From: Tubulanus polymorphus
Lineage: Eukaryota > Nemertea > Palaeonemertea > Tubulaniformes > Tubulanidae
DNA: 64,000 nucleotides
Direction of reading: 5' to 3'
Assembly (NCBI RefSeq): GCF_964204645.1
Contig: NC_134027.1
Coordinates: 24,478,485-24,542,484, forward strand
Positions 1-64,000 of the stretch are shown in pieces. Below the pieces are notes generated by a model. The model did not search any database. It was not told the origin of the DNA and saw only the letters and a list, made by a program, of their open reading frames with translations. The translations under genes and the position numbers were made by a program. The first letter of the stretch is position 1. Each line of letters opens with the position of its first letter.

Positions 1-322
1 CGTTTCGCAGATAAAGCTTTGATATTTCATATAAATTAGTCACTTGCGTGACCTGTCAAATGACTAAGCTAGGATGGCCGAATGGCTGACTGCCTTCACT
101 TTAGCACCTCACCAAGCGGGCTTAGATGCATTCGTATCTTGTTCCAAATTTTCTGCATGAGTGTTGAGTTTCAAGGTCATCTGTGTTCTGCGTGTTCACG
201 AGGGGGCTTTGAATTTTGAAACTGTCAGATTGTCAAACATTTCGCCGAGTGGGCACAGTGTCACAGGACCCCGAGTTCAAATACCCAATTATAGAAGATC
301 TGCTATTTTTCTAAAATTCCAG
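1..322 (+). other. intron of IL-17R-like copy 1
   Basis: Noncoding, closely matching 19135-19466 in the second copy. It shows that the segmental duplication continues beyond the left edge. Confidence 0.75.
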
Positions 323-3300
323 CTAATTTGCGGATGTTGCGAGGATACGAAATCAAACTAAGCTCTGGCAATGAAACGCTCTGTAGAACGTTTCATTTCG
401 GTAATGAGACCTGGGTGAGAGATGGCCGCAGGTTGCTGAATTATAGAGAAAAGGTCGTTATCTTCCCAATATACGGCATTCCAGATACCAGAGCATAACA
501 TGAACTGATTATAAAAATTGTTTACGTGCTTCGCAGATATTTACGTACGATTGCCTGCTCAAACTTAAAAGCAAGAAGAACTGGGAAGTAACTGTTACGA
601 GTTTACCCATTTACAAGGCTGAAAGACACCAACAAGAGACATCTTTAACGTTCTATTCACAGCTATCAGCTCGTATGTATAAACTGACGATACACGTTTC
701 ATCTTTTGTCCCAGTCGATAATTAAGGTCAATATTCTTTCAGATTTTGGTCATCTAAACTTGTGTTCAGTTCTTCACCTGAGAGGTTTTTAACAAGTTGA
801 GTGCCAGTTACGAATTAACTCCAGGGTCCCTATGACTATTTGAATCCTTGAAAACTCCATCCAAACCAATAATGTTTGTCAAGGTCCTTGAATATCCTTG
901 AATTTGAGAAAAATGCCCAAAAGTCCTTGAAAAATCCTTGAATCTTGAGAAATTTACAATTACAAAATGTTTAGGTCTTAGACCTGTAGTCATAGGCCAT
1001 ATACACACAGATTCTACCTATATAAATGGTTTATCGAGATACGCAGTACCAATTTAGGAGTAATTTACAGTAATGGGGATATGAAAGTGATAAATACACT
1101 CCTCGAAATTTGAAATTTCCTCCTTGAAAACTCCTTAAAAAGTCCTTGAATTCTAGAATGACTGATCTATAGGGACCCTGTAACTCGTGCAGATTCTTCA
1201 TATTTACAATAAGATATTTTGCACACAGTTCCGGATTAGCTGGCAATATAAACGTATCATTCATTGTACGTATTAACGCACTCGGATGGTAAAAAACATG
1301 TTAATGGGAATTGATCTGCAAACTCCAGACATAAGACATCAAAAACTGTCATCCACATTTCACATGTGTTCAGCACTTCACCTTTCAGGACATTTCTAAT
1401 TGAAAAAAGAACTATAAACATCAGACATTAGGCATTTTATCAGCAAACTTTCAAAATCTGTTCATCCATGCTTCACATGTGTTCATTACTTCATCTGAGA
1501 CATTTTTTAATTGAAAAAGAACTACAAACTATAAACATCCGACAATAGGCATTTTATCAGTACACTTTCAAAAAGTATTCATCCATATTTCACATGTGTT
1601 CAGTACTTCACATGAGACATTTTTAACCGAAAATGAACTAGGAACACCAGACATTAGACATTTTATCATCACATTTTCAATTGAAAATGCGTTGTAAAAA
1701 TTGTTGAGGATTCCTAAGCCCTTTTTTGGGAGAACGAATTTAAAAAGACTGCTAAACTTAACATTTTCACCGTTTGTTCAGAAGGTGGCAACCAGTGGTT
1801 TGAAGCAATCTTGGGATATCCCCTTTAAAAGGAAATTGATTTTCATTCATTTTGGTAAAGGCTTTTACAAAATGTATGAAAATCAAAGGATCGTTTGTGG
1901 CAAGATTTAAAAGAAAGGCTCTTTGTATCTATCTGCAGGTGGTTCTCAACGTATAAAGAGTTCCAAGGATTGGTATACGTGGATCATTTTCAAAAGGCTC
2001 GAGCTCGAAGGTAAAATAACGGTGACGACCAACCTCACGAACGACTACAATCTTCGCAAATTTAAGATCCGTTTATACGACACGGTAAACAACAAATCCG
2101 TTTTTAAGAAAGATGATCTTTTCAGCGTAAGTAAATCTGAAACTCTGTGACAATTGTATCGATATTAAGTTACGTTATTCTTTGAACAAATGTAGCCATT
2201 GATTAAAGTGAACTTTTTTTGAAAAAGTACTCCATTCGCAGCTGAAAGTTACTTGTAATTTGGTCCATTCAATCATCAACGTTTCCGAGATTTATCTAAA
2301 TTACTGTTTCATCACTGTTTCTCTCTGACGATGAGATTTTGTATAATTTCAAAATGCTACAATTGTAAACTTGGTCGTATCACATTCGCTCATCACTCCT
2401 TTGAAACTCTTTCAATTTTGAGAAAAAGGCAATTTGAAATTTAAACTAGACTACGCCTTGATTGAAATTGATACAGTTGGAACCAGGATTCTTTTTGCCC
2501 AATAAGAAATTTACCAAAATAAGATTCTACGTAGGTAGTGTTAGGAAAAAAATTTTCTAACGGAAACCTCTGAATAACCGGTTTACCGAAACAGTACCGA
2601 TATTAAAATAATTTTGAATTGAAAAATTAATTTTGAATTGTTCTTTTCCCCTATGACTCGTTTTAGTCGAATAAGTCAAAAGTAAGTTATTTGCATGTTT
2701 TTTTTTCATATTTCTTTTATCAGAAAAATTTGACTGCGTCTTTTTTCTGCATTTTGCCTTTCAACTTATCTACATTTTATCGAGACTCTTGCATATTATT
2801 AACACATTTCAACCGTTTGTATATAATATGTACATCGTATGCTTCATTCTCTACGTAACTAACAAAACAGACAGCTACACACAATATTTGAGGAATATTT
2901 GTGAAAAACCTACCCTTAACGATTTAAAGTTGTGATCAGATAAATCGTTTAATTACCTGACTCATCTCTTCTTCGAGTACCAATTTGTGTTTTTGATTCA
3001 CTTTAACTAATTATAAATCGTCAACGTAATGATCATCCCGACTTAAGCGACTTAGAGACTTAGATTGTACTTAAGACTGAATACATTGATCATGCCGAAA
3101 ACTATATTTTGAGAAATCGTTTTGAGTAGGTTTTTTATACACATTCCAATTATTCATCTCACTTTCGTTTTTCTCGATGTAGTTCCGCATAAACGAAGCA
3201 CTAAGGATAGAAATCGTTATCACGGAATTTTTTCTAATTTTTTCATTCTAACTGAATATTTTCTAACTGAAAAAATAATAACAGTAAAATCTGCTTGGGT

Positions 3301-6300
3301 CCTATCAGACCGGGTGAAATTCATCGAGAAATTGGCAGCATTTAACGATCATTATATTCAACAAGATGTTGTTGACTTTAAAGGTAGGTTTCGATTGGTC
3401 TCTACCGATTCCGGAATTCTCTACTGGCGCATTCACAGTTTAATGCATAATCTGTAAACCTGATAGAAGTGACCGGTAGAGAGTTCATAATCCAGAATTG
3501 ATATTCCTGAACTGGAATACATCCAATCTAGACCTGCCTTACAAGTAACAAAACGTCTGGATAAGAAATGAAAGATTCAGCGGGGATCAGTTGCCTAATA
3601 GTTGGTTAAAGTTTACCATACCAGTCGATAATTTATTTGGTACCAGTTGAAGCTATGTTGCCACAATGGTAGTTTTAGGGTATTTAGCATGGTCCAAAGC
3701 ACAGATGTCAATGGTAAACTGACTAACGTTCATTACATTTCATTACTTTTTCTGCGGAGTCTTTGTTGTTGATAACAATGATAATGATGGTATCTATTTC
3801 ATCAATAAAGAATTGCTGAAATACAAGAAACACAGAGGATTAGAAAATCGATGATAGGCACCTGAACAGAGCCAATAAAGGCTGTACAATCACTAGTTCA
3901 GGCCCCTTGAAAAGTTTGATAATAGTAAGTAACGTTGATAATGGTAATGATGATAACGATAAAAGTAATGATATTCTTAACCAAGAACTCTGCAACTGGG
4001 TCCAATTGGGCAACTGAGTCCAAAAGTCTTGTTAAATCGGAGCAGGCAGGTTTTACTGTAGCTCTGCATTTGTGCACTTATTTGCTTTCTGGAGATGGTT
4101 CTATAGTTGGTCGTCGGGAACTTTTTATCAGCATTTTTGCCGGTCGCGATGACGATGCTCTTTGCTTTTTTTTAGCATTTCGGACACCGGGCCTGATGTA
4201 TGTAAGCGGAAAATGTAGGATTTCGATTAAACAATTACCGATGTTTTTCAAAAACTGGAAATCGTATTAAATCGTTTTCAATTTGGCCTTGTGTTTGCTC
4301 GGTTCAACTGTCGTTAAGTTTGACTTAATACGAGTCAAACTCAACTCTCAACTGAAGAACTGGAACCAAGTGGAATCAGGGAAAGTTAGAGTTGGCCATG
4401 TCCGATATTCCAGCTTTGAAAATATTTTTGTATCACTATATAAATATATGTCATTTACCATAATTATTATTTTTGGCAGGACGTCATGAATATAACAAAA
4501 GTGTGTAGTGGTAAATACCAGATAATGGTGAGTATCAAGGATCCAGTTCCAGTAGTTTGACCAATGTAAAATTAGTTCATTTCCAAAGTTTTAACTCTTT
4601 AAAACCCTTCTCAGTGCTGACTCATCAATACCTGAAAGTCCTGGAGATCATTTGAAAATTTAGAAAAATTCCACCCCAGCATGTTTGATAAAAGGCACAC
4701 TGCTATAATGTGTTAACACTGCAGTGCGGTGTATCGTTAGTAACTAACGTTTCACGATGTTTGACAAGTGCTGCCATCTTTCAATAGAGGTAAAACTAAT
4801 CGTGAATAACATCAATACGCCGTGATGCAATGTACTCACCAACTGCGTTACCAATTCATACACAGCACTGTGGTGTAGATGCAATAAAAAAGGGTTAAGA
4901 GTCTAATCGCAACCAAGACTTGTAGTACTCCAGTAGAATACGCTTTTTTGGGGAGGGGGGACTAGAATTCTCTGAAGCGACGAACAACGACGGGGGGTCC
5001 TTATCACATGAAATTGTGTGAGAAGATTTTTAACGCGTAGTTATCTGGAATACGCGATTATGAGGCGATTTGCTTTGTTGCAGGTGGGCAGTGCGCTGTA
5101 GCCTATATTGTGATGATATCTGAATGCGCGATTTAATATTTGAACATTTTGTTCTTGAATCACTTGTTTTATTCGACGGATATTTTTTTGACGCCTTATA
5201 AAACGTTACCATTATGAAACCTAAACAATGTTAACCATTCAGCGTCATTTTACAAACGACAACCGTAGATCGATGTGCAAAACGTCACAGGTTTATGTGT
5301 ACACATACAAGATCTTTGGCAAAATATTATTGATAAAGATGTAGAATGGCTCCCTGTGATTATATAATGACCTCTATTTGAACGTCGGAATGTTATATTT
5401 CATTGAATATTTTGAGAAGACGTATTGTAATAGTAAAGGAAGTATGATTATATCAGGAGCGGCAGGCATAAATAGAAATGATAAGTAAAACGGATTATTC
5501 GGTTAAATGGCGGATGTATACACGATTTGGAAGTCTGATATAAAAGTCAGACCCTGACATGGGGATGCTAGTGGAATGACGAAGCTATCTACGATCTGTG
5601 TAGGGCCGGTGTGAATTTCATCAGCGGCTGCTACAAGCGGTCTATATAAAAACGTGTAAACATATAATTTCAATATTCAAATGTTCTAGAAAATATGTTC
5701 GATATTAGGGGTATGCAGGTTTCATGAGATTAGCAATTTATAATAGCATAGCTATCATATACATCCTCCCTCTGCAGGGACTCGAACCTGATGGCATCGC
5801 TACACTCAGCCACGGCACGAACCCCTGCATCAGTAGACCGGGTGCGCAGGTACATGCGCAGCTTTCCGAACGAAAACTGGCGGCACCAATCAGATTGCTC
5901 GTTATATAATCGTTGAGGCAAATTTCAAGGAAGAACTATAAATGGGAAAACCCGGGCTAAAATAAAACGGGATTTCTGATTGGCTAAAAATCACATCATC
6001 TGAACTGCGCATGTATCTGCGCACACGGTCGATTATGGCAGGGTTTCGTGCCGTGGCAATCTCGATGCCATCAGGTTCGAATCCCTGCCGGAGGAGGATG
6101 TGTCATATACGGCTCCGCGTCCACTGATGGCATGTGTATAAGGATATCAATTCAATTCAATACTTTATTGATCCTTATTACATTGAAATTCCGGGATAAA
6201 ATTCCCAGATTCAATAAAGTTACAAATTTTAAAATAAGAAAATACAAAATACAAGTCACTAGGGTAATTCATACAGAATAACATGAATAAGTTATTTAAA

Positions 6301-9300
6301 TGACAATGTCTACTTCCACCCAGACTCAAGTCTAGGATATCGAGTGACAGCCAAACCGGGCCCCGGGACCAGGCCGGCTGGCTACACGATATGCTCAAAG
6401 TCATGATGAAGCAGAAACCAGAAGAGCTCTTTCTTCAACCATGGAGGCAATGACGTTGCAGACCAGCTTAGAGGCAAAAGTGAATCGAAGTCGGTCACAA
6501 GTTGACAATTTTTTTAGAATTAGACCAGTCGAAGACTGTATCATCTACCCAATCGCCAAATCTCATAATTCCCCAAATTTCTTAAAACTTCGATTTCAAT
6601 TATGCAATTCCACATTAGCTTATCCCAGAAATTCTACATTTTTTCGCAGGCGTCAAATAATTTATAAGTTAATTTTCTTGTTTCTTCTTCGTCAGCTTGA
6701 ACCGGATGATCCGTACTGGAACGAACAGGGAAGCTGTTTGTGTAAGACGGAATATGATGTATGCAAAAGATGTACAGTGACCGTAACGCAACCATTTAAA
6801 TTTGACAGCAGTGAGTGAATGTATTTTGTCTAATTTTGGCTGCAGCCTTGAATTGGGGCAGTTTTGAAGTCCGGTAGCGAGCGTCGAGCCAGGAAAGTAT
6901 GAATGAAACGCCGAGGTCTTGTTCAAGTTACTTTCACAGGGAGCAGAAAAATAAATACATACACTAGACTTCGGGGCAATGGGACTTCGAATATCTCACC
7001 GGGTCCTTGACATTTTAGGGCGCCTTCAAAATTTAGGGGAGGGCTCGCCTAGATTCCCTTGGACACTCTAAAACTAAAACTTGCATTCCAGGGTTTCGTG
7101 TCCTGAAAAATTCCGAAAAATTATTTCATACAAGCAGCCATTTCTGGAAAAGAAATTGCACGTATAAAAGTTGTAAATTGTGTTTTCATTTGAACGGATC
7201 GTGCAATCAAGCTTTTTTAGCTCGATTTTTTGACTTGATAATAGATTGTTTACATTTTTGGGGGGGTTTAGAATTGAAGTCGTGCAACAAAGAAGCGACC
7301 ACGCCGAGAACAACGACGACAGCGGCAGCGATCGCAACTAAAAACATACAAACGACACCTACTCGACCTCCGGTGGTACGAACAACGCAACAACCTTCGA
7401 GTTGGTTGACGACCGTCTTAGTTCCGATATCGATCGTCGTCCTTATTGTAGTAATCTTGCTGATCGTGCTGCTGTTCAGGAAATCAAAATGTTCTGTCAT
7501 TTATTATTTCATAAAACCACCGCCTTTTGGTAAGTATCATCTTTCTATAATTACCGTTTACTCAGAAATAATCAGTTTCCCACCGTATTAGAAAATCGGG
7601 AAAACTTTGGGAAAGTTCTTATAGAGATATGGATAGGATTTCCACTAATCTGTACGTACGCCCCTTCGTGATATACGAGATGATTTTTTTTTCATAAGTT
7701 CAACTTATATGTTCGAATTTCGACTTATTATGTCGAAATCCGACTAATCATCTCGAATTTCGAAATAAAAGTAACTCAAAATTCGACATAATAATTTCTA
7801 CGTAACGATAACTTGAATTTTGACGTAATAGTCGAAATTAGACAATAGTCGAAATTCGTCACAATTAACTCGAAATCCAATATAATAAGTCGAATTTCGA
7901 CAATGCGTTTGCCATTTGTGTCATAAAACTAGTGATGTATTGAAGACTTTATCGAAAATAGAATTTACTGATTGAAAAAATATCTATTTTATTCTTGGGA
8001 AATTCAATGATTTCATATGAATGATGCTTTTACATTTCAGCATCAACTGCTTGTCCGTTCCCTCCTGAAATCCGCGAACAAATTGAAGGTAAATTCTTCA
8101 CATTGACTAAGTTTACAAAAGTGATGCGGCCGATAAGCAAAAACAAGGCATCATTATATTTTTAGCATTAACCTCATTTTCTTATAATTTAACGCAGGTA
8201 ATTCGGGTCTGGTGGCGTCGAAATTGAAAATTTTCGTTCTCTACGAATTCGGCCGCGATGAAGCACACCACGAAATCGTGTTGCTGTTCTGCCGTCTGCT
8301 GAGCGTGCACGGCGACGTCAACGTTACGATGGCCGACAACGCGACGCTCGCGATCAACAAACGCGGCAACATTACGCAGTGGATCGTGAACGAGTTCGCG
8401 TCGGCCGACCGAATCGTGATCATCAACTCGCGACACTCGCGCGACTGTTACAATCGCTACTGTAGCGGCGCCGGCGCCGCGGAGCAGACGGATCGCTGTA
8501 ACTCGAGCACGCGCACCTTGTTCGCGACCGCGACCGACCTGCTCGAGAAAGAATACGAGATCAACAAGTCGAAGTTGGTTAACGCGTATTTCGCGTACGA
8601 CGACCCGGCGACGTGTTTGATACCGAAGTTCCGAACGGGTGTCGAACACCGGCTGATGTTCGAGCTGGCGAAGTTCTATTTGCACCTACACGGCCGCGAA
8701 GTCGTCGACGACGATTGGCTGGTGAACAACGTCAGGAAGTTCAACTTCGACGAGTTCACCGATTTCCCCGAAGGGCGGCAGCTCGCGCAGCGCATGGCTG
8801 CTAAATATGACAATAAAGACAGCGGGTTCTCGCTTGACAGCGGAATCAACCCGCGCCTGTTCCCCGACGTTGGAATGTTTTCCCGTCAATCATCCGTTCC
8901 ACCTGACTTGCCATTGACGGTTCTTTCAGGTAAAAAGTTCAAGCTCTTTTATGCTTTTTCAGTCACAGTTTTAATTCCCAGTAATCGCTAACTGGTGTCA
9001 GTTGTTAGATTGTTTAAAGAACCAACATAAGCTTTTAACTGATCATCTCAAGTTGTTAGATCGGCTCTAGAACCAAATTGAGGTTAGACTGGTCTTAAGT
9101 TGTTAGATCAGTTATAGAACCAAAATGGGCTGGTCTTCAGTTGTTAGATTGGTTTTAGAACCAAAATGGGCTTAGACTGGTCTTCAGTTATAGAACCGAA
9201 ATGGGCTTAGACTGGTCTTCAGTGGTTACATCGGTTATAGAACTAAATTGAGCTTAGACTGGTCTTAAGTTGTTAGATTAAATCTAACAACTTAAGACCA

Positions 9301-9687
9301 GTCTAAGCTCCAGATTGGTTATAGAACCGAAATTGGCTTATACTGGTCTTAGGTAGTTAGTTTTATGATAGAACCCAAATGAGCTTAGACTGGTCTAAAC
9401 GTCCAGTGCCACAAGTTGATATTTGTTTGTGAAATTTAAGATACATGTACATCGGATATGAACTACTGTTAGTTCTAATTCTTGACTTGAATTGAGACAT
9501 GATGTATTTACTGATAGATTCCTGTGTCAGTTCCACGGCTGTGAGTCTACATTTTCTCAATTTTACAGATTCGATTCATCACGAAGATAACGAGAGCCTA
9601 CATAATGATTCACCGGAATGCACTGATCTACTTTCGCTTGTTTACGACACCGAACCGAAACTACCGATGAACGGAATTAGTGTATGA
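323..9687 (+). CDS. IL-17 receptor-like protein, copy 1 (5' end outside window)
   Basis: Single-pass cytokine receptor with an intracellular SEFIR domain, expected at the plasma membrane, where IL-17 receptors recruit Act1/TRAF-type adaptors (family knowledge). Exons read here: 323-414, 537-672, 1939-2126, 4480-4527, 6696-6810, 7092-7529, 8041-8088, 8198-8929 and 9569-9687 (stop TGA). All junctions are GT-AG and phase-compatible, giving 637 visible residues. Exons 323-6810 encode the two-part IL-17R ectodomain with NxS/T sites. Exon 7092-7529 holds a cysteine-rich stretch (WKRNCTYKSC), a Thr-rich stalk and a membrane helix (VPISIVVLIVVILLIVLLF) followed by RKSK. The SEFIR domain fills exon 8198-8929. 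Signal-peptide exons must lie left of the window, because the intact second copy has three further 5' exons. Compared with copy 2, one ectodomain Cys is replaced by Phe (7226-7228). Indels in exons 323-414 and 537-672 are multiples of three, which supports coding. Function is inferred from domains only. Confidence 0.88.
780..1260. repeat. degenerate TCCTTGAA-rich repeat in intron
   Basis: About ten short units around TCCTTGAAAA occur in the intron between exons 537-672 and 1939-2126 of copy 1. They are absent at the matching place in copy 2 and so appear to have been inserted after duplication. Confidence 0.5.
1300..1690. repeat. roughly 110-bp dispersed repeat, about 4 units
   Basis: Each unit contains TTCACATGTGTTCAGTACTT, a GAGACATTTTTAATTG box and ACATTAGACATTTTATCA. 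The same family recurs at 19880-20030, 30200-30450, 53070-53930 and 60480-60690, in both orientations. Confidence 0.6.
2127..4479 (+). other. intron of IL-17R-like copy 1
   Basis: A 2.35-kb intron with long blocks nearly identical to copy 2 (for example 2640-2900 and 21360-21620). No exon is supported here. A tempting frame at 3285-3383 fails the phase and copy comparison. Confidence 0.6.
4603..4894 (-). mobile_element. piggyBac-like MITE, degraded copy
   Basis: Reverse-orientation member of the TTAA-flanked family. It has the internal boxes GCAGTGCGGTGTATCGTTAG and TGCTGCCATCTTTCAATAGA, with a TTAA at 4599-4602 and 4895-4898. The ends are mutated. The matching site in copy 2 keeps only the first 45 bp or so (23290-23338). 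Confidence 0.6.
5761..6101. mobile_element. foldback element with tRNA-type B box in its arms
   Basis: Inverted arms start ACATCCTCC at 5761-5799 and end GGAGGATGT at 6063-6101. Each arm contains the Pol III B-box match GGTTCGAATCC or its complement. TCATATAC occurs within two bases of both ends, a possible target-site duplication. It lies in an intron of copy 1 and is absent from copy 2. Confidence 0.6.
6120..6640. other. intron sequence, possible retroelement 3' tail
   Basis: An AT-rich block (TCAATTCAATACTTTATTG) is followed by a GC-rich block ending in CATGGAGGCAATGACGTTGC. It has no counterpart in copy 2 and no coding potential that I recognise. Confidence 0.3.
7685..7910. repeat. GTCGAAATTCGAC-type palindromic short repeats
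   Basis: About ten degenerate units, each centred on TCGAAATTCGACATAATA, lie in the intron after the membrane exon of copy 1. The equivalent intron of copy 2 carries its own array at 24395-24630. Confidence 0.6.
8198..8929 (+). other. SEFIR-domain exon of IL-17R-like copy 1
   Basis: This 732-bp exon encodes the cytoplasmic SEFIR (TIR-like) domain. It starts with KLKIFVLYEFGRDEAHHE (strand A and box 1), then the conserved Trp in GNITQWIVNEFASADRIVI and later AYFAYDDPATCLIPKF. It is far more GC- and CpG-rich than the flanking introns and begins after TTAACGCAG. Its 3' donor TCAG|GTAAAA leaves phase 1, which fits the last exon at 9569 and also the candidate alternative exon at 9955. SEFIR domains bind adaptors through homotypic contacts (family knowledge). 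Confidence 0.9.
8995..9400. repeat. roughly 48-bp satellite-like repeat, about 8 units
   Basis: Units read TTGTTAGATTGGTTATAGAA then CCAAAATGAGCTTAGACTGG. They start just after the SEFIR donor and include a perfect palindrome at 9250-9310 where the repeat reverses direction. Confidence 0.7.
9250..9310. repeat. perfect 61-bp palindrome
   Basis: Two 30-bp arms (9250-9279 and 9281-9310) flank a single A. The left arm begins GAGCTTAGACTGGTCTTAAG. It is formed by head-to-head units of the roughly 48-bp repeat. Confidence 0.85.
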
Positions 9688-9954
9688 ACTGCTGAGATCT
9701 TTTAGAATTTTCTTTGTATTAGAACTTTATATGTGTCGTTGTTAACAGAGCTGCAAAACGTTCCTGATTTTCAGTATTTTCCTTCTATTTTGTCCAGATT
9801 TAATTTGTTCGATGCGTACAGATAGATACGTATACGTGAAGGATCTTACTTTTCCGTCTAAGTGTTGATTACTGATCAGTTTGAACATTTTATTTCATAT
9901 TTCAATGGAATCTTGCTGAAAAATATACGATATGTTACTGATAGTATTTTTCAG

Positions 9955-10043
9955 AAGTTGGCAGCCCTGCGATAAACAGAAATGTGAAAGTTGTCTTAGA
10001 GGGTCTTGAGATATTTGAATTGAAAACCCACTCACCCGCATAG
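9955..10043 (+). other. candidate alternative last exon, IL-17R-like copy 1
   Basis: After a pyrimidine-rich TATTTTTCAG acceptor the frame reads VGSPAINRNVKVVLEGLEIF and then a TAG stop. The exon starts with two bases completing a codon, so it joins in frame to the phase-1 donor of the SEFIR exon (8929) and would replace the standard tail. The same frame is open in copy 2. No transcript evidence is available, so it may be only conserved 3' UTR. Confidence 0.35.
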
Positions 10044-11230
10044 CTGTATAGCATACGGCAGTGGTTTTTTTCTGCTGGCGTTTATATGCTCATCCTCCAC
10101 GTACTGGTAATCCACATTTACGATGACAAAAACAGCGCCAGGTTCGTTTCCTTTTACTTCATTTCGAGGAAGCGTGAACATAGCAAAAATGATTGTCTCA
10201 GTTTCGATCAAATGAGTCGATAGAGCCTGATTTTATTAAAAAAAAAGTTCCCTCCCGCGTCTGTTCTATGAGTCTCAGGTTGAGCTTTTTATTTCAACTT
10301 TTTTATTTAAAAAAAGTAATAAAAATAAAATTCGCCCGCCCTCGTACTTTCCAGAAAAAAAATCTAATGAGAAACTAGGGTATTTCTTTGTGTGGCCTTA
10401 ATGCAACTTCTATTTTGAGTTGTATTTTTGTTTAAAGCACTGTGTCTGTTTTCCACGATGGCAGTAACAGTTTTTTTGGTAAATTTTTTTGTAGTTTTCT
10501 TGATAAAAAACTTCGTTCTCTAATTTTCACTTTCATTAACCCAGATTAGACATTACGTGTACAGTAATCAACCGTAGCTAAAAGGTGGGAAAAGTTGTAA
10601 CGAACAATGTAAGAATTTTGGCTGGGGAAACATTTTCTCCGACTTGTTACTTACAGCGCGCAAAAGGCAATCGTGCTTCGTAAATGAAAATGTTTGTGGT
10701 TTGAAAAATATGAATGTTATCTATTCCATTAAATGGACTAGATAAAATTCATATATTTCAAACCACATCTAAATTTGTGTGAGGCAAAAATGTCTCACGA
10801 TGATCATATCGCCATTCTGTGAGGGAGGAAAGTGACAGAGTCTCGTGATGCAATCATCTCGTAGCTTCTATTTACAGAATATGTTTGTACTTAAATCATG
10901 TCGTGTTCGTTCTTATATTAAAATGTATTTAAAAAAAGTATATTTAAATGAAAAAAAGTAAATGAAAAGAGGCAAGCAACCATGACACTTCCGACTTTCC
11001 GTCTGAAGGTCATAGTATTAACATCCGATTTAATCCAGAGAGAAAATTTTTAAATGAAAATCTATGAAATAATGAAGATTACATACATTGGTAAATCTAT
11101 TTATTTTCTATAACGCTGATTTTAATTGTGATCGGAAATTGTTTATCAATAAAAGAGAGTTTTGTAAACGTTGCGTTCATAGCGATTTTTAAGCCTTTCA
11201 GGAAGTTAGGCCTGCTCCAGAGTCAGGATT
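10044..11230. other. intergenic, downstream of IL-17R-like copy 1
   Basis: AT-rich with no open frame of note. From about 10890 it matches 27790 onward, the distal part of the segmental duplication. Confidence 0.5.
10695..10767. repeat. short foldback
   Basis: Imperfect inverted arms of about 29 bp, TGTGGTTTGAAAAATATGAA and its complement, surround a loop of about 15 bp. The origin is unclear. Confidence 0.55.
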
Positions 11231-11387
11231 TCGATCAAGGCTAATTGACTCTGAATCCAGTTCCACAGTTGTGTGGGTAATTTGACTCTGAATCCAGTTC
11301 CACAGTTTTGTGGGTTTAATTTGACTCTGATCCAGTTCCACAGTTGTGGCTTTAATTCGACTCTAAATCCAGTTCCACAGTTGTGTC
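11230..11387 (+). repeat. 39-bp minisatellite, about 4 units
   Basis: Units of TTTGACTCTGAATCCAGTTC CACAGTTGTGTGGG type. The array is interrupted by a MITE and resumes at 11693-11880 in degenerate form. Confidence 0.7.
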
Positions 11388-11692
11388 TTTCAGTGCTTCT
11401 ACACCGCAGTGCGGTGTATCAATCAGTGATAGATTTTGCTAGTACACCCGCACTGCAGTATATTGATTATTAGTAATATTATTACATAATTAGTAATTAG
11501 TAATTATGTCTCTTGAAAAATGGCAGCACCTGTCAAACATTGTGAAATATTGGTAACTAACGATACACGGCGCAGCGGTAGTAGAGGCACTGTAGTGGTA
11601 TTCCCGTTATTCAATACACTAGGGTGGAATTTTTAAAAATTTTCAAATTATCTCCAGCACTATAGGGTATTAATTAGTCAGCACCGACAGGG
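11388..11692 (+). mobile_element. piggyBac-like MITE inserted in the 39-bp array
   Basis: Starts CTTTCAGTGCTTCTACACCG and ends CAGCACCGACAGGG before TTAA at 11693-11696. The 39-bp unit itself contains TTAA, which explains the target. The left end has lost its TTAA and first bases. Confidence 0.65.
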
Positions 11693-12144
11693 TTAATTTG
11701 ACTCTGAAACAAGTTCCACAGTTGTGTGGGTTCAAGTTTCTCTGGATCCAGTTCCACTGTTTCGCGGGTTTAATGTGGCTCTGAACTTAAGATCAGTAGG
11801 CGTACAGTTGTGCTGGTTCACATTCGACTCCGGATCCAGTTCAACGTTTGTAGGTTTTTTATGTTGACTTTGAACTCTTTCACAGAAGGTCAGTTAAAAT
11901 TTCTGACACGAAACTGTATCATCAATAATAAAAAAGAAACGACTGGCACAAGATGATTTATTCCAAAAGCTGAAATTAGAAAATCCAGAAGCAAAGTGAA
12001 AGAAACTTTATAGCGACTGAAAAGAAATTGATAATAGAATTTATAGTATTTTCACCTTGAAAAAGTAAAAACTGGATAAAATGCATGGATATGCGAGTTG
12101 GGGGGGGGGGGGGGGAGTAAAACCTGCATGTCGAATCAGTAAAC

Positions 12145-12270
12145 ATGGAGATTAAGCCAGCGGATACTACGTACTTCGAAAGTAAACTGATTGTCGACGA
12201 GTATAATCGGTCGACAATCAGGATTGTAGACATTGCCGACGAGTACAATCGGTCGACAATCGGGATTGTC
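12145..12270. repeat. duplicated small GTCGAC palindrome
   Basis: ATTGTCGACGAGTATAATCG GTCGACAAT folds on itself and is followed by a second similar unit about 60 bp later. It lies at the right-hand end of the segmental duplication in copy 1. Confidence 0.5.
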
Positions 12271-12279
12271 TATTTCAAA

Positions 12280-13560
12280 TTGCTGAACCACCATAAAGAG
12301 AACCCACCACGATGGAACTATATTACCTATTCTGGAGTCGAACCGGCAGAATTATAAATTAACCAGGAATTTCCTGTTAAAAGAATTCACTGAAAATCAT
12401 TGTTTTTATGACGCACTTTATCCCCGTGTGACTGCAAGCTTACACATTGTCATCCTCGCTTGCCAGGGATCCAGTATCACTCCCAAACTCGCTTCCACCA
12501 GCGAACAGCTTTAGCGTAGTGGGTCGAATCCCTTGAGGGGTGAAGATGACACATTGTGGAAAACATTGTTTTTTTACGGTCATCATCGCACAAGAATTGC
12601 ACCAGACCCTAGTAGAATTCACTCGATGATCGTGGAAAATAGACGATAAACCAAAGTCGTATACAGATAGCTTATAGTATTAAAACCATGATTTATTTAT
12701 TCACAATTAAACCTTCGAAATGACACGACGTATAATGGATCAGTGCTGGTATCGAGTCCGCGCTATCTAAACTCGGTATGCTCGTCTCAGTATCTCGTTA
12801 TGATTCGCAAAAGGGACAGGCATGTTGATTCAAATAACCGGTTTGTGTCTGAATAGGCCTACATAACATTCCATTCGCGTAAGAATAAGATAGTCTTAGA
12901 TCAGAGTGACTAATAGTAAGTAATTGTATTTATTTTACATATCATTTTGGACCGAAGAAGGGAGCAATTTTACCACCTGTCGTATAACTATTTCTAATAG
13001 TTTGATAAACTTTTCATTCAACGGTTGTGGGAATTTACTAGTGATCTGTGATTTATTGTGATCTAGTGACTTCAGACAAGTCGGGTGTCCGATGCTCCAC
13101 GTGAGCGTCTTTCTGATTCACCATTGCCAAACCGAAAAGGATGAAACTTGTTCTTTAGATTAGCCAAATTTGTGAGTGAATGTTTATAACAATTTCTACA
13201 TTTTTTTCTCTTAAAATTGTCATGTAATTGTGTTCATTCCGCGATGCTTTACATTTGCGGATCAATAAAGTATTTTCAATTTGAACTTGAATTGTATATA
13301 TATCAATGAGTTGGGGAAAACCCATCACGTTCCAGCCTATCACTGTGCGCGCTTTGCAATAGGAAAATGGTTGTTACTTAGAATTAATATTATTTTCTCT
13401 ACAGACCTCGCAAACAAAAGTTCACAGTTGATAGATGACAGTTAGCTAGCTAGCAAGGTGGGTCGAAATTATGATTACTTTATTATCAGATTATATATAC
13501 GCTTTGCCCACACATGCCACACACAGGTGTCTGTTGGCGATGGGCTTTGATTTTACTTCC
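12280..13560. other. intergenic, no gene seen
   Basis: AT-rich DNA with no supportable exon. It lies between the end of the duplicated block and the hAT-like foldback. Confidence 0.45.
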
Positions 13561-13567
13561 TCCCAAA

Positions 13568-14510
13568 CATAGGGGCTCGTATCAGAGTTGTAGGTAATGT
13601 AAAAACGATAATCTGTTAATCCAACGTATATAGTATATATAAAATAAAATATTATTTTATATATCACAGGGGTTTCGCGATGGGCTTGGATTTTATTTCC
13701 GGGTTGTTGATAATCTCGCGAGAATGGCGCTAAATATGAACTGCAGATAAATTCAAAATATCATAGAAATACCTTGAGTTTATATTGTTTATTTATCCGC
13801 TATTAAGTTCCGATAAACAATTGGTCGTTAAGGATCATCATCAGACAGTCGTCACGCTTTACTATATAAAACAACAAGGGATGAAACGCAGTTCAATTCG
13901 TGCCAGCCAGAAAGTTGGGACAGTCACGTGACAGTCGCGCTTCTTATTTGAATGAATGCAAACCCGAAGCATCTAAGATGGAAACTATGATACGAAAAAT
14001 ATTTGAGAATAACTTACATTCAAATGCATTTTTTTTCTATGAATTATATATTTGATCATAATTTATTCTTTATAAGTTATTAGTTTCATACGAATCATAA
14101 TCCGACAATTGATATCGGTCTGTGAATATGTTAACTTTTCATGTTAAAGTTTTAAATGTGATGACATCATCAGAATGTCACGTGACTGTCCCAACTTTCT
14201 GGCTGGCACAACTCTGAAGGCGTTTCATCCCTTGTTATTTTATATAGTAGCGTGACGACCGTCTGATAATGATTCTTAACGACCAATTGTTTATCGAAAC
14301 TTTATAGCGGATAAATAAACAATATAAACACAAGGTATTTCCGTGATATTTTGAATTTATTCGCAGTTCATATTTAGTGCCATTCTCGCGAGATTATCAA
14401 CAACCCGGAAATAAAATCCAAGCCCATCGCCAAACCCCTGTGTACTATATACGTTGGATTAACAGATTATCGTTTTTACATTACCTACAACTCTGATACG
14501 AGCCCCTATG
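13568..14510. mobile_element. hAT-like long-TIR foldback element
   Basis: Inverted arms at 13568-13934 and 14175-14510 start CATAGGGGCTCGTATCAGAG. The outermost 60 bp are a perfect match. The left arm has an extra insertion of about 28 bp of AT-rich DNA. The flanks CTCCCAAA and CTCCCACA suggest an 8-bp target duplication with one mismatch. The 240-bp centre has no open frame, so the element is non-autonomous. Confidence 0.8.
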
Positions 14511-14983
14511 CTCCCACAGTTCCTATTGAAAACAACCTCATTCACCAGAGTGTAACAAAAACACTCAAATTGTCAGTGAATTGTCAGTTGGGAACACATC
14601 CAATGTCACCAATGAAACTTGAAAAAAATCAATTTTATTGCGTGATATTGAAATCTTACTGTAGACTTGGGCCCAAAGCATTAAATTGATGAAGAAATGA
14701 AATCAATTCTTAGTTAAAACTTGGAGAATTGAAAACTGACGCCAGAGTTAAGCCGGGGTGGATGGAAAGAAGATGAAACTGTAACTCTAAGGTTTGATTC
14801 ATTTCTGAAATTTTGGCTTATAAGATTAGAAAGTTATGAGGAAACGGATCAAATGAAATGAAATTTTCTGCGAGAAAAAAACTTAAAAAATTTACCAACT
14901 GAATATAACCCGTCTCTTTACGACTCTGCTAAAAGATTACTATTTCGATTTAGATTGTGATCAAGAATTTCTTTATGGTTTAA

Positions 14984-15273
14984 CCCTTTCAATGCGTCTA
15001 CACTGCAGTGCGGTGTATAAATCAGTGTTGGATTTTGCTAGTACACCGCACTGCAATATATTGATATTGGAATTAGTAATGAGTAATTATGTCACTTAAA
15101 AGATGGCAGCACCTGTCAATCATAGTGAAATATAAGTTACTAGCGATACACTGCGCCAGGGAGTAGACACACTATAGTGTTATCCCGTTATTCAACACAC
15201 TAGGGTAGAATTTGTCAAAATTTTCAAATTATCTCCGGCACTATAGGGTATTAATTAGTCAGCACTGAATGGG
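14984..15273 (+). mobile_element. piggyBac-like MITE
   Basis: Flanked by TTAA at 14980-14983 and 15274-15277. Ends are CCCTTTCAATGCG and GCACTGAATGGG. It has the internal boxes ACACTGCAGTGCGGTGT and ATGGCAGCACCTGTC shared with the copies at 49254 and 43999. Confidence 0.8.
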
Positions 15274-15426
15274 TTAAACCTTGTGAAACCATAATGTAAC
15301 TTTCTATGCCTATGGTGAAACTGATCGGAGGGTTTTTAAAAGATGGAAGAATTTTGACCTTTGAAAATAAAAGGATCGACGAGAAGATTACAACATATTT
15401 CTTAATACCTTGGAATGCAACGCTAC

Positions 15427-15620
15427 ATAATAAGATAAAAACCCACTATCTACAGAATAAAAGAATTTAAAAACAAGAATTTATTTATATCATCGTCATG
15501 TGACGATGATCTCTAGGGTGAGATTGAAACGTCGTGTATTCTATATATTTTAGATTGAATAAATAAATTCTTGTTTTTAAATTCTTCTAATCTGTAGATA
15601 GTGGCTTTTTATCTTATTAT
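15427..15620. mobile_element. foldback element, about 60-bp arms
   Basis: Arms ATAATAAGATAAAAACCCAC and its near complement at 15565-15620 enclose a loop holding a small TCATCGTCATGTGACGATGA palindrome. No coding capacity. Confidence 0.65.
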
Positions 15621-16207
15621 CCGTTCACCACGTTTGAGTGTGGTTATCGTTCTAACGCTACATAGGCCTAAATCGGAAAATTATTTTCTGGCAGAAAAAA
15701 ATTGAATGAGCAGGAAATACAAATGTCAGTACGAAAATTGATTTCTTTTGCGGAAAGTATTCTCTAATCCTCTGGAAAAACGAGTTAATAAAAATAAGCA
15801 ATGCACATGGCCAGCAGTACCGAATTCCTTATTTGGCGAAAAAAGGGGCGGAGACTTAAGTTTTTGCTTCTGCTCAGACGAGACCGTACCGATCCGCGGC
15901 GCGCTGCCTTCGGCGACCGGCGTCCATCTGATAGGCCTAAACAATTGGATCAGTATCAGACGGTCACATCCGCTGTAATATCATAGGCCTACTGCCTGGA
16001 TACAACAAGAACTAACAGTTATAACGAACAGATTTTCAGGGAAGGTTCACCCAAATATTTATCATATCAAATGTTTATAGTTGTTTATTTCTTATATCTA
16101 AATATAGAGTTGAAATTCTGATGTAGGCGTCGTCGTGCTGAGAGATGGCTATAGATGATGCGTAGATTGCGTTGATCTTGTGACGGTTCGATGGATATTT
16201 TCGAGAA

Positions 16208-19200
16208 ATGTATTTTCTGACTGCGAGGAGCTGGTTGGTATCTGCTGCATTGGTGGTGGTACAAATAATCGTAAACGGCATCGTCCTCAGTGGCGCGTCA
16301 TCGTCGCCGTATGTCCAAGAACAGACGTGCGGCCACAAATACACGGACGTATTAGACTGTTCAAAAGACTCACTGGTAAGTTTTACTACTGTAAAACCCC
16401 TCTAGTGAATACCTACATCGGGACCGAGCAAATAGATGATTCACCCTCAAGAATTAGCTACAGCGGCCGACCGAGTGGCTTTGAAATGGATTTCAACAAA
16501 AGTCGAACCAAAATGTTATACTGGGTCATTCATTTATTACGTACACATTAGGGGAGGGGGAGGGGTCAGTGCAATTGCGTACTGTAATGCTTAATGTATA
16601 TGAAAAAATGGCCGATTTTGCGTACAGAGGGGAAGGGGGGTTAAAAATTTCAAATTTTATGCATACGTAATAAATGACTGATCCCTACCGCAACTTGTTA
16701 TAGGCCCCCTTTTCTTCTTCATGATGATTCTAGCACTTGCAGTATGAAAGCTTTCTCGCGTAAAAACTGCCCGTAAATAAAGTGATATTATTTGAATGAT
16801 GAAAGCGGGACGATATGATTTACGGCGAATGCGATAAATGCCGTTTTCTTATCGATGAACTCGGTTCTTTTAAAGTCACGTTTTCGCGAGAGTGTTGGCA
16901 TAAATCCGGATTAACCCGATACGGATTAAGCGGATCCGACTGTACAGAGAATTCAAAGAACATATGTAAGACCAGTCTCAGATTTTAGATCATCTTTCTA
17001 CTGAAGATAGACTGGTTGAGACTTAAATCTCAAAATCTCAAGGCTGGTTGGTTGGCTAGTTGTTAGATCGGCTATAGAACTAGGAGGTGGTTGGAACCAG
17101 TCCCCGAGTCTTAATTGTAAACTGAGTGCTCGGCTGTTTTGTCTGTATATATCATCCTAGTCATTTATCTTGTCTTTCAGCCTCACGTACAGTGTACCGT
17201 TATACAGGACAGTAACTGTGAGTAATGATTATTATTATATGGCATTTTAAACTAGGTATGCGCGTATTCCATTCGGCATATCAATGACAGAGTTCGGGTT
17301 TTTAGTGCGGTTAATTATTACGCTATTAACGGTAGACTTTGTTGATATGTGCGTAACATAAAAACCCACCGGTTCTGATGATGATATCCAAGTGACATAA
17401 AATGACTATTAGTGACGCATAAATCAACGAGTACTGTTGCTCTTCTGCTCAAATACCTAAATGCAGAATCAGATAAAAAATACTGGTCCTTGTTGTGTAG
17501 TTGTCGACATATTTTGTTACCACAATCAATGGCGTAGTCGTTGCTCATGACATGTTTCATGATTGTTGTGAGTTTCAAGGTCATCGGTTGTGGTATATGG
17601 TCACCAGCCAAATAACTTTTGCTTGGTATTGTACCTAAACATATTTTGTTACCACGATCAATTGCAAAATTTTAGCTGGTGACATTGTCTATGATTATGA
17701 TGGTTCATTGTCTATGATTATGATGGTTCATTGGTTTTTGTATATGTTCACCAGGGGCAGTGTTTTCAATAAGAAATTAACAAGCCAGGTCCCTTTGAAA
17801 ATCAGGAGGGTCCCATAATATGTCACAGTCCCGGAAATGAAAGCTGGTTTGAAAAAACAGGCGGGTCCTTTACACACGACGGACGGGTCTGGGACCTGGC
17901 TCTTATTGAAAACACTGAGGGGGCGTTGAATATTGATATTTTCTGATTGTTGAGCATTTTTAAACCACTTACCAAGCGGGCGTGGTGTCCCTGGACCCCC
18001 CGTATCCCTAGTTTGTAAGCCGGAATGAATGTTTTATATGGAAACAGGGCAATAAAACATTATTCCTGTTATCAATTCTTTCATCTTTTTTATATTTAAA
18101 GTCTGTAAAAATGGTACTCTGTATACTGATGGCAAGGGTGGTTGGCCTCTTAAACCGAGGGAATTGAGCCTGTTACCGTATCAACACGAGTATAAATATG
18201 AAGGCGTTGTCTATTTATTATCAACTGTTATTATTCAGTGGAAGCCTTCATTTAATGGTAAGTTATCAATATACGGCTAAAAGTTGCAAGACAATGTTAA
18301 CCCACTTGGGGCATAGCTGCAGAGGGCTGTTGGGTCCACTGTTCGCACTTAGGTTATGGACGGAATCCAGTTATTTTGGGAAGTTTTGAAGATGCTTCAA
18401 TGGATTGTTTTGATATTTGGTTTATACATGTATCTACCCCGGATATATCTTCAGCCCAAAAATTGGCCTGATCATATGCAAATTGTTCACCAATACCTGC
18501 ACTTTATAGCCCACTTGGCCGGAGGCCATTCGTGCTTACGCTTTACCCCTGTGTCAGGTTTCTTGTGAAAATTCCAGACCAGATTTTTGACCAATCGTCA
18601 TCAAATTCGGATATATTGTGTATGACCCAAACATCTGGGATACTTGTGTTCAATACTTGTTGTAATTGGATCCAAGATGGCCGATTGGCGGCCCTCTTGG
18701 TTTCTGAAATGCACTATTTGGCTATCAACTGATATAATATTGATATGATATTCCATGCATAGCTTTCATTTTTTCATATGAAGATGTGAAGTGGAATGGT
18801 CTATCTATCATATGACCAAACTAGGTCATGATATCATCCAATATGGCAGACTGGCAGCCATCTCGGTTTCTGAAAATGCACGTTTTGAAAGGATATGACT
18901 GATATATACCATGTAGAGCTTTTCATTTTTTATATGGGGGTATTATGGCTGGCTGGCCGCCATCTTTGATTCTGAAATTATATATTTTGGTTATCAACTA
19001 GAGAATCTTCCAGTTAGAGCTATCATATTTCAAAATTCAACTGAAGTGACCTATTTCATGACCAAACTAGGTCATGATGTCATCCAAAATTGCCGAATGG
19101 ATTCTGAAACTATACATTTTGGTCATCAACTCGAAACGTTTCGCAGATAAAGTTTTGATATTTCATATAAATTTGTCAACTTGCAAGACCTGTCAACCTG

Positions 19201-22200
19201 TCAACTAAGCTAGGATGGCCGAATGGCTGACTGCCTTCACTTAAGCACCTGGCCAAGCAGGCTTAGATGCATTCGTATCTTGTTCCAAATTTTCTGCATG
19301 AGTGTTGAGTTTCAAGGTCATCTGTGTTCTTATGCATGTGCACCAGGGGGCTTTGAATTTTGAAACTGTCAGATTGTCAAACATTCACCGAATGGGCACA
19401 GTGTCACAGGACCCCGAGTTCAAATACCCAATTATAGAAGATCTGATATTTTTTCTAAAATTCCAGCTAATTTGCGGATGTTGCGAGGATACGAAATCAA
19501 ACTACACTCTGACAGTCTTGATAAAACGCTCTGTAGAACGTTTCATTTCGGTAATGAGACCTGGGTGAGAGATGGCCGCGGGTTGCTGAATTATAGAGAA
19601 AAGGTCGTTATCTTCCCAATATATGGCATTCCAGACGCCAGAGCATTATTATGGTCTGATTATAAAATTGTTTATGTACTTTGCAGATATTTACGTACGA
19701 TTGCTTGCATAAACTTGATAGCGGGTTGAACTGGAAAGTTACTGTTACGAGTTTACCCATTTACAAGGAGGCTCCAAGACATGAACAGGAGACATCTTTA
19801 ACGTTCCTTTCACTACCATCAGCTGGTATGTTTAAACTGACATTACATGTTTCATCTTTTGACCCAGTTGATACTATTATATTTTATCAGTACTCTTTAA
19901 AAACTGTTCATTTGCACTTCACATGCGGTCAGGACTTCACCTGAGACATTTCTAATTGAAAATGAACTAAGAACACCAGACATTAGACATTTTATCATCG
20001 CATTTTTGGTTAATAATGCGTAGTAAAAATTTTTGAAGATTCCTTAATTTAAAGTTTTAACCCTTTCTTTCGAAGAACCAATTTTAAAAGACTGCTAAAC
20101 TTAACATTTTCACCGTTTGTTCAGAAGGTGGCAACCAGTGGTTTGAAGCAATTTAATGAAATACTCTTTAAAAGGAAATTGATTTTCATTCATTTTGTAT
20201 GAGGCTTTTACAAAATGAATGAAAATCAGTGGATCTTTTGTGGCAAGATTTAAAAGAAAGGCTTTTTGTATCTATCTGCAGGTGGTTCTCAAAGTATAAA
20301 GAGTTCCAGTCAGTGGTATACGTGGATCATTTTCAAAAGGCTCGAGCTCGAAGGTAAAATAACGGTGACGACCAACCTCACGAACGACTACAATCTTCGC
20401 AAATTTAAGATCCGTTTATACGACACGGTAAACAACGAATCCGTTTTTAAGAAAGATGATCTTTTCAGCGTAAGTAAATCTGAAACTCTGTGACAATTGT
20501 ATCGATATTTAGTTACGTTATTCTTTGAAAAAAATCTAGCCTTTGACTAAGTGAACTTTTGTTGGAAAGATACTTGTAACTTGGTCCAGTGTTGCAGTTC
20601 TCGGAAATTTGACATTCGGGCTAATAGTAGACTGAAGCATATCTCATGTCGACAAAGATCCAGTTGGATTGTAAGCAGTGAAGTCAGCAAATTTCAACAT
20701 CAGGAACGCTATGAAATGAGTGCATTACGTATTGAGAGTGAGAGAAATGAGAGTATTTCGTCACAAAATGCTCAGTCAACAAACCATGCGATTCTCCAAT
20801 GATTGTGTCGTAGTCGACCTGAGTGCGCTTCAGATCAAGAGATAAACAAATTGGCAATCAGCGATCACGTGCTGCTGCTGCTCTTACCTCCTGAACTAGA
20901 CTTGAGATTTTAAATTGTCGAGTCGAGCTTCACCCGAACTACCGTGAAACTGAGTCCTTCATAACGAACAATCCCACAATATGATGATGTCTTTAGTTTA
21001 TCGATCATCAGTGGTTCCGAGATTTATCTAAATCACTGTTTCTCTGACGATGGGATTTTGTACAATCTCACAACTGTTAGAATCGTAAACTTGATGGTAT
21101 CACATTCGCTCGTCAGTTATGCGATTGTTCATTATGTAATGGTTTCAAAGGTGCCTGAAACTCCATTGAAACTCTCAGTTTTGAAAAATATGCAATTTCG
21201 AAATTTAAAGTAGACTGAGCCTTTATTCTTTTTGCCCAATTAGACATTTACCAAATTAAGATTTTAGGTAGTGTTAAGGGTGAACATTTTCTAACAAAAC
21301 CTCAGAATAACGGGTTTACCGAAAAACAGTACCGATGTTAAAATATTTTTGAATTGAAAAATTAATTTTGAATTGTTCTTTTCCCCTATGACTCCTTTTT
21401 AGTCGAATAAGTCAAAAGTAAGTTATTTGCATGTTTTTTAATATTTCTCTTATCAGAAAAATTTGACTGCGTCATTTTTCTGCATTTTGCCTTTCAACTT
21501 ATCTACATTTTATCGAGACTCTTGCATATTATTAACACATTTCAACCGTTTGTATATAATATGTACATCGTATGCTTCATTCTCTACGTAACTAACAAAA
21601 CAGACAGCTACACACAATATTTAAGGAATATTTGTAAAAAACCTACTCTAGTCGATTCAAAGTTGTGATCAGATAACTCGTTAAATTACCTAACTCATCT
21701 CTTCTTTTGTACCGATTTGTACTTTTGATTCGATTTAACTGATTAACTAAACGTTGATTCTTGACTTTATTTTCGAGAAATCGTTTTGAGTAGGTTTTTT
21801 ATACACATTCCAATTATTCGTCTCACCTTCATTTTTTTGATGTAGTTCCGCATAAACTAAGCACTATGGATAGAAATCATTATCATGGAATTTCAACCAA
21901 ATATTTTTTAACTGAAAAAAAATAGCAGTAAAATCTGCTTGGATCCTATCAGACCGGGTGAAATTCTTTGAGAAATTGGCAGCATTTAAAGATCACTACA
22001 ATGTATATTCAACAAGCAGTTGCTGACTTTAAAGGTAGGTTTCGATTGGTCTCTACCATTTCTGGAATTCTCTACTGGCGCATTCATTACATCCACAATA
22101 TAATGCTATACTTGTTCTGGATTGGCATAATCTGTAAACCTCTGATAGAAGCGGCCGGTAGAGGTTTCATCATCCGGAACTGGACTGGATTACAATCAAT

Positions 22201-25200
22201 CTAGACCTGCCTTACATTGGACAAGTAACAAAAAGTCTGGATTAGAAATAATAGATTCAGCAGGGACCAGTTGCGTAATACCAGTAGTTGGTAATACGTA
22301 GTTGGTAGTTGATAATTTACATGGTACCAGTCTGCTATGGTATTTTTAGGTATTCATCTTGGTCCAGGTGCACAGTTGTTGGTAAACTGACTATAAAGTC
22401 CGTTACTTCTAATTGCATTTCATTACTTTTTCTGCGGAGTCTAATAGTGTTGATAACAATGACAATGATGGTATCTATTTCATCAATTAAGAAATGCTGA
22501 AATACAAGAAACACAAGAAGATTAGAAAATTGATGATAGGCACCTGAACAGAGCCAATAAAGGCTCTACAATCACTAGGACGTTCAGGCCCCTTGAAAGG
22601 TTTTAATGATAAGTAACGTTGATAATGGTAATGATGATAATGATAATAGTAATGATATTCTTAACCAAGAACTCTGCAACTGGGTCCAACTATTGAGCAA
22701 CTGAGTCCTAAAACCTTGTTAAAATGGATTAAGCAGATTTTACTGTAGCTCTGCATTTGTGCACTTATTTGCTTTCTGGAGATGGTTCTATAGTTGGTCG
22801 TCGGTAACTTTTTATCAGCATTTTTGCCGGTCGCGATGATGATGCTGTTTGCTTTTTAGGATTTAGGGCACCGGAAAATCTGTAATGTATCCTAATAAAT
22901 GTAGGATTTCGATGAAACGATTACCGATGTTTTTCAAAAATCTGAGATGATATTAAATCGTTTTCAATTTGGCCTCGTGTTTGCTCGGGTTCAACAGTCG
23001 TTAGTTAAGTTTGACTTAATACGAGTCAAACTCAACTCTCAACTGAAGAACTGGAACCAAGTGGAATCAGGGAAAGTTAGAGTTGGCCATGTCCGATATT
23101 CCAGCTTTGAAAATATTTTTGTATCACTATATGAATATGTGTAATTAACTACAATTTTTGTTTTTGTCAGGACGTCTTCAATATAACCAAAGTTTGTAGT
23201 GGTAATTACAAGATAATGGTGAGTATTAAGGATCCAGTTCCAGTAGTTTGACTAATGTAAAATTGGTTCATTTTCTAAGTTTTACTTCTTTAAAACCCTT
23301 TCGGTGCTGACTCATCCATATCTGAAAGTGCTGGAGATCTTTGTTCTTGAATCACTTGTTTTATTCAACCAATATTTTTTTCTTCTTCGTCAGCTTGAAC
23401 CGGTTGATCCGTACTGGAACGAACAGGGAAGCTGTTTGTGTAAGACGGAACGTTATACATGCCAAAGATGTTTAGTGACCGAGACGAAACCGTTTAAATT
23501 TGACAGCAGTGAGTGAATGTATTTTGTCTAATTTTGGCTGCAGCCTTGAATTGGGGCAGCTTTTCGATCGACAGTTTTGAAGTCCGGTAGCGAGAGTCGA
23601 GCCAGGAAAGTATGAATGAAACGCCGAGGTCTTGTTCAAGTTACTTTCACAGGGAGGAGAAAAATAAATACATACACTAGACTTCGGGGCAGTGGGACTT
23701 AGAATATCTCACCGGGTCCTTGACATTTTAGGGCGCCTTCAAAATTTAGGGGAGGGGTTGCCTAGATTCCCTTGGATATTCTTAAAACTTGTATTTCAGA
23801 GTTTCGTTTGCTAAATATTCCCATAGAAATATTTCATAAAAGCATTTTCTGGAAAAGAAATTGCACGTATAAAAATTGTAAATCGTGTTTTTATTTGAAC
23901 GGATCATGCGATCAAACTTTTTTAGCTCGATGCTTTGACTTGATGATAGAGTGTTTACGTTTTTTATGGGGGGTTTTAGAATTGAAGTCGTGCAACAAAA
24001 AAGCGTCCACGACGGTGGCAGCGATCGCAACGACAACTGCAAACTCACAAATGACACCTACTCGACATCCGGCGGTACGAACAACGCAACAACCTGGAAT
24101 CACTTCGAGTTGGTTGACGACCGTCTTAGTTCCGATAGCGATCGTCGTCCTTGTTGTGGTAACCTTGCTGATCGTGCTGCTGTTAATAAGAAAATCAAAA
24201 TGTAAAGCCATTTATTATTTCTTAAACCCGCCTGCTCCTCGTAAGTATCATCTTTCTCTGATTACTGTTTACTCAGAAATAATGAGGTTCCCACCGTACT
24301 AAAAAATCCGGAAAACTCTGGGAAATATTTCTTCTGGCGATATCGATTTCCACTAATCAATGGAAGCCCCTTGATGTCATACGAGATATTATATATGTTA
24401 TTATTATTATTATGCATAATATGTCTAATTCCGACTTATTTTTTCAAATTTCGACATATTATGTCGAAATCAGACATAATAGTTTGAATTTCAACATGAA
24501 AATGACCCAAAATTTGTCTTAATTAATTCGAAATCCAACGTAATAAGTCAAAATTCGACATGAAAAGGAAACTCGAAATTCGACATAATAAAGTCGAATT
24601 TCGACTTAATTATGTCGAATTTCGGCAATGTGTTTGCTATTTGTGAGGCATAAACTAGTGATTTATTGAAGACCTTTCAAAAATACAATTTACTGATTGA
24701 AAAAATATTCATTTTATTCTTTAAAAAATTCCATGATTTCATATGAATGATGTTTTAACATTTCAGCACCAACTCCTGGTACTTGTCCGATCCCTCCTGA
24801 TCCTGAACAAATTGAAGGTAAATTCTTCACATTGACTAAGTTTACAAAAGTTATGCGGCCAATTAGCAAAAACAAGGTATCATTATACTTTAGCCTTAAC
24901 CTCATTTTCTTAACGCAGGCGATTCCAGTGCGACGAAAATTTTCGTTCTCTACGAATTCGGCCGCGACGAAGAACACCACGAAATCGTGTTGCTGTTCTG
25001 CCGTCTGCTGAGCGTGCACGGCGACGTCAAGGTTACGATGGCCGACAACGCGACGCTCGCGATCAACAAACGCGGCAACATCACGCAGTGGATCGTGAAC
25101 GAGTTCGCGTCGGCCGACCGAATCGTGATCATCAACTCGCGACACTCGCGCGACTGTTACAATCGCTACTGTAGCGGCGCCGGCGCGGCGGAGCAAACGG

Positions 25201-26207
25201 ATCGCTGTAACTCGAGCACGCGCACCTTGTTCGCGACCGCGATCGACCTGCTCGAGAAAGAATACGAGATCAACAAGTCGAAGTTGGTGAACGCGTATTT
25301 CGCGTACGACGACCCGGCGACCTGTTTGATACCGAAGTTCCGAACGGGCGTCGAACACCTGCTGATGTTCGATCTGGAGAAGTTCTATTTGCACCTACAC
25401 GGCCGCAATGTCCTCGACGACGATTGGCTGGTAAACAACGTCAGGAAGTTCAACTGCGACGAGTTCACCGATTTCCCCGAAGGGCTGCAGCTCGCGCAGC
25501 GCATCGCTGCTAAATACGACAAAAAAGACAGCGGTTTCTCGCTTGACAGCGGAATCAACCCGCGCCTGTTCCCCGACGTTGGAATGTTTTCCCGTCAATC
25601 ATCCGTTCAACCTGACTTGCCATTGGCGGTTCTTCCAGGTAAAAAGTTCAAGCTCTTTTACGCTTTTTCAGTCACAGTTTTAATTCCCAGTAATCGCTAA
25701 CTGGTGTCAGTTGTTAGATTGTTTAAAGAACCAAAATAAGCTTTAAACTGATCTTAAGTTATTAGATTGGTTATAGAACCATAATTAGCTGAGACTGGTA
25801 TAAGTTGTTAGTTTTATTAAACAACCAAAATGAGTTTAAACTGTTCTTAAGTTGTTATATTGGTTATAGAACCATAATGTGCTTGGACTGGTCTTAAATT
25901 GTTCGATTGCTTAGGTGGTTGGATTGGTTATAGAACAAAATGAGCTTAGACTATAGCCTTTAAGTTGCTAGATTGCTTAGACTGTTCCGAACGTCCAGCG
26001 CCACAATTAGATATTTTTTTGGAAATTCAAGATTCATGCACATGTAGGAAATGAACTTCTGATAGTTCAAATCTTCTGAATTTTACAGATTCGATTGATC
26101 ACGAATGCAACACGAGCCTACATGATGATTCATCGGAATGCATCGATCTACTTTCGCTTGTTTACGACACCGAACCGAAACTACCGATGAACGGAATTAG
26201 TGTATGA
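16208..26207 (+). CDS. IL-17 receptor-like protein, copy 2 (complete, 759 aa)
   Basis: Complete single-pass IL-17 receptor-like gene. Exons: 16208-16375, 17181-17217, 18102-18257, 19467-19564, 19687-19825, 20282-20469, 23171-23218, 23394-23508, 23800-24240, 24767-24817, 24919-25638 and 26089-26207. The start is the first ATG after an in-frame TGA at 16181-16183 and opens a hydrophobic signal peptide (residues 1 to about 31). Residues 32-153 form the first ectodomain module (Cys pairs, WPLKP, WKPSF, then LCRTFHFGNETW). Residues 154-317 continue with WKVTVTSLP, then a second fibronectin-like module ending in a Cys-rich segment (CLCKTERYTCQRC). Then come a Cys-rich membrane-proximal part (318-382), a Thr-rich stalk, a membrane helix (about 424-446) with RKSK stop-transfer residues, and SEFIR (about 487-642; Trp538 in ITQWIVNEF). 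The C-tail ends PKLPMNGISV. Every junction keeps phase. It is the downstream member of a tandem pair. Ligand and adaptor are unknown. Confidence 0.9.
18400..19140. repeat. degenerate tandem repeat, about 150-200 bp units
   Basis: Three to four units each contain a variant of CCAAACTAGGTCATGATATC, a GATGGCCG/GGCAGACTGGC box and TTTCTGAAA. They lie in intron 3 of copy 2. The left window edge begins inside the matching part of copy 1. Confidence 0.5.
20470..23170 (+). other. intron of IL-17R-like copy 2
   Basis: A 2.7-kb intron that is largely a diverged copy of 2127-4479, with some unique sequence at 20540-20990. No exon is supported. Confidence 0.55.
23290..23338 (-). mobile_element. piggyBac-like MITE stub
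   Basis: Only the terminal 45-50 bp remain (AACCCTTTCGGTGCTGACTC), broken at GGAGATC. Copy 1 keeps the whole element at 4603-4894, so roughly 500 bp were lost here after duplication. Confidence 0.6.
24395..24630. repeat. GTCGAAATTCGAC-type palindromic short repeats
   Basis: Counterpart of 7685-7910. The units are less regular and their order differs, so the array has turned over since duplication. Confidence 0.6.
24919..25638 (+). other. SEFIR-domain exon of IL-17R-like copy 2
   Basis: This 720-bp exon is the counterpart of 8198-8929 and lies in the same frame and phase. Over the central 300 bp I count about five differences, several silent. By contrast, the ectodomain exons 23394-23508 and 23800-24240 differ at many residues and in length. 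The exon lacks the short GLVASKL-type lead of copy 1 and starts GDSSATKIFVLYEFG. The conserved Trp and the DRIVIINS strand are intact, so both copies should fold as SEFIR domains. Confidence 0.9.
25690..25990. repeat. roughly 48-bp satellite-like repeat, about 6 units
   Basis: Same family and same position, just after the SEFIR donor, as 8995-9400, but with fewer units and no large palindrome. Confidence 0.65.
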
Positions 26208-26521
26208 ACTGCTGAGATCTTTAAGAAAAAAACTACGCCACTTAACGTTGTCAGAACTGCTGCTGAATGTTCTTACAAATTTTCTATGTATTAGAAATGC
26301 TAACTTTATTTGTTTCGTTGTTAACAGAGCTGCCAACTGTTCCTGATTTTCAGTATTTTCCTTCTATTTTGTATAGGTTTAAATTCTTCGACGCGTACAG
26401 AAATTTGGAGGATCTTTCTGATGGTCATACTGTTGATTACTGATCAATTTGAACATTTTCTTTCATATTTCAACGAATTCTTACCGAAAAATATACGATA
26501 TGTTACTGATAGCATTTTCAG

Positions 26522-26655
26522 AAGTTGGCAGCCCTGCGATAAACGGACATGTAAAAATTGTCATAGAGGGTCTTGATATATTAGAATTGATTGATTTAGA
26601 AAAACAGAAATTGGAAAGCTTACGAAACCAGTCGGGTGGACCACCAAAAGTTTGA
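26522..26655 (+). other. candidate alternative last exon, IL-17R-like copy 2
   Basis: This is the copy-2 counterpart of 9955-10043, with acceptor GCATTTTCAG, the same entry phase and an open frame starting VGSPAINGHVKIVIEGLDIL. It is longer than in copy 1, ending LESLRNQSGGPPKV and then TGA. Differences from copy 1 are partly conservative (V/I, L/I, E/D). It would give the receptor a tail different from the one encoded at 26089-26207. Inference only. Confidence 0.38.
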
Positions 26656-26659
26656 AAAC

Positions 26660-28140
26660 GTGGCAGCTGAATCTCTCTTGATGACATCAGGTTCACTGTC
26701 AGGGATTGATGGGTTTACTTAAGGCAGAGTATTTTTGTCTTGCAGTATGCCAGGTTTATATAATCCCTACCAGGTAGGATTTACCCATGCGAGAACTCGG
26801 AGAAAGCTGTAGATAATATATCTTTTAACACGTATTATATAATAATATCATTCATATGCACATATAATGTAACCTATTATACTGCTGATTTTGAAAATGT
26901 TCCAATGAAAGTTGTAAATTTCTTTTTCATGATCGAGGTAAAATTGCAAGCAAGGCTGAAAAAGTTTATACGTTATTTTTCCTTTATGCTGAGCTTGAAA
27001 GTTAGCCCTGTAGGCCTACGTAATTTTTTGAAAAATCATGATCGGGCTAACAATAGCAGACCTGGCACCTATAGGAATGAATTGATGACAATTCCTATTA
27101 CAGTTTACCTAAGGCTAAAAAAATTGATACCTTGTTTCTCCGCTCTACCGAGCTTAAATGTTGACCCGGCCGGCCGCCTATCTACCCTATACATTACATT
27201 TTTAAAATCGTGATCAATTTTACCATAACAGACCCGGTCGCTATAGAAATGAACTGTTTATAGATTTTATCATATTTAACAAAAATGACCCGGCCGCTGT
27301 GGAGAAACAAGGTATCATTTTTGTTTAGCCTAAGCGACCCGGCCGATTAGGAGAAACGAGGTATCATTGTTTTAGCCTAATCGATAGGTGTTTCCAATAA
27401 ATGGGGCAGGAAATCTCAACGATGTGTGAATAGGTAATCGGCATAAATAGGTAATGATAAAAGGTCCATAGCGTTGGGGGTTCGGCAAAAACATTCAGTT
27501 TCACTACGGCAACTGTTACAGCATAATACGTATGAATTGAATCTTTTCGACCTCCGTTGAGCTGAGCGACCAAAACCGAGCCATCGAATTTAGATATTTT
27601 TCCAGACCCCTGTACTGTTCCGATCAAATTAAAAATTAACCCTCCGCTCGAAAGCATGGACTACATGTAGTGTCTTTCACGAAAGTGGATGAAAGTGTTG
27701 TCCCACTGTTTTGAGTCGGCCGCCGGTTACTGTCATTTACAATATTTGTAGATTTATTTTTTTCCCTTTTTCGAGTTGTTTAACTTACTTAAATCATGTC
27801 GTGCACGTTCATATAATTAAATGAAAAAAAGAAATCAAAAGAGGCAAGCAACCATGACACTTCTGATTTTCCGTCTGAAGGTCATAGTATTAACATCCGA
27901 TTTAATCCAGAGAGAAAATTTTAAATGACAATTTATGTGTGAATAATGAAGATTATATACATTGGTAAATCTATTTACTTTATATAACGCTGATTTTAAT
28001 CGTAATCGGGAATTATTTATCAATAAAAAAGAGTTTTGTAAACGTCGTGTTAATCGCGAATTTTAAAAGTCGTTTTTAGGAAGGTATACATAGCCTACAA
28101 CAGAGTCGGGATTTCGTCCAAGGCTAGAGTAGAGTTGCAC
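26660..28140. other. intergenic, downstream of IL-17R-like copy 2
   Basis: No supportable gene. It contains inverted pieces with GATACCTTGTTTCTCC and GGAGAAACAAGGTATC (27130-27380) next to GACCCGGCCG motifs, probably a foldback. From about 27790 it matches 10890-11230. Confidence 0.5.
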
Positions 28141-28184
28141 CGTTGTGTGGGTTTATGATTTCACTCGGGATAGACATACGTGGT

Positions 28185-28680
28185 GATCCAATTCCACAGT
28201 TGTGTGAGTTTGATTTGACTCTGGATTCAGTTCCACAGTTGTGTGAGTTTGATTTGACTCTGGATTCAGTTCCACAGTTGTGTGAGTTTTATTTGACTCT
28301 GGATCCAATTCCACAGTTGTGTGAGTTTTATTTGACTCTGGATCCAATTCCACAGTTGTGTGAGTTTTATTTGACTCTGGATCCAGTTCCACAGTTGTGT
28401 GAGTTTTATTTGACTCTGGATTCAGTTCCACAGTTGTGTGAATTTGATTTGACTCTGGATCCAGTTCCACAGTTGTGTGAGTTTTATTTGACTCTGGATT
28501 CAGTTCCGCAGTTGTGTGAGTTTAATTTGACTCTGGATACAATTCCACAGTTGTGTGAGTTTAATTTGACTCTGGATTCAGTTCCACAGTAGTGTGGGTT
28601 TAATTTGACTCTGGATCCAATTCCACAGTAGTGTGGGTTTAATTTGACTCTGAATCCAGTTCCGCTGTTGCTTTAATATG
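28185..28680 (+). repeat. 39-bp minisatellite, 12-13 units
   Basis: Longest array of the family. The unit reads about TTCCACAGTTGTGTGAGTTT then TATTTGACTCTGGATCCAG. As 39 is divisible by three, it creates false open frames on both strands. It is expanded relative to the equivalent array at 11230. Confidence 0.85.
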
Positions 28681-29049
28681 ACTCTGAACTCAAGATCAGT
28701 AGCTGGCTTACAGTTGTGCTGGTTCACATTCTTTCACAGAAGGCAAGTTATTGACTCGTTGAAAAAGGAGATAAGATATTTCTGACACGAAACGTTATCA
28801 TCGTACGATAGCGCAAATAATAAAAAGAAACGACTGGCACAAGATGATTTATTCCAAAGCTGAAATAAGAAAGTCCAGAAGCAAATTGTAAGAAGTTTCA
28901 TAGCGATTGAAAAGGAATTGATGATAGAATTTATAGAAAATTGGTTAAAATACATGAATACGCGTGTATTGCAAGTTGGGGGGAGGAGAGTAAACCTGGC
29001 GTCGTATCGGTAAACACGATGTGCAGATATAGTACTTCGAAGGTAAACA

Positions 29050-29575
29050 TGATTTGCTTGTTTAGATATGTTTAGTAGCTTTATCAGGTAACGTAACTAC
29101 CCGGATGCGGCACAGTAGCGATCAATACCACGTTCTTTTAATCTAATCAAGTCTACATTCAAAGTGCAGAGCACTATTCGTCTTCATGTTTGAAAACGCA
29201 ATATGTATTCTAATATCGTTTCACCAGGCCTTTATCAATTAACATATCTTCATATACCTTTAAAGAAATTACATTAATGCCTCGGTCCTTGCTTCACAAT
29301 TTGTGGCTTTCCGATATACTGTATTCGGTTTTTATCATGTATGAATATTATTACATAGAAACGTGTTGCAATAAGAAAATATATACGCATAAACTTAGAT
29401 AGTTTTACTGGGGGTGGATCAGCAGACTGGTTAACAGCAGACGTGCAGTGAACAACGATCGTTTATGCTGCTTACCTTTCGAAAATTTGGGGCAGTTGCT
29501 CAAAGGTTTCTTCAGGCTAACTGGTGGACACAATGCGAAATTGCATCGTTACCCATGTATTTGTCCAGCCCCCCC
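29050..29575. other. intergenic, no gene seen
   Basis: AT-rich sequence between the end of the duplicated block and a degraded foldback. Confidence 0.4.
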
Positions 29576-29579
29576 CCCC

Positions 29580-29747
29580 ACGCGCATGACGCAGAGAAAC
29601 ATGGAAATAGGCTACAGAAACATGTTTCGGAGCGTTTCTTTGAATTGTGTGCGAGAAACAAGAAGCACAGTTTCGAGAAACAGTGTTTATTCCGAGATCG
29701 AACATGATTCCGCGTTTCTGTTGTTTCCTGTGTCGTGTGCGTTGGGC
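29580..29747. mobile_element. GCCCAACGCACA-type foldback, degraded
   Basis: The right end GTGTCGTGTGCGTTGGGC is intact and the left end has decayed near ACGCGCATGACGCAG. The interior shares AAACATGTTTC and AAACA-rich blocks with the copies at 34762 and 43204. Confidence 0.5.
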
Positions 29748-29899
29748 TTAAAAGCAACTGGCCAAACATACACCGTCAAATACAAGGGTTACACATTTTC
29801 AATGATTCTGTCGCTATGAACAGAACAAAAAGGAAATTCATTTTCTCAATTTTATCTTCACAGTCTGGACCACCGCTCCGATTTTTGAAATTTGAATTC

Positions 29900-32143
29900 T
29901 TAACTGCCGCTGATGGTCATTTCGTACGAGTTGCTTTTCATCTGTTCTCCCGACAGATCCGGGTTGTAGTCCTCTAGTTTCAGCCAGTTCCTGAACTTGT
30001 CCATGCAGGCGTTAGCCGCAAACGCGAACTCGTACAATAGAGCCGCCATCACAGCCCCTAATGCCGGTCCGACCCAGTAGATCTAGAAAAGGGAATCGCC
30101 AAATTATTCAGATGTACATGTTACACACATGCGGGTATACCAAACTGCCGTCAGACATGGGATTATTATTAAATCAACAGCTTAATCTCCCGTTTCAAAA
30201 ACTTTTCTATCGAATGGACTGAAACACTCTAGTCATTGGACAATTTAGCAACTTTCAAAAACTGATCACCCACTTCATGTATTCAGAACTACACCTAAGA
30301 CATATCTAAAACGAATTACAAACACCAGTAATTAAACATTTTATCAGCACATTTTATGAACTGATCGTCCACACTTCACACGTGTTCAGGACTTCACCCG
30401 AGACATTTTTAATTGAAAATGAACTAGAAACACCATGCATTAGACACACGTAGAAAACCTGATCTTTGTCATCTGCTTGAGATGTGAGAAATCTTGGATA
30501 AATTGTGTGGAAACATTGCGTGTAGAGTTTCAGCGTTCGTTCTACTCATCTCATCCTCCTTCGACAGGGATTCGAACCTGATGGCATCGCTACACTCAGC
30601 CACGGCACGAACCGTGACAATTTCGATGCCATCAGGTTCGAATCCCTGCCGGGGGAGGATGTACTTATATTCATTGGAAAATATAGGAACGATTGTATCT
30701 CGGAAATGATGAACAACATAGAACATGAGTATAGATCAGTTAAGTTCAGTCGATCGTATCGTAGTTCGGCGGTTTGGCCCGGATTTCGGCTAGTGAGAAC
30801 CTCTTTAGATAACGTTGTTTTTTATCAAGAAATCGATTGGCGACACATTATACACTTTATTCGTGTTTGTAGTTCATGGTCAACGAACGACAAGCGAAAC
30901 GCACTCGCTCGTCAATATCACGAGATCAGGTGAAGACGATCTTTTGATCACGTTAGAACCCTCTTCTAGAACCTTTTTAAAACCCTCATGTCTGCCAGTA
31001 CGGTCGAAGGAAAAAGACTTGCACGTGTACCTAGTGCCCACTGCATGCGTTCTTTTTCATCATATCAAAAAACACTTTTTTTCTGAAAATGTTTCTTTTC
31101 CTTGACGTTTGCATCGGGCTTAAATTGGTTATCTGGTACATTGTGAGTATTGTGCCCCAATCTCTGGTTGAATTAGAACCGCTGTTCAATGTACCCTTTC
31201 CCCATTGTTTTTGTTCATCTATATTCACCCCTGTTATGCTCACCTCTTCCGTATTTGAAGCACCTCGTGCGTACACCCGCTCCCCCAGATACGTTCATAA
31301 AAAACCTTACGTACATCCACCCATATACTACCGAATGTATACATACCCAATGATGCGTCCAAATCTGACTTGCCACCACAGATCCCAGCGATCGAGCAGG
31401 ATTCATACTTGCTCCAGTGAATGGAATCTAAATGTGCAGATATTCAAATAAACCACCAGAAATGAAAATAAGAAACTACAAACTGTTTACAGCAGTGTGA
31501 AATTAAAAAAAAATGAAGAACATAGTATACGTGTTTTCAAAACCCATTGTTTGTCGTTTGCCCGCATACTTACACCAGCAAGATGCCCTATGAAAACTGC
31601 GATCCCGATTGCCAGTGGAGCCGAGCCTTTCAAGTCCGTTCTTTGATTATCGGTGGCCGCGAAAATCGTCGATACCAACGAAAACGTCAAGATGACCTCG
31701 TAGAAAACTCCAGCCGCGTCGGTGATCTGTCCAGCCGGTAAATTCGTGCCCCAAGCTCCACCGACTACAGCCGGAGTCATCGCTTTCAAGATTTGCACGC
31801 CCACGATCGCTCCGACGCTTTGCGCGGCGGCGTAGAAAACGAATCTGACTAGACTGATTTTTCGCGCTACGAGCATCGCCAGCGAAACGGCCGGGTTGAT
31901 GTGTCCACCGCTTAAACCGGCCGTGATCCAAACCATCGTCGCGATGCCGAACCCGAACGCGGCCGCTACACCCATCCGATCATTCTGTAACACGGTCGGG
32001 CCCCACGAAAACGTGGCGCTAACGCCGATAAACAAAAACACCGCCGTAGCCACGAATTCGGCCAGAACCGCCGCGTAGAATTTCACATCTTTCAGATCTG
32101 TTAGACTGCTTCTAAGACGAGCCCTGTCGGTGCAATCTCCCAT
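29900..32143 (-). CDS. aquaporin A (classical water channel, 277 aa)
   Basis: Six-helix membrane channel of the MIP family, predicted to conduct water across the plasma membrane. Exons on the minus strand: 32143-31574, 31427-31347 and 30082-29900, all phase 0. The first NPA is in [10 protein letters not shown] (residues 83-85) and the second in GASMNPARS (199-201), followed by Arg202. The selectivity-filter positions read Phe63, His187, Ala196 and Arg202, the pattern of water-selective aquaporins rather than glycerol channels. The mercury-sensitive Cys is absent. The start ATG lies in AAAAAAATGGGAGA, a context shared with aquaporin C. The last exon begins IYWVGPALGAV and ends with a hydrophilic tail, MTISGS. 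The gene is head-to-head with aquaporin B, 1.6 kb away. Length is normal for the family. Confidence 0.93.
30200..30450. repeat. roughly 110-bp dispersed repeat in aquaporin A intron
   Basis: Two units containing CACACGTGTTCAGGACTTCA and the GAGACATTTTTAATTG box. Confidence 0.5.
30552..30661. mobile_element. compact foldback with tRNA-type B box arms
   Basis: Nearly perfect hairpin. Arms CATCCTCC ... CAGGGATTCGAACCTGATGG and its complement are separated by a short loop containing a GCCACGGC motif. Same family as 5761-6101, without the spacer. It lies in the second intron of aquaporin A. Confidence 0.7.
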
Positions 32144-33749
32144 TTTTTTCGGCTGTCCGACTTCGACTGTTCCAGCTAGTAACGAAGTATCAACCTAAAT
32201 CAGGAACCGAGCTTCTATTCTAAATGAAATCTTATCGAAACGGCACATATTATTCGTACTTATCGGTTTTTTCTTTATAGGTCGCGGTCGCTTGAATTTG
32301 ATCGCCGTACAGCACGTGCAGCGCCTCTCTCGTTACAAAATACAAATCGAAAGATAATTTGTTCAAGTTCGATTGTGAAATCTCCATAGCGTTTCAATCG
32401 CAGGTGGTAATCATCGAGTTAAACGTTTTAACGCATACAAACGACGTAAGATGTTTATACGCGAAAGAATTAAAATTTTTTTTCGAAAAAGGAACTTGAA
32501 ATCGGATCGCGAGTAATGATGGCCTGTGAGAGAAAGCGGGAACTGTAACGATATACGAATGAGTTTGAACGCGTCGCAAAATGCTTTTAAAAACAATTTA
32601 AATCTTAATGGGAATGTTGAAAGTACATCAGAAATCGTGTTCATGTACATATATACGCAGGTAACAGATATTGATTTTTGATTAACCATTTCGAGAGAGA
32701 ATTGCTAGAAACCGAATGCCCGCAGTAAGTTTAGAACGGATGGCGAGTGGTGATGGCCTGTGAGGGAATTTAATCTACAAGCAGAAACTGTAACGATACC
32801 TACGAGTTTGAACGCGCGAAAATGTTTTCAAAATACTTTACATCTAGAAATGAAAAAAGAATGATAACAATACATCAGATATTGTAGATACGTGACTTCT
32901 TTTAATTGGCTATTTCGAGAGGAAAATAGCAAAATATCGAAAATGATAAATCAGCAATAAAAATGAAAAAGGAAAGCAAGAAGAATGCATGCTTTCATTA
33001 TTCAATCATATCTAGTCCACCATCAATCAATGTTTTTAAAATCGAATTGTTGAAAGCATTTGTTCGTCAAACTACATTTAGTATTTTCTTTGTAATCGTT
33101 TAAAGCCAAGAGCATATTTTTTTCATGGATTCATGCTCATGAATTATCATCGTTATTGTTATCACCGTGATTCATTGTTTGTACGTTTCTAATGTATTAT
33201 TTAGTTTCCTATACACGTTGTAACCATGGAACTCGAGCTATTGTAATCACGGTATAGATAATCATTAATGGTAATCACAGCAATAATTACGATATCAATA
33301 TACTTACTACGTGACGTCCATCCTTGGACATCCCCCGCCTGTGACATATATACATGCATATAAATGCGGCTGGCGCATACGCACTAAAACATATCCTGAA
33401 ATGAGACTTGTCTCGGATGAGGTCTGTATTGACCCCTTGGGTTTTCAAAACAAACATGCAATTGAAATTATCATTAGTATATTTGAATGTTTCTTATTCC
33501 TATGATAACTAAACCATTAAGGGTGCTTTTTGAAAAGGCCTCCACGACTAGCAAGTCCTTCTGACCCCGATTCTGAAATTGTTTATTTGCTGTAATTAGA
33601 AAAGAGATTTCCTGCTGTTGACGGAGCGCGACTGTCTTTGCTCGGTCAAATGTTGAACCTATTGTATCTGGTTTTCGATCTATTTCAGCCTACGACGGAC
33701 CTACAGACAACAGTATTATAACAGTTCTCTATATATACGGAGGAATATT
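32144..33749. promoter_or_regulatory. shared 5' intergenic region of aquaporins A and B
   Basis: 1.6 kb between divergent starts, presumably carrying both promoters. A duplicated stretch (GAGTAATGATGGCCTGTGAG and GAGTGGTGATGGCCTGTGAG, near 32510 and 32744) is visible. No conserved operator could be defined. Confidence 0.4.
32274..32279 (-). promoter_or_regulatory. candidate TATA box of aquaporin A
   Basis: TATAAA on the minus strand 130 bp upstream of the aquaporin A ATG. Position is plausible, but AT-rich DNA makes chance matches common. Confidence 0.3.
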
Positions 33750-35261
33750 ATGTACGGTCGCTTACGAAGCAGCGCTAATGATCTTAAAGACCCGAAATTC
33801 TACCGGGCTCTTGTGGCCGAATTCGTGGCTGCAGCAATGTTTTTGTTTATCAGTATAAGCTCTACGTTTTCGTGGGCACCGACCGTGTTACAGAATGATC
33901 GGATGGGTGTAGCGGCCGCGTTCGGGTTCGCAATCACGACGACGGTTTGGATCACGGCCGGTTTAAGCGGTGGACACATCAACCCGGCCGTTTCGCTGGC
34001 GATGCTCGTAGCGCGAAAAATCAGTCTAGTCAGATTCGTTTTCTACGCCGCCGCACAAAGCGTCGGAGCGATCGTGGGCGTGCAAATCTTGAAAGCGATG
34101 ACTCCGGCCGCGGTCGGTGGAGCTTGGGGCACGAACTCGCTGAACAGTCAGATTTCCATCGCAACCGGACTTTTCTACGAGGTCATTTTGACATTTCTAT
34201 TGGTAACGACCGTTTTCGCGGCTTGCGATAATCAAAGAACGGACTTGAAAGGCTCGGCTCCACTGGCAATCGGGATCGCAGTTTTCATAGGACATCTCGC
34301 TGGAGTAAGTGCATTCAAATGTTTGAATTCTTGGTCCGCTCCACCGATCAAGATTCTAACATCTTCCGTAGCCTCGAATTTGTTAGTCTATCATAGTTAA
34401 TCTGGTGGTTAATCGCTTTCAGATTCCATATACCGGTGTTAGTATGAATCCTGCTAGGTCGTTGGGTTCCGCGGTCGCTAGTCTGAATTTCACGGACCAC
34501 TGGGTAAGTCTTTCACAAATTTAACGATTTTCTTTAAAAAAAAAACATACATAAATTTCTGTTTTAGCGGAAATGTTTGAAAATGAATTTTCTTTTTTTG
34601 GGGTAATTAACTTTGCAGTGGACATTTTAGTATAAATTCCAATGTTTCGTTTTTAACCCAACATAATACACCATAGGCCTACCAAACAACTGTTACTGAA
34701 CTTAGTTTCCCCATAACTTTGACTAATATTATTTGTTTTCGTGTATTGTTTTGCCACGGAAGCCCAACGCACACATCGAGGCTGAAAACACGGAAACAGA
34801 CACATGTTTTCGAGCGTTTCCCTGTTTCGTGTGCGTTAACGAGAAAAATGGTTTCGGTAAACAATGTTTCCGTGTGATCAAACACGTTTGATTATTATCC
34901 TGTTTTCAGAGGTTCCCTGCATCGACGTGTGCGTTGGGCTTTTTCGGAGAAAACCAATTCCAAAGTTTATCGCGTATTCTTCTGTTTCCCCTCTCACGTA
35001 TTCTTATGTTTCTCGTGTGTTTCTCTCTGATTCCTGTTTACTCCAGTTTATGAAGATTCTCGTGCTTACTTCGTATATACACTTCTTTTTCAATTACAGA
35101 TATTTTGGGTAGGACCTCTTCTCGGCGGAGTTCTCGGTTCGTTGAGCTACGAGTTTGTTTTCGCGGTTAACGCCTGTTCCACGAAGTTCCGCAACTGGCT
35201 CGTCCAAAGCGACTACGACCCGGATTCGCTTAAGAACGAAACGCCCGTCGAACAATTCTAG
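33750..35261 (+). CDS. aquaporin B (classical water channel, 265 aa)
   Basis: MIP-family water channel. Exons 33750-34304, 34423-34503 and 35100-35261 (stop TAG), with splice positions identical to aquaporins A and C. NPA motifs lie at residues 78-80 ([10 protein letters not shown]) and 194-196 (GVSMNPARS). Filter residues read Phe58, His182, Val191 and Arg197, so Val replaces the Ala of the neighbours at the LE1 position. The N-terminus is shorter than in A (MYGRLRSS). A pyrimidine-rich AG at about 33688 upstream of the ATG may be the acceptor of a 5' UTR intron. Long stretches of exon 1 are identical in DNA to aquaporin A, silent sites included. The last exon encodes IFWVGPLLGGV and the tail TPVEQF. 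A polyadenylation-like AATAAA follows at 35743. Confidence 0.92.
34762..34939. mobile_element. GCCCAACGCACA-type foldback in aquaporin B intron
   Basis: TIRs GCCCAACGCACAC and GTGTGCGTTGGGC are perfect. The interior is rich in GTTTCC/GGAAAC and ACATGTTTTC. No coding frame. Confidence 0.65.
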
Positions 35262-36528
35262 CGCGGATAGTCGCCGCCACTAGATGGCGCGAGGGTGAAT
35301 TTCAGTTTGAAGTCTAGGCGAACTTCGGTTATCGGCGTTAGTCGGCTAAAACTTGTTAGAGTCCATGGTGAAACCGAATCTCAGTTAGTCGTAAATTTAG
35401 TCCGGCAATAGTCGATCGATTGCAGGAACGGATTCCTGGAGGCCAGTTTTGAAAGACTGTGTCACGTATCCCAAAAGGGCCCTTTGAAGTCCAAAAGTTA
35501 ATATTAGTCGCAATCCTGCACTGAAATGCATCAATTGTCTTTTTCGACATAATGAAAAAGGACATGAAACGATTTGATGTACTTGTACAATTAAGTCTCA
35601 TGGATTGAGCACGGTTGCTGTAGTTCAGATCGAGTTCCAAGATGGCCGACACTGAAATGTGCTAAGACCGAACAGGTGCGTTCGATTATAAGCTGCGATC
35701 GCTGGGTCGACTTACTCCGAAAACCGAAGTTCGCATTAGGTGAATAAAGTTATCTTGACTTAAAACGCGACTTTACAATGCGGTATCAGCTAACAAAATG
35801 CAAATCGCGGCATATTCACCGCGGCATAGATATATAATATTTTTATCAACTAAGGTTTTTATTTGAAGTGTTTGTTATTTGTTGGTGTCTTAAATTGATA
35901 ATATTTTTGATAAATAAAAGATCAAAAAGCTCAAACGCTCCACTTATTGGACATTCAAAAGTTCAAGGCCGCCATTGGATTATTTGTTTCACTTTTAAGT
36001 CACCTGCGACAGAAGTTTGAGTTTTAGAACTTGGAGTTATCATTGAATTCAGCGCGATTACTCCAAGGCTGCCCGCATACGAGCAATCATCTCAGATTGA
36101 AATCGATTCTCAGTGCGCAGATGATTGCTCGTAGTCTGCACGTTTTTGTAGTAACATCGAAATCAGGATCTGCAATCTGTTGCTGCATGCTGCATGCAAT
36201 ATCCGACATCAGCAGCAGCATTTAAGGAGAAGGACTGCGCGAATTTGTTGAGATATTTACTGAGCTGTGCCTCAAACTGCTCAGTGTTGCAGTGGAGCGT
36301 TATCCGATAGTTGATGTCAATCCACTGTTGGTCTTAATTACGGGGGAGTCTCGATGTCGCGCGAGGAACTACCCGCATCAATCATTTCGTTGTGTCCATT
36401 ATCGCCTCTCGTGATGAACGAGTTAATTACTAAATCATTGACACTATAACACGGCACATTTTTTCAGAAATAATCATTTATTCGTTAAATAAATACGAAT
36501 ATATCTATATATATATGTATAATATATA
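35262..36528. other. 3' region of aquaporin B and intergenic DNA
   Basis: Contains inverted GGCGAACTTCGGTT and AACCGAAGTTCGC (35318-35740), and a hairpin ACGAGCAATCATCT with its complement (36071-36133). No gene is supported. Confidence 0.45.
35743..35748 (+). terminator. candidate polyadenylation signal of aquaporin B
   Basis: AATAAA 480 bp past the stop. Another lies near 35912. The choice is not determined by sequence alone. Confidence 0.3.
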
Positions 36529-36924
36529 TTAATACAGCGTAAGTAAAAATATAATAATAACGTACTTATGATTACCAAAATATAGTACGATAGAGGGCGT
36601 AGTAAGCTCGCCGTCTGCGATCCGAATGACGTTGCCGTCGCGCCAAACGACATTCAAATTGCGGCCCATGGACAGGTGGTTGTTGCTGCAAGGGCGCTCT
36701 AATTCGTGGGCACTTTCCAATTTCACGTATGTGTACTTATATAGCTGCGCCAAATATACACGACTTCCGATTAAACTGTGCGTATTGTACAGAAAACCCA
36801 GCACGGGCTTGAATCTAATTTTCACATTTTTCTCTTTAAAAAGTTCGAAAGCTAAAACCATTCGATAACTATAACATCTATACGACCTTCCCGACGTTAG
36901 AAAATAACACGTTAAATATACCAT
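36529..36924 (-). CDS. hypothetical open frame, 131 aa
   Basis: An ATG-started frame lies just downstream of aquaporin C on the same strand. It resembles nothing I recognise. It includes mixed, non-repetitive stretches such as GSRVYLAQLYKYTYVKLES and GRNLNVVWRDGNVIRIADG, which are less biased than the spurious frames in the surrounding repeats. An AATAAA on the minus strand (36477-36482) lies about 45 bases past the stop. It could instead be aquaporin C 3' UTR or a decayed transposon. Low confidence. Confidence 0.22.
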   Translation of the reverse strand: MVYLTCYFLTSGRSYRCYSYRMVLAFELFKEKNVKIRFKPVLGFLYNTHSLIGSRVYLAQLYKYTYVKLESAHELERPCSNNHLSMGRNLNVVWRDGNVIRIADGELTTPSIVLYFGNHKYVIIIFLLTLY

Positions 36925-37183
36925 ATCGATCTTCCTTTAAAAAAAACTGGCATCTTATAAACATCAATAGTAGAGCAAGCGCGTCGAAATATAGGGATAC
37001 GTAAGTTTTGGTTCATTATCTCACCGCCATAGTGTATTCGGAAGAAACCATCTATAGGTTTAAGAGGTCAGCAAAGAGGTGTGGCCTAGAGACACCGGCT
37101 CGGCGCAGTCTGGCCGTCAACAGCAGGTCGGGGTTTCATATAGTCCACGAGTGGAAGTTTCATAGTTCGAAACAAAATAACGA

Positions 37184-39074
37184 TTACGGTTCTTGTTCTT
37201 TGACTTCGCCCATTTCATAGTCGGCGTTTCCTGATTCGTATTCGTTTTTCGGTAAGTCCGAATCGTAGTCGTCGCTCGTCAGCCAGCATTTGACGCGTTG
37301 TCGACTGGCGTTGGCCGCGAACACCAACTCGTAGACGAGCGTCGCCACAACTGCTCCCAGCATCGGTCCGATCCAGTAGACCTGAAATCAGAAATAAAAT
37401 ATCGCGCATTACTGACCATGATTCTATGACTATACCGATTGACCGGAAGTATAATATCCTGATCTTATTCGATTCATAATCCAGTTCGTTGCACAGTTGT
37501 CGGTTTGATTTGATTTTGTATACACTGCCATGCATAGTTAGTGTGCTGTGTGGGATTTGACTCTGGATCCAGTTCCACAGTTGTGTGGGTTTAATTTGAC
37601 TCTGGATCTAGCTCCACAGTTGTGTGGGTTTAATTTGACTCTGGATCCAGATCCACTGTTGTGTGGGTTTAATTTGACTCTGGATCCAGTTCCACAGTTG
37701 TGTGGGTTTAATTTGACTCTGGATCCAGTTCCACAGTTGTGTGGGTTTAATGTGACCTTGGATGCAGTTCCACAGTTGCGTGTGTTTAATTTGACCTTGG
37801 ATCCAGTTCCACAATTGTGCGGGTTTAATTTGACCTTGGATCCAGTTCCACAGCTGTGCGGGTTTAATTTGACTCTGGATCCAGTTCCACAGTTATGTGT
37901 GCTTAGTTTGACCTTGACCCAGTTCCACAGTAAATGCTATGTTCGTAATAATATGATATCGGTTATATTCTAATGATGATCGTTCTTACCCAATGATCGG
38001 TCCATTTACCGCTAGCGACTGCCGAACCAAACGAGCGAGCCGGATTCATACTCGCACCTGTGACCGGTATCTAGAAACAAACACAGAATGAAACGGTTTT
38101 ACTTACAACAAGAATCAATAGGAACACGAAACAAAGCGCCTAGTTTGGTAACTGGTACCTCGACAGAAAAAAACACGTTGAAAAAAAAAAGAATTCACAG
38201 TAAGATAAATATAAGGAGCCTTTTCCACATGCAAAGCTCCGAATTGGCTTTCTAAAGTTAAAAGTCTATCTTTCTGAACGACGGATTGTTTGTAAATGTG
38301 CTATCTTTTTAGTCAAATTGAATTTGGAAATTAGAAATTAGTCCACGATGGAGTAAAGAGCTTCATCTAATTTATTTGAGACAAAATGATATAAATGTGT
38401 TATCGAGTAAATCAAAAGAGTATTACTGGCTCTTAATTCACTGTTTCTTAAATCCGATGCAATATGATAATGTTTAATGATTTACTTACCGCGCCAAGAT
38501 GAGCGATAAATACCGCTATACCGATAGCGAGCGGCCCTGACCCGCTCAAATCTGTTCGTTTACCATCGCAGCTAGCAAACACCGTGATAACTAGTCCGAA
38601 GGTTATGATCGCTTCGAAAAACAACGCCGCACCCACCGAAATGTGCGTCACCTTCGTCAAACCCCAAGCGCCGCCGATACTCGCCGGAATCATCGCTTTC
38701 AAGATCAACACCCCGACCATCGCCCCGAGGCATTGAGCAACGGCGTAAAAAACGAATCTGACGAAACTGATTTTTCGCGCTACGAGCATCCCCAGCGAAA
38801 CGGCCGGGTTGATGTGTCCGCCGCTGACCCCGGCCGTGATCCAAACAGTCGTCGCGATAGCGAATCCGAACGCGGCCCCGATACGCAGAAATAAAGCGGC
38901 ATCGTCGACGACTTTCCCTTGTTGCGGCGGCCACGAGAACGTAGCGCTTACTCCGATAAACAAAAATAGCAAAGCGCCGACGAACTCCGCCGAAACCGCT
39001 TTGTAGAAATCTACGTTTTTTAGATCCTTGAGGCTGCTTTGAAAACGGCCCTTTTTCAAACAAGCGTCGCCCAT
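37184..39074 (-). CDS. aquaporin C (classical water channel, 287 aa)
   Basis: Third MIP-family gene of the cluster. Minus-strand exons: 39074-38490, 38070-37990 and 37381-37184. NPA motifs lie at residues 89-91 ([10 protein letters not shown]) and 204-206 (GASMNPARS). Filter residues are Phe69, His192, Ala201 and Arg207, a water-selective pattern. The first extracellular loop is longer than in A and B ([15 protein letters not shown]), and the C-tail is longer and acidic ([12 protein letters not shown]). The start codon is preceded by six A residues and eight GAC triplets. These are in frame with the ATG but have no upstream in-frame ATG before a stop, so they are 5' UTR. A 39-bp minisatellite array fills much of the second intron. 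Confidence 0.93.
37536..37935 (+). repeat. 39-bp minisatellite, about 10 units
   Basis: Array inside aquaporin C intron 2, with unit GTGTGGGTTTAATTTGACTC then TGGATCCAGTTCCACAGTT. Some units carry GACCTTGG in place of GACTCTGG. Confidence 0.8.
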
Positions 39075-39080
39075 TTTTTT

Positions 39081-39104
39081 GTCGTCGTCGTCGTCGTCGT
39101 CGTC
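39081..39104 (-). repeat. (GAC)8 trinucleotide repeat in aquaporin C 5' UTR
   Basis: Eight perfect GAC triplets end six bases before the ATG. They are read in frame but are not preceded by an in-frame ATG. Confidence 0.85.
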
Positions 39105-39109
39105 GAAAT

Positions 39110-40240
39110 GCGATGTAACGGATCTAGTCAGAGCGCGATACTATCACAGCTACAACCCGGGAGCAGAGTAAGTAATTCGCGAAGAGCTTTGACAGTTTGA
39201 CGCGCGTAATAACAGACGACCCGCGCAGTTATACGTCGGGCGCGTTGTGTGTGTCGTCGCAAAATGAACGTTATATCTGTTTTCAGTATATATTTGAATA
39301 GTTTTGAATATAGATATTAGGATAAAACAATAGGTTATGAAAAAGTTCATGGACACAGAACGAACAAACAAGAGCGAACGACTGCAAATCGTTTGATCGT
39401 TAATTGAACTCGTCTGATTTATCCTCTAGTCTTCTATGCTGGGAACACAATATTTCCAAATGTATTTCCCTGTGTCACGTGCGTTGGCCACTTGTGTGAC
39501 CATGCCTCGTTATTTTTGTGTCTGAGTCTGAATGCCATTTCTGTCAACCACAAATTATGTCCTGTAGCCAGAATCGTTCAATCAGACACGACCAGCCTAT
39601 CTTACTGGGTCATCAAACATGATGGGGATTCCTTGCAATATTTGTCTCGGATACACTAGCATATCTTTCTAAAGGTTTGATCATTTCAAAGGTGTGGTTG
39701 CGTGTATGCGGGGCGAAAACTACCTCATTTGTGTGCGTAGCTACGCTCCTGGCCTAGAACCACACTGGAATAATGCGCTTGAATATGAACTTAACCCTCG
39801 AATTTGTTAAATCTACCCGAGGATGAATATGATTTTGGAATACTCGTCTGCGCTCTGATGCTACCGGGAAACACGATCGGGCCTAATATGGAAATTGCAT
39901 TTCGTTAGTAAAAAACACTCACTTGAATTTGAAACGGTCTCTTTTTCTACTCAATGCGGGACATTAATTTACATCGTACGAACATCTTCAAACAACCTGA
40001 AGGGCTCTCGAATACATCAGACCCCATAGCAACAAGTCAACCGCGCTTTTTAGTGAAGATAAGGTGTGTACAGCGAATTGACTTGCGTACATATTGGTTA
40101 TAATAGGTGCTATTTTTTCAATTGTTGCTTCTGATAAGTCGACAACCATATCAGTAAGTTTGAATAGGCCTCTACAAACACCGTCGTGTTCAAAATCATA
40201 TCAATCCTTAACACGTCGAATCCCTTTAAGATGTGCAACT
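39110..40240. other. intergenic upstream of aquaporin C
   Basis: Presumed promoter side of aquaporin C. A fragment ending TGTCACGTGCGTTGGCC (about 39473-39489) resembles the end of the GCCCAACGCACA foldback family. No gene is seen. Confidence 0.4.
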
Positions 40241-40245
40241 TACAA

Positions 40246-40455
40246 CTTAAACCTACACAACTGTGGAACTGGGTTCAGAGTAAAATTAAACCTACACAAC
40301 TGTGGAACTGGGTTCAGAGTCAAATTAAACCTACACAGCCGTGGAACTGGGTCCAGAATCAAATTAAACACACACAACTGTGGAACTGGGTTTAGAGTCA
40401 AATTAAACCTACACAACTGTGGAACTAGATCCAGAGTCAAATTAAACCCGCATGA
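40246..40455 (-). repeat. 39-bp minisatellite, about 5 units, reverse orientation
   Basis: Units read ACACAACTGTGGAACTGGGT then TCAGAGTCAAATTAAACCT, the complement of the arrays at 28185 and 37536. Confidence 0.75.
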
Positions 40456-40681
40456 CTTATTTCGACGAGTCAAATGTTTGGCCTGATTTTACCCTTTTGT
40501 AAATTCCAGGGGTGGTCGGAGCGTCGATTCCTCAGTTCAAATCACAAATCACAAAGAAAATCAAGAATAAATACACGATTTTATCAACAGATTGATATAT
40601 TTTTTCAATGTAGAATCGTTTACAATTGCAACATGCACAATTCACTATAAAATGTTACTCAGCAGCAAGCAGTATAGACTT

Positions 40682-40722
40682 TAATAATAATAATAATAAT
40701 AAGAATAATAATAATATTGTCA
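40682..40722. repeat. (AAT)n microsatellite
   Basis: AATAATAATAATAATAAT interrupted once by AAG. Confidence 0.85.
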
Positions 40723-41030
40723 TATTGATAAAAATATTAATCCCTGTTTATATATGGAATACATAAATTGTGTTTATGGAACAACTGAAAAATCCGTCAA
40801 ATATTGGACCATTCCGAACACTCGGAAATAAGAGCAAGCCGGTTGTGACAGTTTTGAAATTGAATTTTGGTCGAAATCATGGTTGAGATATTAGTTAATT
40901 TCTTCAACGATTTAACTGATGCATAACCGAATGTTGGCCGGTAACTGTTCCACATATCAACAGTCAGGCAAGGCTAGTACAATGGCAAAATTTGTGTTTG
41001 TTCTGACGTGTTCCATCGTTAAAATAAATT

Positions 41031-41390
41031 CCGTGGCCGAGTGTAGCGATGCCATCAGGTTCGAATCCCTGCCGAGGGAGGATGGTTAAAGTTATTTAAA
41101 ATTAGTTTTTAAGTTCGCCTATCTATGGAAATAAGGTTATCTATGGAAATAAGGTTCCCGAGTGATGTTAGGGGTTCGACGTTTGAATTTGACATTAGAA
41201 TGAACGAAGAACACTCGTGGTGAATAAATTTTGGAATGAGATCATCCTGTCTCGACGGGGGAACCTGATGGCATCGAGATTGCCACGGTTCGTGCTGTGT
41301 CTGGGTGTAGCGAGGCCATCAGGTTCGGGAACCTTATTTCCATAGATAGGATAGGCGAACTTAAAAACTGTTTCAACTAACTTTAACCGG
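41031..41390. mobile_element. complex foldback with B-box motifs
   Basis: 41031-41084 reads CCGTGGCCGAGTGTAGCGAT then a B box GGTTCGAATCC. 41225-41335 carries a decayed inverted pair of the same motif. The outer arms TTTTTAAGTTCGCCTATC (about 41103-41150) and the complement (about 41330-41384) show a larger nested inverted repeat. Confidence 0.6.
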
Positions 41391-41556
41391 CTTTGATCAT
41401 TAAAATTAGAACGATTATGCAAATAGTTTCAAAATAATTTATATCATTAACAATCGCGCAAGTGATCAGTATTGGCATTATTATGCGTTCTGAATTCGTT
41501 CATGTGGAATATTTCAACAGTTACAACAATAATAACAACACAATTACACAATTCTG

Positions 41557-41666
41557 GGGCCAGTTTTATAGACTGGTATTATCTTTAAACCGGGGGCTAA
41601 CTCGATTGGAAATGAATTGAGTTAGCCCCCGGGTTAAAGATAATACCATTCTATAAAACCGGTTCC
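41557..41666. mobile_element. short MITE, CCRGTTTTATAGA ends
   Basis: Inverted arms of about 46 bp (TATTATCTTTAAACCGGGGG CTAACTC and complement) around a 13-bp loop. Related ends occur at 51225-51316. Confidence 0.7.
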
Positions 41667-41945
41667 AGATTTATTAATGTTCTCCAGTATAAATGAAGTT
41701 TCATATGCTAGAGATTATTTTTTCACAGTTTCGGTTAAATTGGTTCGATTTCAAATAGTCTGGCTCTACTACAGTCAAACATCAACTTAATATCATCAAC
41801 GGGTGCTAGGTGTCCGAAATCGATCCGGCATCAAGCGGTCTCATAAAAATAACTAATCAAATTAAGCAGTGACCTGTTAGCCAGCCAATCAGGTAACCAG
41901 GCTAATTCGACTAGTAACGACTAGTGAGGATATTTCAACAATTCA

Positions 41946-42075
41946 GGGCTCAGTTTCACAAAAAAGTTAACCTCAAGTTTTTGGTGTAATTGCTATCGGT
42001 GACTTCATGTTTTCAATGAGGATAACAATTCAAAATTAACCGTTTAGGTGTCCACTTTTTCGTGAAACTGGGCCC
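41946..42075. mobile_element. short MITE, GGGCTCAGTTTCAC ends
   Basis: Terminal inverted repeats GGGCTCAGTTTCACAAAAA and TTTTTCGTGAAACTGGGCCC. A decayed relative lies at about 58876-58990 (GATCAGTTTCTATCAAAAAG). Confidence 0.6.
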
Positions 42076-42564
42076 GGGGTTCGTAATTTTAGTAGCCAAC
42101 CGGTGAAAATGTAATGTCTTATTTTCTAGATATCTCTTTTCGATGCCAGAAATTAGCATATACGCTCAACATACGTGTACAAAACAGCTAGACATATGCA
42201 CCAGCATATAAAATATACTTCGATATACTTCATAAGTACTAATCGATTAAAAAGGGAGCCAGTCCCTAGAGACATCACCTGTTCAATATACAAATATCAC
42301 ACGATCTCGATTTTCAATCTAAAAACTACCGTTCAACATAAGTCACCTTTGTATATTATTTCCTACATTAGAAAAAAAATTGTTAAATGTGTTGACTGCA
42401 TCATTCAGTATGGCTTCCAATTGCTATACGACAGCGCGAATAGGCAATAGAGCCATTGAACTAATTCTGTCAGGTTTTTTTTTTGAAAGCCTATACCCCG
42501 TATTTGTTACAGTTGCGTTGATTGTTGAAAAATTAGTTGAAAATCAGACGGCCTTCAGACCGAG

Positions 42565-42810
42565 TTGCACTTTAAGACCAATCTAAGCTCATTTTGGTTC
42601 TTTAAACCAAACTAACAATTTTAGACCAGTTTAAACCCAGTTTGGTTGCATAGCCAAATTAACAACTTAAGACCGGTCTAAGCTCATTTTAGTACTACAA
42701 CCAATCTAACAAATTCAGACCTAAAGCCCATTTTAGTTCCATAGCCAATCTAAAAATGTAAGACCAGTCTAAACTCATTTGGTTATACAGCCAATCTAAC
42801 AAAGAACCAC
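42565..42810 (-). repeat. roughly 48-bp satellite-like repeat, about 5 units
   Basis: Units of GACCAGTCTAAGCTCATTTT GGTT, reverse orientation relative to 8995. Confidence 0.65.
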
Positions 42811-43203
42811 AGGACTACAAGTGGTGACTATGCAACTGGTTCCAGGGTCATAAAAAATGAGAAGGTCCTCATCAATAACTCATCAATCTTTGTTTTGTGA
42901 CACCGAACTCAGGGATAATTTTCAAATACACACGTAGACCAATTGTTTCACTCAGTCATGACACAATATCAAGGAATTATAATTCTGGCAGCTGAAAATA
43001 CTTCAGCAAAACAAGCCAGTTTTCTACAGCGCAGCCAGCATGGCTCAAATACAGAACCGCTGTTAAAGAGTTCAGCGAAAATCTGCAGCTAGAGTCAACA
43101 TTTGGCTCAACAGAGTTTACTTATTGAAAATAAACTTCAGAGTCAAACTCAGAGCTGAGGAACTGTTATCCAAGGTCAGGATCCTGATGCTGACAAGACT
43201 AAG

Positions 43204-43367
43204 GCCCAACGCACATAATTCAAGGAAATGCGGAAACTGGGGACGGAAACATGTTTCCACATATTTACCTGCATTTATGAGAAACATGTTTTCAGGACAC
43301 AACGTTTCCGAGATCAAACATGTTTGTTCCCATGTTCTGTGTTTCCATGTGTCGTGCACGTTTGGCT
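43204..43367. mobile_element. GCCCAACGCACA-type foldback
   Basis: Begins GCCCAACGCACATAATTC and ends GTGTCGTGCACGTTTGGC. The interior AAACATGTTTCC boxes match 34762-34939 and 29580-29747. Confidence 0.55.
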
Positions 43368-43998
43368 TTAGATTCGAGACCACTCTAAGACCATCTTGGT
43401 TTGTAGCCAATCTTGGTAGCATTTGTCAATCCAACAACTTCCAAGACTAGTCTTATAATTTGAGACCACTTTCAGATTAAGTCTACACTGTGCGACTGGT
43501 TACAGAAAAGTTTCTCTCGAAGTCCAAAGTGGTCTTAAATCATGAGATCAGCTTCTAGAACCAAGATGGACTTAAACCAGACTTCAGCCTTCGCTGTGCT
43601 TCCTGGTCCCATATCACCGAACTATTTATCACAGTTCATATTATGCTATTGCGACTATAATGAAATGTCAACCGATTCCACAAATTGGTCCCCATAGTCT
43701 TCCATACGTGAAAGTATGATAAAAATAAATACCCGGTAGGATAACGACCTTAGAAATGGCGGCAACAAGAAACTAGTACAAATCGATTACTTGAGTATCA
43801 ATGTCTTCATATCTACAGAGCATTTCTATAATATTCAGAATAGTGCATTCTATTCTACATAACTACATAATACCATCATACTCAACGTTATTTAGTGATT
43901 ATCATCCGCAATAAATCAGCAGTCATCGCCATCAAATCATTTAAAATGCATCCATTCCATATACAAATATACATGCATATATAGAACAATCATTTTAA

Positions 43999-44294
43999 CC
44001 CTTTCAGTGCATCTACACCGCAGTGCGGCGTATGGACAGTGATGGACTTTGCTAGTACATCGCACTGCGGTGTTCTGATGTAATTTGTAAACGTTTTTAT
44101 CTCTAAAGAAAGATGGCAGCACCAGTCAAACACAGTAAATCTATAAGTAACAGATACAGTTATAAGTAACTAACGATACACCGCACTGTGGTGTAGATGC
44201 ATTGTAACTGATGCCTGCTATTCAATGCACTGGGCTGGACATTTTCAAATTATCTCCAGCACTTTAGGGTATTAATTAGTCAGCACCAAAAGGG
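43999..44294 (+). mobile_element. piggyBac-like MITE
   Basis: TTAA at 43995-43998 and 44295-44298. Ends CCCTTTCAGTGCATC and CAGCACCAAAAGGG. Internal ACACCGCAGTGCGGCGT and ATGGCAGCACCAGTC. Confidence 0.8.
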
Positions 44295-44299
44295 TTAAT

Positions 44300-45470
44300 C
44301 TTTACAGAAATTTTCTTTGAATTGCAATCATGTTTCCTGCAGATGTTTCTATCCCGAATTATCTGATATTTCCCCATCACCAAATCTCAAATTCTCTCAT
44401 CTGATATTCAGAAGTTACTTTTGACAGAAAATACAATTCAGAATTGTATTTGACAAACAATATGTTTTCGGTCGAAAGCAACAAATTGTAATATCTGTTT
44501 TTTTAGCCCAAACTCCGAGGCCAGTTCCACAGCCGAGACTTTATGGATGTAAATTCTTGTTTTGTCTAACTTAAAAAAATTTGTAAGGACTGACCTTGTC
44601 TCGGTCATAAGAGCTATCTTATCAACAGAAATATAAGCCAATCTTTGGAGGATTAGGGACAGGGATTTTAGATTAAAGCTTTAATCGTGGAACTGAGCTT
44701 TAGTTCTCAAAATAAACTACCGGGGTAGGTCTACCGTACTAAAATCACAAATATTTATCCAGACGACAGTTCTAAAAAATTCCATAGCTTTTTCAATAGC
44801 TTCGGACACAAAAATCGAATAACTTTTCCAAGCCTTGAAAACATGATCACTTATTTTCATGACATTTCCCGAGATTTTCAGCACCAGTACAAACCCCGAA
44901 CTACAGGAATCTTAGATTTCAACGAATTTCAAATAATACTGTATGAATTGCGACTTCAAAATAGCATTCCTCTAAATTCAATTGATGGGAATGTTAGTTA
45001 TATCTAGGAATACGCAGTTTGACAGCTGCAGATAAGAATCAGTCATGAATTGAACAAGCTTACAAATGCTGGAATAAGAGTTTTAACCGCGATTTGGCAG
45101 TTATCAGACGGCGCATACAAAATTTCGCATTCAAACATCTAAGTTTTACGGCTTGACGTAAAGCCGCGCTTTATATCACACGTTTGACTAGTCATTACAA
45201 CATGAATTCTCAACAGCACTTTAATGAACTTTTTAACTTAACAGAAAAATCGTAAAAATGGCATTCTTTACATAAGCGCCATTGTGCGACGCGAGTTACT
45301 ATATTTTGTATCCTATGAGGAGTTGAATAGAATGTCTTAGAAAGCTGGCTTCTTAAGTTCTTTTGTAGCGATACGATTTTTGAAAATCTTTACATAATAC
45401 GCGTTAGCACCAAGTGGAATAACAATGAAATAGTAATAAAACCGGATATCTAAAATACATATATCTCTCT
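44300..45470. other. intergenic 3' of the FGD-like gene
   Basis: AT-rich, no gene seen. Part is presumably the 3' UTR of the minus-strand FGD-like gene, but no poly(A) signal could be chosen with confidence. Confidence 0.4.
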
Positions 45471-48400
45471 CTAAGGCACGGTAGCTTCTTGTATGATGTG
45501 GACCCACCTGAAAGGAAATGTGACAGAAATTAAAAATTACAAAAACGAAAATACGTAAATATTGTTTTTTTTCATTGCAATGATTACAGGGTGGCCACTT
45601 TCAGGGGCATATTTAGATGGTGCCTTTTTACTTTTTCTCTCTGTATCATAATTTGCCGTTGTAACCACCCAAGATACACAGTAGATATTTTACTAAAATT
45701 AAAATCTATATTTCCTGACTAAATGCCTCTTAGAGATGCTCAGAAAGCTCTAAATTGATAGTAAAATTTCAAAAATTGTTCCTGATATGCCTTTTTCCAC
45801 CGTAAATTAAGAATATATGCCCTTTTTATTGGTCGACATGGTCACAACATGCCCCTGGATCCGCCCCTGACTTTGACTCAGTCACGTAAGACATAGAGAT
45901 GGAAACGGTTTGATTTTACGCATCACTCATTTTAATCTCAACACATTTCCCAAACACACTCCTGATTTTTTAGCTTCTTTTTTTCTTTTTACGAAATTCC
46001 CCGACTTTTTAAGAAAAGAAAATTGCCCCGACTTTTCCCCGATTTCCAGGTCGATGGCCACCTTGAAATATCAAAATTGAAGAAAACCTCGAAGAAATGT
46101 CTTAACAACGATTTGCCAGATATCACGCCAGACCTGATTTCGGCGAGTTAAGTAAATACGTTACTTTCTTGGCTGCGCTCAGTGAGTTAAGGTGGGAAAA
46201 ATAATAAAATCATATCTGCCGGATCACATGAGCGTCTTGGCACCTGTGTCGACAGTTGGTCCGCGCCAAATTTGGAACGGGCCAAATCATCTCCGTGTGA
46301 TCGCGGCTTGTATCTATACGTGTATCGATATGATCTCCAGTACGTGATGAAACATGACTTACTTCTCTTTCGCGTTTGGACTTTCAGTTCGGAACACAAT
46401 CGACGGCCGGCCTTTATGGGATAATTCGAATACCAGACTGGGTTCGATGTTTTCAAACCACTGCAAGATAAAAACGTTACAACGAGATAACAATAATAGT
46501 TCGACGATCTTCTGAATACCATGAATTACTGAGATAAGGGCGCGATAGTGGAAAGAGTAAGGGGGAATTAAGTATTTACAAGTATCTGTTAATGGTTAGG
46601 AGGCTTTTCGGGTCCATAGCATGAGGAATATGTGGTCGGGTTAGTTGAGAGAGGAGAGAGGGAAAGAGGGAGAGAGGGAGGGGAGAGGGAAAAGAGGGAG
46701 AGAGGAAGGGGAGAGTGGGAGGGAGAGAGGGAAGGGGAGAGGGAGGAGAAAGAAGAGAGGAGAGGGAGAGAGGGAGGAGAGGAAGAGAAAGGAGAGGGAG
46801 AGGGGAAGATGGAGGGAGGAGAGAGAGGGGGAGAGAGGGAGGGAGGGGAGAGGGAAAAGAGGGAGAGGAAGGGGGAGAGAGGGAGGGAGAGTAGGAAGGG
46901 GAGAGGGAGGAGAAAGAAGAGAGGAGAGGGAGGGGGGAGAGGGAAGAGAGAGAGAGAGGATCATTTCATTTATCAAACCTGATGAGGCTGAAGTGAACGG
47001 GTATTTTACCAAAATTATCTAGTATAATCTAAGTAGTTTATACGTCCATGTTCGCTGAATAAATGTCCATCCTTATTGATGCACCCCTTGTTTGTGAAAA
47101 AAATTTTTCCCTTTCATTACAGAATCCCGCATATCTATACGCGAACGTAGATAGCTCGGATTCAAATCCGAATTCAACCACCATTTACCGCATACTACAT
47201 TGCGGACCTACATTATTCAAAACTGTAGTAATACATGCGTTCTGTAACACATGTTTCGAGCTTTGTCATCTGTCTAACACTGAAGTATTCTCTACCCATA
47301 TAATACAACGTTTCAACCCTCGTTTTCGCGACGCAGAAAAAATGTTTGCCCGACATATGTTTGCGTTGTTGTCACAGTTTTTGACGTTTGTATTTTTATC
47401 CGAATGTCAACGGCGCTCTGTGCTAAATTTAGAATATGCCTCAAACGCCTCGAGCGTGGCACAGCAGGTGCATATGCAAAATGGCTATCCACCTCGAGAA
47501 AACGGCGAAATAGCCGCAATCGCTTCTTTCGAATTCTTTCTGTTTATCTCAATCTCTAGCACCCAACTTAAAGACTGGTCTTAAGTTATTACATTGTCTG
47601 TGGATTCAAGATGGTCCTAGACTTAGTCTAGGACCATCTTGAATCCACAGACAATAATCTTTAGTCTAATCCGTGACTATGGAATGGGCTCCAGTTGCAC
47701 TGTTGAATCCAGGGTGGATCCAGGGGGACTTCTAAAAGTCCATCGAATTTTTTTTAGTCCCCTTTTTTATCTTGCCAACTGAGAGATAGGTGCATTCCAT
47801 TGTGGGAGTGGGCCTTATGTTGCCTTCGTAGATTCGTCTTATTGTCTGTAGACAATTCTCAAAACTGGTCTACAAGATCGTTGAAACCAAAATAGAAAAT
47901 GCCATAGAACCCAAATGACTGGTGTTAGATCTGTCTAGGTACGAGTTCAGAAAGGTTCTCAATTCTATCATAGATTGGTTGCCAAATTGAGCCTTAGTCT
48001 AAGCCTCGATTGCGAAACTGCTCCCGGGATTTATTCCGAATATTTTCACGAAGTTCTTCAGATTTTCTAGATACTGACGCGCATATTGGAATTCTAGGGC
48101 ATTAAGAATATGATTATGCGAACCATTTGTTCTATCGTGAATAATTCCGGCGTATATTACTATACTATCGCGCTAGGAAATTATACAAACAATGAATTAT
48201 TCATGCATTAATAACGTAAAACAATGACATTCACTGAAATAAATGAGTTCAAAACTATGTAATATGTGCATGAGTGTCGGTATCATGTCCCAGGCACACT
48301 TTCCCGGCAGGCCATACACAGCAAAAACTGGAAATATGTCCTCCCTCCCAGGCTAATTAATAATAGTTGGATATTGTTGTTTAAGAAGAACAAGTAACAA

Positions 48401-51400
48401 TTCCTTTATTGTAGCTCCCATGAAAGCTGGTGCAGTGTGAATCAGTGGCAGGTGAATAGAGACATTTTTCAGTTAAAAATGTTAGAATTTTTTCATTTTC
48501 TTTGATCAAGAAATATATGGTCAATGACATATACAGATTCCCCGAGGTTTCCAGGTTTTTCTGCAAATTTGGTTGAATTTCTGGATTTTCTTAATTACCC
48601 AGGGCAGTTTTCCGGGTTTTCTAGGTCACCGGCCTCTCATCCTGGACGTAAACCTCACAAGCTACCCCCATTAACGAACCATCTTACGGCTCATTATCCA
48701 AAAACACTGGTTGAATACCGGTATACGCAGGGTCGGATTCTCTATCTCAAATTATTCTTAGGAAGGCTCCGGTTGCCATGGCAACTCGGGACAAATTGCA
48801 CCGCCAAATCCCCGGGAATGGTCGTTCGCCATAAACTAAGTCGTGTCCCGGAATAGCTGATCGTCTGGCGAGTGATTCTCATTAGACAACGCTTTCAAGC
48901 CTTGTCAAAGATTTCAACTTTTTTCGAGTACGAAATCAGTAAATTCATAATCGAATCGAAACCTGCTGTATACAAATTTGAATTTATCAATAAGTGAGAT
49001 TCATTCAGAATTCAGATCGGAAAATTGAAAGATGCGACATTTCGAATCCCTCTCTAGAGACCGGCGATGGTTTCTGATATATCGCTATGTTTTCAAACTT
49101 TTAGATTCGCATGAAAAGGGTTTTAATTCTACTATCTATTCTTCACGTCTGAGTGTGGTTATTCTATAGTAGTAAACCTTGCCTAACTCGGCCATGGCGA
49201 ACTCGGACTTTTGATTCGGACAAAAATGAAATCATTTCTCTGTCTTCCTTAACCCTTTCAGTGCGTCTACACCGCAGTGCGCTGTATAAATCAGTGATAG
49301 ATTTTGCTAGTACACCGCACTGCGGTGTATTGATGTAATTAGTAATTTGTAATTATCTCTATTGAAAAATGGCAGCACCTGTCTAACGTAGTGAAATATT
49401 AGTAACTAACGATACACCGCGCCGCGGTGTAGACGCACTATAGTGGTATTCCCGTTATTCAACACAATAGGGTGGAATTTTCCAAAATTTTCAAATTATC
49501 TCTAGCACTATAGGGTATTAACTAATCAGCACTGAAAGGGTTAACGTATTTTCCTATTACAGCGTTAGCCCGAGTTAGTTTATTTACTGCTATTCATTCG
49601 AATAAATTAAATTTCCTCATAAATTTGCCACTGTCCGTAGAACAGCACGATATATTGAAATTGTTCCATTTCCATAAAACTCGATAATTGTTTTATCCCG
49701 GGGAATGATTTAATTGAATTCCATTTCGACGATCTCCAAATATCGCTTCTCAAAACTCCTGACGAGGCGGCGCACGAAATGGCAGCCCCTGTAGCGCGGA
49801 GCCCCTGGAGCGTGTCAGCGTAAACTATCGGATCACAAATGCATTTAACAGCAAAGCGTAGAATTTATCAGTACGCATTGCGCGGGTAATTACTGTAATA
49901 AATCTAAACGGATGAAAGGCAGAGTCGAAAAAATATCACCGAAACCCTGCACATAATTTCGCGACGGCCTTGAATCTGCCGAATAAACGAGGTCAGTAGA
50001 GTTAGAGAGAGAGAGAGTGACTGATTCTAGTATAGATATTACTGGGTTAATTACTTTTAATAGATCATTAACAATAGATCATTAACCGATCTAACAGCAC
50101 GATCCGCATTCATCGTTCACCTTTTGTACGAGGCAAAATCAACACGAAAATTGATAACGAATATATCATATGATGCCTTGAGAAAAAAAGATGTAGAATG
50201 TTTTGAGGTCAGCTTATGTGGCAATGTATTGAGCAATGCGTTGACCAGAGAAATCAGAGTTGCAATGGCTTTATCAGGGTTGTACAACAGTTGGTTCTCA
50301 AAAATGACAGAAACCTTTGCGAAAACCACCATCACTACGCAATGGTAAATAACTAGAGGCCCATGGGCGTGGAATGATTTTGAAGGCGACCATTCTGAAT
50401 GTTAAGGTGATCCTGATTGGTCAGAAAAATGTGAAATCTCCTCTGATTGGCTTATTTAGGTACGTATCAGGTACAGAATTTCCGCAAATCGAAAACATTT
50501 CATATGGTCAGTCGTTTTGATTGGCTGTATACGAGGTCAGCAAACTGACCAATGAGAATACTTCAAAGGGCTATTCTGATTGGCTCATATCCTAAGAATC
50601 TAAACGAACTGACCAATGAGAATTGGGAACACTTAAAAGGCCAGTCCGATTGGCTTTTATATAAAGTCATTTCAGCAAACTGACTAGTAGGAAAAGATAA
50701 CACTTTAAGCAAAATGACCAATGACGAGCAAAATGACCAATGACTACTCAGCGCGCTAGACAATAATCGAGCATACTATAGTTCGGTCTTAACGCGTTTC
50801 ACAGCATCGGCCATTTTGGATCTAGGTCCGAACTACATCGACCGTGTTCAGTTACATGGTTCACTATTTCAGGACTATAGTGCCGACTTACTGACATTCA
50901 GTTGCAGTAAACCGGCAAATAGTCCACTAACTCCGACAAGCGAAGTTCCCCCTGGGTATCGATGCGTTCAAAGCAAGGAAACTTCCACTTCATCACTCTT
51001 GGATGTTTTGAGAAGTCTCGCGTCGAGCGCCGGCTGTAAAGGGTTAACATCGGAAAATTAAAGGTCCATTTTTTTTCGTCGCGAGAGTTAAAAGATTTTT
51101 GTCAAACATCGCAGGTTATCGGGCGATACGTCATTTTCGAGCCAATTACCGAACAAACACGGCTACCCGCCAACAAAGACACGTATTTACTTAGCCTAAT
51201 TCGTACGTAAAAAAAATGCCAGCAGCCGGTTTTATAGATTGGTTTATCTCGCGCGTCAAACAGCTAACAATTGTTCCGTATTTAACGCACGTATACACGG
51301 GAGTATAAAACCGGCCCAGGGGCGAAGTTGCGTTGAGGTTTTTTTTTTCGTTCAGAATTCGGTTAACGACACAACGAAGGGACGCGCGAAGGGACACTAT

Positions 51401-54400
51401 TTCATTACGAAAGCGAGAGATAATAACGTTCATTTAGTCGCGGGGTTTAATAGTCAGACCAGTTCCACGGAGAAATCGCGCCGTTTATATCGGTCCGACG
51501 TCTGATGAGCCAAAAACCGTTATTCCTGAAAGTTTCATGTTTGTAGTGGAAATAATTAAGGCTGGAAGATGAAATTACAGGAATTCATGATAAAATTCTT
51601 ATAGAAAGGCGGCCATATTGGATATTTTTCCAGCTCTTCCAATGTCTAAGTATGAATGATGTCAAAATCTAGAATTCCTGAAAGTTTCATGTTAGTAGCG
51701 AAAATAGTCAAGGCTCTAAGAAACAAGTTTTACAGGAATTCATAGCTAAATTCATAAAAGTCATATTTGATTTTTATTTTCAGTTAGGCCCTAAATCTGA
51801 TCTTTTTCAGATAATCAATCCAGAAAAATGCATCCTGAAATTTTCATGCTGGTTGCCAGAATGGCGATATGCGCACCAAACAGCCTGACAATTTCAATAC
51901 CTGAATTTATTTATGAGATGGATTTATTTATGAGATGTATATAAGGCTTTTAGTTTACCGAGCCTTCGGTCACTGGCCTCTCTTCAATCCAGGGTTTGTG
52001 TGCTATGATCTAGGCAACTTCACGACAGAGAAGAAACTATTGAGCCTCATCAAACCTACTTATGATGCCCTGAGTGGCGGTCATTGAGTTGAGGGGGGAA
52101 AGAAACCTTAAACCTGCTAATAATGTCCCGAGTGCGCTCTACGGTTTGAGGGGTAAAAGAGAACTCCTTCACATATTCAAACATAGCGCGTTACTTTTTT
52201 CTTTTTTCTTGAATAAGGTGAAATGATTTTCCTGGCACTCGTGATTATGCAGCTAATTAGTACGATTAATAGGTTAATTGCCATTCATCGACTGTTAACA
52301 AATGGATCATTGATTTTTCTTTAATGCACTCAATATCGCAGTCCTATTTCTTCATCTAACATAGAATCTCACGTAGATCATCTCCGTTATAAACATGAGG
52401 GTTTAAGACCAGTCTAAGCTCATTTTGATTCCAGTCTAAGCTCATTTTGATTCCAGTCTAAGCTCATTTTGGTTCCATAACCAACCTAACAACTTAAGAC
52501 CAGTCTAAGCTCATTTTAGTTCTTTAGCCAATCTAACAACTTAAAACCAGTCTAAACTCATTTTAAGTTATATCACCAATCTGACAACTTAAGAGCATAA
52601 GACCAGTTTAATTTCATTCTGACAATTTAAGACCAGTCTAAGCTCATTTAGGATCTCTAGCCAATCTAACAACTTAAGACCAGTCTAAGCTCATTTCAGT
52701 TATATAAACAATCTGATAACATAAATAGCTAAAGTATCTACCTCAGAAAATGTCCTGATTTCGTATCCTAAAAGCGGCATGCTTTCAATTGCTGCCATAT
52801 CCTAGAAAAAGAAATAGAAAATTTTGAATAAATCTCACGGAAAATTGAATGAAATCCTGAATAAATCTTGCAAGATTTTCAATTACGAAAAAAGATCGGT
52901 GCACCAACCTCGCTGGCCTTATACGTATAAAGCACTTTATCTTTGACGACGAACCACATTTTCTTCCATTTCTTGCCTTTGAATACTTTCAAATAACCAC
53001 TCATATCGCTTTCACTGGCGTTAGCGTGCACCTGAAAAAACAGTCAAAAATCCAGTCTTTAATCATATTGAAATTTCTGCAGACTAGAACCTGCCAGCTT
53101 CAGACATTCACCCACGAAGTGTGTCGACCAATATCTGGCGTTTGTAGTTAATTTCAAATCAAAAATCATTCACGCGAAGTCCTGAACGCAAGTGAAGTGT
53201 GGGCGATCACTTTGTTGAAAGTGTGCCGGTAAAATGTCTAATGTCTGGTATTTGTAGTTCATTTTCGATCAAATACGACTCAGGTAATGGAGTACTGAAC
53301 GTAAAGTATGAAAGTGAAGTGTGGACACAGTTTTCGAAAGTTTGCTTATAAAGTGTCTAATATTTGTTATTTGTAGCTAATTTTCAATCAATGATGGTTC
53401 CGGTGAAGTACTGAACACATGTGATGTGTGGAAAATTTATTTTTGAAAGTGCGCTTATAAAATATCTAATGTCTGGGGTTTGTAGTTCATTTTCAATTAA
53501 AAATGATTCAGGTAAAGGAGTATTGAACTCACGTGAAGTGTGGACGATCCGTTTTTGAAAATGTGTCTAATATTTCGTGTTTGTAGTTCATTTTCGATTA
53601 AGAGTGTCTCAGGTGAAGGAGTACTGAATTCATGTGAAGTGAGGACGATAAAAATCAGAACAATGCTGCGACATACAAGATGTCTGAGGGATTGCAGGGT
53701 CTAGGCTGACTGCATGGGGTCTCAGCCGATAGGGTGCACGATTCAGACTGCAGATCGATACCTCATCACGATCATTTTATAAGCAAACTTTTGAAAACTG
53801 TGTCCACACTTCACATGTGTTCAGTACTCCTTAACATGAATCATATTTGATCGAAAAATGAACTACAAATAGCAGACATTAGACATTTTATCAACACATT
53901 TTCAACAAGTGATGATCAACACTTCATCAAAGAACATATTTCACGTTCAAGTTACCTCTTTAAGAACTGCCGGTCGCGATTTTATTGTCTGTCGGAATGC
54001 TTTTAAACTCTTTCTGACTTTCGATTTCGTCGGTGAGCTTTTCTCTTCGGTTTCGGCCGAACGAGGCGATTCCACATCTGAGGAAATAAGAACGGTACAT
54101 TGCATTTCAGATCCTCCTGAATGTCGTTTCACAAACCAGCTCCTCGCTGAAATTTGAACTCACAACTTTTGAGCTAACGAATGAGTTCGACCATTACTGA
54201 ATACCAAACTCGAGAGCTTCGAGCTCAGGATAAAACCTGTTCTCTAGTGATGGTGAAATTTGAACCCAGAGCTCACAAGCATTCATAGCGAGTACCAAAC
54301 TTGTGGTGGGTACTGATTTACTGAGCTTTAAACTCACGACATAACATGTCCCTAACTGATGGTAAAATTTAAACTCAAGTGATTTTGAGCTCACCAGAAA

Positions 54401-57400
54401 CTTTTCCCGGCAGTGAGCCCCATTTGTGGTGGGTACTGAAATTCAAACATTTATTAACAATAATAATTATTATTTACATTGAAATTATAACATAATATAA
54501 CCTGCTGCATTTTCATAGATATACAATTAAATACAATATAAACATGTTGCAGGAGTTATAATTGAAGGTGCCCAAGAAGCAAATGCATGTAATAATGGGT
54601 CACCTCAGCACACCAGATACAATCACACAATAACATACACGCCCACATTCATCCGTAAGAAAAACTCAAAGAAAAAATTCCATTCAAATCAATACCAAGT
54701 CTATATCAGGAATGGTATTCTCATGACCAGACATACGTACCTAGTTTTTCGAAGCATTCTCGGCAAACTCGAGCGAGCTTATCGCGTAGATATGCCAACT
54801 TAGCCCTGTAGTCCGAACAAGCCCCGCATACAACCTACAACCCGAACCGACGAGTGAATAAACATAGGGGGCGCCGCATAAATCGGATGAGAGGAATATT
54901 TTGAAGATGATTGCGAAATACCGACCCGTCCACAGGAACGACAATGGTGTCGTCTCCAGGTAACCGTAAATTCCGACGTGCAAGCCATACACATCGTCAC
55001 TCTAGCGTCGGGAACCCAAACGGGTGCTTTAGCACCGAGAATGAAGTCCTTATCGATTGTCACGATCCCCTGCGAACAAAGTTATCAATTATCATTGTTT
55101 CAGTACCGGTTATCAACTACTTCTACTTCAAGTTTCCATTCAAATTCATTTTGGTTCTATAGCCAATCTAATAACTTAAGACCAGTCTAAGTTCATTTTG
55201 GTTTTATAGCCAAGCTAACAACTTATAACCATTAGGATCATTTATCGACCCTTTGTAGAACCAGGCCCTGTTACTATATAACCAGCCATTTTGCTTTGTC
55301 AGAAATTGCAGGTTTTGGAGGAAGAACTCAAAATTACACAAAAATTGATTTTCTTTAAAATTAACGAACAAACGTAATGGAAAGTAACTATTTTCCCTAG
55401 ATTACTGAGTCATCTATTGGATGAATGCGGTACTCACCTGCGGGTTGGTTTTCGCGATTTCATACGTGCTTCTCTTCACCGCGTTGTCGTCGATAGCTTT
55501 GGTCAGTACGGTCAGCCATTGTTCCCTCTCTTCAGACGTACTGTTAATTAGAAAATAAAATACGTAAGGCCTTCTCTAATCACTTGGGAGTACAGATTCA
55601 CTGCCTGAAATTCCACAACAAAAACATCATATAAAAAAAAACTATTTTTGTTTCTATCAAAATTAAAAATCCAAATTTTTCTTGCTATTTTTGATCTAAT
55701 GATTTGTTAGTTTTCTTCTATCATTTGAATTAAATTCAACACAATAATTACACCTTTAAAATCTTTTTTTCCGGAGTCCCTCCAAAGATTTTATGTTTTT
55801 ATGTGAAAATACTCAAATAATAAGAATAAATGTTTTGATTTTTTTCCACGTTCTCTTCCGTCCTAATATGCCTGTAATGGAGAATTTCTATATTTTCTAT
55901 GACATTTTTTTCTTGAAAAAATCCGAACTCCAGGTAAATATGTAAGAAAAGACAAACATTGCCGATGGAAATAGATGAAAAGTTGGATGAGAGATTTTAC
56001 TCATTTTTTGAGAAACCGGTAACACATGTAGACAAGGAGGCATATTCAATAACCAATTACAAACAACAGGCTCAGGGAATGTGAATGCAACAAAAACAAC
56101 ATGCAGTGAAAATTATCAGAAATAAAACAAGATATCACAGTTAACCGAACTGAATACACACGCTGCAGCAGGGAAAGATATCATTCCAATGGACCGCTCT
56201 GAAAGGCAAGTATACTACACACAACCACCAGTGTTTAATTTCGGTATACAGTAGACTTCGCTTACCCTAGGACCAATAAAATCTCTTTTACGTGAAATCT
56301 GGGGCAGTCGAAGCAGTGATAGGCTATAATCTAGTTGAATGAAGTTAGAAGTTGAAACATTGCTCCAAACATATTCATTTATTCACTACTAGATTTTAAT
56401 CTTTTGCTGAAATATTGTCGGATTTCTTAAGAATTCAAGCTTATTTGTAATATAGTCAGGCGTGGGCACTCAGTAACCCGAAGCATCTAGGGGGTAAACA
56501 TAGTCTACTGTAATGCCAGAAACTTGCAAATACATTGTACCTTATACATAGTCGCAGAAATGGTCGCAAGACTTGAAAAGAAACGCAAGAAATGAAATGC
56601 AGAACCGCGTAATGGATTGAAGATATGTGAACCTACCGTACACTTGACGGGGTCACGTTAAATGTTCATTTAGTTTTTCTTCATTATTGTGGGGTTTCTG
56701 TTTACAACAATACATGTAGTAATAGACAGTCACTTGTCTATGGAAACAAACTAAACATCGGTCGATAACAAGTTGGTTTTTGTATCCAGTACTATTGTTA
56801 TTGTAAGAGCCTAACCCTAGATCCGCCCACCGGGTCATACCAGAAACGTTATATTCAGTACCAGTCAAACAGTCGCTTTAAATTACAATCATTATGACTG
56901 TAAAAGTCGTCTCAATTATTGTATCCTAAGTTGTATATCCAATTCAATTTACTAAGTGTAAGTTGTCATTTGAGTAAGCCATCAATCAACACAGTGATAG
57001 TCCAAAATATGATGACTTAACAAGCGAATTTGAACGTATGACTAGTAGTGAAAAATGCAATCATATGATAGAGTATTAGTTTTAGAACATTCTCACGCAT
57101 GCATATATCAACATACATCGTTTATTCATTAATGTGCTCTTATACATTACTGTACCTGCATTGTAGGATTAGGGGTTCGTTAATATCTGGCCTGAAGGTA
57201 AAAGGTTGAAAAAAGTCCTCAAGTTAGTTTAAGGATTGAACTATATGCATGCGTTAGTGAAATGCACAACTCTCAGATACTGACTGATTTGATTGGTAAA
57301 ATTTCATGATGGAAAATGTGTCAGATAATGGGGAATTAGAATAGCTAGGGCAGTTTGGTAAATCTAACTGCAAATACGTATGTCCAACTGATATCTATAC

Positions 57401-60400
57401 CCTCTGACAAGCCAGTTATGTTCAATTTGTGCATAAACAAAGGGTGCCAGACCTGATTACTTTGGTGTCTACTTTTCTAGTAGTTTTCACCACAATTTGA
57501 CATTGAAAATAGAGTTTAATTGGAAATTAACAAGAAATCATTCTGGGGCAAGGCGCTCAAAATTTGGTTAAAGGTACACAGCCATATAAACAATAAACTT
57601 TTAATTGTCAGTATGTCAAACATCCACTGGTTAACTCTAACCACCTTCTGAGCTACTGGCCCCTGATTTTTAAGGATATTTTGATATTTCGTTTAGTGAA
57701 AGTGAGTCCAGTAGGCTATACCTTGGAGTGATAAGACTATACGATCGGTAATGTTGGGTGCCTGGATTGGCTGAAAATGTTGGTGAGAGGGCCACTGGCT
57801 GGATTAGTATTATCTAAGTTAAACGTTCGCTTACTTGGCTGATAACGTAAACGACCGTTGTATGCTGATAATACTGAATTCATTTTCGAAGTCGTCTTGA
57901 GTCGGTTTTTTGACTTTCATTCCGGCGAGTGACAGGACGTTTTTCAACTTGTAGCCGTTCGGCACCGGCTTCGTGTACAGTAACACATCATTGAACTGAA
58001 ACATAAAAGGCAGAAAGAGACTCAGTTTGATATCTCATCCTCTCAGACTACGTACAGTCAATACACCACAGAATTGTATCATTCTTGTTTTTTATGTTTT
58101 TTGATGCCGCAAAAACCATTACAATAATGTTTATACACATTGATAACTTTCTGAGCGTTATTTAAGGGGTTCTGTGTGAGTCGATGTGCGCTACGTCATC
58201 ACTAGTGGCATTAGCAATAGCAAATATGAATTTTGACGTTTATTTCGTAATTAAATATATTTTCTAATATATTTGATTAATTTCATAAATGATTTTTGAG
58301 AGGATGTGGACTACATCATCAATTTATCCGAATGTATATATAGGGAAAATTTGTGGAATGAAATTTTTGAAATGATACAATGTATTCATTTTTCATGAAT
58401 CAAGTATTGCTAATGAAATGCGTGGTCAATAACATCCAAATTCCAAATTTAAGATAAGTAAAACATTTTCCCTAACGTACCAAAAAGAACATTCGTTCTT
58501 GAAGTTCTTTCCTCGACAATTTAAGAAGCATGTCTTTTTTTATCAATGTCTGAAACCAAAAAAAAAGAATAAATTCTAAACAGAAGAATCTAAAAGAAGT
58601 TAGATCAGTTTGTTGATTTAACTGAACTACAGGCCACTTTTCAGCCCTCGATGATATGCGGAATAGTTGCTGCTTACCCTGCCTGGTTTCACCACTTCAA
58701 ACTGCCCGATCAGGGAATTCTGAATTTCTAACAGTTTCTGGAAGTTATCGCCGACCTTCATGCTTTCGTTCGCATGGCTAGCGATTTTAGTGACCACCTC
58801 TAATGCACCTGAATAAAACACATGACTGAATAAAACTCATTTTTCATTGCAAACCAAGGTTTAAATTCAATCAGGCCAGGGATCAGTTTCTATCAAAAAG
58901 TTTAACCTAGAAATGGTTAAAAGTCCTCATGGAAGCAACCGATAGCAAAAGCTAAAAACTTTCAGGTTAATTTTTTGTGAAATTAATTACTGGCTAGTTG
59001 CATAAACAAAAGACCAGATTTAAGTTCAAGCCCACTTTTACATATGCCTGGTTCTATAAGATTTAACATAAAACAGAAAAGAAAATACATCGACTTACTT
59101 TTGGTGTCTTCAGTGTCTAACGAGTTAACTGGAAGATGTTTTTGATAATCTGCAAATCAAATATCTTATGTTTTAAAAAACTGCTTTAGACGGGAACTTC
59201 ACATTTCGCCAACATTTTCTCATTGCGATTATCAATTCATAGCTCAATTATGTTTCTATCCTGTGTAAATGTATTGGAAACACGTACCTTGTAGGAGAAG
59301 TTTGTACTGAGGTAGTCTTTGTATCGGTTTCAGCATGTAGTGCTTCAAGGCGAGACCGGAACACTTTTCGCTCGTCTACGAATTCGAAATTAAAGACTTT
59401 TCAATGTACAATTAGCCAAGATTTCAGCTAGACCCAATTGAACAGTTGTGTCAGTTAAATCCGATTCTGGTTCCACAGTTGAGTAGGTTCAATTTTACTC
59501 TGTTCCCAGTTCTACAGTTGTGTGGGTTTAATTTTACTCAGGATCCAGTTCCACACTGTTGTGGACTCTAAGGGTAAATTCTATCTCTATCTGCGGACTG
59601 CAGAAGAGGGTCCAAAATTCACGATATCCATCGTATCGTATGAAAAATGAAAGAAATTATCTTACGTACCTCAAAATCCCTGACAACTTCTTGAAATATT
59701 GGGTATTTCTTACAGGCCTCGTCGAGTCGACCAGTCATCTGGCTGAAATCCTGAATATAGGTCGTATACAGGTTCAAGAACGGCCCCTTCTTGACGAAAA
59801 TGTCGGCCACTTTCGGCGTCTCATCCCTATAAAACAACGAAAGAAAATTCATAAAATTTGAAGCGGATATTCATGCCAAATTAGGATTTAGGAACTCGAA
59901 TTGCACATAGAGAATCCCACAATAATAGGGAAAAAGTAATTTATAGTCAGAAAATGTTTTGTTGAGGTTGTAGTTTATCATATATTTTCATTATCTATTC
60001 TATTCCTGAAGATTAGTAACTTCATATCATTTTTTCATTATTATTACGGAATTTTCTACATATTTATCGTCACATCGCAGATATAACGTTTTATCAATGG
60101 TTATAAATCAAATTACCAATTATTGATGCGTTCGGTCAAATCTTTCAGTAATTCAGAGTTGAAGTTCTCAAGTTCGGGCAGATATTTCAGTATGTTATCG
60201 AGCACGACGCGAGGAACGATCGCGCGACCGACTTCATCCGATATCGATTTGACGGCGTCGCGAAAATCCTGAAATCCACGAAAATATCATCCCATAGTAG
60301 CATTTACCGGCTATGCAGGTTTCAAAGTGGAAACTCAGATTTCTGGCATACGGTAGGTTCTATTGATTACTTCATGTTTTAGATCTAAATGGACACTGTA

Positions 60401-63400
60401 GATCAAATCGTATTCGAAAAGATATTGGGGGAATAGCAAATAGATTCATGATAAGGTATCAATCTACAGCCAGTAATCATCCCCTTCAGACATTTAATAT
60501 TTTAGTGTGAAGTGTGGAAGATCAGTTTTTGAAAGTGTGCTGATGTCTAATGTCTGGTGTTTGTAGTTCATTTTCAATAAAATATGTCTCAGGTGAAGTG
60601 ATCAGTTTTTTAAAGTGTGCTGATAAAATGTCTAATGTCTGGTGTTTGTAGTTCATTTTCAATTAGAAATGTCTTAGAAAGGTGAGATTGAAAGAATAGT
60701 GGTTTACAGTCAAATGTCTGAGGGGATGAGTCAGGGCCACTTAATGCACATAATTTCAGCGTTACCCTATTCAGTAGTTTTAATACGCCAACAAAAACTT
60801 GTTCGGAAGTCATGATCTCTTTAGCGATGTGATAGATTTTCGGTCTCTTCGCGGCAGCCGGCTGAAATGCAATGGCGACAAAGATATAAAAAGTTAATCC
60901 AAGAGTCCGATATATCATTGCAAGTTCCAAGCAATCAATATCTTTTTATCCCTCGAGCGCCACTCAGGTTTCTTATTATCACCTTAATTTGCCGAACGCG
61001 GCATTATGGGCAGATTCAAAGTTCCTTTTTCCTCTCAACCCGCTGAGGGCACTATCAGCAGTTAAGATTTAATTTTCAACTGGAGAATTTTATTTTAATT
61101 TAGAATTTAATTTTTGACTGCCACTGACTGAGGGTATCATTAGCAGGCTATATACAGTTAAACCTTGTTAATGCAATTCTATTTAAGACGAAACCCATTT
61201 ATTACGATTATTTCCAGCATCAAACAGCTAACATATTTATATCAATCCAGATTTGGATAACACGAAAATTTGCCCACAAGATTCATATTAAATGAGGTTC
61301 CGCTGTATTATCGGCGTAAGTAAATTTTCCAAATTTCCAATATCAACCCCAGCCGAGTGTCCCGAGCAAAATCCCAGTAAAACACTACCCCTAATACCTG
61401 ATCGTAAGTGTCCTCTTCCGATGCACTGCTCTGAATCGAGTCATCGTCCTCGGACGTGCGATCTGTCTGCCAGACGCCGTCGTCTGATTGGCTGTCGGTG
61501 GACATCGCGCCGGTGCTCGTCGTACTCTCGCCCATACTGTTCAACATCGCCAGATGAAACTGGGAGCCGGACATGTCGAAATAATTCGAATCGCGAATAT
61601 CTGCTTTTTCCGAGATAATGTTGCTCAGAGACGGCTGTGGCGCTGGTGGTCGCGGAGGCCGCGGCGGTACCTTCGTATCCAGCGCCGCGTGACTCTGACG
61701 GACGTCTCCGGGTGCGATGTATTCATCTTCTTCTTCATCGCAGCGCTGAACAAAATCGTCGTGATCCATTTTAACTCCGTACGTATCTTCGGCTATGATA
61801 TTTTCGCTCGCGATTTCCGGTACCGGCGTCCGACGCATTTTCGGGCTAGCCGGCGGTGGTGGAGGCGGCGGACGAAACTTCGGTTTTTCCGGTTCCTTGG
61901 CGTCGGCCTCGAGCTTACTGGCGCGTCGATTACGCGGCGGAGGGCACGGCGGCCGTTCCTCGGCGACGAGCGCGTTCAGATTCGTGACGCTGTCGCTCTC
62001 CGATATGAACGACCGATCCGAACTACCGATCGCCTCGTACGACGTGTCATTGCCGCGCCGGTCGAGGCTCCGCGTTTTCATGAACACGTCCTCGAACGGT
62101 TCGTATTCGTTATCGCCGCCGCGACTGACCGCGGCGTCGATATCCGAAAAACGCTTGTCGACCGCGTACGAGTAATCACGCGGTGGCGCCGGCGCCGACT
62201 CGGCGTCAGGGTCGAGCGGAGCCAGGTATCCGGTGCTGTCATATTTCTCAGCGCGACCGACGTTCGATTCAGCAGCCGAACCACGCGAATCAGCGTCGAA
62301 GTATTCGACACCCCCGACATTAAAGACAGCGCTTTCATCCTTTACATCACCTTTGTCATCATCGACATCTTCCGTCTTCTCCTCATCCTCCCTTTTGGGC
62401 TCGTCGATAATTTCATCAGCAGCGACATTTGTTTCCGATTCCAACTCAGGGCTTTCTCCGGCCAAACGGCCCTCGTCGCTATTTTCGACGACAACACTTT
62501 CAGACCCGACCTCCTCAGTTTTGGAATCATCCTTCGTAGATTCCTCTTCATGCTTCTCCAGTGATTCAGACTCTGCCATTAAGTCCTCGCCTTTCTTTAC
62601 GACTTCATTGTCCCCGCTTTGCTCCGATTCGAGGATGTCGCTCGATTCTTCCGCGTTTAAGTCCTCGTCTTTTTCGATGACTCGATGTTCTTCGCTTTCC
62701 TCCGATTCGAGGATATCGTTCAGTTCTTCGAGCGGCGGAGGGGGCGGAGCTACGAACACCGGCGGCGAATCGCGCTTATTGATTTCCTTCGATTGACTAC
62801 TTTTGACGATGCTTCCGTCTTTTCGCTTTAAAACCACGTCGGCGTAGACAACTTTATCATCCCGCTGCGTCGGTTTTACGACAATGACGTCCTCGTTTTT
62901 CCCATTGGCCGTCTGCTTGTTGACTGTCTGCTTGTCATTCGTCTGCTTGTTGTCAGTCTGCTTGTCATCCATCTGCTTGTTGTCAGTCAGCTTGTTGTCG
63001 GTCTGCTTGTCAACCATCTGCTTATTGTCCAACTGTTTGTTGACCAACTGCTTATTGTCCACCTGCTTGTTGCCCACCTGCTTTTCATCAGTCTGCTTGT
63101 CATCCGTCTGCTGGTTATCTATCTGCTCGTCGACGCTCGACGTTCTAAGACTACGCTTCCGCGGAACGGGCGTCGGTTGTTTCTCGTTGCTCGTTTCGAG
63201 ATTTATGTCGAAGACATCGACATTGGCGCTATTCACGCGGACCGGTTCATCTAGAAACGCGGATGCTCGACTGTTGCGACTGGAACCGCCGGACGGCGTT
63301 CTGCGAGTTCGAGGAACCGGTCTCGGGCGTGGCATTTCAGGTGTCTCCTCATTCGTCGCAACTGCAAATAAAACCGAACATGTAGTAGTTTAGGATGAGA

Positions 63401-64000
63401 AGTTGTGTTATATCTGTAAAATTCTTAAGGAAGTTCTATCTACTAAACTTTGGAAAAGATGAGATCTGTTGTAGATTGTTGTTGGACGTTGAAATTTCAT
63501 GGGGTAAGTTCACTGCTCCAGTGCTAATACAGCGCTGCCCACATCAGCTACTACAAGTTAGTTGTCTCATAGCTGGCACTGTGTCATTACCATGTGCCAA
63601 AGTGTAAATATCAAAAGGGCATAAGAAGAATAAACTACAAGATAACTCGTAGTGGCAATGATGGCAGAACTGAACTATGAGATATCTCGTATTCGGCAGC
63701 AATCCTATCAACTAGTTTTATTTCAAAGAGTTCGAGGATCTGCCTAAAGACGACAGTCAGATATTGCAGTTTCGCTAAAGTAATTGGGATTTATTCGAGG
63801 TTGGTGACAAGGGTAGGAGTGATGAGGATGATGATGTAGAGGGAAGGAGAGATAGTAATGATGACGATGATGAGGATGTAGTGGGAAGGAGAGATAGTAA
63901 TGAAGATTGATGATGATGAAGCGTGCGATCATACCTGAGGATGTTTGATTCGATTCAGTGGGTGCCGTTCTCGGAGGAGGCGGCCGCCGTGGCGTGGATG
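45471..64000 (-). CDS. FGD-family RhoGEF: DH-PH-FYVE-PH protein (5' end outside window)
   Basis: Guanine-nucleotide exchange factor of the FGD family. Known members activate Cdc42 and link actin to phosphoinositide membranes. Exons, 5' to 3' on the minus strand: 64000-63935 (partial), 63361-61398, 60861-60766, 60268-60117, 59826-59670, 59375-59288, 59149-59099, 58808-58678, 58549-58481, 57995-57835, 55540-55438, 55069-54926, 54834-54741, 54077-53956, 53031-52909, 52801-52742, 46460-46363 and 45507-45471 (stop TAG). All junctions keep frame, giving 1237 visible residues. DH spans about 680-870 (KIYHIAKEIMTSEQVFV; LKPIQRLPQYKLLL), PH1 about 895-1010, FYVE about 1032-1092 (WVPD, RRHHCR, RVC), and PH2 about 1137-1235 (MSGYLKVFKGKKWKK; LVFELSHKG). 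Two donors are weak, gtcggt at 54925 and gttggt at 52908, but they are fixed by domain continuity and phase. The specific FGD paralogue is not resolved. Confidence 0.92.
46646..46960. repeat. 315-bp polypurine (GGGAGA)n tract
   Basis: Nearly uninterrupted G/A on the + strand, with three T interruptions (46716, 46810, 46892). It lies in the last long intron of the FGD-like gene and can form triplex DNA in principle. All overlapping open frames are artefacts. Confidence 0.9.
46970..49249 (-). other. intron of the FGD-like gene (part)
   Basis: No exon seen on the minus strand. Holds degenerate roughly 48-bp repeat units and a 63-bp palindrome. A 173-codon plus-strand frame at 47063-47584 looks spurious. 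Confidence 0.5.
47593..47655. repeat. perfect 63-bp palindrome
   Basis: Arms of 31 bp (47593-47623 and 47625-47655) around one T. The left arm begins ATTGTCTGTGGATTCAAGAT. Confidence 0.85.
49254..49540 (+). mobile_element. piggyBac-like MITE, best-preserved copy
   Basis: 287 bp between TTAA at 49250-49253 and 49541-49544, with ends CCCTTTCAGTGCG and GCACTGAAAGGG. Contains three small palindromes, for example ACACCGCACTGCGGTGT. Confidence 0.85.
50405..50750. repeat. cluster of nine CCAAT/ATTGG motifs
   Basis: Variants of TGATTGGCT and TGACCAATGA recur about every 20-70 bp in both orientations inside the FGD-like intron. May be a degenerate foldback repeat or a regulatory array. Confidence 0.5.
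51225..51316. mobile_element. short MITE, GCCGGTTTTATA ends
   Basis: Ends GCCGGTTTTATAGATTGG and GTATAAAACCGGC pair with each other. Related to the element at 41557. Confidence 0.6.
52395..52730 (-). repeat. roughly 48-bp satellite-like repeat, about 7 units
   Basis: GACCAGTCTAAGCTCATTTT units in the FGD-like intron, ending 12 bp from exon 52742-52801. Confidence 0.7.
53070..53930. repeat. roughly 110-bp dispersed repeat, about 7 units
   Basis: Largest array of this family, in both orientations, with unit boxes GTGAAGTGTGGACGATC, AAAATGTCTAATGTCTGG and TTTGTAGTTCATTTTC. Confidence 0.7.
54741..55069 (-). other. FYVE zinc-finger exons of the FGD-like gene
   Basis: Two exons (55069-54926 and 54834-54741) encode the FYVE finger. 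It has the WVPD motif, four CxxC-type zinc-ligand pairs beginning CMACTSEF, the basic RRHHCRSCGRVVC core and the closing RVCRECFEKL. These are the residues known to bind PI3P and two zinc ions. The intron splits the finger between CGR and VVC, which forces a non-consensus gtcggt donor. Confidence 0.9.
55541..57834 (-). other. 2.3-kb intron of the FGD-like gene
   Basis: AT-rich, no exon, MITE or tandem array recognised. Confidence 0.5.
59440..59565 (+). repeat. 39-bp minisatellite, about 3 degenerate units
   Basis: Small array in the intron between FGD-like exons 59288-59375 and 59670-59826. Confidence 0.6.
60480..60690. repeat. roughly 110-bp dispersed repeat, 2 units
   Basis: Two direct units with GATCAGTTTTTGAAAGTGTG and TCTGGTGTTTGTAGTTCATT. 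Confidence 0.6.
61398..63361 (-). other. large disordered N-terminal exon of the FGD-like gene
   Basis: This 1964-bp exon is open throughout and contains no ordered domain. It starts VATNEETPEMPRPRPVPRTR after the TTTGCAG acceptor, in phase with the exon at the right edge. The first internal Met is therefore not the start. In order it holds about 14 five-residue units of the form x-x-(N/D)-K-Q (62911-63125), an acidic region with an internally repeated DILESE(E/Q)S motif, Ser/Asp-rich linkers, and several polyproline tracts (APPPPPLEE; RPPPPPPPASP; KVPPRPPRPPAP) that could bind SH3 or EVH1 domains. It ends SEEDTYDQ, just before the DH domain. Confidence 0.88.
62911..63125 (-). repeat. 15-bp coding repeat (x-x-N/D-K-Q)n in FGD-like gene
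   Basis: About 14 in-frame units, for example TDDKQ, VDNKQ and MVDKQ, give a Gln/Lys-rich low-complexity segment in the N-terminal region. Likely length-polymorphic. Confidence 0.8.
63362..63934 (-). other. intron of the FGD-like gene
   Basis: Bounded by acceptor TTTGCAG and donor GGTATG in matching phase. It contains a repeated GAAGGAGAGATAGTAATGA unit (63840-63910). Confidence 0.6.

Follow-up and report, generated by a model that had tools for sequence, protein, structure and literature searches.

In the mammalian TLR1/TLR6 pair of innate-immune receptors, gene conversion limits the divergence of the C-terminal region, including most of the TIR domain (PMC2077338). Among invertebrates, small sets of SEFIR-bearing IL-17 receptors have been described, with six IL-17 receptor isoforms in the mussel (PMC8353272) and two IL-17 receptors in the sea urchin, where no Act1 was found (PMC5457136). 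In primates, positive selection has been reported on both IL-17 ligands and their receptors (PMC13105070).

Here, we describe a tandem pair of intact IL-17 receptor genes in a window of 64,000 bp (C3:24478485-24542484) of a 267.8-Mb animal genome. Like TLR1 and TLR6, they are innate-immune receptor paralogues in tandem whose signalling domains are conserved and whose ectodomains have diverged more; however, whereas conversion explains the conserved part in TLR1/TLR6, the SEFIR exon here has ordinary silent divergence. The genome resembles those of the mussel and sea urchin in having a small SEFIR receptor set, but its three SEFIR matches, all in genes resembling membrane receptors, consist of this young tandem pair and one unlinked gene. 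We consider it probable, at roughly 0.85, that the pair arose by one tandem duplication and that the SEFIR domains stayed alike through protein-level purifying selection, with silent changes accumulating at a like average rate throughout.

Structure of the duplicated locus

Both genes lie on the forward strand and comprise 12 exons each. The two gene models were built by hand from splice sites and reading frame, and domain matches support exons 6, 8 and 11. Exon phases and splice sites match between the copies, the borders are of the GT-AG type, and the products of 771 (copy A) and 772 (copy B) amino acids contain no internal stops. Positions are counted from the first base of the window, negative values lying upstream of it. 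Base 323, where the original prediction had copy A begin, is the start of exon 4: the gene itself starts ~6 kb upstream of the window, with exons 1-3 at -6029..-5862, -3849..-3813 and -887..-732. These are followed by exon 4 (323-453), which has an open frame and belongs to ectodomain D1, ectodomain exon 5 (537-672), exon 6 with the start of the Ig_ILCR1 domain (1939-2126), exon 7 (4480-4527) and exon 8 with the Cys-rich end of that domain (6696-6810). Exon 9 (7092-7529) holds a Cys-rich segment, possibly coding, up to ~7271, a Thr-rich stalk and a predicted transmembrane helix. Finally, exon 10 (8041-8088) is juxtamembrane, exon 11 (8198-8929) carries the SEFIR core and the start of the tail, and exon 12 (9569-9687) carries the cytoplasmic tail and the stop codon.

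Copy B spans 16208-26207 and comprises exon 1 with the start codon and signal peptide (16208-16375), exon 2 (17181-17217), ectodomain exons 3 (18102-18257), 4 (19467-19603) and 5 (19687-19825), exon 6 with the start of Ig_ILCR1 (20282-20469), exon 7 (23171-23218), the Cys-rich exon 8 (23394-23508), exon 9 with the Cys-rich segment, stalk and predicted transmembrane helix (23800-24240), the juxtamembrane exon 10 (24767-24817), exon 11 with the SEFIR core and the start of the tail (24919-25638) and exon 12 with the tail and stop codon (26089-26207). The six exons that the original prediction had named, exons 8, 9 and 11 of each copy, all exist with GT-AG borders.

A blastn chain revealed collinear homology, including introns and flanks, between about -6187..12046 (1-12046 within the window) and 15996..28936, both in forward orientation. 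Besides the gene, the unit takes in flanking DNA, ~160-210 bp on the 5' side and ~2 kb on the 3' side. Judging from this alignment, the whole gene with its introns appears to have been copied by one tandem segmental duplication, with ~10% neutral divergence between the copies. Since the homology gives out ~160-210 bp ahead of the start codons, the promoters past that point differ. Two intact and similar copies might also result from an assembly artefact in which two haplotypes of one gene were set in tandem, but the neutral divergence of ~10%, the large differences in intron length (e.g. 2168 vs 175 bp for intron 7) and the unique DNA between the copies, within one 27.8-Mb contig, make this extremely improbable. 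A whole-genome search with the protein found no third copy of the pair; the same search found the unlinked SEFIR receptor at C3:8.94 Mb, with 29% identity.

A 225-bp stretch that precedes the window by ~9.3 kb is 95% identical to window positions 27110-27333; lying upstream of copy A and downstream of copy B, the two stretches are out of register with the duplication and are probably a dispersed repeat. A minisatellite with a unit of ~39 bp occurs on both strands at 11242-11386, 28185-28686, 37479-37931 and 40243-40452; these sites include the 3' ends of the two duplicated units. The window further contains three pieces of aquaporin genes (MIP, PF00230) at 31487-32143 (-), 33750-34400 (+) and 38448-39074 (-), the first two of which form an inverted duplicate with 88% DNA identity.

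Domain content and the IL-17 system of the genome

In both copies, SEFIR (PF08357) scored 36-38 bits (37.5 in copy A and 36.3 in copy B) against a curated cut-off of 23, and Ig_ILCR1 (PF23608; fnIII/Ig-like D2) reached 41-43 bits, its cut-off being 27. The D1 region matched ILCR1_N at 15.5 bits and IL17R_fnIII_D1 at 17.6 bits, both under the cut-off. Between the ectodomain and SEFIR, the exon 9 translation contains a plain hydrophobic stretch, VLVPISIVVLIVVILLIVLLF, recognised by eye only. An AlphaFold model of the SEFIR exon, made from two sequences only, had a mean pLDDT of 44 and was too poor to use, giving no Foldseek match below 1e-3, and a sequence search of the PDB returned no match. 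On their domain matches, both copies are assigned to the IL-17 receptor genes of the ILCR/IL-17R type, as candidates for IL-17 binding and signalling. They share with ILCR-type receptors (PF23608 and PF08357) a signal peptide, a fnIII/Ig-like ectodomain with Ig_ILCR1, a single predicted transmembrane segment and a cytoplasmic SEFIR with a tail, and differ from them in a D1 that matches known models only below cut-off and in a possible additional Cys-rich segment before the stalk.

This additional segment, the first 59 codons of exon 9 (7092 to ~7271), showed no codon-position bias, with 8, 10 and 8 changes at the three positions. Copy A has an in-frame alternative acceptor at ~7272, with the candidate counterpart in copy B at ~23981, homologous exons elsewhere in the genome begin at the matching point, and the corresponding exon of the third receptor opens with KSCDG, which aligns to LKSCNK just past the 59-codon stretch. 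The frame is nevertheless open in both copies and the indels are in frame. The first ~59 codons may be intron, in which case part of the Cys-rich divergence would be intronic.

Across the whole genome we found four IL-17-domain matches and detected no Act1/CIKS-like SEFIR adaptor, in a search that may miss weak matches. Immediately upstream of the gene for the third SEFIR receptor, at L005:70-1676 (C3:8931069-8932675), an IL-17R-like Ig_ILCR1 ectodomain (48 bits) continues into a hydrophobic segment and then a short tail that terminates in a stop. It apparently lacks SEFIR and may be a gene fragment or a receptor of the decoy-like type.

Silent divergence of the SEFIR exon

The SEFIR exons are nearly identical in DNA, as the original prediction had noticed: 34 of 720 aligned bases differ (4.7%; identity 95.3%), compared with 14.6% in the stalk/TM exon (exon 9; identity 85.4%) and 11.3% in exon 8 (identity 88.7%). 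The Cys-rich exons are indeed more divergent, and the stalk differs in length between the copies. Several ectodomain exons nevertheless equal or surpass the SEFIR exon in identity (97% in exon 1, 100% in exon 2, 96% in exon 4 and 97% in exon 6), so that the split is not simply one between the ectodomain and the signalling half.

Nei-Gojobori counts gave silent differences at 13.5/204 sites in ectodomain exons 1-8 (pS 0.066), 13.5/161 sites in the SEFIR exon (pS 0.084) and 7/95 sites in the SEFIR core (7.4%), while introns differed at 603/5937 sites (10.2%). The SEFIR exon did not differ from the ectodomain (Fisher p=0.56) or from the introns (p=0.60), and no comparison of silent divergence among SEFIR, ectodomain and introns was significant (p 0.15-1.0). 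Fourfold sites, with 6/110 differences in the ectodomain and 8/99 in the SEFIR exon, agreed with these counts. Because the GC3 of the SEFIR exon is near 0.8, we complemented the counts with a GY94 codon model (F3x4 frequencies). By maximum likelihood, the dS of the SEFIR core (0.115) matched the intron divergence (0.11), and that of the ectodomain was lower (0.060). SEFIR is, if anything, silently more diverged than the ectodomain. The silent sites, which had been counted as part of the contrast, therefore show no significant one, and equal silent divergence, the outcome that the original prediction had named as its refutation, is what we found for SEFIR against both ectodomain and introns. 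In the stalk/TM region, silent divergence (0.17) exceeded that of the ectodomain (p=0.02).

These results bear directly on the proposal that gene conversion homogenised the SEFIR half while the ectodomains diverged. The 95% DNA identity of the exon and the TLR1/TLR6 precedent (PMC2077338) would fit it, as would a marginal low-divergence tract at 8832-9024, which extends from the 3' part of the SEFIR exon into intron 11 (1/105 sites, p=0.043). However, the lowering of silent divergence in the signalling region that characterises a TLR1/TLR6-type pair is absent, both by pS (0.084 vs 0.066 and 0.102) and by dS (0.115 vs 0.060). Furthermore, a recent event that would have homogenised the SEFIR exon to a silent divergence of <=3% was rejected (p=0.001), and the cytoplasmic tail beyond the core diverges freely. 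Conversion of the signalling half, already contradicted by the silent sites, is thus very improbable. GC3 was dropped as a mark of conversion, as the SEFIR exon of the unlinked third receptor (L005:5872-6591) is also GC3-rich, at 0.63 compared with 0.76 in the pair (8198-8929 and 24919-25638); other exons mostly have values of 0.2-0.5.

Replacement changes and constraint on the SEFIR core

The SEFIR core carries only three replacement differences in 328 sites, and its omega of 0.07 (codon ML) is well below 1 (likelihood-ratio test, p=1e-4). Replacement differed sharply between the ectodomain and the core (p=4e-7), and also between the core and the remainder of the same exon (p=0.001). The latter contrast indicates that the sharp border tracks the SEFIR core, rather than the membrane or a gene half. 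Since the constraint on the signalling half acts at the protein level, its near-identity needs no homogenisation of the DNA.

Each of the ten exonic indels has a length divisible by three, compared with 36/168 in introns, and none of the 37 Cys, Trp and Pro residues of the ectodomain has changed (Fisher p=0.002, for a residue set picked after the counts were seen). The intact reading frames, in-frame indels and conserved framework residues indicate that both copies have stayed functional genes. With this framework held, a mean omega near or above 1 outside the core could reflect some positive selection, a pattern that two sequences cannot tell from relaxed constraint.

The original prediction had offered, as its second option, selection for different ligands on a shared intracellular module. 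The module is borne out by the constraint on the SEFIR core. Diversifying selection of the ectodomains for different IL-17 ligands would be in keeping with the ectodomain omega of 1.5 (1.9 in exons 3-6), with replacements that are clustered (p=0.008) and spare Cys, Trp and Pro, with the four IL-17-domain matches as possible ligands, and with the positive selection reported in primates (PMC13105070). However, the ectodomain omega cannot be distinguished from 1 (p=0.2), no segment lies significantly above 1 (p 0.1-0.2), and regions that bind no ligand are equally free to change, with an omega of 1.0 in the stalk/TM and juxtamembrane exons and 1.4 in the cytoplasmic tail and exon 12. The freedom of the tail argues against a purely ligand-driven reading, and relaxed constraint after duplication fits as well. 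We therefore regard ligand selection as a tentative and rather unlikely explanation.

Clumped divergence within the unit

Neutral divergence is clumped along the unit, with a dispersion of 3.1 compared with 0.9 in permutations. A single clock consequently misfits some segments, and some conversion or local constraint must have acted somewhere in the unit, which counts against our preferred reading, as do the excess of silent divergence in the stalk/TM region and the marginal tract at the 3' end of the SEFIR exon. We scanned fourfold and noncoding sites only against 300 permutations, as pooling twofold with fourfold sites gave exons a spurious appearance of conservation. The scan identified five low-divergence tracts of ~120-500 sites each, with 0-4% divergence compared with 9% overall, each beyond all 300 permutations. 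In copy A coordinates, they lie at -4068..-3565 (spanning exon 2 and reaching into introns 1 and 2), -114..483 (spanning exon 4, from intron 3 into intron 4), 2612-2884 (intron 6; 4/270 sites), 4310-4429 (intron 6; 0/120 sites) and 6819-7043 (intron 8; 4/225 sites). The SEFIR exon lies outside all five. As the intron 8 tract sits between two divergent Cys-rich exons, any conversion did not follow the split between ectodomain and signalling half.

These tracts may reflect short-range conversion or constraint on intronic DNA, two causes that a comparison of two sequences does not tell apart. Short conversion events elsewhere in the unit (introns 1-2 and exon 2, intron 3 and exon 4, intron 6 and intron 8) and outside SEFIR would account for the depth of the tracts, and the two that were searched genome-wide, 2612-2884 and 6819-7043, are present only in the pair. 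On the other hand, constrained regulatory DNA in introns or an uneven mutation rate would look alike, and exon 4, inside one tract, has five substitutions and a 6-bp indel. We place such events at a little under even odds. A stronger version, with stretches of intron and of the ectodomain half homogenised by repeated short conversion, the SEFIR exon left unconverted (the reverse of TLR1/TLR6) and the core fixed by protein-level selection alone, appears improbable.

Discussion

One tandem duplication followed by purifying selection on the signalling core would explain the locus as follows. A tandem segmental duplication would have copied a complete 12-exon IL-17 receptor gene, and neutral changes would then have reached ~10%, with introns, ectodomain and SEFIR exon diverging at much the same pace on average. 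Strong purifying selection would have kept the SEFIR core nearly fixed, presumably because both receptors must engage one common intracellular SEFIR partner, and the ectodomain, stalk, transmembrane segment and tail would have changed at a near neutral rate. It may be that ligand affinity, choice of partner or expression already differs between the copies.

The pair is thus a young IL-17 receptor duplication in tandem, of an ordinary kind, whose signalling core is constrained. It offers a clean worked case of how near-identical signalling exons in tandem immune receptors mimic gene conversion when silent sites and introns point to purifying selection. Being young and intact, and belonging to a genome whose IL-17 system is small, the pair can be used to study early receptor divergence.
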